Shown: one piece after another, positions 1 to 64,000 of the stretch
Numbering within the stretch: the first letter of the stretch is position 1
Layout of the letters: each line of letters begins with the position of its first letter
Assembly: GCA_039881145.1 (NCBI GenBank)
Contig: JAYKKI010000014.1
Span: 2,382,001 to 2,446,000, forward strand
Source: Druceiella hillmani
Lineage: Eukaryota; Arthropoda; Insecta; Lepidoptera; Hepialidae
Length of the DNA stretch: 64,000 nucleotides
Direction of reading: 5' to 3'
Made by a program: the position numbers and the translations under genes
Notes under the pieces: model-generated
The model's database searches: none
What the model saw: the letters and a program-made list of their open reading frames with translations, nothing else
What the model was told of the DNA's origin: nothing

Positions 1-3000
1 GCCCTGAAAAATAGACATTGGACGAGGTCGTCGGGCCGCATTCACGGAGCTTACTTGAGTCATAAAACGACACGAGAAACGCCATGTTCGGGGGACAATG
101 CGGCTATAAAGTATTCTAATGTCATCTTTATTATGGCTGTAATGGGCTCTTTTTGTTTACAATGTGCATTAGTGTTTAAGCTGTACAACATTCGACCGTA
201 CAGTTGTACGCAGTAAGGAGCAGACGGCCTGCGACGTGTTGGCCGAAATTGCATAAATGGAATCAAGAATCATTTTTATATAAAAGTGATTTGAGGGGTT
301 AAATTCACGTTACAACTTTAAGTAATTTAATCGCAGGAATATCTTAGAGTTGCATCTTTTCAGAGGATGATTTTAAGTACAACTGCATACATTTTAACTT
401 TGTAGATATAAATACTTACATTATAAAATATTGTGGATAACGGAAAATCGGCTAACGTTGTAACGTAAAATTTTATTAGTCAAGGCTCTATATATTTTCT
501 GAAAATCCGCATAAACTATGTTGTTTCATAAATATTATAATTACACTTTTTGTTGAGATTTGGAAAATGTTTAATCTTACTATCTTAATCTTACTAGTTT
601 TCAGGTTCACATTGAATGTTCTCTTTTTGGAAAATAAATTAGACAATAATCTCATAATCATATAAAAATTACGCACAACTTTATTGGTTTGATTTTACCA
701 AACTGAAAGTAATTGTTCTATGTTCGAATATTTGCTTATTTATTTATTTACCAGCTTTAATACAAGAAACTCATACGAAAAAAGACTTAAAGATTTTAAG
801 ATTTTGCAAAAAAAAATTGCAAATAAGAGCAGTTTTTATAAGGATAAATTAGTGTACGAACTCTTGTTTTCTTACTCTTCCCAATCGTAGAAAAACTGCC
901 CAATGGACCGAAAGTAGATCAATAGTTTTGAAATATATTGATGGAGAAAAATGCTACGTATATCATGAACTGCTAAAACTACTAACAAATTCATACTGGA
1001 TCAAGTCCGAAACAAGGAAAAATTAGCAACCAGCGACCGAGTTCTCAATGACTACCAGCGAGTTCTCAATGACTTCATACTAAATAGCTCGTAAAACGCC
1101 AGATAACTTGGACATACTGTTGTTGTAGGACAAATAGAAGGCAAAAACCTTGCAATCGTTATCTTAACCATTGGTCCGATGAAGTTAAGATCATTCCAAA
1201 CATATGTGCAGAATTGGAGCAGCTGGTCAGCTCCTCTAGCGAGGTACATTAGGAAAGGCACGACATTCAATAATAAAGATGCTATGCATAACAAGAAATA
1301 GAGTCATCGTATACTGCAATCAATCTCCTTTAATCACCTTTATTTGGATAATGATTTGCGTTATTTAATTTAAGGTAAGTAATTAAATTTGTCATTGTTT
1401 CTTTGTTTTCAAAACAATTTCTGTGTACATTTTTTTTCATTTTTGCACATTTTATCGGCAAACGAATTAATATTATTAGAAAAACCAAGATTAAGGTACC
1501 TCACTGTTATTTAATTTACTGAAAAATATAATTAAACTACGCAACAATTTGTTGATTTTGTGGTACACTTCATAAAATTAACCTATTCTGTATGAACACA
1601 TGTCATGTTTCGTGAATTTTGTAAGCTCTTAGCTATATATAAAAATTTAAACGTTTTCAGGTGCATTTTATTTCTGTTAAAGTGTTATAATAATATTATT
1701 TTTCACCACGTATATATATTGCCTAGTACATCCATCATAGCCTTAAAGGTGTCATAAATTTCTTAAGAATAATGTGGTACATTATTTGCTTTTTATGATT
1801 CCGTCACTCAAAATTAAAAAAATGGAATACTTGTATGATTCCTTGGTTGTCCGTTCATCCGACAGTCTTTGAAAGCCCTTTTTCTTATAAACGGCGTGAG
1901 ATATAAAGTTGTAATTATGGTATGGTATTTGAGTACACTGAGGTCTTCATATATAGGAGGCAATATATTTACGTTCTAAAAATACAAATTATGTAAATAG
2001 TTTAATGGAAATATTACAGGAAACTACATGTTTTTAAATGCCTGAAGAGTACCTAACCCTAATGGAACCTTGTCATGCGAGTACCACTCGTGAGATTTTT
2101 TCATGTTTAGCTCTTTTAAGGATTTGTTGTATAAATAAAGGATATAAGAAATTTTAAAGCCGAGTAAAGCTTCAATACAGTATTCATGTGAAATAATTAC
2201 CATGAGTGTTGATCTGACTCAAAAACACCACATTAATGGAGAAAAATTGTGGATGCTCATCAGTATAAGTAAGGGGCATTTTTGTTTTAAATTAATTCGA
2301 GTTTCAAATGCTTTGATATTTGTAAGCACTCTAGAATACATATTATTATAATCCCTTCTAAAATAAATTAATTACGTAAAATATCATATGGAACTTATTG
2401 AAACTAAAAATAAAATTTAAATTTGCTTGATTACTTAAAAACTACTTTGTTTCTTTCAACAGTGTAATTAGTGTTACCAATTGCATTGCCATATTTAAGC
2501 TAATTTTCAACCGGAGCTAAATATATGTTCCCATGTAAATTAATCGCAATAACATTTGATTAAAAAATTGATATATCGTATACTGCCTATGAAGGTACTA
2601 TTGAAATAAAATTAGGTTGATGAGGCACTTTCCAAGATATAAAAAATATGTATATCGTAATTCAGTTGACTATTCGTAGAGTTCAAAACAAACAATAATA
2701 TTGAAAACAATCTTCATAATATATCTCAGATTCAAATTCGAATACCTATTCTTGGAAACGCCATTAGATAAAAAGATACACTTTCTACCTTAAGATGCAT
2801 TTGGGATAGACCTGGTAACAAAATTTATTCTAAAAAGGCAATTTTGTTAGTCCAATAAATTAATTTTTTTTCGGGGAAATAAAATTAATGAAAAAGATTT
2901 ATATTCTACTTAACCAGTTCTGTTTACAGATTTAAAAACCCGTCTCTTATTTACCCCCTCTTTATTTCATATCATTATCATATTTTTTTAGAAGTTAGAA

Positions 3001-3380
3001 AACTCTAACAAACAGACGAACGAACAGACGGACCAGCGACGTTGACCAACAATGAAATTTCGTTCGGACGCTTCAGTTAAGGAACTTAAAAAAACCACAA
3101 AATTTCTACATTTGGAATTCGGTATAGTAATTAAGAAATGATCAACAGTATAAGTAAAGACTTGACTCCCTTGGGGTAGATTGATTTGTTATAGACCATT
3201 TTGATTTTTGTTTTAAACTAATTATCCAACATGTTCATATCATGACGCAGCAATTCAGCATTTTGAATAACGATAATTCGAAAGTATCAAATCAAATTCC
3301 TTGATATCTGCGAGCACTCTAGGTTACATTTAATTAAATTAAATTAAAATAAACGAATGTCGTCACCGTGGAGTGTTGAG
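1..3380. other. AT-rich DNA without recognisable gene
   Basis: No open frame longer than about 80 codons and no recognisable protein motif is visible on either strand. The only local structure noted is a small tandem duplication near 1037-1076, where a phrase of about 18 bp (gttctcaatgact core) is repeated once. I see no RNA gene, terminal inverted repeat or satellite here. Confidence 0.6.
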
Positions 3381-3389
3381 TTGATCGCA

Positions 3390-3535
3390 AGACATACGGC
3401 TGTTGAGTGAGCGGCACACCGCGAGGACCCGGGTTCGATTGCCGGCCGCTCGTCAAGCGGGATTGGAGAAGTCCAACCTTTCAAGGCTCTGGCAAACAAT
3501 TTCCATATGAGATCTTCTTCATCTCATATGGACAC
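3390..3535 (+). repeat. tRNA-like SINE head, copy 1
   Basis: A GC-rich block in AT-rich DNA contains a phrase resembling a pol III B box (gggttcgattgcc at about 3429-3441) next to a short hairpin of gagcggc and gccgctc type. A second copy at 52825-52890 shares the same order of blocks: catacggct, gcggcacaccg, gacccgggttcg, ccggccgctc and agcggg. Shared head and unlike flanks point to a tRNA-derived SINE. No clear A box or full tRNA fold could be drawn, so the parent tRNA is not named. A short perfect hairpin (atatgagat/atctcatat) follows at about 3506-3530. Confidence 0.5.
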
Positions 3536-4000
3536 AACAAAAACAACAACAAAATAAACGAATATAAAAATAAACTCCCATTGAAATCTGTTCTGGACAT
3601 CATAGAATTTAATTATCATTGAAACATATTCTAGACATCACAGGTCTTGAGAATTAGATATGCCTATGATATAAGAAGCGATTTATGAATATAAAGACCT
3701 GAAACTACTTCTTGGCTACTCGTCTTTGCTATAGCTTGTGTGATGTTATATTTGTATATATACAAAGGAAAAATAAAATAAAACAAACAACTGTTAATAA
3801 ATCTCAGCGATACACTGGTGCTATTAAATTCGCTCACCGCATATCGACGCCACCGTCGTTTCCATAGCCAAACTAATGCTTTAGAAGTGTCAACTAAAGA
3901 AAAAAGACGCATTCAAATAGCGCAATTGGCAGAATGCCTGCTGACGCGTCTGCTGTTGAACTTTTCAGACTTTACTTCCAAGTTTGCGTTCACAGAGTCT

Positions 4001-4605
4001 TAACCGTTCGATTCAATGTGTCAAAATAGTTACGGGAGGGGGCAGACGATAGTAAGTTATAGTATTTGGTCGAGGATATTAAGTAGTTCGTTCAGATGTG
4101 GTAGCTTACAATATATAATATTAAATATTGCGATTCATTCTTATTTATTACACGTGTTTAGTTTTCAACTTGAAAATGTTAGAAAGTACTGTAATGGAAT
4201 TTAAAAATATTTATTTAAAAAGTGAATAAAAATAATATTTCTTGCATATTATTTTTTTACCGCACAAAAATCTAAAAATTAAAGTACATCTCATTAATAA
4301 AAAATTGAGACTAATTTCATTAGTATGTTTAAATATTTTCGGGGTGAATCATGAAGTTAAGTATTAAAAAAATTATTTACCGTTCGATTCGATGTGACAA
4401 AATAGTTATGGGAGGGGGCAGACGATAGTAACTTATAATATTTGTTCGGGGATATTAAGTAGTTCGTTCATGTACAGTAGGTAATATTAAATATTGCGAT
4501 TCATTCTTGTTTATTACACGTGCTTAGTTTTCAACTTGAAATTGTTTGAACGTAGTGTAATTAGAATTTAACAATTATTTATTTTAAAAGTGAATAAAAA
4601 TAATA
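4001..4605. repeat. diverged direct duplication of ~240 bp
   Basis: Two copies, about 4001-4243 and 4378-4605, share the same succession of phrases: accgttcgattc, gggagggggcagacgatagt, atattaagtagttcgttca, gcgattcattctt and gtgaataaaaataata. They are separated by about 135 bp and differ by substitutions and small indels. The short frame at 4016-4204 lies inside the first copy and is not preserved in the second, so it is not a gene. Confidence 0.8.
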
Positions 4606-4609
4606 TATA

Positions 4610-7600
4610 ATAAATGCATATAATTTTTTAATTTTAAAATAATTTTTTTAAAACATTAATAAAAAAATTGAGATAATTTCAATTTTCGCTGAATTTGTTA
4701 GGTTGGTAACGAAAAAATTGTCAGAACGTAAACCTTTCTTATTTATTCCTCTAGACGTGTTAATTGTTATGGAGGAAAATTGCCTCAAATGTAATTAATC
4801 TAACCTTAACATGAAATCAATTTTTTGAATGTGATAACAATCAGATAAAATAATATATATTCAATTAAAGTGTACGAAAATATAGGCGTACTTTAAAAGA
4901 ATTGTCTATCGTAGAATACGTAGGTGTATGTTTCAAAATTTGTACACGTTGTTAGGGAATAAATGTCGGGCAAAGAAAGACGCTCTTCGTTGGCTATAAA
5001 GGAATAACTAGTAGTTGAAATAAAACGTAAAACATGCCCTTTTTCTAATTTAGTGAAAAAAAAAATTTAAAACATAGTATTTTTTGACACAACCACTACT
5101 TGCCCGGAGTGCGGTGTTTACCCCAGTAGTGATATTTTCGCACCTGCTGGCGGGTTGCTTCTCCGAGCGATGCTGAGCAATGTGCGCAAGGATTGTGTGT
5201 ACGAAAAAGATGACAAAATATTATGAATATTATTTTCAACTTCTTGGAAAAAAAACCTCATTTTTTAAATTTTATTTTAACAACAAACTGTTTTTCAGTC
5301 AAGGAATAATGCCCCTTTTTGTCCGACACTTGTTTCCGGACACTGTGTATATTAGATATATATTAGTTTGTACGAACCTTCGCAGTAAGAATTCTGCTTG
5401 TAATAATATATTTTTTTAATAAAAATTCTTTCGTCCTTTATAGCTCGGTATCAATATGTTGAGAAAATTCAAATAAAATAAACTAATATCAATGGTAAAA
5501 TACAATAAAGCTCAACATATGGCGGAAAGAGAAAGGAAACAGAAATTGTAAGTAAGTGGAGAACCACTTGTATATTCTACAACCTTAATTCTAAATTCTT
5601 GAATCGAATACTGAAAAAAAATTAAATGTACCAATACTTCCAATATCGATTTTAGCAAATTCAGGGAAAATATTGGTGATGATAATAAGGTAGTTGCGTG
5701 CAAGCGACAAATTAAATAGTATGTATTTTCACATTTGCGTTTAAAAATTTTAAAACGAAATTAAAACAATTCCTATACTAGGCTCCCAAAGCAAGGAAAA
5801 AACATTTCGTATATTTGCTGAGTCAGATGCAACTATGTTACAGAGAGTTATACCCAATAGTAATAAAAAATTAGAAATGAGGAAAACGTAAATGGTATTC
5901 ATAAATATCTGAGTAAGAAAATCGAATGAATCTTTTTCATTTTCTATAACATTAAGACATAAATTATATTATAGTACATGAGTTATGTTTTTCAGTTTGC
6001 AACTAACGAAAGCATTAAATATAGCCTCTACTTAATATCGCAACTTTAAATTAACACCCATACGTACCGCAGCAGCGTCTGATAAAGGAGAACTAAACTT
6101 CAAACCTCTAACGAGAGTACAACAAAACTTTCCTTAAAAAGCCGCATCGCTCTATATTATTCATGCGCTCTTCATAACGCTAATAGATATTAGATATTCC
6201 GGCGTGAAATTTTAGTTTCAACGTAACGCAACGTTTTAAGAAACTTCCAGTTCCTTACGCGGGGAACATCGCTTACCTGACTAGAGGCAGCACTAAATTA
6301 CTGATGAAATATGGATAGGGCAGGCGTAGACGGCGGGCGCTAACTGTAATCGTATCCGCAGTTCAGGTGCAGCGTTGTAATCATTATGACGCGAGTTTAG
6401 AGTTACGCTCAACAAGTACTAAACATTACTGAGTGGACTGAGTAATGATTTAATACGATACGGATTTCTGTTCAAAATTCTTAATAAATAAAATATAATT
6501 TAAATTCTTTCTATCTTATTTGAAATGTTAAGTCCATAATAGTATAACTATATCAATTTTATTGTTAGTATCTCTATTGAGCTATAAAGCTTTTAATGGC
6601 GGCTATGAAATTAACTTTCCAATTTTTCAAAATAAATATTAAACAGGGACATTATAAATTCAGAAAGGCGCATATTTAGAAAAAAATATTTTTTTTATAA
6701 ATTAACAATTTTTTTCTTTTTTCCTTCACTGTGCTGTAAGACCTTGCTTCTTGCAAATTTTATGATCCTAGGTCAACAGGAAGTACCCAATAGGTTATGA
6801 TTTATTTGCGAGTGTCAAAATATGCGATATAAATGGCCATAAATATTTTTAGGGTTTTTCTTGATTGCATTGGCTTAGAAGCTTGATTTTTTGCAGCTTC
6901 AAGGCACTAAAGATCTACATGCGTTTCTGAGAAAAAGTGTCTTGACAGACGGAAAATAAAGCTCCACATGGCACCAAACAAAATTTCTACGACAATTTCA
7001 TTTTATGTCATCAATAAAATAACAATACAATACGAAGTCCACTGAAGCATCTGTCTGTCTGTATTTACGCGATTTTGTCACTAATCGCTAAAAGAATTTG
7101 TTTCAGTTTTTCTGAATTGATATAGTAATTCACATGAAAAGTTTCGTGGTGGATAAATAAAAAAAAAATTGTGAAAATTTCCTGATCTGTGATGATGAGT
7201 GGCAGAGGTATCTTGGCGTATACTGATTAAGTCATTGTATATAAACAGAAACAACGTGGGGTAATGAAAAAAATATTAGTAGCACATGAGAAAATGTCAC
7301 AAAAATTTGTATTATACTTTTTATTGTTTCATAAAAAATTCTATTTCGACTCAATTTTTGTAGAGGTTGTATTGCAAAAGTATCTTAATACTTATCAGAT
7401 GAAATTTGCTATTAATCTTTGTTAACTTGTATAGAAATTTCAATTTTACACTGTAGTTTTCTAACGGAGTGTTCAAAAGTTATGATGGTGTTTTTAAATA
7501 AGCAAAATTATAAGTGCGGGCTTTCACGTATAACACGGGAGGAAATCACACGAGGTAGAAGTGGGGCGTATTAACTGTAATCCGTACGATTATGGAGTAT

Positions 7601-8630
7601 TTACCTACTAACGTACTAGCGTACTAACGAATTTACGTACTAGCGTATAACATTCCGCAGATACCTGTTACAAAATACATAGCTTCTGTCTCGGTTTGTA
7701 ATGATTCAACTACTATAAGAGCAAAAGGAAGAAAGCGATTACGGATGTACGCAGGTAATCCCGTTCATCGTGTAAATCCATTATTAGGAAAGAATGAAAC
7801 AAAAAAACGTTCCACCTAGGGCTTATATTCGTAACATGTCATACTGTTGGACAAATTAGTATAACATATTCTCATACTTTGTTCTTGCCTCATACTAGAT
7901 ATTCTCTAGTCTGTCTAAACTCCATCTCATATCTACATTTGGCATGCACATGTTCATTCGTAGTCTCTGAAAGCCCGTAAAAAAATTGAATAAAAATAAA
8001 ACAATAACCATTACATTTTATTTTTTTAACTTTTTGGATCATTTTATTTAAATATGCGAAGGACAACAATATATGAAATTCCAGGGCGTAAAAAAACAAA
8101 AAAAATTTTAATACTTGAAGCAAATACCTATTATTTTTACATACTCGTAACAGGATCACACAGTACAAAAATACTGATATCGCACACCTCTAATACGTGC
8201 TCGGCGGCGTGCATATACGGAAATACGGCCAACGTTGTGCGCACTCGTTCTTAGGGCGTTAGTAACATAACAACACCCATGCGAAGCCGGGTCACAATAT
8301 TTTTTTAACTTGATGTGTTAAAAAGCATTGTGCCCGGTCAAATCTCTATCTAGCCATACAAAGTTGGAGTGAATCGATTGTTTAATATAATTAATATTGA
8401 ATGGTCATATTTTGCTCAATTTCTGTGCACATATTGAATGGTCATATTTTGCTCAATTTCTCCTGAACATTTTACTTTAAATTCTCGTGAAGAGGGTGAT
8501 TCTGTTTATTCCTCCACGAACTTTTATTTGGGAAAATGTTTCCTTTTTAAGAAAAGTAATTTAATAAGTGTTGTAAAAATAATAATAATTAAATAAAATT
8601 TTATGAAAAATATTATTAAGTCTGATTACT
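4610..8630. other. AT-rich DNA, no gene seen
   Basis: Short frames only. Between about 6060 and 6420 the sequence is somewhat richer in CpG, but no coding or RNA signature is visible. At 8394-8424 and 8431-8461 a 31 bp phrase beginning atattgaatggtcat is repeated with a period of 37 bp. Confidence 0.55.
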
Positions 8631-8632
8631 TA

Positions 8633-8884
8633 TTGAATATATTTGGCGTTAATTTTGTAGAATTTCATTATTCACAATTAAATGAAACTACGTGATGTAG
8701 TATTATTTCTACTTTCTTTAAGTTCTTTACCACGACCTAGGTTACGTTGTATTACAACATCTTCAGGTTACAAAGATTTTTGCTAATAGCCCACCTGAAG
8801 ATGTTGTAATACAACGAAACCTAGGTCGTGGTAAAGAACTTAAAGAAAGTAGAAATAATACTACATCACGTAGTTTCATTTAAT
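8633..8884 (-). mobile_element. Palindromic hammerhead retroposon, copy A
   Basis: A long near-perfect inverted repeat (arms from about 8677 to 8884, centre near 8780) carries a ~45 bp unpaired tail at its left end, so in element orientation (palindrome first, tail last) it lies on the minus strand. A 12 bp direct repeat, tctgattactta, flanks it exactly (8621-8632 and 8885-8896) and is read as a target-site duplication. The right arm carries a complete plus-strand hammerhead core. The left arm's minus-strand version has GUAA in place of GAAA and a disrupted helix I. No protein is encoded, so the element would depend on enzymes supplied in trans; a Penelope-like source is inferred from the ribozyme class. 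Confidence 0.8.
8791..8831 (+). ncRNA. Type I hammerhead ribozyme, copy A right arm
   Basis: All invariant core positions are present in order: CUGAAGA (8795-8801), GAAA (8816-8819), U16.1 (8826) and H17=C (8827). Helix II is GUUGU/ACAAC (8803-8807 and 8811-8815) with an AAU loop. Helix III is the self-complementary ACCUAGGU: two pairs with a CUAG loop as a monomer, or an 8 bp duplex as a dimer. Helix I pairs CCAC (8791-8794) with GUGG (8828-8831), so predicted cleavage follows C8827. One extra U (8802) lies between A9 and G10.1; an extra nucleotide at this site is known from the CChMVd plus-strand hammerhead. Activity is inferred, not shown. Confidence 0.82.
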
Positions 8885-8899
8885 TCTGATTACTTAATT

Positions 8900-11440
8900 A
8901 TACTTAATTACTCTTTTACCCAAAACCTATAAAACGCGAACATTAAGTGAGTTCCACTCTTTGGATGAAATATAATCGTTAGAAAAGGAATTATAATAAT
9001 CACTGACAAATAATACAAATAAGTTTGTATTTATATTTATTACTTTATTATTACTACAAAAACTATAAGTTTGAGAATCTTAGAACTCACTTTTGGTCTT
9101 ATTACCTTATCACACTCGACGCTTTAATTATACTGTAATGAAAATGTACTATACTTCCATTAATTATATGGATAGTTTTTCTAATCATATTGTTCTATTA
9201 ATCACAGTTTTTAATTCTTCAGGATATTTCAGAAAATGCGATATATCATGTTATAACTTTCAAATGTTATATATGGTAATATTTATTCTTTAAAAACATT
9301 GTTGTCAATACTTACACAAATTGACCGATAGATGACGTTACCATAACGTTATATGAAACTGAAACGTTGTGGAATTAATATGAGACACTTTATCAATACA
9401 CAAGAAGATCAATTTGTTAATTTAATAGTGGCATATAGACATAACTTATACACGTGACAGTTAATTATATTGTATTTGAAGACGACTTTTCAAAATCGTT
9501 TTTAGACAGGTTAAATAGGCAGAAACCGAAAGGAGTTTAATTAGAAACATAATAGCATTTACAAAAATGATAAATTTAACTTTACAACTAAAACTTTTTC
9601 AATAGTAAAAGAAATTGTTTTTTTGCTATACAGCTACAATTTTCAACCACAAACTCCAGACAGACTTTATTTTCCACTTAACATTAAAAATAAACGTAAT
9701 TCAATATAAGAAAATTAACACAAAATATACTTTTGATTTATGCAGGTAGATTACTTGCACTAAATACTTGATATTATCCAGTGCTTACAGTTAATGTGAG
9801 TTAAGTGCCGTAAAGAATTATGGACATATACGTAGCTTACCCGCTTCATACAAAACCCAGTTTATATTCTCTCCTCATAAAACTGACTCATAAATTATCC
9901 GCTGCTAAAATATTTTTCGAGAAAATAAATCTATTTGAGTAAGAGCAACGAGGTCTAAAAAAAGTCCTTGTTCTATTCTTCCTATTTTATTTTCACATTA
10001 TCTGCTTTCTACCCATCTGACAGCTTTTAATTTATTGTATAATATACAGAAAGGATCTGGATATATTGTCTGCTCGAAAAAGTTAACATATAACTACTAT
10101 ACTGCAGATACAAGTTTAAATTTATAAGTTTTAGATTAAAATACAAAAAGATTGAAGATATAACTAATAAACTACCTAGATCAACATAGAATACTTTTAA
10201 CATCTCCACCACATTTTAGTCCTTAAAAGTAAATTGAATACTAAGCGTAGAAGATCTGGCAACCAAAACATAAAATATATCTTTGATTGTCATAGTTAAA
10301 TTATTTGAAAGGATGTATTTTTTTTGCTTTAAAATGTATAACATACACTGACAATTTTTTGAAATTTTTGTGACTAGGCCAATTTTAAAACAAAGTTGCA
10401 CAACAAGTATTGTAAAACGAAATCATTTAAAACTTCTCCAAATCGAAAAAAATGTCATATCATAAAATTTTATACAGGCGTTGAATACGTAAACAATAGG
10501 TTGTATTAAACGATTGTATACTTCTTCAACAGATTTGCACCGTAATAACTTACTAGAAAAACTGTCAAAATAAATAAACACCCTATTTGGATGGACGCAT
10601 TGTGGGTGTGAAACAGAACCATTTACGAATAAATAACAATTGAAATTTTCCTTTATTTAAAACGTTCACGCGAAAAGCCAATAATAATTACAAGATCTGT
10701 TTTACATATGGCTTTTCTTTTATACGCCTTCCTCATTTTCATTTTTCTTCCCGCTTTCACGTGCTCGGCAAAGTGATAAATGTAGATAAGGCTCTTCCCC
10801 GAAAAGCCGAAATAAAATTGCAATATCAATAATCAATTGGAACATTTCTGGCAAGGTTTCAACTCTATTATGGTTACAATATAAGCAATGTATATTCAAA
10901 TTGATAGCAAGGAGCAACGTTCCTCTTGCAAGCATTCATTGCATAGACTTTTCTGTTTGCATTTTTCTATTTCAGCCGTGCGGCGTTTGCATAAGGGATG
11001 AAGTCCATTCAATACCGAGGTTATTAACATTCTTTGTCTATTGGGACGGTGAAACTTTTTGTATTTGAGCAGCGAGTAGAAGAGATTTAAATATTTTTTA
11101 TGAATATTTGACGAAGAATTTTAACTTGGATTGATGTGCAGTCGGTACGCATTTCATTGAATTTTTATTAAGAGGAATTTACAGAACACTTTTATTAATA
11201 TTAATAAAGAATCTTAACTAGAGCTATAGAAGTGGATTTAGCCTTTGAGGCAGAAGAAAGGAGAAACAGAAGTTAGATTTAATGAATACTATTTCAGATA
11301 AATCTGTCGTTTGTTTTTGGCTGCAGAAATATATAAAATTAATGTTATGTTGTCTGAACAGTCACGTATTGGAATGAAAATATTTTAATCTTAGATTTGT
11401 TTAAATGAGATAAATAACTTTGCCGTAAATATAAAATGTC
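8900..11440. other. AT-rich DNA, no gene seen
   Basis: Only short frames of low complexity occur on either strand. No protein family, RNA gene or satellite is recognisable. The frames at 9093-9293 and 10027-10401 are rich in I, L, F, Y and K, as expected from AT-biased noncoding DNA. Confidence 0.55.
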
Positions 11441-11466
11441 ATTATTGTTACTTATATGTATACAAA

Positions 11467-11509
11467 CTCACACACAAACACACACATACATACACACACA
11501 CACATACAT

Positions 11510-11583
<74 letters not shown>
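11467..11583. repeat. Compound (CA)n/(TA)n microsatellite
   Basis: A CA-rich tract with interspersed CATA units (11467-11520) runs directly into a pure (TA)n tract (11521-11574). The overlapping short frames on both strands here are artefacts of the repeat. Confidence 0.97.
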
Positions 11584-11584
<1 letters not shown>

Positions 11585-12150
11585 GATCGAGGAGTCGGTA
11601 TGGGTATACCCGAACCCGACATATCCAGGCAGACCACCTAAGCCTGGCCTATATATATGTACATATATATTTATAAAAAAGCGTTACTTGGAAATATAAG
11701 AATTTTTTTCCGGGTTTCTTAAAAAAATAGAAAATAATATTAATCTAAAACCTTTTTTTTTATTACGGCTTTTGTTACGAAGAAATAACCTATTTATTAA
11801 AAATGCCATATTTTTGGTTTTCAATATTTTTTCATATTTACAATTATGACTATCTTTATAAATAAAAACTTCCTTAAAAAACTCTAAATGAAAGACCGAA
11901 TTATCACTATAAAAGATTTTCCATTTGAGAAAATAACATCCGTATCGCTCACTACTCAAGGCCCAATAAGATTTTAGATGTGTCGCGTCGTATATTATTT
12001 TATTGATGACCTACATCACTCGGTTTGCTTAAACTGTAGAACCGTTAAAATTGTCGATATCCTTTAAATAGTGTATCGTGGGAATGGAAAAAGATACGAA
12101 ACACTTTTATTGATTATAAGAGTCTGACCTTGTTTATACCATATAATAAT

Positions 12151-12154
<4 letters not shown>

Positions 12155-12193
<39 letters not shown>
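12155..12193. repeat. (TA)n microsatellite
   Basis: Uninterrupted TA dinucleotide repeat of about 19 units. It is followed by gcatacagaatgtccgtaaa, which resembles in style the outer end of the TA-flanked MITE at 49956, but no partner end was found. Confidence 0.95.
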
Positions 12194-12194
<1 letters not shown>

Positions 12195-12196
<2 letters not shown>

Positions 12197-15100
12197 TACA
12201 GAATGTCCGTAAATGAGCATTTTCAGCGGAATACAAAATTGCGAGCCTTTAGTGAGGTTATCATAAATTTGAAGCACAATCACCTCTCTATGTAACTGAA
12301 TCTATTGGTTCGTAAAATTATTTTCTTATTTTTAGCTTAAAATTTTTCCCAAATAAAATTAGAATTGAAAGATAGTGTGAAAGTATTGATAGACTGATAC
12401 TGAATAGAAGAGATAACATTTTTAAAATGCTGAGTGTGTCTCTGTACTATATTTTTACGTAAAATATCTAATCAACACAAATTGAAATTCTTCTGAAAGT
12501 TTCTTTATCGCTGTTTGTTGAATAAAGAAATATATTTTTATATTTTTCTTTCGGAGTCTATTTCTTTCAAACATAGTCAAGTTTTTTTTTAGAAATAGAC
12601 GTTTATTCATTAACATTTCTTTTCTACAACTATTGTAGTGTTTTCATGGTGAAACCCAATAAATAAATGTGTTTTTTAAATAGGGAGCGATTAGTAAATG
12701 AAAGTTGTAGTTTGACGTAGAAGTTTTTTTGTCGATTTAAGACGTTTGTTACTCAAGAACTATTCCAATAATTTCAATTAAAATTTCTAGGGACCATAAC
12801 TTAGGACCTGATAACAAACCTCTTAATATATACGGAAATTACCCAATATCAAATATATTATGAAGTTATTCATTATTATATTAAAGTTCGCTAAACATTA
12901 ATTTTCTTATTTACGCGTGTACGCTGTGTTCTAAATAATACAATCGGTTTCACAAACAAATTTAAACCCAATCCAAAGCTTTCCAATCACAATCAAAACG
13001 AATAAATCGTGTACGAATATTAATTAAATTTCTAAATCTCTGCTTAAAACGCAGTACACAATATCGCTCGCAATACATCACCGACGTTGAACACCAGATA
13101 TGAACACAAAACACAGCGCTCGAAACTCAATATCGAACACATACTCGCATATAACGAACAACGATACATCGTTCATTGTATAACGGTCTGGAAGTTGTAG
13201 CGGAAAACGATGCGGCGAGGAGCTCGCATCGATATTACGATGTTAATGAAGTTTTTGCTACAATTAATTCAACATCGCAGCGATGCAATGGCTGCTTGGA
13301 TTATATTTAACTTTCGTAGCTACTAACGCTCACTAGATTGCGTCTCTTTAGCATTAGTGTTAAGTTAGGTTAAGCGACGTTATTATTAATGAGAGTTTAA
13401 TTACTTTCTTGATTCGTTGTGTATTTTTATTTAAGTGTTTCCGTTTGTTGATTTATGTTGTAAAGCAGTGGTAGCGGGAAAAGAAAAACCGTTGGATAAA
13501 ATTTGTCACGGAACATAGACGAATGTAGACATACAGTTTATATGGCACAGATTAAATAAAGAGTTTTTACTATGAACATTTTTGTCACTTTTATCGACTT
13601 TAAAAGAAAGGAATACTCTTCATTTACATTTGGGAACACCTCTATATTCGTTCATTTTTTTCGAATACTATTTGAATTACAAAGATTATATTTGGCGCTG
13701 TTGTAGATAATGATAACTAAATATGTATATTATTTACCAAGAGCTGAATTTTCACTTTGATGAGTTAAAAAGAGATGAAAAAAATTGCCATATATAAAAT
13801 GAAAACTATTTGAAATTTGTGTTGAAAAGCGTATCAATTGTTTTATTTCCCGGTGTTTTCCCCATAACGTTTCCTAAAATTTCTGTCTAACCTTAAGATC
13901 TCGAAAACTATCAATAAATAACTTAAAAATTTGGAAATGTTGATAATGAGTTTAGGCAGTGCCCAAAATTTATTAGTTTTGGATTGCCAAAGATAGTTTT
14001 TTGTTAAAAATAATTTAATTATTTTAATACGAATTACAAACTAAATATTAAAAAACAATAAAAAAGTCGTGATTTTCTTTTTGTCATATTTTCATTACTT
14101 ATCGAATTATTATAGTGTTAACATAACATGTTTTATAGGAACGCTTTAGGTCCAATGTTTATGCGCTCCTAGGACGATACCAATAAGAACCTCATGTATG
14201 CTTTGATGTTTGTGTGTATAAACATGAAGGTACAGAAAACTAATTGCACAAGTTCATTTTATTTTTTTTTACTTTCTAAATTGTTACTTTTTATTTTATG
14301 GGAGAACAGACATCGATCTTGAAAGCGTCACATGTGTGGAAAGTAAAGCGATGACTGTGGTGGTAACGCGTTAGACTAATGTCTCCGCGTCAGTAATTAA
14401 ACGTATCAATGGCTATGTATAATAACATCAAAAGTTCACTGTTTTCCTCATTTACTTCATTATATTTTTACAGATTTTTTGCGCTTATAATATATTCTTA
14501 TTAATATTATAAAAGCGAAATATTGGATGGATGCTCCTTTATAATTCCTTAATTTATAAGCTGATCGATATCAAATTTGGCTTGTGAATACATTCTAACT
14601 TGGACCAATTATTTGACTACTATTTTTTCCAAAATGAGAAATACTTCCTGACCGATAGCATCTATTTTTTACTATATTTACTAGATTTTTACTTAATCAT
14701 GTAGAAATTTAAAAAAGATATAGTGATAACCTCAGCTGACAGATTAACTCCAGCAACTTAAGCAAAAATCTAAAGGCTAAAGTTAGGGTTATAAATGGAA
14801 AAGTTTAAATGTACGCATTGATGTTTGTTACTCTGTAATTCATTTCGAAGGTATCTTTCTATCTCATAAGTTAAGTAGTCCCTAAGAGTTAGTATCTATT
14901 ATATATATATATTTTATGATATTCATGATTTTACATTGTTTGTACGGAAAATTACGAAATTTGAATTGAATCTGTCAAAATCTAGGCATGGATTCCGTGG
15001 AATGGTAGACAGTATTTTCTTCCTTATGTAACTCGATCACCACATTACTACCGAACTGAAAATTGCTACGTATGCTAAATTACTGTGGTCTTTACGCATG

Positions 15101-15800
15101 AAGTTGAGTGGGAGTTATTTTACTCATAAAATGGGTCCAGCAGTGTAAAATAAACCATAATCAAGTGTATAACAAAAAAAACTATATATTCCGGAATACG
15201 TATTGGGTATGTTTTTACGTACTTGTTACAGAGTTGTTAGGGATTAAATCATTTAAATAAAATTTTACATGAATGAAAATATTTCTGGAAAATTGTTATT
15301 TATAGATTAAATTTGTAAACATAATTGGTAAAATTTCGACCATAGTAATAATGATTAATATGCCTAGTTCGATCTCATTATATAGATTATTTCAAATGAA
15401 TAATCATCTTTATATTGTACAAACATTCATTCATTGCTCATTTAAACTTCAGAATATTTCCAGAAAGATAGATTAGATCAAATAGTGATATGACGTTTCC
15501 TGGCTTGCAGCTGTTAGTAAACGCAACCTGAACTAAATTGGTTATAAGCCCTTCTTTTCATGTAATAAAGATCTTAATTTTATGAACAAATTTCTTACTT
15601 CGTTTTCTTGAAATTATTTGCGGTTTAAAATATATGGATATTATTTATAGATGTAAAATAGATGTTTTTTTATAAAAAGTAATAAATTCTCATTAACAAG
15701 TTTCAGAAGCCCGTGTCCCGTGTACAAACAATGTCTATTTTATCTTCCATCTAAAATAATTACGTAAAAAGTTGAAAAAAGTTTACATATTGAGTTGAAA
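12195..15800. other. AT-rich DNA with one CpG-rich patch
   Basis: No gene is recognised. The stretch 13095-13290 is richer in CpG and contains atcgat-type short palindromes (for example gcatcgatattacgatg), unlike its surroundings. Around 14340-14400 a short block (gtggtaacgcgttagactaa) recalls a tRNA A box but lacks a convincing B box at the right spacing, so no RNA gene is called. Confidence 0.5.
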
Positions 15801-15805
15801 ATGAT

Positions 15806-15952
15806 TATCCGTGTGTAATACTTCTTTGCACGATTTAAAATGCACGTAACGCCATCTATTAATATCCATATCCACACATAGTGTGGATATGGATATTAAT
15901 AGATGGCGTTACGTGCATTTTAAATCGTGCAAAGAAGTATTACACACGGATA
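15806..15952. repeat. 147 bp near-perfect palindrome
   Basis: The two 72 bp arms (15806-15877 and 15881-15952) are exact reverse complements by eye, with a three-base loop centred on 15879. No tail, target duplication or protein accompanies it, and I found no second copy of the arm sequence in the window. Transcribed RNA would form a 72 bp perfect hairpin. It could be a foldback MITE, a recent snap-back duplication or an assembly artefact. The open frame at 15881-16066 begins inside the right arm and is not regarded as a gene. Confidence 0.9.
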
Positions 15953-16204
15953 TACATTAACAAAATGGGCTTGACCAAAGAGGTTTGCGGGTACGTATTC
16001 GCAGGTACAGCTGCCGCTAAATATATGAGTTCTTATAATAATATTAAAAATCTTGTATTAATATAAAAATCTTTATTTAAAAAAAATAATTTTCAAGAAA
16101 ATTTATAAATATATATAAAAAAACTTTGATTCGATTTACTCAATAAAATTGGAGAAAATAATTGATTCTTTATTGTTATTGTTAAATAAAATTGATCAAG
16201 CGTA

Positions 16205-17285
16205 TCAATGTTACCAAGCAAGGCTTAGTAGATGCACTTAGCACGTATTGGCCTATATTTATGTTCATATTTTTATGTGAATATACATTAGCAAGAGAAT
16301 ATAATGCGATTTTTACGTAAAGAAATATACCAACATATTTAATAAAACAAATTTACTTAACAGCTTTATAAAGATAAAGAAACCTCTTTAGATGTGAGGA
16401 ACAATAAAAAAAATCAAGCCAAAACGAGCAAGCATTTGTCAATAAAACTTAGCACTCTTTAGTCTCTGTTTATGTGTGTATACTTATGAATCGGCATATC
16501 AAGAAAATGTAAAAAAATATAATGTAAAGAAATATACCAACATATATAACACAAAACATTTACTTAGCAACATTACAAAGGTATAGAAATCCATTTGAAT
16601 AAAGAATACAAACAATAAATAAAATTGAATCATAACGAGCAATAATTAGCCCACATAACTTAGCACCCACTAGTCACTGTTTACGTGTGTATGTTTGTGT
16701 AAATATATATTAGTATGTAAACAAAATACAATGCGATTTGGTGTAAAGAAAAATACCCATATATTTAATATAAGAAATTTACTTAAAAACTTACAGAATC
16801 CATCCGAAACCATAAAGAATGCAAACAAAAAACAAAATCAAGTTACAACGAGCAAGGATTAGTCGATAAAACTTAGCACGCATTAATCTAAGTTTACGTT
16901 TATATTTTATGTAGATATACATCGGCATGTCATTAAAATATAACGCAATTCTGATTTGAAGAAAAATACCAACATATTTACTACAAATGATTTATTTAAC
17001 AGCATTACAAAAGTATAGAAATCCATTTGAACCTTAAGAACACGAACAATAAACAAAATCGGATCACAAAGAGCAAGGATTAGTAGATACAACTTAGCAC
17101 GCATTATTCTAAGTTTACGTGTGTAAGTTTATATAGATAAACATCAGAATGTAAACAAAATATAACGCGATTTTGACGTAAAGAAAAATACCAACATATT
17201 TAATATAACAAATTGACTTAACGGTATTACAAAAGAAAAGAAATCCATTTGAACGTCAAGAAACACAAACAAAATCGAGTCACAG
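16205..17285. repeat. Satellite array, ~213 bp monomer, five units
   Basis: The monomer is recognised by the phrases gagcaagg, acttagcacg, taagtttacgtgtgta, aaataccaacatattta and agaaatccatttgaa. The gcaag landmark recurs at 16214, 16427, 16639, 16852 and 17073, spacings of 213, 212, 213 and 221 bp. Monomers differ by many substitutions, so the array is old. Open frames at 16907-17104 and 17144-17404 are reading-frame shadows of adjacent monomers. Confidence 0.9.
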
Positions 17286-17289
17286 CTTC

Positions 17290-20200
17290 GCGTTGCACGA
17301 TACCTTATAATTGGCCGAGCATACCGTCGCACACAAATACAGCAATTGCCATTATACGCAAAACACACAACACGACATTCTAATATTTTACTTCCACTTG
17401 GCACGGTGTCCTATCAACTACCCCATTTGACTGCACGAATATTTATGCAAATTGGTTAACGAAACCCTTCTTACTGCGGCGAATAACGTACATATCTGGG
17501 CCCCTCCATTTTCTTCCGGCCTCATTCCGAGCACCCCAACCCCAAACAAGTCCACACAAATGTGTATAGACAAGGAATCTAATACCACCTCGAAGTAATT
17601 CTATCTTAATTAAATCTTGATAAATTCATATTTTTTTAATCTTAATAAATTTCACTTACTCTGACCCGGGGGAATGCTAAAAGCAATATTTATGACCGAT
17701 ATTTATCTGTTGTAGTGCGAGGTAACGGACTTTTCAATTTGGAAATCATTTCAGAGGATAAATCGAGTAACGATCTTTCTTAACGGTTTTTATCACAAAT
17801 TTTCTTTTTTCCCCTTCATTTTGATCTCGTTAATGAGGTGCGAGTTTTTCTTCCGTCGCCGGGGCCTCGGGATATAAATCGAATACACAAATCTAATTTG
17901 CAGAGAACAAAGTTGGCGATTTGTTCGACGGTTGAAGTTCATTAACGTCATGAAAATTGAAAGAGGGATGGGTTCAATCATAAAAGCATTCGACATTGTG
18001 AGAAGGATCGTTGCAGATTTTTGGATAAAACAATCTAGACCTACATATGATTAATTACATAACCTATTTTCTGGGTTCAAATAAATATTTTTCATGTTAC
18101 TTGATAAATTATTAATTTTTCGGAATATTTGTTATTATAAATAAATACAAGAACTTTTCTAGATTACTATTTTAAGAAGAAAATAATGTGTTTCCAAAAC
18201 GATCTTGATGTTATGGAGTGAAACAATAAAATTGGAGAGAATGTTTAAAAGATTTTATGACGCGCTTATGACATTTAATTTATTATTATAAATTACGTAA
18301 AATTATCTCAAATCGGAAATGTAAATATGAAATTAGAATGAGAATTACGAAACTAAAAGGAAAGGTTTTGTACCTAAAACGTAAATAGAATAGGCTCCAT
18401 CAAATGTAAAAACTGGTATGGAGCAAAGTGTTATCACTGTTTGGTAAGTGACAATTTAAAAATCTTATATTTAAATGAACTACTCTTATCTTATTATACT
18501 ACATTACCATTAATAACTTTATATAGAAATTTCACAAACAAAGAATAAAACATATAAATTTCCATGTCCCATTTGGTTCTAACAACTTCTCCCAAAACAC
18601 TTACTCGATGTACGATAATTAGAACGATTCTTAAACTTTTCACATAAATCTATGTAGGGCACCTAAAGCAAACAAGGATTTCACGACGCAGACTAGATTA
18701 AACTCGGCAAATTCATTACATACTCTGGATTGCTGAGTCCACAACTCCTACGAGATTATTTTCCGTCATGAAAACGAAATTTCTCTCCACTCTCGTAATA
18801 AAATTCCAGTCACATCAGAAGTACGAAAGCAACTTACCATAAAGATATTTAATGGAATTTACATAATAACATTTAGCTCTCGTAAACACACTAGACTTGA
18901 CACGGCCTTCGCGCCTCGCTTGAGGTCACTTTACACCCCTGCTGAACATTTAACGTTAGTCATTTCAAATTTTACGACTCCATCTGATTACACTGGATTG
19001 GGGTGTCACGTCGCTTACGATCTACCTATATAATAGACAAGCTTTACAATGAACTGGATTTGGTACTTATTACGTCATTAGTTTCACATGATTTTGGATA
19101 AAGGCTATTGATCTATCGAATCTAATTTTCATTAATGTTTAATAACGTATATCTCAGACAAGTATAAAACAGTTAAACAAGATATTCTTTCTTATTATTA
19201 TGTGAAGTTTTATTATTTTTATTCACTCTTATTTAATTTCTGACCTCGTTCAGTTGAAGAATTACTAAATTTATAAATATTAAGATTGATTGATTAACTC
19301 TGCGGAAATTCGTAGAATAATCGCTTAATATTATCTACCTCAAATGACCTCAAAAAATCTTAGAATATCTGCAAAAGCGAAGCTCGCGGCAGTGAACAGG
19401 TGAGTTTTCGACAGCTCCTGAGTGCATCGTGTGATTATTTACAGGAAAAGTTTTGAAACATGTTTGGCATCTCTCTAACTCAATATATATTTGATGTATG
19501 CGGATAAAACTTTACATACGTAAAAAAATTGTAAACGCTATACTATATTTAACGATAAAACTACACTAAATTTTATAAATGTGCTTTTTTATCATACCTG
19601 TCAAATTTTTGGAACTGATTGACTTCAGTCGACTTAGATACTTGGGATTTGGTATGTTGGTTTTGCATAGGCATCAATAAGAAAGTTAGTAATGTAATTT
19701 AGTGTAGAGCATTTTAAATGAAATATACTTGATCAAAATTTGAATTAATTTAATTTGGGACTATATTTATAGATTACGCCGCGATTAGGCGATTAAATTA
19801 CATTATTTACGTTTCATAATTTTAATTAATAAATACTCTTCTTTTTATGCTGTAGACATGCAAAGATTCCATAATTCTTTGCAAATACATATTTATAGGT
19901 AATTGAAATCACACTACTAGCGACATGTTCTTGAGAAAGACTAAAATAAATTATTTTGCGCCCACTCTTCTCTTGCTCACTAGATAGCGTCACTTGTATT
20001 TTCTGTTACGGTAATATTTTATTCTCGTAAAAACTATATAAAGCGTATGCACGTCTATAAATATACAGTATTTTGATATTGAGTGCATAACTGGTAAACA
20101 ATTTAAACGATTTTCGATTTAAAATAAACATTGGTTTTGTTTAGCGTATAGACTTTTATAGATGTTCCTATATACTAAAATTTGAGTATATTTTGGTATT

Positions 20201-23055
20201 AACTAGGATAAATGCGGTGCTTTGTTAATAGTCAACAAAATGTTGTGAAATCTCATCAAAAGCATCAATGTGGTAAGTTCCTTTTTAACCGTATTATCTG
20301 GAAAAAAAATTGAAATGAAAATAACCCTTAACTTTTAAATGGTGTTTTTATGTAGAATTAGAATAACATTGATATTTTGAAAGATAAGTATCAACATTGT
20401 TAAGTATTTAACTTCATTTATATAATGAAGTTTGCAAGATTTCCGACTTGAAATAGAGTTTATACCATTTTAAAAACTTCCCGAGTTATGTCTGTGTCAC
20501 ACTGCAAAGTTATAAATTTATTGAACGTAAAGTGAAAGCATAAGCCTTGGGAGAGATAATTAGAAATTTTATATGTATTGAAATTTTATATGTATGTAGT
20601 TAACAAAATATAAACTGAAAGAAAATGAACTGGAGATCAGTTTCTTTTATTCCTGGAATTATTAAATGTTAAAATAAAATAAAATAAACTTATATACCAT
20701 TTCTCTCTTCATCTTTCCCCTTTCCCTTCTCGCCTTAACCTTCAGAAATTTTCGTGAATACGGCTTTGGTTAAAGTGTACAGAAAGTACGACATGAAACT
20801 TCTTTTACCATGGTAATTTTTTTTTCTTAACATAATTGATTGACCATCACAGGATATGGTACATAAAATTAATATTGTTACAAATAGTCTATGAGTTACT
20901 TTAATGCAATTAGTCTTTTTGAATAAAAATAATTACATAATCAAATATTGATTAAAGAACATTTGAAATATTTCCATCTTACTGGTTCCACAGGTCATTA
21001 TTTTACCATTTAATGATGGAAATAATTTAAAAAACTGCGGTTTGTACACAAAAACTGCTGATTTAAAATACTGAAATGTAAATATGTGAAAAGGAAAAAT
21101 CTTTAATTACGTACAGAAGAATTCGAACTACTTCCCCCCTGAAGCCAATATTCTTCATTTCTCACAAATACACCAATCAAATCCAAGTTCAAAAATTATG
21201 GAATGATTGTCATGGGATAGGAGTTCGTACTATTTCATAAATATTATTTTATTATATGTGTGTTTTTTATATAAGTACAGAAAGGGGATGATGGTAATGT
21301 TAATGATGATGGTAACTTACCTTATGTAAGCAAACTGTAGCAGGTAGTTTCAAAATGAATGACAAACAGCTTGTATAATTAAAGAGAGGATAATTAATGT
21401 ATAGCTCTAGTTAATTCAAAAGCATGATCAAAATGATTGTATTAAGGAAAAGTTTGTTTTAAAATAGACATGGAGTTGACTGATTGATTAAATCATTAAA
21501 GATTTTTCACCAAGATTATTATAGTCTAGTTTAAATTTCACCAATAAATAAATAAATGTAAAAAAATTAACTGGATTGCAATTGGAAGTACTTTATTTCC
21601 ACGGTAGAAATATCTATACACTCCTAGTGTATAGATAGTTCTACCCTAGCAGCACTACAAGTAATTTAATTTGTAACGTCCAGTAATAAAATTGTCCCGA
21701 GCATGTATATAATGATCGCTGAAAAGAAATTAAACAAAATGGTGTATGAAATGAAGTCGGGTAAAGTGACTAGAATACAAGGATGAAATTCTTTGTTTCG
21801 GATTTTTATTTTCCCGAATAGCAAAATAGAAGATATGCTGCTACAAAAAGTAAATATGGCTGCAAAGCAAGCAACTTAAATGAAATTTATGTAATATAAT
21901 TAAAAAAATCTACAGAAAAAGATATACACTTTAAAGTAAAAGTGATATTCGTTTGATAGAAACACAAAGAAAACAATGTCAAAAAAGATTGTCTATGTTC
22001 AACTTATAGATGAAAAAAAAAACGGTAAAACAGTATATAATATGTGGATTTAATCGTTCGATATTAAATGAAAACCGAGTTAGTACTAGTGGTCAAAAAT
22101 TCTTTAAAATAGTGAAACAGACAAGTACATCAAGGATAAAAAAAAGTTAAAATAAATTAAATCGTCGTTTAGTATAAAAAAAGTACACACCACGTGCATT
22201 GTTCATGTTATTAACTTGTGCTCGGCGCGCGGTCGCGATAGAATCAAACAAGAATAGTTAATCACAATTCAAACGACGTTTGGATAAATAAACAGAAACA
22301 TTTTTCGTTTTCACGAGGGACTCGTATCGTATTATGATTCTTATGATAACATTCATAACAATTATTTTACCATTTAATTAAGAAATAACATATTTTTGAG
22401 AAGATGACGATGTGACAACCTATACTGGCCTTGAATTCTTGATAAAAATAGATCGTGTTTGAAATTACAAACCACTTAAAACTATTTCTATGACTAAACT
22501 ACTGAATTTTCTCTATTGATATATTGTGTGCTGTTGAGAAACACCACCTAGTATTTAAAGATTAATTTAGTGTCGAACGGTCAAATCCATATTGTCTAAC
22601 AAGTCTCTTATTATAATAATATACAACATTAGCAATTGTTTCATCATGGACAAAATGCATAACACTTTAAACTAATATATGGGTTCATTACTCAAGTGAG
22701 TAGCGATTTGTGTACATGGACCAAAATAATGACTGCGTTTCGTACTAAATCAGACGAAGTTTTTAATTTATATATCTTAAGAAAAAAACTTTACGTTTTC
22801 CAATATTTGGAAGCTTTAACCCAATTGCTCATAATTGTTTTTTTGCTTTAAACCACAGTCAAAGTAAAAAACATTCTTTAACATACCTCTGCAAAAATAT
22901 CTTGAATGTTATATGAAAGTATATAATACGGAGTGATTACTAAACGGTTATATCTATTATTGTCGTTAAGTTTTATTTACACTACGATTCCAACTGAAAA
23001 GAATTCTTATTGAGATGTATTGGCTTTACATCGTATTACAAAACTGAATGTAAAC
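17290..23055. other. AT-rich DNA, no gene seen
   Basis: No coding or RNA gene is recognised. Slightly GC-richer patches lie at 17290-17530 and 18640-19030. A perfect short hairpin occurs at about 21610-21640 (tatctatacact, three-base loop, agtgtatagata). Confidence 0.5.
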
Positions 23056-23059
23056 ACAA

Positions 23060-23500
23060 TTCAAACCTAACATGCATACGAACGTCGACTATAAGCCAAT
23101 ATATCGTCCTCTAGTTCGAATCACTTACAGACGTGGCTGGCTAACGCTTAACTTCAGTAATGATTACGTTATTAGGCTGCCCGCCCAGCTACGACGCATC
23201 GCACATAACCTACATCTACGTACGAGGCTTTCCGCCCAGCCTCGCCTGCCACCCTCGGCCATCTAATATATCTTGAGAGGTGTCAGTCTTCGGTAATGGA
23301 TTGATGCGTCCGATTCTAATACTCTTACACGGTCGGGCCTTACGCAGACCATAAATAAAGTAGGCATGTCCGTGACGCGGAGCTATGCGAAATTGGAATG
23401 GAGAGCAGGCCCGCGATATATCATAATATCGCGAGAGGCCCACCCGTGCTAGGACGCCGCGACAATCGGGGGGCCCCGAGGACATTGCTTAGTAAATATG
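23060..23500. promoter_or_regulatory. CpG-rich island, candidate regulatory element
   Basis: About 440 bp stand out from the AT-rich surroundings by GC content and abundant CpG. Frames on both strands are open for 60-90 codons, which high GC alone can give, and they do not resemble a known protein. The island contains a perfect hairpin of cgcgatat and atatcgcg with a six-base loop (23412-23433). Islands like this in insect noncoding DNA can be conserved enhancers or promoters. The call rests on composition only. Confidence 0.3.
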
Positions 23501-23817
23501 TCAATGGGAATGAATAGAGTGATTTATTGTTTGTTTTTAATGCGTCCAGCGACGGCCGATCGTGTGTTTGATAAATTATTGGACAGTGTTTGCGCGAGTT
23601 GTGTTTTAACTTCTCATCGCTTTATTTATTAGTCACAAATAGGTATTGCGGTGTTTAAGTTGACTTACTTGTTTTTTTGCGCTGTCAGTTCTGTAATCGA
23701 TTGGTTGTTTATCAAATGCAGGTAAAAATGTTGATTGAATTTCGAGCGATTTCTATTCTACTTTTTAATGACTACAAATCCGTTTCCATAGAATCTGTCA
23801 AAATACTTTTAAAGATA

Positions 23818-24055
23818 TGAAACTACGTGATGTAGTATTATTTCTACTTTCTTTAAGTTCTTTACTAGGACCTAGGTTTCGTTATATTACAATATCTTCG
23901 GGTGAGTTATTAGCAAAGATTGCTAATCTTTTATAATACAACGAAACCTAGGTGGTGGTAAATAACTTAAAGAAAGTGAAAATAATACTACATCACGTAG
24001 TTTCATTTAATTGTTAATAATGAATTTCTATAAAATTAACGCCAAATGTATTCAA
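23818..24055 (+). mobile_element. Palindromic hammerhead retroposon, copy B (decayed)
   Basis: Same family as copy A, in the opposite orientation: the palindrome starts at atgaaactacgtgatg and the ~45 bp tail (taaaattaacgccaaatgta) ends at about 24055. The short repeat acttttaaa occurs at 23805-23813 and 24055-24063 and may be a shortened target duplication. Both ribozymes are broken: the right arm has lost the CUGAAGA segment and reads GUG at the cleavage triplet, and the left arm's minus-strand core reads CCGAAGA. Confidence 0.78.
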
Positions 24056-24064
24056 CTTTTAAAT

Positions 24065-27000
24065 AGCTTATTCTAAATGAATATATGTATTTTTTTAAAA
24101 CAGCTAAAGGAATTTACGTTTATGTTAAAATAATTAGGATATTAACGCTTTTTATTTAATTCACAAATTTTAATGTGATTTTTAACAGTGGCTAATGTAT
24201 TCTATAAAATGGAATACATTAGCCATTGTTAGGAATAAAAGTTATCCCCACTCTATCCCTATCATTCAATTTAGGAGGTCATAGCTCACTGATCATTTAA
24301 ATAAGCTGTATAATTTTTTACTGTATTTTGATTAATTTTTTTTTATAAAATTTTAGAAAATACCAGATAATTTAGAAGAAGCATTATCAGAATGGTAACT
24401 TTGAAGGGTAGTTCCCTTCAGAGTGGCTATTTTGATAATGATATCTATGCCGGTATTATAATGATAACTTATTCATTAAAATTTGTTTGATTTAAGAATA
24501 TAAATTAAACTATTGACATTTTTAATTTTTAGTCAAGAAAATGTAATATGGTAATAATTGATCAACAAATAGAAATTGGGAATGTTTTCTACGCGACAAT
24601 GTCTTCTCAGATTTCCTTATGATGAAACGATACATATTTTGAGCGCGTCTCAGCTTCCGTCGTTTGATATATTCAGTGTAATCAAGCGAAGAGCAACAGT
24701 GAACGAAGATGCGCTCGAAGACGTGCTTCCCACTGCCGTCTTACTACCTCAGTTGCTCCGTACATGCTCCTCTATACCATGTTACAAGTTATTATATTAA
24801 AAGTGAAGATATTAGCATTAATAAAGAAGGAAGATATTAGAAATTTTTAAATATTGCGTATTATAATCGTTTGTTTGATTTAAAAAAATATTGAAGTATA
24901 AGTAGAGTCACATTCCTTGTCATTGATGTTTGATTAAGGCAGTCTTTTAATTCTGTCCTTCATTACCCAATTCATGTGATTAAGAATAACGCAACTAGAT
25001 GTACATTTTTTATTTTTTATTCCCTCATTTACTTCCCTTAAACGTTCTGATGGCAATTTAATTTCATAATTTGTTAAGTGACGAAAGCAGTTTAAACTAT
25101 ATTAGTGTATCTATTTCATGACCTTAATTTAAAATAGGTTTCACAGTTTTTCTAAATTTAGCTTTTTATAGAGACCATTAACAAATATATTATTTGTAAC
25201 CTATGCATCTAAACCGCTGTGTCATTTTTTGCCAACACTCACTCATTGTTGATTTCGTTGGTTAACATTTAATTGTAAGTGTAAAAACGATAGTTTGTTA
25301 CAAAGGGATGTCCTTGTCGCGAATATTTATGTTATATGGATTAATATATATCTTAGTTACTAGAATAATGAAAACTATCTATCTAGTAAAGTAAATAAAT
25401 TGCGTTGGGCGTTAAAAAAATTATTAAAATTACTATTTGTTTCATGGAATTTAAATGTTACTACTTCAGCGTGGTAGAAATGTTCATGACAATATGTTTT
25501 ATACATAGTTATCGACAGATTAATTCCCATTTTATTTAGTTTAAATTAAGTTTTTCATTTATATATATATATATATATATAAATATATATATATATTTTT
25601 ATATAAAATCCACCCAAAGTGCACAAAACAATTTTTTATATTAATCACTTAAATATTACATTATATTATTAGACATATAGTAAATTTTATCAATCATTCA
25701 CGCCATTATTATCAAGTTTTACAGTATGTGAACTGTCATAAACTCTGATATTTTTTTAAATTCACTTTGACAGTATTAATTTTATCTCATTCTTTTATAT
25801 TTTATCACACATTATTTTCTTAATATATAACAATTTGCATCATTTCGTATAGCGATTTCATTATTTTCCATAAATTTGTGGGCACTGATATTCTGGGTAA
25901 TATATTTTAATTAAACCAATGGTCTGACGTTTGGTCGGCGATCGAAAAAATTAAATAGGGACCAACAAAACCGTGGAAATATTTTCAAGTTACCATTTAT
26001 GGTTTCTACCATAACCAATTTTTTCTCCTAATTATTTTCATAATTGTCAATCTGCTAAACGTATTAAAAAATGTAATCATAACACTTTTCTCTTATCAAA
26101 GGGATAAATTTGAACATTTCCCAGTGTTAAGTTACCTTGTCATAATCTTTAGACGTTAACAAGTACTAATACTTACAAACTGATCAAATTCGGGAAGTTA
26201 AATCCAAGAATTTGTAATGGAATATAATTGAATGAACAGAAATAAAAAAATATATGTGTTTACAAAATTTTCAAAATGAAATCGGATTTCCATTTTCATT
26301 GCCATAAATATACGAGTAACCTATTTTGCTTCCGGAAATCGAGGAAAGAATAAAAGAAACGAATTATACGATTGAAACTTTTATTTCATATGTTTACGAC
26401 GTATAAGTCTTGTAACATGTTCTGGCGAAATTTTTACCGTAGATTAATTCAATAAGCTTGAAAATCAATTTATTAACTTTTTCTCTGGCTATACCTATCT
26501 TCTGTAGTCTTGAACAAATAGTAAGTAAATTATCATGGTAACTACTTGTAACCATATGAACACATTCTCACTCTTCCTATGCCTAAATCGAACACTATCT
26601 TCTCCTGTGCCCGAATCCAACTACGAGTATACCTCCATTGTACACGCTGCGAAACTCTAGAAAAAACTTGATCATACTAACATTCGAAACGCGTCGTCGA
26701 TTTATATTATCAAAAGTAGTCTGAAAAGGCGATTCACTATCGTTATCCTGTTCCTCTTTCTACTATCCTATTTCCTTTCGCTATCCACGTTGGTACCTAA
26801 ATAATTCGCTAATTAAATTACTATTAAGTTAATATTTACTGTATGTTATGTTTTTGGTTTTTATATGTTAATCGGTAACTCATTTTATAAGGTCTCACTG
26901 ATGGTATGTTACAGTCTTCTACACATAAAACCTAAACTTCTGGTGTTTTGGTTATCCGAAAGAGTTTGCTCATGTAGTAATAACTTTGCCAAATATATTT

Positions 27001-27105
27001 TTAATTTATAGACTAAAAATAAATAGATTAATAACTAAGCAGCAGTAACTCTATTTTTAATTGTTGGAAATTTAAAAAAATAAGTTTTTGCAGATCACTT
27101 CTCGC
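24065..27105. other. AT-rich DNA with small hairpins
   Basis: A 19 bp stem with one mismatch lies at 24184-24202 and 24212-24230, and an imperfect hairpin (cattatca ... tgataatg, with an inner gaaggg/cccttc) at about 24382-24441. A GC-richer open frame at 24576-24800 (74 codons) matches nothing I recognise and is not called. A (TA)n tract lies at 25560-25597. Confidence 0.5.
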
Positions 27106-27109
27106 GGAT

Positions 27110-27345
27110 ATTAAATATTTGTGGGCGGTAACCAAACTTGGAGCTTGACGCGGGGCGGAGTCCCGAAGGGCGCGCCCCGTCTTCGAATCATTCTTGCCCT
27201 AAATGATTTATATGCTTGTTTATCTAATCCGTATCCCCGTTTATCTCGCTTAAGAGCAAAACTCACGTTCGCACCGTATTATGTCGACTGCCGTGTTTGC
27301 GCGCACGCGGATATCCTGAGAGCCAAGCTACCTGTGTTAATATGC
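27110..27345. promoter_or_regulatory. CpG-rich island, candidate regulatory element
   Basis: A short GC- and CpG-rich segment includes an inverted repeat of GC-rich words (gacgcggggc and gcgccccgtc) at about 27148-27183. The plus-strand open frame across it is not recognisable as a protein. Composition is the only evidence for a regulatory role. Confidence 0.25.
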
Positions 27346-28196
27346 TGATAGCAACGACAGGCAAATCTGGATTAAGTATATTAATAATTTATTGTATTAA
27401 TGCTTATTTATTTTAAGACAGGTAGTGATTAAGGCGCTTTCGTAATTGGTACGGATGGTACATCGTCTTAGACGGTTTCAATTAAAATTAAATGATACGT
27501 AAATAATTTAGATTTTTTGTGGAAGTAAAATAAAAATGTGAAAACTCCTCAAACGTTTATGGAAAGTAGATAATTTTGGAAAACATCACTTTTTAATATG
27601 GAATAAGATGTAGTTGTAAGTAAAAAGAAATTTCTATCGTTAATTGAATACAAGTTTCGTAATTGCCTATTTCAGCAACATCAATAAATGCAGATAAACA
27701 AAATTAAGTTTAATAGAGTATCCCTCTGTAATTTTTTAGCTTTTAAATATTTAACGCAAAAAAGGTCTAAATAATTACAGTACGAATAATTAGTCGCAAT
27801 TTTTGCGGTACATTATCATTTCCGAACCTCAAGTAAATTACCAAATATTGGTACTGCTATAGATTCTTTAAATCAGGGCCAAGTTGATGATTTTCTTCTC
27901 TCTTAAGTACACCTACACACACACAGATTAGTGATTTAAGTTTGGAAACGATATTTTACTGTAATAGTTCCCACTGAATAAATACACGCATACATGTGTG
28001 CACAAACATAAATACATACAGACATGTAAATCACATTCCCTCTTTTGGCTTCACCGTAGTCAGTGCTTCAAGCGCTGTGACTTTCCATACCATATATCCA
28101 TCTACTAATATTCTAATTACTATATGTTTTTATATACCTATATATACTTACTGGCCTTCCTACCTACATAGTAATTATTGATTTTTCATTAATATT

Positions 28197-28199
<3 letters not shown>

Positions 28200-28245
<46 letters not shown>

Positions 28246-28271
28246 ATATATATATGTGTGTGTATATATAT
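28200..28271. repeat. (TA)n/(TG)n microsatellite
   Basis: Pure TA repeat with interspersed TGTG units at its right end. It lies about 130 bp outside the left arm of the large inverted repeat that begins near 28403. Confidence 0.95.
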
Positions 28272-28402
28272 AGCTAATTTCTTTTTTGTATGGCTATTAG
28301 TTCTTAAGTTAACATGCCAAAAATTTGATGTAAAACGTCTAATGTCGCATTTGGATAGGAGTAAAAAGTTCTGATGGTATGTCGTGACGTACCATTATCG
28401 AT

Positions 28403-29480
28403 AAATCGATATTAAACGCAAAAGACCTCGTATGATTCGCCTTTCTACTGTTTAGTTTAGAATTATAACAGTCATTTATGTTACTACAATATTAGGCAAA
28501 AATTATATCAGAACATTAATAACCACATTTATAAAAATTTAGCGTAGCGAAAAACTTCGGTATCCTATAAATTTTGAACTATTTGTTTCATAAAAGATTT
28601 ACAACACCAAACTGTATGATATTGAATGATAGACTTTGTTTACTACTTTTGTTCTTCTTCTTTTATTTGTGTGTTATATCGCAAAAAATATTTTTGGAAA
28701 ATTTTAAAATATATTTTCAAAAAAACTAATGGTACGAAAAAATGTTGTACGTAAGTGTTGTAGAGAATTCAATTCCCTGTTACAAAGATTTATATTTTTT
28801 ATCGTAAACCACAAATTATATGAGATATCATGCAATTTGAGTCTTTGAAAATGGCGGATTTAGCAAATTTTCCACTTTTTGCCATTTTCCGAAAATGTTT
28901 CATTATATTTTTGATCTACCGTCAATATTATTAGATACCTTAACTATAAAACATATTTCTTGATGGAATATAAGCTTTTTTACGTTTAAATTTAGGATAA
29001 TATTTTTTTGTCCACAAATTGGTGTTTCTCATTTTGGAAACATTATAATTATTTTATGCATTACTGATGAAATAAAACTAACATTGTTTATTTCTCAATC
29101 ATAATTACAGTTAAAAATTGCATTGTCCATAAAGAAACGCTAAACTGTAAAATCGACTTTTCTTCTAGTGAAATTAAATTTACATTGTTCATTCATTATT
29201 CAAGGCCCGATAAAACCACCGCTTGGTTTACATGCACGCAGGATGTTAAACCCTTTCATTGACGTTAAAATATTGTATATCGGAAATGAGATTAGATACG
29301 AAGAAAATCATGAATAATAATCGTCTTAGCGACCCATAAAAATGCACCAATTTGACAACCTATATAGATCTATATTACCTGCATTAATTTTTCTTTTATA
29401 AGATAAATTAATTATTTAAATCTGATTTATGGTCAAAGCACATATGACAGCAATTTCTAATTAATATGTGTTGATTAAAC
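28403..29480 (+). repeat. Left arm of large inverted repeat
   Basis: Partner of 31792-32851 in reverse complement. The arm contains a phrase set (ttgatctaccgtcaatatta, atttcttgatggaatataag) found again in the right arm with a few changes. The inner limit is taken where ttgattaaac stops matching. No coding capacity is recognised. Confidence 0.85.
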
Positions 29481-29581
29481 GTGGTGGTGGCAGGGACTTT
29501 CCAATAATTAGGAGTAAATTCATCGAGTAAGGACTCGTTTTACTTTTGTTAACGTAAGGAAAAACAAAATAAATAGGTAGA

Positions 29582-29586
<5 letters not shown>

Positions 29587-29641
<55 letters not shown>
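29587..29641. repeat. (TA)n tract at the LINE fragment's 3' side
   Basis: Pure TA repeat of about 27 units. It abuts the point where the minus-strand reverse transcriptase frame ends, and a similar tract borders the other end of the LINE fragment. Confidence 0.95.
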
Positions 29642-29643
<2 letters not shown>

Positions 29644-31248
29644 GGCCTGCACCCTCTTCAACTTGTCGTCAATGTCTCTGAAGCGTCCCGCCAGAAGTCA
29701 AATGTCATCCGCGAAGTCTAGGTCCTCCAATCTGTCTGTCATTCCCCACTGGATTCCTTGTCTTCTGCCATTTATGATTTTCCGCATCACCCTGTCAAGG
29801 ACAAGCAGGAATAGTGTTGGGGAAAGAATGCACCCCTGTCTTACGCCTGTATTGTCGCTGATGGGACTGCGTCAGGGTTCCCTCGTGCAAGACTTGACAC
29901 TGGTAGTCCGTGTACATCTCCTTGATGATGTTGAGTATTTTCATGGGATGCCATACTCTGCCAGGGTGTTCCACATGACTGTTCTGTTGACGGAGTCAAA
30001 TACCTTCTCGAAGTCAATGAAGGTGAGGTACAGGGTGTTCTGCCATTCCGAGCCTTGTTCTAGGATGATCCTCAAGGTGTTTATGAGATCCACGCAGCTC
30101 CTGTGTTTTCGGAAGCCCGCCTGCTCTTTTCTGAGTCGCTGTTTCCTTGATGCGCTCCAATATGACGCGGGAGAGAATTTTGCTAGGTGCTGAGAGGAGA
30201 GTAATGCTCCGCCAGTTGTTACAATCGGCAATGTCACCTTTCTTGGGCAGCTTGACTATGATTCCCCTTTTCCACTCAGTAGGTAGCTTCTCTTCGCTCC
30301 AAATTTTCTCTAACAGTGGTTTAAGAAGTTTGGCTGTTGTCCCACCGTCGGCCTTAAGTATTTGTGGGGTGATGCCGTCAATGCCTGGTGCCTTGCCGGA
30401 TTTTATCTCCTTTAGTGCTTCCACAATCTCTTCCTGAGACGGTGGGTGCACAGATATGTCTGGGTCGCTGTCCTCTCCGTCACTTAAGTGCACTGTTGTA
30501 TCCGAACCTCGGTTAAGAACTTCGGTGAAGTGTTCCTCCCATCTGCTGAGTTGATTTTCCGTCGAGGTAAGCAACGTTCCGTCCTTGTTTCTACTTTTTG
30601 AGTTTCGGAAGCCTTTCCTTGCTAGTGCTTTTGTGATACCATAGAGTTCTTTCGCATCCCCTTTTTTAGCTGCGTCTTCTACTTTCTGCCCAAGGTCTTC
30701 TATCCCCGGTTAAGCAAGCTCTTCAGTCCCTCCTCACGCTCCGTTTCACCTTCCTGTCGGCATCAGCGTACTGTGCCTAGGCAGCCGCCTTCTGCTGTCG
30801 AGTCCTACTGTTGTTCATAAGACTCTTGGCGTCCTTTCTCTTTCCAATATCTGACCAGGTTCCTTCTGATATCTAGTCCTTCTTTTTAGGGTCCTTGTAC
30901 CCCAGCACTTCTTCATTGGTTGCTATGTAGACATATTTTGTCCTTGTCCAAGAGTTTTCCACTGTATCGATCTCTTCGGACTTTAAGGCTTGGAATCGGT
31001 TCTTTAGTTCCACTTGAAACTGCTGGCGGATGTTTTCGTCCTTTAGTTTCGCCACGTCAAACTTTTTTTTCCTGTTCTGGAACTTTCTGTGGAACTGGGC
31101 GACAATTTTCATTTTGAAGTCAGCTATTACCAGGTGGTGATTGCTGCTAATGTCTGCTCCGCGTTTGTTCCGCACATTTCTCACTGATCTCCGAAATTTT
31201 CGACTGAATGCCATGTGGTCGATTTAGTATTCAGTCGAAAATTTTTAT
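29642..31248 (-). pseudogene. Non-LTR retrotransposon fragment (endonuclease end to RT), dead
   Basis: Read on the minus strand. At about 31245-31100 it encodes the end of an AP-like endonuclease: an IDH motif and a SSNHHLV motif where active families have SDHH. A charged linker follows to about 30580, then reverse transcriptase with KSGKAPGIDGI (about 30400), KLPKKGDIADCNNWRSITLL (about 30240), EQAGFRKHRSC, FIDFEKVFDSVNR (motif A, about 30000), TGVRQGCILSPTLF (about 29850) and the catalytic LDFADD (about 29725). It is broken by an in-frame stop before IDH, stops after KKD (about 30872) and in the linker, frameshifts near 30140-30170 and 29860, and a TGA right after FADDI. Both element ends are missing: nothing follows the RT core before the (TA)n tract. 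An active copy would nick DNA and copy its RNA at the nick. Clade is not assigned; the motif style matches a LINE family common in arthropods and other invertebrates. Confidence 0.88.
31194..31243. repeat. Short inverted repeat at LINE 5' break
   Basis: The phrase aaattttcgactgaat (right side of the LINE coding end) reappears inverted as attcagtcgaaaattt about 18 bp away. Part of it is coding on the minus strand (AFSRKF on one side, STE on the other), so the symmetry may be partly chance, but it sits exactly at the truncation point next to a (TA)n tract. Confidence 0.65.
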
Positions 31249-31250
31249 TG

Positions 31251-31252
<2 letters not shown>

Positions 31253-31299
<47 letters not shown>

Positions 31300-31311
31300 A
31301 TATATATATAT
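31253..31311. repeat. (TA)n tract at the LINE fragment's 5' side
   Basis: TA repeat interrupted once by TTTA, mirroring the tract at 29587-29641. Confidence 0.95.
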
Positions 31312-31791
31312 ACGTATTCACCCAAATAATGCAAACGGGAAATCGTTCAAAAAAATAGAGCGTGTCACCCACGTAGGCAAACTTTTCTTATTGAATTAGC
31401 TAGTGCAAAGTTGGACCTTTCCACTCTCGGGTCCCGTGGGAAGCGCTTCGTAGTTGGTCCACGCGCGGAGCCACGTTTTGTTTGCAGAAATATTGAATTT
31501 TTCAATCCGCACAGTGTGTAAATATTACGGTTCGTTTAATGAAATATTGTAGGTTTCGCCTTTTTTTAGAAAATTGTTCTCGACGTCAATTTACTAAATG
31601 CATAGTTTGAAGAATGTGTACAAAAATTAAGATATTTTGAAAGGAATTTTTAAGATTTTCGTTTTTTCATTTCCGCGTTCGTTTCTTCCTCTGGATGAAA
31701 TTTACCTTAGACAATTTAATAAAACCTCAGTGATAATACTTCAGCGCTCGGAAATTTTCTATAAACAAAAACAATTTTAATGTATTTTATC
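31312..31791. other. Interior spacer between LINE fragment and right arm
   Basis: About 480 bp without a gene. A GC-richer portion at 31400-31480 (gtcccgtgggaagcgcttcg) is of unknown origin. The sequence is not repeated in the left half of the element. Confidence 0.5.
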
Positions 31792-32851
31792 TGTTTAATC
31801 AATACATATTAATTAGAAATTGCTGTCATTTGCATTTTGACCATAGTTCAGATTTAAATAATTAATTTATTTTATAACAAAAAAATTAATGCAGGTAATA
31901 TAGATCTATATAGGTTGTCAAATTGGTGCATCTTTTATGGGTCGCTAAGAACAAAATAAAACGATTATTCATGATTTTCTTCGTATCTAATCTCATTTCC
32001 GATATATAATATTTTAACGTCAATGAAAGGGTTTATCATTCTGCGTGCATGTAAACCAAGCGGTCGTTTTATCGGGCCTTGAATAATGAATGAACAATGT
32101 AAATTTAATTTCACTAGAAGAAAACTCCATTTTACAGTTTAGCGTTTCTTTATGGACAATGCAATTTTTAACTGTAATTATGATTGAGGAATAAACAATG
32201 TCAGTTTTAATTCATCAGTAATGCATAAATTAATTATAATGTTTCCGAAATGAGAAACACCAATTTGTGGACTAAAAAAAATGTTTCTAAATTTAAACGT
32301 AAAAAAGCTTATATTCCAACAAGAAATATGTTTTATAGTTAAGGTATCTAATAATATTGACGGTAGATCAAAAATATAATGAAACATTTTCGGAAAATGG
32401 CAAGAGAGGGAAAATTTGCTAAATCCGCCATTTTAAAAGACTCAAATTGCATGATATTTCATATAATTTGTGGTTTACGATAAAAAATATAATCTTCATA
32501 AGAGGGAATTGAATTCTCTACGACACTTACATTTTTTCATACAATTAGTTTTTTTGAAAATATATTTTAAAATATTACAAAAATATTTTTTGCGATATAA
32601 CACACAAACAAAAGTAGTAAACAAAGTGTGTCCTTAAATATCATACAAGTTTGGTGTTATTAATCTTTTCACGAAACAAATAGTTCTAAATTTATAGGAT
32701 CCCAAGGTTTTTCGCTGCGCTAAATTTTTATAATTGTGGCTATTAATGTTCTGACATAATTTTTGCCTAATATTGTAGTGACATAAATTACTGTTATAAT
32801 TGTAAACTAAATAGTAGAAAGGCGAATTATTTTTGCATTTAATATCGATTT
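31792..32851 (-). repeat. Right arm of large inverted repeat
   Basis: Reverse complement of 28403-29480. It keeps an open frame of 69 codons on the minus strand (32178-32387) where the left arm has a stop in the same frame. No protein family is recognisable, so this is treated as chance. Confidence 0.85.
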
Positions 32852-32997
32852 AACTGAACCTCTCTCTCTGTAAACGTTCTCGGAAGGCTTTAGTGTTCAA
32901 CTATTCAGGTATTTCCAATACACAATTAACCCATTACAAACTTATGGTACAAACCATGGTACGAAAGAAATAGTTAGCCGCCATGGGATGCCTGGGA

Positions 32998-33056
32998 GAT
33001 GTGAAACATCTAAATTTTTTTAATAATTTTATATTGAAATATTTTTATATGAACGA
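32998..33056 (+). repeat. Dispersed repeat fragment, copy 1
   Basis: The phrases gatgtgaaacat, ctaaattttttt, tattgaaatatttttat and gaacga occur in the same order at 40866-40920. Flanks differ. The family is not identified. Confidence 0.6.
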
Positions 33057-33862
33057 TGTACGAGATACAATACAATTTGTATTTTTCAAAATGGTGAATT
33101 TAGAAATGAAGAGCTTTTTAAATCTACTTCATGCCGTTTTCCAAAAATAATCCTGTTCTTGTCCACAAGCGAAAAACCACAAAAAGTGTGCACTATTTAC
33201 AAATTCCTGTCACTATTCCTGGTGCTATTTCATATTTCTCCAGACATAAATTACGTTTTCAGATAACTATTTATCAAAGAAACAACTCGTACATAAAATC
33301 GTAAATCTCTGCCACACAGACGAAACCACAAACATAAACTAATGTATAAACGATCTAGTCATTTATATCTGTTTTCCTTAAAACGATCTAATCTAGTTTA
33401 GCAATGTTTTTAACACCGATTAATATAAACTGGTAATTCGAATTTTTCATTATCTGTTTGAAATAGTTAATCCTACATGCATATTGCTAGTAGTGTTTTC
33501 ACCTAAACACACCAATGAGCTGCTGAACCAGAAACAAATCTATAAATAACTGTTATGGACGCTGAATCACCCAGGAATGTTTCTCAGCTGATTTTATTCA
33601 ATCTAGTTTGGATATGCTAGTTTTAAATTACGACCGACCAAACAATTTATTATGATAAATATTTGATGTATGAATTAAATAATAAGGACAGGTACTCACT
33701 TTCAAACGTTCCGTTTGTATTTACTTCAAGATAACACAATGTTTTCGGCAATGCGGTTAATTTAAATCTAATTCACAATTATTAAAATAAAAAGTGTTCC
33801 TCGACCACGGAACGTGATAATAGTCACTCTTACAATCAGTGATTCAATAAAAGAAAGAATAC

Positions 33863-34040
33863 TGAATATATTTGGCATTAATTTTGTAGAAATTCATAAT
33901 TAAATTTATTATTATTTCTACTTTACGTGTAATGCGCTAATACAACGTGGGATGTTGTAATATAATGAAACCTAGATCATGGTAAAGGATTTAAATAAAC
34001 TAGAAATAATACTACACCACTTAGTTTCATTTAATTGTGG
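33863..34040 (-). mobile_element. Palindromic hammerhead retroposon, copy C (decayed)
   Basis: The tail (tgaatatatttggcattaat) is at the left and the palindrome arm end (ttagtttcatttaattgtgg) at the right, giving minus orientation. The left arm is mostly deleted and the centre is rearranged. The right arm keeps helix II and GAAA-CCUAG-like segments but has lost CUGAAGA, so no ribozyme is predicted. An aagaata phrase lies on both sides (about 33855 and 34046) but does not abut the right end, so a target duplication is doubtful. Confidence 0.68.
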
Positions 34041-34989
34041 AAATTAAGAATATTAAACGATTTTAATGAATTGATGTCAAAACGTCCAAACTACACGAAG
34101 CACATAATGTGACATACCAAAACAGGCATTACATTTTCGCCATTTTCTCCATAGTTTAAAAAACAAAAAGCTTTCTAATTCTATTAAATAACCTCGCAAA
34201 TTTTACATTTGTTTTTTTCCAACTTTTAAATAATTGATAAATTAAATAAGAGCTTTTAATTACCTACTCAATTTAATCAGATCAGTACTGCAAAATTAGT
34301 AAAATTAATGTAAATTTCTACCTTTATCAATTAACACGATTTAGACATTTAAAACTAATTCCGGACCTTTCAGTTTAAATACCCTAAAAATAAATATCTT
34401 TGTATGCAATGTTCTCTTGTGGAATTCATTAAATACGTCTCTTTAGTACGGGGCATGTAGCCAAACGATCGTTTGAAAATCTATAAATTCAACTAAAATA
34501 TTTTACTTTGTCTTCAAGGTTTTACATCAGCAATAGAAATATCAGCTTCACCAGGAATCGTACTGAAACTCGTGAGAATTGCATTGTAACCTAGCATGCC
34601 TCCACCATGATATACTTGATTTAATTTATTACCATTCAAATAGATGACTGTATGATCATCTCCATTAATTTTCTCCAGTCATTTTGAATAGGCTCCATAA
34701 ATTTCGTATTCCGTCCGGAACATTAAAATCTAAATTATTATTATAAAACACTTTATGCGATCGTAAGCTATAAACGCAGAAACATAAATTGATCCAAATC
34801 ATTTGGCTTGCACCCAAATGTCATAAACTGCATTCACATTAATCAAACTCTATATTTGCACTTAACACTCAATATACAATAAGAAAATTCTAATATGTGT
34901 TAAACTTTGCGTTTCAAATCAAGTGTTTTCTATATACTATTGCATTTTATTTATATTTATACGATAACATTAAATTCGACAATGACTTT

Positions 34990-35490
34990 CTTAATTAACT
35001 CACACTTGGAAGCATTAAAATACTCGCGAAGCCGCCGCCTACAGCAATCATCCCCTTGCGGCACGCCAAATGGCCATTTCATTTCCTTAACCGTGGCATA
35101 AAATCCTAACCTTAATGAAATAACCCGTATTCCCAATAGGGCAGGGCAAGTGAATTGCGTGAAAAGTGCGGCGGCGTCGTATAAATGATGGATAGGACGG
35201 AGCGGCAACGCTCGCGGTTCGGTATATCTCGGCCTCGCGATTAAAACTTCATAAGGCTTCAGCGGCGCCGGGCGTCGGCCGCTCGTGACAGATCAAAACG
35301 CAATATCATGCGAGCCGCCCGTAATTACAGAGGCGACATGTTTGTGCAGCTTAGCGCCAGCTTTCCGTGTTCTATTTATGTCTCGGTTCGAACGTCGATA
35401 AGTGCCGGTTCCATTGTTGAAAATTCCGCTCTGAATTGGGTGCGAGGATTTTTCTTTACATACGTGGAAAGCAATGCTTTTGTTCGTTAG
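34990..35490. promoter_or_regulatory. CpG-rich island, strong candidate regulatory element
   Basis: About 500 bp rich in CpG within DNA that is otherwise strongly AT-rich. It contains homeodomain-like words (taattac, cttaatga) and repeated gcggcg/cgccgc words. Open frames occur on both strands in several registers, none recognisable, which is the pattern of GC-rich noncoding DNA rather than an exon. A developmental enhancer or the CpG-rich flank of an unseen promoter would look like this. No transcript evidence is available in the sequence. Confidence 0.35.
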
Positions 35491-35499
35491 AGCGCTTTC

Positions 35500-36030
35500 A
35501 GTTTTTTCGTGTTTTACTTTATAACAACGGTTTTGCAAACAGTTTTAATTAATTTAAGTTGATCGTCAAGTAAGCTAAGATTACACGCAAAAGTAGGCCG
35601 TACCTATTGATCTATAATAAAAAACAGAAAGTTATTTGAATGTGAATAAAGAAAATAAACTTCGTATGAATGCGCTCTAATATTTCTTAAATTTAATTTA
35701 TATAACGAACTCGAGTGAATCAGCTACTTGACATTTAATGATATTCTGAATATGTAGCGTTCGATTGCTTATATTTTCTTTTTCTTTGAGTTATTATTTC
35801 GTTTCAGTATCCCTAAAGTAAGTGAATAGTCTTTAAAATTATATTTAATTAATTATCTAGATTTTGGGTTAATAAAATTTTGTTCTCATATCACCAGCCC
35901 ATTTTAGTTTGGTTGAAGTAAATAGAAAAAAAAATGAATATAAATTTGAACTAAAGAACTTTAATTGTATTTCGAGGAATGTAAAATACGAAATCCACAT
36001 TTTATAGTGTTATTAAGTATATGTAGTATG
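35500..36030. other. AT-rich spacer, nothing recognised
   Basis: About 530 bp without open frames of note, repeats or RNA signatures, between the CpG-rich island and the RNase H-region relic. Confidence 0.5.
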
Positions 36031-36035
36031 TAGTG

Positions 36036-36425
36036 TATTTGAATAATACTAGAATTACCCTTGGCGATGTAAATGTCTATGCAAGGTACTATTTACCAGA
36101 AAAGGTCATCGAAAAAGTCTATCAGATATATGAAATTACCATAAATAGTGTGCCCACTAATACCATCACAAGACTTAGAACTGGGCACTTTCAAGGCATG
36201 AAAATCAATCCTGATGGTATTAGAAACTATCGTCCCTATAATAATTGTGACCTCCCCCTCAATCCAGACCATATTATTAGTTGTACGATTTTGAGATCTC
36301 TGTTTGATCTCGGAGAATTTCCATTCAGCGGACAGCTCTACTCCGAAAATATCATTAATATCGCCATATGTGTAATTTCTGCTCGTGGATATTTGGAGCC
36401 GCTCCTTATACTTATGTGGACATGA
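36036..36425 (+). pseudogene. LINE RNase H / C-terminal region relic
   Basis: An open frame of about 130 codons has no ATG at its left end (the first codon of the open stretch is GTG). It contains RLRTGHFQGMKINPDGIRNY followed by a CDLPLNP-DHIISC motif at about 36245-36285. Order and spacing resemble the segment after RNase H in arthropod LINE-type polyproteins, which normally has C-x2-C, then L-x-P-x-H-I-x2-C. Here the first cysteine position is tyrosine (YNNC). No RT or catalytic RNase H residues are visible nearby, so this is an isolated piece. A domesticated host protein of the same ancestry cannot be excluded. The antisense frame of 112 codons is its shadow. Confidence 0.5.
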
Positions 36426-37369
36426 CACCAACCAACGTTATGTAGTAAATTTCATGATAATAAAATATTTTAGTTATTAGAATGTATAACACAGGATATA
36501 TACATTTCATATACCACTAGATAGATATATTTCATATGGGTTAAGTTATTCCAAACATTTAACGAATTTTCTATAACTAAATTTTTTTATTTTGCTGTAA
36601 CAACTTACCTTCTCAACATTTTTCAATATTACGTGAAAAAATAATTACTACTCATAATTAACATCTATCTGTATATATTTCACAACTTCCTACTTTGACA
36701 TATTTCCTTTCCTCTTTCAATCGGCACGCTTACCCTTTATTCACGATTAAAATACTTATTTTTTCGCTGAGTTATTCTTAGGTTGGCAACTTATAAACCC
36801 GCTATCTATGTACACAAACTTTTCAACTTTTTGCATACAATCAAAGATCAATGATTAATTTTGTCAAATATTACATTTTTGTCTAGCTACACCTTTGCCT
36901 CTACCTTTTCGCCATTGGCGTTTACGCTCAAAATTAACATAAGCCTCCCACTTTTTACCTCCTGTAACCAGATACTCTAGCCTCTCGTTGGTACGATGGG
37001 AACTCAGCAGCTCCAAGCACACATTAGCTCTCCTCAGAAGTTGAAAGGGTGTTAGCTCATGTGGTATCCAAACGGAATATTGTCAATTCTTTCTCAAAAC
37101 CGGAAGTTATTTTTCCATAGAAGTATAAGAGGATGAAAATATATCTGCCAAACAACACGCATTAATCTAGGATCTGTTTCAATAAGGCTTTCAAATTTTT
37201 CTGAATCAACTGTGTGACAGGTCAAAATTCCCTTCTTTGAATCTTTGGAATCAGCGCTCGGCTGTGTCGAAAGAGGGCATACTTTCACTCACCGTTGTGT
37301 ATATTTTACGTGATGCCTCTCTGGTGTTTCACCTTAAATAAAATACATAAAGAAATAAATCTCTAAGTT

Positions 37370-38032
37370 TACTTTGAAATACTTCCATTTTTAATTCATT
37401 CTATACACGCCGATTACAAAGACATAAAGAAAGAATTCATTAAGTTTACTTTGTAACATAAAGAAAGAAATAACATAAAGACAGAATTCTCTAAGTTTAC
37501 TTTGACTTTAAATAAAATACATAAAGAAAGAATTAATAAAATACATAAAGAAAGAATGTAACATAAAGAAAGAATTCTCTAAGTTTACTTTGACCTTAAA
37601 TAAAATACATAAAGAAAGAATTAATAAAATACATAAAGAAAGAATGTAACATAAAGAAAGAATTCTCTAAGTTTACTTTGACCTTAAATAAAATACATAA
37701 AGAAAGAATGTAAAATAAAGAAAGAATGTAACATAAAGAAAGAATTCTTAAGTTTACTTAAATAAAATACATAAAGAAAGAATGTAAGTTCACTTAAATA
37801 AAATACATAAAGAAAGAATGTAACTTAAGAAAGAATGTAAGTTTACTTAAATAAAATACATAAAGAAAGAATGTAACTTAAGTTTACTTAAATAAAATAC
37901 ATAAAGAAAGAATGTAACACAAAGAAAGAATTCTTAAATAAAATACATAAAGAAAGAATGTAACATAAAGAAAGAATTCTCTAAGTTTACTTTGAAATAC
38001 TTCCATTTTTAATTCATTCTATACACGCTGAT
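37370..38032. repeat. Irregular minisatellite built on ataaagaaagaa
   Basis: The unit cataaagaaagaatgtaa recurs many times, mixed with taaataaaatacataaagaa and attctctaagtttactttga segments in varying order. Both ends carry the same flank phrase (gaaatacttccatttttaat then tcattctatacacgc, at about 37376 and 37993), so the flanking unique sequence was duplicated along with the array. Confidence 0.93.
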
Positions 38033-38039
38033 TATTCCA

Positions 38040-39050
38040 TTGCAAACTGAACAGACGTTTGAATGCCGCACTCTTTATGTACCCTACATGAAATATTTTA
38101 GAAGCTTCTATAACATTTCAGAAATCGGCCTAAAAAGTGGCGGCTTTATAAGTCGACAACATAATATTTATAAACTTTTTTAGTACTTTATTAACTTAAA
38201 AAGAATCTATTTTTAAATCTGTTGCTCTACTTTGTAATTAAACTTACTTCGATGTCACGTTTTCGAATATTAATACGGGTTCGAAGCCGTCATAGTCATT
38301 ATAAATCATAGCCTCCTGTTTCCTTATGTAAATTATATATTTTATTTGCTATTAGTACATTTCTCTTTTGTTTTCGGTAGTAATTGCGTAATGTTAAGAT
38401 TATTGTAAACTTGTTCACCATGTTGAGATTCATAAGCAGTAAAATATTTCTTTTTTAAAATAATTTTCGCACTGTAAATATTTGAGTGTAAAATTAAATT
38501 CAACAAGATATATTACATCAATTTTTAATTTTTCTACACATAAACTCACATTTAACTGTAAAAATTTAAACTTTTAATATCATTAACAAAATTGCTGTAA
38601 AATAATTATATGTACTTAAGCACGGATAGAACGGCCCGCAATGGTTATGAAATCTCATTTTAATCCCAATAAGGATCTTTTTATAATTATATATATTATT
38701 AAGAATCAACTGAAAAAAAACATTATAAACAATTTTAATTTTAACCTAACCATCAGAATATCATCTTCCTGTAATATAATTTTTGAGTATGAATTCCATA
38801 ATGTATTTTAAAGTAATTTATATTATTGCAGTTAATTGTTTGTAATCTATATCCTAACTAAATGCAATAATTAACAATAAAACTAGTAACAACAATAAGA
38901 CAAAGAAATTGTTGTCTACTATTCGTTTATTGATTCATCGCAACCAAATAAAATATATCCACAAGCATCTCCTCTATACAAGCTATCGGTAACATAATAT
39001 CAAAACGGTACTACCTAAAACAAACCCCATCTACAATTCCTCCATAATGT
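38040..39050. other. AT-rich DNA, nothing recognised
   Basis: No frames, repeats or RNA signatures of note. Confidence 0.5.
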
Positions 39051-39059
39051 CCAAACAAA

Positions 39060-39360
39060 ACACATCTCCTACTCCCTCAAAGTCATGCCGCTTCTCCGCG
39101 TTGCATCCTGCAATTGCAACAATTTCACACGCTCGCGCAGGCTGTAATGAGCTGATTACAAGTGCAATGGATACTTGAAGTTATGCAAGCGGCAGCATGC
39201 GAACAGACACAGTACTCACGTGATGCTATGCACGAGTGAATTGTTTCTAAGTGAACCGCCGTTCCGGCGCTGTTTTGACATGGCGTTGCCGCCTGTGTTT
39301 GGCAAATACCGGGCGCAGTATCTCTGCCTATGTATGCTGCATAGTACAGCGCCGTGAAAA
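39060..39360. promoter_or_regulatory. GC/CpG-richer patch, possible regulatory element
   Basis: Moderately CpG-rich, with overlapping open frames on both strands (60-89 codons) that resemble no known protein. Evidence is composition only. Confidence 0.2.
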
Positions 39361-39511
39361 GCTGTAATATGGTGTAAAACAAGGGGTTGAATATTCGCCG
39401 GTGTACAGTGATTGTAGTTCCTTTTGTGCATTTGGTTTTTCATGTTATGTGCATGGGTTATGTGTTCGCCGATACGTTTATTCAAAATTACTAGATGTTG
39501 TTTTATTAAAT

Positions 39512-39822
39512 ATATTTGGCGTTAATTTTGTAGAAATTCATTATTCAAAATTAAATGAAGCTACGTGGTATAGTATTATCTCTACTTAAGTTAAATTCTT
39601 TACCACGACCAAGTTTTCGTTGTGTTACAAAATACTTTAATTTCTGAGTTTCCGTTGTACCAACGACAACGAACTCGAAGCTACTGAGTTCCCATTGTGC
39701 CAACTAGGTTTCGTTGTATTACAATAACACTTGTTGTGATACAACAAAACTTAGGTTGTGGTAGCGAATTTAAATAAAGTAGAAATAATACTACATCACG
39801 TAGATTCATTTAATTATGAGAA
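39512..39822 (-). mobile_element. Palindromic hammerhead retroposon, copy D (expanded loop)
   Basis: The tail (tatatttggcgttaattttg) is at the left, giving minus orientation. A 15 bp direct repeat with one mismatch flanks the copy: gttgttttattaaat at 39497-39511 and gttgttatattaaat at 39823-39837. The centre is enlarged by about 100 bp holding two rearranged pieces of arm sequence (around 39645-39725). Neither arm retains CUGAAGA with GAAA in register, so ribozyme activity is not expected. Confidence 0.78.
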
Positions 39823-39887
39823 GTTGTTATATTAAATAATTAGTGTACAAAACAAAAATAATTGAATTTATTATTAACGTTTTACGT

Positions 39888-40045
39888 GTAATACTAGCTG
39901 TGCCTACGATTTCGTTCGCATGTGATTAAGAGAACATTTTTTTCTTATATGTTGCTCTTGAGTATATAATATTACTATATCAAATTTCATTTAAATCCGT
40001 CTAGTAGATTTTGCGTGATACCCACTCAAATTAACATACAGTCAA
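39888..40045 (+). repeat. Remnant of a dispersed repeat tail
   Basis: The phrases actagctgtgcctacgattt and tcaaatttcatttaaatccg followed by gtctagtagattttgcgtga resemble the end of widespread arthropod interspersed repeats. A similar opening (actagcgtgacccgtgcgaa) occurs at about 44680. The family is not assigned. Confidence 0.35.
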
Positions 40046-40865
40046 AAATTCTAAAGAAAGTTTTTCTGGCTTCGATTATCATTCTATACGCTGATTACTT
40101 TTTTTAAAATATTTTCAATGTACAGAATTCACTCTGTTCCAATCGTATTATGCATATAGATAAATAAAAGCATTATTGCTGTATATCATATTAATGGATA
40201 TTTATTGCTTATTTATTTTATAAATTTTTGTGTAAATAAATATATTGCTAAGTAAGTTACTTTGCAAACAAATTTATTTATAGTGTTCTAATATCCGTGG
40301 AAACTTGTTATAAACATGTAAATACAAATGTTCACTTTATCTTTACGCTTATATGTTTTCTTTGTCTAATCTCTAATTTTAATATATCTTAAAATTGTAT
40401 CTTTTGTAGTAGTTCTAAGCAATTAATGGCATTTTCTAACTCTATTCTATTTAGTAGAACATGATGTGCTTTTACCTTGATGAGACATGTGAAATGAAGT
40501 CATTGTTAGCTAACTCGAATCATTACACTTAAATATGATTAATTCAAAAACTTGATTAACGTTATTATTTATTTCTTTATATGGTGTTTCGAAATAGACC
40601 TAGAAATTAATGAATGTATTACAAATGGAACAAAGTACCGCCAGGCATGTTGATTCTCTTTCATCTGCAACTGCAGTTATGGCGATACATACTTTACGAA
40701 ATTTAATAAATTCTGGTTATATTGTAGAATTTTTGACATTTTTCTTAAAAAAAGGCACAAAATAAAAGTCCAGATAGTATCCAGTGAGCAATGAAGTTCG
40801 ATGGTTGAAAAAATGGATGAAGCAAAAACGTGTATAAGAAAATCGAATCATCACGGGACACCTAG

Positions 40866-40920
40866 CAAATGTGAAACATTTAAATTTTTTTTTATATTGA
40901 AATATTTTTATTTGAACGAA
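40866..40920 (+). repeat. Dispersed repeat fragment, copy 2
   Basis: Matches 32998-33056 over about 55 bp with small differences (tgtgaaacatttaaattttt then tatatt and gaaatatttttat). Confidence 0.6.
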
Positions 40921-41406
40921 GTGAAAATGATGAAATATAAATATTCAGATAGTTGGCAATAATACAATATTAATTTAATTTTATATTTATAAAATAATTT
41001 TTAACAGAAATATTTCTTAATAATCTACTGTAAATAAATATTCTTAACGTTTCAAGACACTTTAATCCAATGTACTGATATAAAGGAGTAAAATTATAAG
41101 CATTAGTAAATAAGAGACAATGTCGATTCGAATGAAGTCGGAAAGAGCCGACAAAACGCGAAGCTGGTCCAAAGACGCATCTGGCCATTAGAACATTTTA
41201 ACTCCCATCTAAACGCGCCATTAGACGTTTCATATCAAAAGTACACTTTTAATATAATGGAGTTAACATTTTTAAAGCATTTTTTTATTCAGTATAATAC
41301 TATAAGGCTCATGTGATGCATACGTTTATATAATCAATTCATGTATGGATTAGAATTGTAAATGTTGTCATACAACCCCACCGATGTACGACAACATTTA
41401 TAAATT

Positions 41407-41555
41407 GCCCACCTGAAGATGTCATACAACGAAACCTAGGTTGTGGTAAAGAATTTAAATAAAGTAGAGAAAATACTACACCACCTAGTTTCATTTAGTT
41501 GTGAAAAATTAAATTTTAATGAATTTCTACAAAATGAATGCGAAATATATTTAAT
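41407..41555 (+). mobile_element. Palindromic hammerhead retroposon, copy E (one arm)
   Basis: Only the right arm and the tail are present (tail about 41505-41555). The left arm is missing, and the sequence before it is unrelated apart from a small hairpin (gttgtcatacaac). This is what a 5'-truncated reverse transcript would leave. Orientation is plus. No target duplication was recognised, so later deletion of the left arm is an alternative. Confidence 0.72.
41409..41446 (+). ncRNA. Degenerate hammerhead, copy E
   Basis: CUGAAGA (41413-41419), GAAA (41431-41434), helix III ACCUAGGU and helix I CCAC/GUGG are intact, and the cleavage triplet is GUU (allowed, H17=U). Helix II has lost two bases and carries changes (UGUCAUACAAC), so it cannot form its normal five pairs. 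Weak or no activity is expected. Confidence 0.6.
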
Positions 41556-41940
41556 ATTTGTATAATATACTAAATAATTCTGACCTAAGATGTCTAGTTG
41601 AAAAGTACCTTGACAAATTTGAAAATGATTTAGAATTTGTTTGAAGGAACATATGCACAACGTAACAAAGTTTAATATTTTGTAAAGTAATGCTCCATAA
41701 TCGTGATCGTTATCTTAATTATACACATAACTTTGATCCACCAACCCAAAGCCATAAATTATCTGGAAGTTATCAATATGTCAAATTACGGTTTCACCTA
41801 AATAATTACTGTATATTTTTCAGCTTCAGTAAGTACCATTAATATTTTAATTATTTAAATAATCCATTTTGCCTGCCTTCCATTCTATGTCTTAAAGTAT
41901 TTTCGTATGCTTAATTTTTCATGTTTAATTTTTATTAAAT

Positions 41941-41966
41941 TACCCATGTTTTTAAAAACATGGGTA
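41941..41966. repeat. 26 bp perfect palindrome
   Basis: Reads tacccatgttttt followed immediately by its reverse complement. No larger element was recognised around it. Confidence 0.9.
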
Positions 41967-42452
41967 CGTTATTCGATGGTACCTACTCTCAATTTAAAAA
42001 AAAAACTTTCTAACGATAGCCATAAAACTATATCATTCGAGATCTTAATCTGCGGTTATAGAAGCATACGAAATGTGAGAGTGCGACTGATGTTCGGATA
42101 CATACAGGGGCACGAGGAAGTTATATGGGTTCCCTATCACTATGAAATCCTAAAAATAATTTTTCACGTGAAAAGGTCTATAAATTCAGTTTGTAGTCAG
42201 GTCAAAATTTTCGATGCAACCAAATTATGCGGAATTTCGTGATGCGATAATTTTGTGTTTAATGGACCGATAGAAAATTGAAAAAATTGAAATAATCTAA
42301 GAGCATAGCGACTGTGAACATAATAGATAGAAATATAAAAGTATGCATATTTTACAGATGGTCTGCCTCGCGAATAAACCTTGGCTTCGCGTGAAGCCAA
42401 GGCTCCGGTCGAGGTGTCTAGGAAAACCATTAAGTAGTTCTAATAAGACTTA

Positions 42453-42731
42453 AAGTGATATTGGCTTTAATAACATTAATCAAATTTTATGACTGAAAAT
42501 TTAAAAATTTAAATTTTTTTTCAGAAATATCGTCCTGTATGAGACGAAAATATGACAAGAAGCGAAGAGCACAGGAAAACGCCAATTAAAGAGAATGAGA
42601 AAAGCGCCCAAGTAATATTGGCTTTAATAAAATAAATGAAAACTTTATGACTGCAATGTAGAAAAATTATACTTTTCCAAGAATATAGGCGTATATGAGA
42701 CGAAAATATGACCAGAAACGAAGAAACGTTC
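42453..42731. repeat. Direct repeat pair of ~120 bp
   Basis: Copies at about 42453-42575 and 42611-42731 share atattggctttaataa, tttatgactg, gtatatgagacgaaaatatg-like and gaagcgaaga-like phrases, and differ by indels. A hairpin ccttggcttc/gaagccaagg lies just upstream at 42379-42402. Confidence 0.75.
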
Positions 42732-42734
42732 CAG

Positions 42735-45700
42735 GTTTGTGCGTACCTTCTGCACTAGTTTATTCTAATTTCGCCCTTCGATTCTAGATCCTATCAGACA
42801 TACCATGGCGTAAAATTAATCCTACAGCTCAAACACGACACAACATGTTCCCCATTTTACACACGCGTGTTTTATAATATTTAATTTAATATTTTCTATT
42901 CAGGATTTATGATAAAAGTTTTTCTTCAATATCACAATTTGCATGCAAAATTTCCTGCCAAGTGCAGAAGTTGCACGGAGCGCATGTCGACACACAATAT
43001 CGCGTGAGAGCCATTTAACTGATCCCTTCCATTTTTTCTTTTTAAATATTAAAAAAAAAACACTTATCAATTCGTTTCATGAACTGTTTCATTATTAAAC
43101 CTGACAATATTTTAATATTTTAATATCAAGAGTACGTCTATATTATTTCAATTATTAAAAAACATGTAATTTCGAAAGGAAAAGTTATGGAAAGAAATAT
43201 GATGTTATTGGGATTCTTAAACGATCAGTATCTTCAGTGCGCAATCACTCAATACTATTGCTTGACACATTACAGCTTTATAATTATTTTCAGCAACTCT
43301 TTAACAATTTTCGAATAAAGTCATTTAGTGTCAACTGGATACTGACACCAGGAAATCGTCCTCTATAAATGTCTTCAAAGCAGATCTTAAAAGTTCTTTC
43401 TCTCATAATCCCTTAGTCCTACTCCTTCCTAAATCCGTCTCGCCCCCCTATCCTCGACATTTATAATTAATAATTTATTTTATGTTTATTATCTTCTACG
43501 TCACTTTATTATATTTTTATTTAGACATTTTTATATAGAATTGGCCTTCTTTTAGAGTGACTATTGATTGATATATAGTCGGTTCATGGATATCTTTTAC
43601 AATTACCAAATTTTCATATTTGACCAGTGCGATTGACTAAAAAAGACAGTGCTAGCAGCACGTCTGTCTGTCACTGTATGTCTCATCGGATATATAGATG
43701 TCACGTGTTTTTTAAAATAAAATTCTAGTTTCTGATATTTAAATAAAACTTTCAACTAAAATGATTTCGGTTATGTCGCGTCAGTAATTTCAAAACACGT
43801 TAATAACTATATCTCCCTATTTTATGCGTATTTCGACACACACATAATTTGTTTTTTTTTATTTATCCATTTTATAAATAGACATGTGTTTTTTAACTTG
43901 TACCACTAAACATTTTTAGTTTTTCTGTCGATCAGCAACCCCAAATTACTTTCATCATATTTCATGATACAACTAAAAGGAAGCTAAATCATTATGTGAA
44001 GACCCCCCAATCTCAGAGTTTGGAAAATGGTGAGAATGTCAAGAAACGTCTGCTTCCAGATGCCTAGAAAAGCAAAGAAAATGCTACATAGATCAACAAT
44101 TAACGAATTTATTACTGTCAACTTCGAGCAATTTCTCTATATATTATGCGTTTGCAATTTTTAGTAATCTTTGCAAATTTTGAGCTTCAAGTTTTCGGCT
44201 GTTAATGATTTTTTTTATTCTCGTTTTATATTTAAGCATATATATAAAACCTGATCGACAAAGCTGTCTTTCTTAAGGACGATGATCACTAAATAATACC
44301 AAAACATCTTTGCATGCTTTAGGTAGATAGATTTAAATTCTACCTTATTATAATGTATTCAATGATAATGCATTTTCAAAATGGGATGACCAGATATCTC
44401 TCTTATGAGTTAAAAGTAGAAAATTATAAGCACTAATATAAATAAATTAAACATTACTAGTATTTAACTTATTTAAAACCACATCCATATTTTTCGTCAG
44501 ATGTGCGTAACAAGCAAGTTTGGAATAAAATCCTGTACAGTGGAGGGGCTGTGACACACACGAAATGAAGGAACCTAATTGTATAACTTGGATAATTTTA
44601 ATGGAATTCACATGGGCTCAACAACTAAGATGGTTAATCTTTTAATTCCATCTTAATTGACAATAAGATTTATAAAAACTAGCGTGACCCGTGCGAAGTC
44701 TTCGCATTATTTATTCCATTATGAAGCTCAGATGACAGATCAAACAAATATTTTACTAAAATTGACATATAGAGGCGCAAGTATCGAAAGCATTGAGCTA
44801 AAGCGCCACTTTATTTATACGTGAGTGGATTTGAAATTAAACAAAAATTTTACCGACCGTCAATCATATTGACGTTGAGCCGTCAGATGGCAGCATTGCT
44901 GTTTTGTGTATATAATTTTAATAATTAATTAATTTGCAAAAACAATAGCAATAATAAATTTTTTAGTTGTGGATGCCGGTAGAGCAAACAATTATCTATA
45001 AAATGATATATAATTTATGTGGATTAGTTGTGATGTTTTTTCTAAAAAGGGAGTGTAACATCTTAACCTTAGCGTATTAATATATATGATAAAAATTATT
45101 CCACTAGTGCAGTAACGTCTCGTTCTATGCACGAACCAAAACCTAAAACTATGAACGGATCCGGTGCCATTTAGAGATCGATAAGCAAATATTTGAATTG
45201 TGATTTGAAGTGCGGAGTGCGATAAAACTGTACAACTCGAATCGACACATCCTTCTGCATATCTTCGCCGCTAACAAAAGCGCCCATACAATGCAAAGCG
45301 ATAACATATATTTTCATTGCCCACCCGCACACTATACTTGAACATAAAACTAAGTTATAATATTTGGCTTGACTATACTTGAACATAAAACTAAGTTATA
45401 ATATTTGGCTTGAACGTCGTTACGCGCCTGCGAGTAGATAAAATTGAACGGTTAAGGTTGAAATAGATTAGATAAGCGCAATCTCTCGACGTGGAATAGC
45501 CCGACGCAACAAGCCGGAAGTTAAAATGTTCCAGGTGAAATCAGGAGAGAATATTTGAAGGTCGTAAGGTCAAAAGGGAGTATATCAAGTTATTTAAAAA
45601 TTTTAAAATATCAAAATCAGTAAAATGAGTTATTTTCACATTTAAAATTGAAACTAATTAAAATACATAGTTATTTTTCTGATTAGTGAAAAAGTAAATT

Positions 45701-47815
45701 GTAGGAAGATACGTAGGCTTAATTTTTTGTATACATTTTAAATATACTTACTTCCAAATATTTTAAGAATGTTTTTGTTTATCATACAAGTGCTTCTGTA
45801 CATGAAACTGAGTAGAAAATGTTAAGAAACTCTATGAAAATTTTCCACGGTTTTTGAACACTGTGTCGAAATTGGGATTTCAATAAAATAATCACATTTT
45901 TTAACAGAATTACGCTTTAAATATATTCAGTTTAATGTCCACATTACACTGAGTAAATCCCCTGTGTGAATAATAGACACGATTTTTTTCAGAAAATATT
46001 CATATAAACGTCGCTATTACTCGTACAAGTGTTTCTGTATGTAAAACTAAGTAGAAAATATTAAGGAACTATATGATAGTTCTGAACGATTTACCTTAAA
46101 AAAATCACTTTGTTTGTTAATGAGGTGGCTGAGGAGGTTTTCAGAATTAGTTCTGAGGTCGTGAGCATCTAGGGTCGTAATGTGGAGCTGAGGAATAATG
46201 GACTGTTAAGTTCATTTATGAAGGAGATGGCTAATATTTAGATTGAGTAAATTCATATTTCCATCAAGTTGAGATGGGATCTGAACACGGAAACATGAAC
46301 AGATTTTCTTATGGCAAATATACCAGTTCTATAGGCCATATGATTTATGTAGGTGGTAAGATCTCTACAAAGAACCAATTATAGTGACCAACAAAGGTAG
46401 TAAAAGTGTTTAGTTCCGCCAAACGCTCAAACTTTGCCGTCTTTAATTTTGTTTGCAACAAATTGTTATAATTGCTTTGGGGAATATCTTCCGATAGTTA
46501 ATATTTGATCGATCAGTAGACTCATATTTAAAAGCGGAAAAAAAATTCCAACGTTATTTAAAATCATCTCCAACGAGTTCAATGATCTAAGATTTCGGAT
46601 TATATTCAATTAGAAGTTACCAGTTATGACAAACTATATAAGTGATTTAGTTTATTAAATGAAATATGCTGGTCGTGAAAGTTAAATCGGAAAATTTTTA
46701 TAAATCATGAACTTAAGAAAATAGTTACCAAAATGTGTAACATAACCAATAAAATTCAAGTTTAGTTTTGTAATGGTGCTTATTTGTAAAGTAAATAAGA
46801 TCACCATTGCACCAAACTTCATGTCAGACTCAAGAATTCTGACTTAAAAGTTAGCAACGGGTGACGTTCGTTCTACACGTTTGTCAAAGCATGGAATTTC
46901 TCTGATAACATTTGTAGCTAATTTCATATTTTTATTCAATTTGCAAATGTACTCCTAACTTTAAATATTACGATTGACCCCTTTCGGTTGCGTTCACTTC
47001 ATTTTCGTTTCAACGGGGAAAGCCAGCTCGATAACGATTATGCCCGTCATATATTCGATAACACGATAATGGCTATCTTACATTATTGATCGAAGCTAAC
47101 GAATTTATTTAAGCTGACGAAACGTTAACGTTTATAACGTTAATTTCATTTTTCGTGAAGAAGTAAAATGTCAGTGAATGGTTGAATTTTCTCAGGCACT
47201 TCTCCACTCACTTTTGTGATTCACGAATATTTTTTACGAGAAGAACGGTATTTTTTGTGCGTTCTTCATATGTATTAACGCCTAATTTATTTATTTTTAC
47301 TTATTTGTCTACATATCGATAAAGTATTTCTATTAGAATTAAACTTATTCATACATAAATAAATATTAATGTACAAAAACAAATTGTGTACATATGTAAA
47401 TAATCCCTTAAGGAAAAACAACTAATTTCTGTTACATTATAAGTTTTTTTTTATAAAATTTTTTAATTATTCTACTCTTGACATCCTTTAATAATTCAGA
47501 ATCCCAGTTTCTTAAGGCGAGGAGATGTCTCGAATTAATGAATTGGATTTGCAAGCTCCAAGCATTGAAAAAAAAGCGAATAACGTGAAAGAAAAAAGGT
47601 TAAAACATATTCCCGCGCAAACAAATGTATGAATATTTTCAAATCGGTTTTTTTGTAATAAATAATCGTGAGCTACAATATATGTTTATTTTGAAATACG
47701 CCGTGTATTTCAAAATAAATATTGCATTCAATATATAATGCATATTCTTCCATGTCCTATCAATAATGGTCAAAATATAATTGGTGCTAAACAGATCCAA
47801 ACCTAAGATTAAAAT
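42735..47815. other. AT-rich DNA with small duplications
   Basis: No gene is recognised. Local structure includes a perfect 41 bp tandem duplication at 45331-45412 and a diverged repeat pair of about 80 bp (45778-45860 and 46018-46095). There is also a slipped hairpin near 46771-46825 and a 15 bp perfect stem at 47685-47699/47705-47719. Confidence 0.6.
45331..45413. repeat. 41 bp perfect tandem duplication
   Basis: A unit starting actatacttgaacataaaac occurs twice back to back without visible differences, so the duplication is recent. The frame at 45171-45386 crosses it and is not a gene. Confidence 0.9.
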
Positions 47816-47832
47816 TAATTTAATTATATCAC

Positions 47833-48093
47833 AATTAAATGAAACTATGTGATGTAGTATTATTTCTACTATCTTTAATTTCTTTACCACGACCTAGGTT
47901 TCGTTGTATTACAACAACTTCAGGTGGAATAAGAAGAGCTGAAGATGTTGTAAGCCCACCTGAAGATGTTGTAATACAACGAAACCTAGGTCGTAAAGAA
48001 ATTAAAGAAAGTAGAAATAATACTACATCACGTAGTTTTATTTAATTGTGAATAATGAATTTCTACAAAATTAACGCCAAATATATTCAATAA
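47833..48093 (+). mobile_element. Palindromic hammerhead retroposon, copy F
   Basis: Full-length, plus orientation: left arm from 47833, right arm to about 48045, then the tail ending attcaataa at 48093. It is flanked by a perfect 13 bp direct repeat, ttaattatatcac (47820-47832 and 48094-48106), read as a target-site duplication. The left arm's minus-strand core has CUGAAGU (A9 changed). The right-arm core is complete but has a three-base deletion in helix I. An extra partial arm word (gctgaagatgttgtaa) in the centre suggests slippage. The open frame at 47839-48045 is a product of the inverted arms. Confidence 0.85.
47956..47996 (+). ncRNA. Hammerhead ribozyme with damaged helix I, copy F
   Basis: CUGAAGA (47960-47966), helix II GUUGU/ACAAC, GAAA (47981-47984), the helix III palindrome and the GUC triplet (cleavage after C47992) are all present. 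Downstream of the cleavage site the sequence is GUAAAG instead of GUGGUAAAG, so helix I shrinks to about two pairs. Confidence 0.68.
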
Positions 48094-48298
48094 TTAATTA
48101 TATCACTTTTTATTTTTGTTGTTTTTCCACTGAGTGGGAAAGCGAGCAAAATAACTACGATTAGCACGGCGCCTCAGCGCACATTGTTACTATAAAAACA
48201 TGGTGTATATTTCAAAAATTTTGAGATCTTTATTTACTTCCTCTTTAAATGTTACACGTATATTTTAAAAAAGTTGGTGATGTAAAACATAAAAGTCA

Positions 48299-48299
<1 letters not shown>

Positions 48300-48371
<72 letters not shown>
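48300..48371. repeat. (TA)n microsatellite
   Basis: About 35 TA units with one GTA interruption. Repetitive Y/I frames on both strands derive from it. Confidence 0.96.
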
Positions 48372-48372
<1 letters not shown>

Positions 48373-48379
48373 GCATTAC

Positions 48380-49560
48380 TTGGCCAACTTTCAAGTTTCT
48401 ACTTTTTTCATGGTTTCTGAGAAAATCTGTTCTGAAAACATAAAAATGTAAACGCCTACTATATCTTCCGCAGGTGTAAAACATAAAAAATATTTAAAAA
48501 ATTATGATATCTCGAATAATCGCTCTAGTTTTTCTACAACCTTTGGGTGGAGTTCTAAAATCCACATTTTTTTATTTAATATTACGTTCAGTAATTTCTA
48601 AAATAAGGAGGGGGGACTATATTTTTATCACATATTTTTTTGTCAATATACCTCTAAAGACATAAATTAAATACCTCTAAAGACATAAATTAAAAGAAAC
48701 CTGTATTAGAACTTAACAATAATTTAATAAAAAGGAAAATACGACATTAATGACAAAGGTACAGGAGTCGAATTATATTTTATTAAGCACTTTATTATTT
48801 CTCCTCATTGATAATTTATAATGATTTATAATTACATAATTTCAACGCACAATTTTTAACCATCTGAGCCTATTGCGTATGTGATTAATCTTGTTATCAA
48901 CTTTTTATAAGTAAATGCATTTTAAGCAATATTTTTATTAATTTTATTTAGGTTATTTAGTTAATAATTTGGTAATTTATCACTAATTAAAATAAGCACA
49001 TCGAAAAAATAAATAACTTGCCGACAAACCGACAAGAATGGGAATGGAATATTTCTTATTCTTTATTTAATGGAATATTATATACGTGGATAATTTTATC
49101 TTAAATTTAAAATAAAATGATGTACCATTGTTAAGGTTCATATTTTTTTAAATTAATGTAGCTATAAACGTTTTTTATTATCAGAAAAGACAATGACGAC
49201 GTTAACGTCGATATAATATTAGCGACAGAAAAGAAAATAAGAAAATATCGATATTATATTAGCGTAGACAGTATAGTACAAACTAAAATTTACTATGAAT
49301 ATTTTGATTTTCTCTCACAATCGCTCACAAAATTTGGGATAAATGTCTTATTCTATAAAACCTATTGAATTTTACCCCACATTCTTGTTAATAAAAACAT
49401 ATATATTTCAAAGTTCCAGAAGAGTGTTCAAGATTCCCGGAAGTAGTCAGCTAACGCATATAAAGTGTGCAAAATATACTTATTTATTTGTTTATTTAAA
49501 AAAAACGTAACTAAATTCAAGATCGAGAGCTTATCAAGTATTGATTTAATAATTTATTGT
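48380..49560. other. AT-rich DNA, nothing recognised
   Basis: No gene; a short tandem duplication (acctctaaagacataaatta) occurs at about 48650-48693. A small pair of gatattatattagcg-like phrases lies at about 49208-49265. Confidence 0.5.
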
Positions 49561-49570
49561 GATTAATAAT

Positions 49571-49632
49571 ATTGCATGTTTTTTTAATAATTCCTACGGA
49601 TGCACGTAGGAATTATTAAAAAAACATGCAAT
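49571..49632. repeat. 28 bp perfect inverted repeat, 6 bp loop
   Basis: Arms 49571-49598 and 49605-49632 are exact reverse complements around the loop gatgca. Confidence 0.92.
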
Positions 49633-49955
49633 AAAGCGAATTTTTTTTTCAAACGCAAATAAAACGTATGTTCACCCCAGTAATGTTGTAAATACTGGTC
49701 GGTTATTGAGTGCAGACATTGGCCATAGACTCAAATAGTCGAATCTCAAATTTTCCAGTAAACAACAGCTTTATAATACTAAGTGGGTCATATAGACTCT
49801 TTCTTGCAATCCTCAGTTGGGCCAAACTGAACTTCTGCCGCTTTGCACACGTCTACCACTACAAAATTCATATTTAAAATCTGTAAGCAGACTTTAAGGC
49901 GGCGTTTAATATTTCGACATCAAAATTAACGTTGTACATTAAGTAAACCGTATTA

Positions 49956-50523
49956 TACAGGCTGTCCCGTAAGGAGTAGACCAATGAAATGTCAGCGATA
50001 GAGGGTTTTTTACACATACGAAACAATTTTATCATCCTAGGTCTAATAGTTTTAGAGAAATTATTAATTAAATTTTTTTTTTAATTTTTGTCACAGAATA
50101 AATTGTAACAATGTTACCTTTTTAAAAGCTGTGTGAATTGTAAATGTGTTTGAAATAAAGTCACATAAGGTTGCCATATATTTTTTTTCAACTAGCATTT
50201 TTCAAAAATCATGTTTTATAATTGAAAAAATGTATGTGTTTCAGCGTTTTATTTTTATGTTGCTGGTAATAACGAATGCATAACATTTTAATTAGGAAGA
50301 TGAATGTTTTCTTAAAGGTCGTGGATAATAAAACACAGAGATAGTAATAAGACCTAACAAAAATGTTTTTTTCATGGATAGAAACAAACATTTTAAAAAA
50401 ATTTAAAAAATCATATCTCTAAAACTTTTAGGTCTAGGATAACAAAATGTATTGTCCCGTATGTGTAATAACCCCTTCTATTACCGACATTTCGTTGATC
50501 TGCTCCTTACGGGATAGTCTGTA
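49956..50523. mobile_element. TA-flanked MITE with long terminal inverted repeats
   Basis: The left end (tacaggctgtcccgtaagga) and right end (inverted tacagactatcccgtaagga) start TIRs of about 130 bp with roughly one difference in six bases. TA lies outside both ends, consistent with the TA target of Tc1/mariner-type elements. The ~570 bp interior is AT-rich with no transposase. It would be mobilised only by an enzyme from elsewhere. The superfamily is inferred from the TA flanks alone. Confidence 0.72.
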
Positions 50524-50633
50524 TAAACACGTATTTCACTGACCATAGTTCGAGCGCTTTGATAACCAAACACATTAAAATGATTTTTGATAGCAGATAT
50601 ATCTGACATTCCGAATTTAGTAGTTATGTAACG

Positions 50634-50707
50634 AATACGTATTATGAATTTAATCGCTTGCTTATAAGTCATCCTATAAGCAAGCGATTAAATTCATAAT
50701 ACGTATT
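50634..50707. repeat. 33 bp perfect inverted repeat, 8 bp loop
   Basis: Arms 50634-50666 and 50675-50707 are exact reverse complements around agtcatcc. The phrase aacttataagtcatcct-like recurs once at about 50731-50747, so part of the centre was duplicated. Confidence 0.92.
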
Positions 50708-51366
50708 ATATAAATCTTATATATAAATCTTTAACTTATAAGTCATCCTGTTAAGTTATATGCACCTTATATTTCAGATTGCAATAATCTCATTAATAAT
50801 ACAAATATTTAAAAACATTACCATTGATTAACATTTCATCACTTCACAAAAACATGAGCAACGTCACACAAAACATTGTACGGTTAAATATGAACGTTTC
50901 CATCTCCATTTACACCAAACTGGCCGTAGTAACGATGAAAAATTCAAGTCAAGCTTTTGTTGAAAGTTCTGCAGAAAGGAGGTATCTGGATTAAACGTAC
51001 GTAGCTTTTTACAATGGCCGATTTCGAAGCTTATAAATACAGCGGCAAGTGTTGAAGGAAGAAGGATAAGGCTAAGTTAATGGAGTGGAAATTAGGACAT
51101 TAGGGAATATAATATTCTACACCCGTATTTGAATAAAATAGAAAATATTAAAGGGTAGGATCGGTACAAGAAAATCATAAGGGATCGTTATGAGTAACTC
51201 GAATAAACCAGGGGAGGGAAAATTTTCAATCAAAACAACAAAAAGTTGTACGCGATCATTTTTAAAGTATTGAATATATTTGGCGTTATTTTGTAGAAAT
51301 TCATTATTCACAATTAAATGAGACTACGTGATGTAGTATTATTTCTACTTTCTTTAATTTCTTTAA

Positions 51367-51407
51367 CCACGACCTAGGTTTCGTTGTATTACAACATCTT
51401 CAGGTGG
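51367..51407 (-). ncRNA. Type I hammerhead ribozyme, copy G minus strand
   Basis: On the minus strand the order is CCAC (51407-51404), CUGAAGA (51403-51397), U, GUUGU-AAU-ACAAC (51395-51383), GAAA (51382-51379), CCUAGG, UC, then GUGG (51370-51367). All core positions match the consensus and helices I and II are fully paired. Predicted cleavage follows the C complementary to 51371. The extra U after A9 is present as in the other copies. Confidence 0.84.
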
Positions 51408-51426
51408 GATATTCTTTGCCAATATC

Positions 51427-51467
51427 CCACCTGAAGATGTTGTAATATAACGAAACCTAGGTCGTGG
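51427..51467 (+). ncRNA. Type I hammerhead ribozyme, copy G plus strand
   Basis: CCAC (51427-51430), CUGAAGA (51431-51437), helix II GUUGU/AUAAC with one G-U pair (51439-51451), GAAA (51452-51455), helix III ACCUAGGU, GUC with cleavage after C51463, and GUGG (51464-51467). Core complete. Confidence 0.84.
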
Positions 51468-51539
51468 TTAAAGAAATTAAAGAAAGTAGAAATAATACTA
51501 CATCACGTAGTCTCATTTAATTGTGGATTTTTAAAGTAC

Positions 51540-52820
51540 TTGAAATCGGAAATGATATGCCAAATGTACGTAAATAAGTTGGAAAAATCTCTATAGGGTT
51601 TTCTTAAGAAAATTTCCAGTAAAATGTTAGACGAAATTTATAATAAAACTGAAAAGCATAGCTTTTCAGTTCAGTAAAACTGAAAAGCTGCAAGTGGAAA
51701 TAGAATATATAAAAATGAATGTTTAATTGTTATCAATTAGATAAGTAGTGAAAACTGATCCAGCATTGTAATATATATTCTCATAAGTGAATGCTACACT
51801 CAGTATTATAACATATTTCCTTATGCAAAATATTAGATAAAACTCAAACCCCATTTTATAATTGTAATTTATATTTTTAATTACGTTGTCTTAAATATAT
51901 TCTTCTACACGACATATATTCTTCTACACGATATCATATTAAAGTCAGACCACTACCATAACGTATTTTCTTATGCATGCCTTGATGGATTCGGTAAAGG
52001 GGTTGCAATACCTGGAAAATGGTAGTACCCCACCGATGAGCCAAAACGAGCAGAGTATTGCAGTACATTTTCTCGAAGCGAATCGCCGTATTGTTGAAAC
52101 CTTATATCTTTGGTCTGGTTAACATCTGAGAACCCAAATTTCCATAATAGAATTAGCATCACCGCGGTCTGTATTGACTTGACGAGGTAAAAGCGGAAAG
52201 TCCGCTAGTGAGCAAACTGAAAGGCAACCTACAAAAACTATTGACATCCTATGAACAATATTTCATGTAAAAATGTTGCCATTCTTCATTATCCTTTAGC
52301 TCTTAAAACGTTATTACATCTCATGTTGAGCCAAGCCCTAAATAAATGTGTATCTTGGTAAAATATTGTAGAACTTAGCCGAGTCGCAGAACTATAAAAA
52401 TACTTAACTTTAGTATCATTGCACGTACTAAAATTATCAGTATCATAAGCATAACAATCTCCTATAATCTATAGAGTAGGCTATGAAGAAACGAACTGCA
52501 GACGTTAATGTTAACCCTTTGACCAAACCCTGTGTTTGATCGAGATGTAGATTTACTTAGGGTTTGATTCTACGTGAAATCTCAAAACTTTTTATGAGTT
52601 AAAGGATAGTGAGCCTTGGTGACATCTTTACATGAAATGTCTTTGATGGGATAAATTTATCAAGTAATATTGTATTCAGTTATCAAGTAATATTTTATTA
52701 AAGTAAATATCGTAATAAATAATAAATACTGGTAAAATCTATTGGTCTTAAAATACGAATGCCAGTCTGAAGATGACTTTCACTCATTGTCACACGTGGT
52801 GTTTTGGATTCATTACAAAT
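51540..52820. other. AT-rich DNA, no gene seen
   Basis: An 11 bp perfect stem with a three-base loop (aactgaaaagc, ata, gcttttcagtt) lies at about 51654-51678, and the word aaaactgaaaagc is repeated shortly after. Nothing else is recognised. Confidence 0.5.
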
Positions 52821-52824
52821 CATA

Positions 52825-52895
52825 CGGCTTTTGACTACGCGGCACACCGTGGGGACCCGGGTTCGGTTCCCGGCCGCTCATCGAGCGGGGCTAGA
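52825..52895 (+). repeat. tRNA-like SINE head, copy 2
   Basis: Second copy of the block at 3390-3535, with a better B-box-like phrase (gggttcggttccc) and the gcggcacaccg and ccggccgctc words. The 3' parts of the two copies differ (here gctagactggttcttgactg), suggesting two subfamilies or a shared tRNA ancestor. Confidence 0.5.
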
Positions 52896-53170
52896 CTGGT
52901 TCTTGACTGTAAGGAATTGCTCTCGTAGCAATAAGTATGTATCAATTTGATACATTAAAGTACATTCAATTAATTATTTAAACTTTATGTTTAAATTAGA
53001 AAATGTTGTAAAATATCTAATATATTTATTTGGTATTAGTTCTATGCAGACCTGCGTTTTCTTAGTCTATGTGGAAATAAATGTATTACTAGCCTAGAGC
53101 AGCCACATAGCGATGTAATATATATTATATTTATCCTATTGCTATCCCTATAATTATCAAAACAACAATG

Positions 53171-53173
53171 TTA

Positions 53174-53237
<64 letters not shown>

Positions 53238-53238
53238 C

Positions 53239-53293
<55 letters not shown>
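53171..53293. repeat. (TA)n/(TACA)n microsatellite
   Basis: Two long TA tracts are joined by a tttatacatatatatacat segment. Confidence 0.96.
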
Positions 53294-53296
<3 letters not shown>

Positions 53297-53645
53297 AAGC
53301 TGTAGAACTAGACTGGTGTATATTAAATGTATATATTTAGGGCAACATAACGAAAGTAATGGAACACAAAAATATTGTTTTTGATATTTTCATCTATTTG
53401 TGTCTATTAATTCGTTTATGCATCACCCTAGAATAGCTTAAGAAATTTCGATGAAATTTTGAAATGAGTTCCATAAAGTTTGGGATAACATATAAGCTAT
53501 ATTTCATTGGAAAAGTTTGATGAAATGTTTACTGATAAGTATTCTGTTAAATTTGTGGTATATTTATATGTATATTTATAGTTATTCTGTTAAATTTGAG
53601 GTAATATATAAGCTACATTTCATATCATCGCAATAGACCAACTAA

Positions 53646-54209
53646 AATAAAGATGAAGTAATTTTATTAATTACATTTTTAAAGGTCCACGTAATAAAGA
53701 TGAAGTCATTTTATTAATTACATTTTTAAAGGTACACGTAAATGAAATTACATTTTTAAAGGTCCACGTAATAAAGATGAAGTAATTTTATTAATTACAT
53801 TTTTAAAGGTCCACGTAAATGAAATTACATTTTTAAAGGTCCACGTAATAAAGATGAAGTAATTTTATTAATTACATTTTTAAAGGTCCACGTAAATGAA
53901 ATTACATTTTTAAAGGTCCACGTAATAAAGATGAAGTAATTTTATTAATTACATTTTTAAAGGTCCACGTAAATGAAATTACATTTTTAAAGGTACACGT
54001 AATAAAGATGAAGTAATTTTATTAATTACATTTTTAAAGGTCTACGTAAATGAAATTACATTTTTAAAGGTCCACGTAATAAAGATGAAGTAATTTTATT
54101 AATTACATTTTTAAAGGTCCACGTAAATGAAATTACATTTTTAAAGGTCCACGTAATAAAGATGAAGTAATTTTATTAATTACATTTTTAAAGGTCCACA
54201 TAAATGAAA
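53646..54209. repeat. 77 bp minisatellite, about seven units
   Basis: Each 77 bp unit consists of a 47 bp part (aataaagatgaagtaatttt onward) and a 30 bp part (aaatgaaattacatttttaa onward), both ending aaaggtccacgt. The aataaag landmark occurs at 53646, then 53693, 53770, 53847, 53924, 54001, 54078 and 54155; the first unit lacks the 30 bp part. Differences between units are few (tccacgt versus tacacgt or tctacgt), so expansion was recent. Confidence 0.97.
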
Positions 54210-54219
54210 TTGCGGGTAG

Positions 54220-55730
54220 AACTTTTTTTTATATAAATTAAAATTTTACATTACTGGAAAAACGTCTTTGTCTAATATAATTTAAAAAAAATCATGTTAA
54301 ATCATACACTTATCTTTTGTTAAATTTTCCGCAAAAATTCTTCATAAAAGGCAAAACTGTAAGCGTTAATAAGATATTATCAAAACATTACAATTCTTTT
54401 AAAACTAAATAGTATCAATGTACTAACGAAACTCGTAAAATCGTAACTTGCTATAATCCTCTTATGAAACGTCCAGCATATTCTATAAAATTATGACTTC
54501 TGCGCATACTACTATACGCGTCCTCTTACAAACTTTCGAATAGAAATTGCTAAAGCTACTTTTGCAAAACATGTCACTTGCTTCTTTATAATACACCAAT
54601 TTTTTACTCCCAGACTGACTTTTCTGAACTTCTGTGTTTAGCCAATTGTAAGTGAGAGTAAATAATGTTTTACCTTACCATGACAGCCAAAAGACCAAAC
54701 ATTTTTTTAAAATTATAATATAAAATATAGTAAATAAATTATAATTCACTTTTTTCAGTCCTTGATTAAACTAATAACTGAAATATTATTTAAATTATCC
54801 TTTATGTGATAAAAGAACAAATAATATGTTGTGTCCAATCAAAAATAAAATGTGAAGAAAAGCGACATGTTTGGTAATAAGAAAAAGTGAGTTTTTTTGG
54901 TATCGACTACAAAAGCGTTGAAACCTAAATGAGGTGATGATGCCAAGTTCTATTAATGTTTCTTAAAATTAACAGAGAATCTTTACTGACATGAATAACA
55001 GTAACAATGGAATAGATTTGAAAGGCAAATTTATGAATGCTTTCATGATATATGCATTAAATAATTATGACATGTACCAAAATTTCTTTAAAATTAGCTG
55101 CCTAAACTTCCGTGTCTTCATTGACAATTTTTTCCTGTCAAGAGCGGGATAATAGTTCATAAAATATTAGAGTGCATAACTTCACGGTCTGCCACTTTTT
55201 TAATGCATTTTCTATTTAACGATAAAGTATGTTGAAACATTATTATCAAACACAAGGTTAGGAGTTTTCTAGTTTCTTTTTATTTCAATGTCTGATGACT
55301 TATCTTCGTGCCAAATTACAAACTTCTAAGTGAACTAAAAGTATCAAAATAAATTTGTTGGCTGGAATCGGTAGCTCTAGAAATGTTCATATTAGTAAAT
55401 TCTTACTCCATAAATATCTATACGAAACTCAATTGTACTACACGCGATCATAATTTGCAACATTTTGAATTATTCCCCATTTTCGGAACGACCAAATTTT
55501 AGCAAAAAAAAAAACAATTAATTTTTTGGAGTTAATTTATAATTTTCCAATTTAATTTTTTCGGAAAATGTAATTCAGATGAAGTTTTTACTTTTATCTT
55601 TTTGTTACACATATAGTTAGTACGAGTATACGTCTGTTCTATCAAGCTGGAAGCTTTGTTAGATATCACAGCGTATGTATTCACTCGACTATTTACTTGG
55701 AAAATCGCTCGGTGCAATATTGCAAATTAT
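54220..55730. other. AT-rich DNA, no gene seen
   Basis: No coding frame, RNA gene or repeat is recognised. Confidence 0.5.
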
Positions 55731-55739
55731 TGTAAAGCG

Positions 55740-56160
55740 GGAACTCCGATAGAGAATATACATCGGAATATTTGCCTTCGGCCATTGACTTTAATGTCAT
55801 TCGCATTTCATCCTGCCCACCGTTTATCTCTACCTACGGCGCGATGCGAGTGGATACGCGTTTAATGCAGCACTAAACAAAAGTTCGCACCGACACGAAT
55901 GCCGGTCGCAAATCGCCGCAGCAACGCTGGACCGCCGTCACATGCCCGCGCGATACCGCGTCAGTTTCCACACCGCTCGCATTGGAAATGTTTGTTTCGG
56001 CCGAATTATGCATTCGGCGATCGTGTGAGGCTAAATGTGTCCCATTTTACCGAGGTAAAGTTAATTAAACCAAGCGTTGATGCATGCGGTGCGAGGCTTT
56101 TTCGCGTCACGATACGGGCATCGACACCGGAACGTAGTTTTTGCGAGTGCTATCAGTAAA
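55740..56160. promoter_or_regulatory. CpG-rich island, candidate regulatory element
   Basis: About 420 bp of clearly CpG-rich DNA flanked by AT-rich sequence. It contains a 7 bp stem hairpin gccgaat/attcggc (56000-56018) and homeodomain-like taattaa. Two short plus-strand frames cross it without recognisable protein. It resembles the islands at 23060 and 34990 in composition but shares no long sequence with them, arguing against a repeat family. Confidence 0.33.
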
Positions 56161-56875
56161 CATTTGCGAATAGTGAATTATTTGTTTGTTTACTTTGTTG
56201 ATAACCATTTTTTGCGGCCATAATTAAAAAGATGCAAATGCAAATCTCATTTGATTTGTATAATAATGGTGTCTTTAGTAGTCGCAGCTAAACGTGAATG
56301 GTTGCAATAAGAGGTAATCTGAAGAGAGTACAAATGCGTATTATTTCTTTTGGTATATAAGTTAACTTTGTTGACAAATATTTTCTTGATATACTTAGAA
56401 TTATTTCTACGCAGAAACAATGTAAAACTGAAAATGTTTTAAATATGTATATTGAAGGTTAATCAACACTTCGTCGTATTAATCATAATCAGGTAAACGG
56501 GTCAATTAAATTATTAATTCTTGACTACTTTTATACAAGCATTAGCTAGCCAGAACTACATAACCTGTTACAAGTTGTACTTAACATCAAAAGAAGATAA
56601 TATTTAAAAAGAATTAATTACACTTCACATAATCATTTTGAAAATATGAGAAAGAAATACTTTTCACTTATCGACGTTAACTAGAATATGATTAGTAAGC
56701 TTAGGTTGAGCTATATTGCAAATATTTTACAAATTTATTATTAAATAAATTGTTATGATTTACTTATGGAAATACGCTTTAATTGTATGCGAAGCATTAT
56801 GTTAACGACATTTTTGGGAAACAGAAATAATGTATATACTTCTTTGCCATTATTCAATTAACGAATGATTCATAT

Positions 56876-57024
56876 TGAACATATTTGGCGTTAATTTTGT
56901 AGAAATTCATTATTCACAATTAAATAAAACTACGTAATGTAGTATTATTTCTACTTGCCTTAAGTTCTTTACCACGACCTACGTTTCGTTGTATTACATC
57001 TTCAAGTGGGCTAAGATTTTTGCT
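56876..57024 (-). mobile_element. Palindromic hammerhead retroposon, copy H (5'-truncated)
   Basis: Only the tail and the left arm are present (minus orientation); the copy ends in what would be the loop. It is nevertheless flanked by a perfect 12 bp direct repeat, aatgattcatat (56864-56875 and 57025-57036). A half-length insertion with its own target duplication cannot come from later deletion of a full copy. It is the expected product of incomplete reverse transcription. Confidence 0.85.
56972..57009 (-). ncRNA. Degenerate hammerhead, copy H
   Basis: On the minus strand helix I (CCAC/GUGG), GAAA and the GUC triplet remain. The first core base is changed (UUGAAGA in place of CUGAAGA), helix II is two bases shorter (UGUAAUACAAC), and helix III reads ACGUAGGU. 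Activity is not expected. Confidence 0.6.
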
Positions 57025-57039
57025 AATGATTCATATATT

Positions 57040-58075
57040 GGAATAAATCGTTTTTTTCTTCTTTTTTTATTCCAAAATAATACAATAATTTTTGTAATTT
57101 AAATGTTAATATTAAACGTAACTAAAAATAATACGACATCAATTTTTTTCTTTAAAACTATTCCATAAACAGCTATAAGAATGTGCATATAATTATTTGA
57201 AAATTCTAACGTTAATTGATTTATTGTAAAGTGCGGATAATTGGTCAAGTATCTGTTTTAATTTATTTAGTTTTGTAAATTATGATGAGACAAAAAATAT
57301 ATATTTAACTGAAATTAATACCTATTTAATGACCTTTTAAACTATAACATTCGGGTCCGAAGAGCCGCGCGTGTACTTGTAATATATATAATATATTTGC
57401 AAAATTATTTGATAAGATTATTTTTATGATAACCTTTTTTTCAATAATTTAAATTTTATTATTTTTTTCAGTTATTCAAATTTTATTCAATTATATTGAT
57501 TATTATGATAATTCTCTTAAAGAAATGAGTTAATACTAAACATTTTTAGCTACGACTAATATGACTACACTACCACATTCTTATACACAAAGTTGCTTCC
57601 ACTGTTTTAAGTACATATGGAATAGAAGTTTTAATACCAGATAAAATTAATATTGAGGCCAAATAGCATTTATATCTCATCAACACTAAATAAAAGCAAA
57701 GGCCGGTATTTTCCTTTGAGCCTAAAACCAATAAAATATCCACATAACAAAAACTATTGCGCATAAATCGGATATAATTCGCATCAGTGGGCTTTGTATT
57801 AATCCGTGGGATATGTGTTATTGAGTTGGCCTTTCCAGGGCCGAGCCGGCTAATGGCACTTCTGGCTAAGTGGATACAGGCTTGTTTGAAATAAACGTAA
57901 TTTACTTTTACAGCACATTTACGTTTATATCGTTTTACTATTAATAAATTATTGTTAGTGGTTTCACATTTAATTCAGGGAAATGAAACTATTTTATTTT
58001 TTAAGTAGATAATCATTAGAGGTAATCAAATATTCTCTGTCGTATAAATATATGATTTCTGATGTTGTATTATAT
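57040..58075. other. AT-rich DNA, nothing firmly recognised
   Basis: A GC-richer block at about 57779-57885 (ttccagggccgagccggcta) looks out of place and may be a repeat fragment, but no partner was found in the window. Confidence 0.45.
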
Positions 58076-58079
58076 ATTT

Positions 58080-58416
58080 AAACATAAAATATTCATCGTA
58101 GGTTCTTATATCATCAAGGCAGTTTGAAATAATATAGTTTTTCCATTATAAATTAAACACCATTATTTATAAACATAAAATATTCATCGTAGGTTCTTAT
58201 ATCATAAAGGCAGTTTGAAATAATATAGTTTTTCCATTATAAATTAAACACCATTATTTTTAAACATAAAATATTCATCGTAGGTTCTTATATCATAAAG
58301 GCAGTTTGAAATAATATAGTTTTTCCATTATAAATTAAACACCATTATTTATTAAACACCAAAGGCAGTTTGAAATAATATAGTTTTTCCATTATAAATT
58401 AAACACCATTATTTAT
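58080..58416. repeat. 91 bp minisatellite, 3.6 units
   Basis: Units begin aaacataaaatattcatcgt at 58080, 58171 and 58262. A fourth lacks its first half and starts near caaaggcagtttgaaataat at about 58359. Units are nearly identical, so expansion is recent. Confidence 0.96.
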
Positions 58417-58849
58417 ATATATAATAATTATTTCAAGTGAATTTTGCCATATGAGGTGAACAAATACGACATTTTAACCAACAATAAACTTTAAAGATTA
58501 TTTCTTTTTTATAAAAAAATTACTCTAAGATTTTAAAATCAATATTTAAGAGAAATTATAAAAAGTGACTTTTGCGTTTATAGATAAAAATATTGAAAAG
58601 AAAATTATTAGATAAATAAGAAGAATTATGATAAGATTACAAAAAGCGGTTTTTGAGTTTATAGATAAAAATATTCAAAAGAAGATTATTAGTTAAATAT
58701 GAAGTATTTTGATAAGATTAACCTGCAGATCGAAAAAGAAGCGCCAGTTTTCAGTAATATACGTTAAAATTTCTTGAAATATTTTATGCACTAGTTAGTG
58801 ATTGGGCCTAATTTTTACTTTTATGTTTATAAAGTTCACTCTATCTAGA

Positions 58850-60295
58850 ATCAGAAATATCTAGAGTATAAATATTCAATTTTTGCAAATTGAAAAGGAA
58901 GTTCAAAATTATGAGTCATCATCTTCTTCTTCTTTAATTTTATTCTCCTCGTCGGACGTTAGAATTATTATTGTTACTCTAATCTTGAATGTACCTACTC
59001 TAAAAAGTTCATGTCATGTACCTCCATACCACTCTCTAAAGTTGTGCAGTCACGATACCTTTCTTATTCCAATGCTTCATTAGTAATTAGGCCTAATATC
59101 GTAATAGCTAATGTACCGGTATACGGGATACGTTTGAACTAAAACGTTTGCACCAGATATTTCTTAGTCATTGGAATTAATTTATAAATTAATCTGGAAT
59201 CAGAAATTTATCGATTGTGTAAGTATATAATTTTTGTAAATTGAATAGAAACTTCAAAATTATGAGCCTATGTCCCATCACTATGTAATCACCATGTAAT
59301 AACTAAGGTATTGGCACGCGGGATGCATTTGAACTAAAACGTTCGCACCAGATGTTCCTTAGTAATTGGATTTAATTTATAAATTTACCTGGAATCAGAA
59401 ATATCCCGAGTGAGTATTTTTTTCAAATTGTAAAGAAATTTCAAAATTATGTGCCTAAGTCCCATCACTATGTAATCGCCATGTAATAACTAATGTATTG
59501 GCACGCGGGATGCATTTGAACTAAAATGTTTGCACCAGATGTTCCTTAGTAATTGGACTTAATTTATAAATTTACCTGGAATCAGAAATATCTCGAGTGA
59601 GTATTTTTTGCAAATTGAAAAGAAACTTCAAAATTATGTGCCTATGTCCCATCACAATATAATAACTAATGTATTGGTACGCGGGATGTATTTGAACTAA
59701 AACGTTCGCACCAGATGTTCCTTAGTAATTGGACTTAATTTATAAATTTACCTGGAATCATAAATATTTCGAGTGAGTAATTTTTGCAAATTGAAAAGAA
59801 ACTTCAAAATTATGTGGCTATGTCCCAACACTATGTAATCACCATGTAATAACTAATGTATTGACACGCGGGATGCATTTGAACTAAAACGTTCGCACCA
59901 GATGTTCCTTAGTAATTGGATTTAATTTATAAATTTACCTGGAATCAGAAATATCTCGAGTGAGTAATTTTTGCAAATTGAAAAGAAACTTCAAAATTAT
60001 GTGTCTATGTCCCATCACAATATAATAACTAATGTATCGGTACGCGGGATGTATTTGAACTAAAACGTTCTCACCAGATGTTTCTTAGTAATTGGACTTA
60101 ATTTATAAATTTACCTGGCATCAGAAATATTTCAAGTGAGTAAGTATGAATTTTTTGCAAATTGAAAAGAAACTTCAAAATTATGAGCCTATGTCCCGTT
60201 ACACTGTAATAACTAATGTATTGGTACGCGGGATGAAATTGAATTAAAACGTTTACACCGGATGTTCCTTAGTAATTGGACTTAATTTTTAATTG
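58850..60295. repeat. Satellite array, 175-194 bp monomers
   Basis: Monomers share ggatgcatttgaactaaaac, gcaccagatgttccttagta, taatttataaatttacctgg, atcagaaatat and aaacttcaaaattatg. The atcagaaat landmark (atcataaat in one unit) recurs at about 59199, 59393, 59581, 59756, 59943 and 60120, preceded by a diverged unit at 58850. Spacings of 194, 188, 175, 187 and 177 hint at alternating longer and shorter units, the short ones lacking the atcaccatg segment. A degenerate outlier lies at about 60420-60490. Confidence 0.95.
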
Positions 60296-60499
60296 CACGT
60301 TTATGAAATTTATTTTACTTAAAATTATAATTAACTTAAGTGAGTTAATATCTAATATCTGCAAATCTAAATGTAATTTTAAAATAATTAGAATAAGTTA
60401 AATCTACCTCTCGCTACACTACAGTAGTTACATTTTGATACACGGGACACATATGAACTGAAATTTACGCCACTTCTTGGGACCTTAGTATTTTTCAAT

Positions 60500-62350
60500 A
60501 ATAAAAATGGTACCATTTAAACGTGCATTCATTAAAAAATAGCTTTATATAATATTTGCATGAAAAGCATTATAACAAATAAAAATAAATAACAGGCTAT
60601 TGCTATTGATGAAGTAGATATTTCGTTTCATTATCTGAATTTACCATATGAGAAAACTTACTGAAAATATAAGATCTCATCAACAACAATACTATAAAAA
60701 GGATCAAATTATTCTTTAAAAGCCAGGGTAAAGAGTGGTAAGGTAAAAGGGGCCAAGTTCCTATAGAACTTTGATAGAGAAGTGAAGATGATCGATCAAG
60801 ATACAGTTTTTTCTTGGATTTACAGAAGATTGTATAAATCAAAGCATTGAACTTGGCTGCTGTGGATAATTTATCGGTGGATAAATTATACAGATATTTT
60901 ATAAGCTTTATCAACCATAGTTAAGCAAGGAGAAAATTTGAATGGTTTTATAAATCTTATTATATGGCAAAGTGATAATAATAACTTATCGCGGCGAAAT
61001 TCGTTGTTATGGTACAAAAATCAGTCTCAAAGTATTCGTTGGAACTTATTTATATGTCAAACTAGCTGAAAAGCACTTCGGTCAAAGGGCGCAGATCCAG
61101 TAGCACTGATCAGAACTTGTTGATGCATAGTGCATCCAATGATGCGTATTTGAGGAAAAAAATTAAACTCATTTCAAATATGTATTATTTTAATAAAAAT
61201 AGTTATACTTAAAACTAAAAATTAATTTACGTCTTTTTATAACTCAAAACTGTCGAAATTATATTAAAAATGATCGAATATGAAAATTACAATTTGGATT
61301 CTTTCAAAAATTGTATCATTTCGATACTAATATGAGCCATTAATTAGATGGTACTATAAAAAAAAAAATAATGTAATATTATTAACGGTCTCCAAAATAT
61401 ACCTTATTGTCGACTTTCTCTTTTGACAAATAAGCGAGCTGTCTGGATGCTCGTCAATTTTTAAGGAAATTTAAACCTAGGGATAATTACTTCTAATGTT
61501 GATGACGTATATCCGGCGTAACGACAATGAAAAATACAATTGTTATCTTTTTAAAGCATCCTCTTTACTGTAGATTACAATGAATACATCATAATTTTTA
61601 AACTTTAAAACTGCTTTCATTTTCTTTTATTTGAATATAATTTTAAACTACATTTGTAGTTCCCAAAACATTGTGTAAATTATTAATATTATAAACAAAA
61701 ATACTTTCCATTCTCTTAATGTACACGCTAGATCGACATTTTAAAACGAATCGCCATCTTTTGTATAGATCAATTTGTTGAAAAATCATATGATAATTTT
61801 TACAATAATTACCAAAGTATGTTTTGAAAATAATATTTATTTATACCAAAATATCATTTGAAATAATTTTTTTTCATTAAAATTTGTTAATTTTTCCCTT
61901 TTTATTCATTTCCTAAATTTTTTACATCGAATCATCAAATTATAATGATTGCTCTTAACTTCGTTGCGCAATTGTCACTTAATATATTCTTTATGTTTTT
62001 TGGGGTTTCGTACTTCTAAAAGAAAAACAAAACTTTTGTAAGACCACTCTTGTGTACGTCTATTTATCTAATACAACCGTTTTTCTCAGAAATCGCTTTA
62101 TGTAGAAATTTGGAATTTGTATATTTCTGAGTATAAACTGTATATTTCTCTATGGTTGATACTCACAAATATTTAAGTGAAAATTATTGGGGGGTGGCAG
62201 ACAAATTATGTACTCAATTTTTTGAAGTTATACTTCTTTAGGCGCGTTATGAAAAAAATGATGAGAGTGAAATTTTAAGATTCGTCACACAAAAGTTACA
62301 GTATGAAGTTGCAGTTATTGAGACTATATATTAATACCAATATTTTGTAC
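60500..62350. other. AT-rich DNA, no gene seen
   Basis: The minus-strand frame at 60603-60914 (103 codons) has no recognisable motif and the amino-acid bias of AT-rich noncoding DNA. No other structure was found. Confidence 0.5.
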
Positions 62351-62362
62351 GAAACTTACGTT

Positions 62363-62435
62363 GAGGGCGTAGCTCAGATGGTAGAGCGCTCGCTTAGCAT
62401 GTGAGAGGTACCGAGATCGATACCCGGCGCCTCCA
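62363..62435 (+). tRNA. tRNA-Ala (anticodon AGC), slightly degenerate
   Basis: The 73-base cloverleaf has an acceptor stem GAGGGCG/CGCCTCC, D arm GCTC/GAGC, anticodon loop ttAGCat (AGC at 62396-62398), a short variable region, T stem CCGAG/CCCGG with loop atcgata, and discriminator A73. The A box (tagctcagatgg) and B box (gagatcgataccc) are internal pol III promoter elements. A run of six T at about 62443-62448 fits pol III termination. Oddities: A-C mismatches at 2:71 and 52:62, a G-T pair in the anticodon stem, and an altered B-box G. The changes from the usual insect tRNA-Ala sequence are transitions. It may be a working gene, a pseudogene in early decay or a tRNA-derived repeat; no repeat tail was seen. 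No introns. Confidence 0.85.
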
Positions 62436-62656
62436 AGACAAGTTTTTTATTGTTAGATTCTGCCTTTTATTTGTCTTTCGAATAATTTGAAAATGTTTGA
62501 TGTCATTATTTGTGATTCTTTATTTATATTACTAATAAATCTAATATCCAAGTTTCACAGATAAATACTTATACAGAGAGACAGATGATATTTAAAAACA
62601 ATATTACCATTTGATGCAGATTTACTTGATGATGATTTTAATTTATGCAGATAATA

Positions 62657-62711
62657 GATAAAAACAATATTACCATAAGGCATTTAGCTTTATGGTAATA
62701 TTGTTTTTATC
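62657..62711. repeat. 22 bp perfect inverted repeat, 11 bp loop
   Basis: Arms 62657-62678 (gataaaaacaatattaccat start) and 62690-62711 are exact reverse complements. A third, partial copy of the arm word (aaaaacaatattaccat) lies at about 62595-62612, so the arm sequence existed before the inverted copy formed. Confidence 0.9.
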
Positions 62712-63279
62712 TTTATTTTGTATTCACTTTTCATACAGAATTAAAATATCAATTAGTTTATAATTTCCTGACATCAGCGCAGCGCCATCTTTTGATAGAT
62801 ATGATTATTAATTTCACGTAACAAAAATACTTCAAGTACATAATATTGACACAGTGAGCCGCTTTTCCATTTGAATTTATTGGATAAAAAGTGCGATTTA
62901 CATATGTGCTGATAAATTATATTCAGTAGTGATTTAAATTCAATATTTTGATTAATATATTTACTATTCGTAAATATTAGTGAAAAAATTGTGTTTATAG
63001 ACTTCTTCAAGTGCTCCAATATAATTGAGGTTATGTATCCGTATGTATTATTTAATGATGCCAAAGAAGTATAACTTCTCACGCGCGTACATAAGTACAC
63101 GCACCCTTTTTTTTTTAATTCTATGTATGGTTAGGCTCATTTGAAAAGACTAGTTAAAATTTAAAAATATATTAGATATTATTAAATATTTATTACGCTG
63201 AGAAATCCAAATCAAAAATGCCTAATGACCAATCAATACGTTTTACTTCAAACGAGGGATGGAATCCTCAATATGCGGG

Positions 63280-63336
63280 CCAGTCTCGCATTTTATAGTT
63301 TTACCATACTGAACATGCTATAAAATGCGAGACTGG
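63280..63336. repeat. 19 bp perfect inverted repeat, 19 bp loop
   Basis: Arms ccagtctcgcattttatag (63280-63298) and its reverse complement (63318-63336). GC content of the stem is above its surroundings. Confidence 0.9.
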
Positions 63337-64000
63337 TTAATTATTAAAAACTAACTATTTTCTCGTGGTCTCATTTTAGTGACCTACTTGATTCACTCAG
63401 TGGTTAGTGGCAGAGATATATGTAACCAGTGTTTAATCATGAACGTTGGTCCGAAAGTTTATTTTTATTTTTGAAAATTCCGATATCCTATTTAAATTAA
63501 GTATCGGTCCTAATCTAATAAACACCATTATATAAAAATGATTTTATTAGGGAAAAAAATTACCATTAATGAAGAAAGGGTAAAAGAAAAAACTAGATTA
63601 AGAAAGCAAATATTTTGCTTAAAATGGAAATGGGCCACATATTCAGATAATTATTGATTAAAGGTGGTCACAAATAGTAATAAATTGGTCCAGTTTTAAA
63701 CAAAAACCATAGAAGATGAATATCGTCCAAAAAATGGAGTGATAAAATGGTCTAGGGAGACTATGGCATAGCAAAGCAATGGCTAGAAGAGGAAGAAGAG
63801 CTTTGGAGGAAGCTTTCGGTCCTCATAATAATCCTAATCTAACTTCTAATGTAAAATAAGATTAATTGCAATTTCTGTTACTATATCTACCAGTTTTAAA
63901 GTATTAAAAATATAGACAAAGAAGTTTTCTGACATAAAAAATTTAATATATCATATTCTCCATTAGATTTCCATAAATATTACAGATAGACCGTTTTACT

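Follow-up and report, generated by a model that had tools for sequence, protein, structure and literature searches.

Gene-less head-to-head pairs of Penelope pseudo-LTRs with predicted hammerhead ribozymes in Druceiella hillmani

Our preferred reading, to which we give a probability of about 0.6, is that a short repeat family in Druceiella hillmani consists of gene-less pairs of Penelope pseudo-LTRs arranged head to head, with predicted minimal type I hammerheads, and that each pair is rebuilt at every insertion by two-ended target-primed reverse transcription through a Penelope protein. The window is the whole 64-kb stretch of DNA that we analyzed (G000:C14:2382001-2446000), in a genome of 2.59 Gb in 181 contigs.

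Results

Sequence alignments place members of one short repeat family at all eight positions (8/8) where an earlier note on this DNA had claimed an eight-copy family. That note had also given every copy a palindrome, which holds for five two-armed copies. The copy at 33863 has lost most of its tail arm and is mostly one-armed, and the copies at 41407 and 56876 are single-armed. The features in the window are as follows.

8621..8632, no strand: left copy of the target-site duplication TCTGATTACTTA; right copy at 8885-8896, with the same letters on both sides
8633..8884, + strand: two-armed element, tail left; exact ends, target-site duplication TCTGATTACTTA
8791..8831, + strand: complete hammerhead motif in the copy at 8633 (pattern, Rfam short-stretch and descriptor searches)
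23817..24055, - strand: two-armed element, tail right, hammerhead incomplete in either arm (alignment)
33860..34051, + strand: deleted element, one arm and a piece of the tail, the tail arm being largely lost (alignment)
39504..39819, + strand: two-armed element with a rearranged 94-base centre (alignment)
41408..41556, - strand: single tailed arm with CTGANGA...GAAAC (pattern search, alignment)
47832..48093, - strand: two-armed element, tail right, 23-base centre filler; exact ends, target-site duplication TTAATTATATCA
51270..51526, + strand: two-armed element, tail left, complete hammerhead motif on each strand; exact ends, target-site duplication ATTTTTAAAGTA
51427..51467, + strand: complete hammerhead motif in the copy at 51270 (descriptor, Rfam short-stretch search)
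51367..51407, - strand: complete hammerhead motif in the copy at 51270 (descriptor, Rfam short-stretch search)
56876..57024, + strand: single tailed arm (alignment); target-site duplication AATGATTCATAT read by eye

The tail-arm hammerhead of the copy at 8633 is broken by a change of GAAA to GTAA, and the predicted cut of the hammerhead at 8791..8831 lies between 8827 and 8828. In the copy at 47832..48093 the core is intact in one arm, with the GTGG of helix I cut short.

Two genome searches returned 2166 and 2669 first-look candidates, and 40 of each were scored. Five elements lie in four of twenty 10-kb stretches chosen by round coordinates, or about 25 per Mb, and extrapolation gives a genome total of tens of thousands of copies, with a wide error. 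The density in the window (8 in 64 kb) is above that of the round-coordinate stretches.

The short element is about 250 bases long and has no gene. Read outward from the centre, the arm begins at position 1 with CTTTGCTAATA.. (CTTTGC), holds the hammerhead at 14-54 and ends at about position 112, or at 153 when the tail is present. The one-sided tail, put at ~45 bp in the earlier note, is there and measures about 42 bases. It sits on one arm and is absent from the other, the sole exception being L053, a short copy tailed at both ends. The outer ends of the element, one tailed and one untailed, are precise and the centre is variable, with 16 distinct fillers, including an empty one, among 35 copies. 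Non-tail arms begin at position 1-3 in 41/43 copies of the first set and 34/35 of the second. Tail arms are more variable, with the same start in 29/43 and 27/35. These arm statistics leave out the window copies at 33863, 39512, 41407 and 56876 and the double-tailed L053, and in the second set four of 39 stretches were dropped as near-identical duplicates (98.6-100%), leaving 35.

Target-site duplications are present in 39 of 44 copies and range from 8 to 18 bp, mostly 12 bp (21 copies). The same search found a duplication of at least 8 bp in 38 of 43 true flank pairs and in 43 of 421 mismatched pairs. Such short, variable duplications agree with the earlier description of the family as retroposons. 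The short palindrome at L063 was considered as the 5' end of a full Penelope element and ruled out as such, as its own 12-bp target-site duplication marks an independent insertion.

A PF01541 (GIY-YIG) profile search of the same genome gave two matches, one of which is L062, with a GIY-YIG endonuclease at an E value of 2.5e-8. A tailed arm lies downstream of the L062 endonuclease frame (90% over 150 bases) and an inverted arm lies upstream of it (86%). The L062 body used as a DNA query returned 4225 first-look candidates, of which 40 places were scored and 20 traced in the 3' direction. Arm sequence stands at the 3' end in 18 of the 20 traced places, and the comparison with Penelope pseudo-LTRs of the same genome that had been suggested earlier thereby identifies the arms as such pseudo-LTRs. 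In 16/20 traced places the alignment of the arm begins at positions 1-3, with other Penelope 3' sequence in front of it, in most of them ..ctaagagttaat or similar; the tail end is reached in 6/20. Among the 17 Penelope ends with a covered core, 8 keep the core and 6 keep the motif together with helices I and II. The longer frame at L063, whose own Pfam GIY-YIG match falls just below the cut-off, has three protein homologues carrying PF26215, one of them from the beetle Harmonia axyridis.

We take a GIY-YIG domain combined with such ends to denote Penelope, in line with PMC3846280 and PMC11167929 and with the general make-up of Penelope proteins. Because copies of the endonuclease gene end in the same arm, some of them with the tail, the short element amounts to two head-to-head Penelope pseudo-LTRs without the gene. 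Judged by sequence, its arms are pseudo-LTRs of a GIY-YIG Penelope-type element, a partner known here by its endonuclease part alone. At ~250 bp and without a frame for reverse transcriptase and GIY-YIG, the element is therefore a Penelope derivative and not a complete Penelope element. It has the Penelope-type features of a shared pseudo-LTR, a one-sided tail of the ~30-40 bp class and short variable target-site duplications.

In established hammerhead nomenclature, the arm consensus CCAC-CUGAAGA-u-GUUGU-AAU-ACAAC-GAAA-CCUAGGUC-GUGG has one extra U after A9. A viroid hammerhead with an additional base at this place was reportedly described by De la Pena and Flores in 2001. Two RNA molecules would pair with each other through the 8-base palindrome ACCUAGGU. 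Hammerheads with a short helix III are described as active as dimers (PMC7229834, PMC7761336).

The invariant core and helices I, II and III are present in type I order, which bears out the earlier claim of a minimal type I hammerhead sequence in the arms. Our strict descriptor demanded the core, at least 4 pairs in helix I, at least 4 in helix II, and in helix III A15.1-U16.1 plus one more pair. It finds three window arms, at 8795 (+), 51431 (+) and 51403 (-), in two copies, against no match in 3.84 Mb of window sequence resampled to first order and none in 200 kb taken from elsewhere in the genome. The claim that the arms contain all invariant positions is thus true of fewer arms than stated, three by this descriptor. 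Similarly, a motif on each strand is found in the copy at 51270 and in no other window copy. A looser pattern, CTGANGA...GAAAC, occurs five times in the window versus 0.35 expected. Set against the descriptor result, the covariance part of the hammerhead search suggested earlier gave only low scores: Rfam reports no hammerhead at the gathering score and none at E<=10 over the whole window. In short stretches Hammerhead_HH9 scores 14.6 bits (gathering 52), and at 51270 Hammerhead_1 scores 14.6 and 14.5 bits, one per strand (gathering 34). No Rfam hammerhead was found in the single Penelope end searched, L064. On sequence grounds we conclude that the hammerhead motif is real and inherited from the parent Penelope pseudo-LTR; self-cleavage is a prediction.

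Among 77 two-armed genome copies, 59 have an intact core in the tail arm, 67 in the other arm and 53 in both; the core together with helices I and II is intact in the tail arm of 46, the other arm of 60 and both arms of 38. These numbers are biased upward because the copies were those that best matched the window copies. The core is no better conserved than its surroundings: in the 77 copies pooled, substitutions amount to 36/1841 in the core vs 201/11809 in the rest of the arm (p 0.44). The first 42 copies have 4/504 core substitutions in the non-tail arm vs 19/504 in the tail arm (p 0.002, or 0.07 without site 40). The second set of 35 copies, picked using a query copy intact in both arms, has 9/420 and 4/419. 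Preferential conservation of the non-tail-arm ribozyme was therefore rejected, since the second set reversed the trend and pooled core equals non-core. Fisher values, here and for the arm variants below, are inflated by the kinship of the copies and serve as description only.

The chances are about even that the hammerhead is an inactive leftover of the parent pseudo-LTR and does nothing for the short element, a view compatible with the preferred reading and scored apart from it. It is favoured by the core substitution rate, which is like that of the rest of the arm, and by the 40T copies, which multiplied despite a broken tail-arm core. Predicted folding of the free arm also favours another fold over the hammerhead (-18.7 vs -11.7 kcal/mol), and ribozyme mutants of the anole element still insert in vitro (PMC11167929). 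The 53/77 copies with both cores kept speak for a role, though these copies are the best matches to intact window copies, and selection on a source element is not visible from dead copies.

Discussion

In the preferred reading the template RNA would start at the inner end of the arm (position 1, CTTTGC). One nicked strand would prime its copying at the short start site and the other nicked strand at the long (tail) site, after which the resulting cDNAs would be joined head to head. The copying would be done by a protein that a Penelope element of this genome encodes. With a short template RNA starting at position 1, both arms would stop there and a palindrome would result. A bolder reading, which we hold to be less likely than not, is that the palindrome spreads by itself without an inherited centre: a one-arm RNA, read outward from the centre, would be copied back inward from either side of the DNA break, so that the palindrome is rebuilt and its arms are made alike at each jump and each strand regains a predicted hammerhead.

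Penelope copies themselves offer a parallel. An opposite-strand piece adjoins 5 of 40 scored Penelope places, two of the five being 98% alike and perhaps one event. At the four places examined (L062, L084, L085, L086) the arms stand head to head and are unequal in length; the direct arm begins at the reference start, and the inverted arms span reference positions 572-1052, 301-1074, 469-1069 and 614-824. Unequal arms are expected from two independent 3'-started cDNAs with separate 5' stops. Variants within the short family, counted in the 77 copies, occur mostly in both arms rather than one: 98C in 16 vs 4 copies, 70T in 6 vs 2, 7C in 15 vs 10 and 62C in 17 vs 6. The variants 7C, 70T, 98C and T12 are absent from all 16-17 Penelope ends that cover them. 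Variants that are missing from Penelope ends and mostly shared by both arms suggest that the short family evolves by itself and that the sequence of one arm enters both. Together, the both-arm lineage variants and the unequal head-to-head Penelope arms favour two-ended target-primed copying. In the anole, the Penelope protein nicks and extends both strands, and the two internal points of the RNA at which it begins reverse transcription delimit the tail (PMC11167929).

For these reasons we rank two-ended copying above inheritance of the palindrome as a whole, which we regard as rather unlikely. Under whole inheritance, ordinary target-primed reverse transcription would start at the tail end of an RNA spanning both arms, with gene conversion evening out the arms. 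Two arm-specific variants common to several copies, 40T (tail arm 7, other arm 0) and 109C (other arm 11, tail arm 1; both counted in the 77 copies), fit a palindrome inherited as a unit better and count against two-ended copying; each is also found in one Penelope end. The constant one-tail layout and the retention of the tail in the single-armed window copies at 41407 and 56876 point the same way. However, whole inheritance requires a separate arm-to-arm conversion for each derived both-arm variant and an RNA whose 5' end coincides precisely with the outer edge of the non-tail arm, and the unequal-armed Penelope copies have the same layout without palindromic inheritance. Moreover, the whole-element RNA is predicted to fold into one hairpin of about -187 kcal/mol, which would be a hard template. 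With such an RNA locked in a long hairpin, only an RNA starting near the centre could fold the hammerhead.

Other observations do not sit easily with two-ended copying. Nearly all two-armed copies carry a single tail, a regularity that independent ends alone would not produce, and some arms come from different subfamilies.

It is improbable that the family is a metazoan retrozyme, in which hammerheads cut tandem RNAs and the monomers circularise and are copied into the genome as circles. The short element resembles metazoan retrozymes (PMC7229834) in being small and gene-less with a type I hammerhead, and is likewise low in G+C; Penelope proteins have been suggested to mobilise retrozymes (PMC7761336). 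Unlike their tandem direct repeats and circular RNA, its arms are inverted in 77/77 aligned genome copies. Its ends lie at Penelope-type start sites and not at the cut site: arms beginning beyond position 20 start at 21-27, 61, 64 or 77, and no truncated arm starts at the predicted cleavage site, position 51, in the small sample of placeable arms. A transposase-driven DNA transposon of the foldback or MITE-like kind, with a hammerhead arisen by chance, would explain the long inverted repeats and high copy number but is most improbable given target-site duplications that are not of fixed length (8-18 bp, mostly 12), a tail at one end that the other lacks, and arms that are ends of a GIY-YIG retroelement.

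The earlier note presented the head-to-head fusion as new, and this did not hold up. In the rotifer Adineta vaga, Penelope elements with inverted head-to-head pseudo-LTRs, a ~31-bp one-sided tail and palindromic junctions have been published (PMC3846280), with target-site duplications of 8-10 bp and cargo between the pseudo-LTRs moved in trans. In the rotifer a gene body or captured DNA lies between the paired pseudo-LTRs, whereas here the pair alone is the abundant element. That study favours self-priming on an antisense template, and its main text does not contain the word hammerhead. Poseidon PAc of Anolis (PMC11167929) is likewise a GIY-YIG Penelope with two internal reverse-transcription start sites that define its tail. 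Its minimal hammerhead cuts 26 bp after the stem II ATG, and the predicted cut here lies 27 nt from the A of the equivalent ATG. PAc forms tandem full elements, whereas the element described here is gene-less and its stem II ATG meets a stop after two codons.

Minimal type I hammerheads are placed in Penelope pseudo-LTRs by reviews (PMC7761336, PMC6155905), which describe them as dispersed or in tandem. By description, the comparison being limited to that, they share with the short element the type I order, a very short helix III and a self-complementary loop, with dimer activity proposed. Since head-to-head pseudo-LTRs, the tail and minimal type I hammerheads have each been published for Penelope elements, the fusion is a known arrangement. 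The part for which we found no published description is a miniature, abundant, gene-less family made only of head-to-head pseudo-LTRs. Minimal hammerheads of Penelope elements were reportedly treated by Cervera and de la Pena in 2014 and by Lunse et al. in 2017. Our search of the literature on Penelope and hammerhead palindromes, beyond which lie Cervera 2014, Lunse 2017 and Craig 2021, works that could contain one, turned up no gene-less family of head-to-head pseudo-LTRs.

The way in which Penelope elements give rise to inverted insertions with a tail is an open question, and proposals include both self-priming on antisense RNA and priming from two ends. The short family is abundant and offers dozens of datable copies with two marked ends and variants that can be traced arm by arm. 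It makes the question of inverted insertion testable, both by sequence and by a construct of ~250 bases. It would also account for one source of the long palindromes scattered in a genome.

Other repeats and genes in the window

53592-54288, tandem array of 77-bp units
59101-60292, tandem array of units of about 187 bp
62363-62435, tRNA gene (Rfam, 43.4 bits)

The anticodon of the tRNA gene, read by eye, is AGC, and the gene is therefore one for alanine. Arms at 28790-29318 and 31964-32492 form a 529-nt inverted repeat (96% complementary) that encloses a broken reverse-transcriptase-like frame (30014-30709, minus strand), whose match to RVT_1 fails the cut-off (E 0.019). The near-perfect 110-bp hairpin at 15824-15934 has many microRNA matches, all sub-threshold, and is perhaps an unrelated foldback or MITE-like element. 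Two GC-rich repeats, at 3367-3461 and 52795-52889 (80% identity), contain a tRNA-like stretch of the GGTTCGATTCC type and are possibly a SINE.

Density and arm ends of the family

The window holds eight family members in 64 kb, spread over 8560-57100, compared with five in 200 kb elsewhere in the genome. L053, a short copy of the family, has tails at both ends; no target-site duplication was found around it. Several tail arms (in copies L001, L002, L023 and others) end at position 16, just short of helix I, and the filler beyond varies. This end point possibly reflects a reverse-transcription stop or an inherited deletion.
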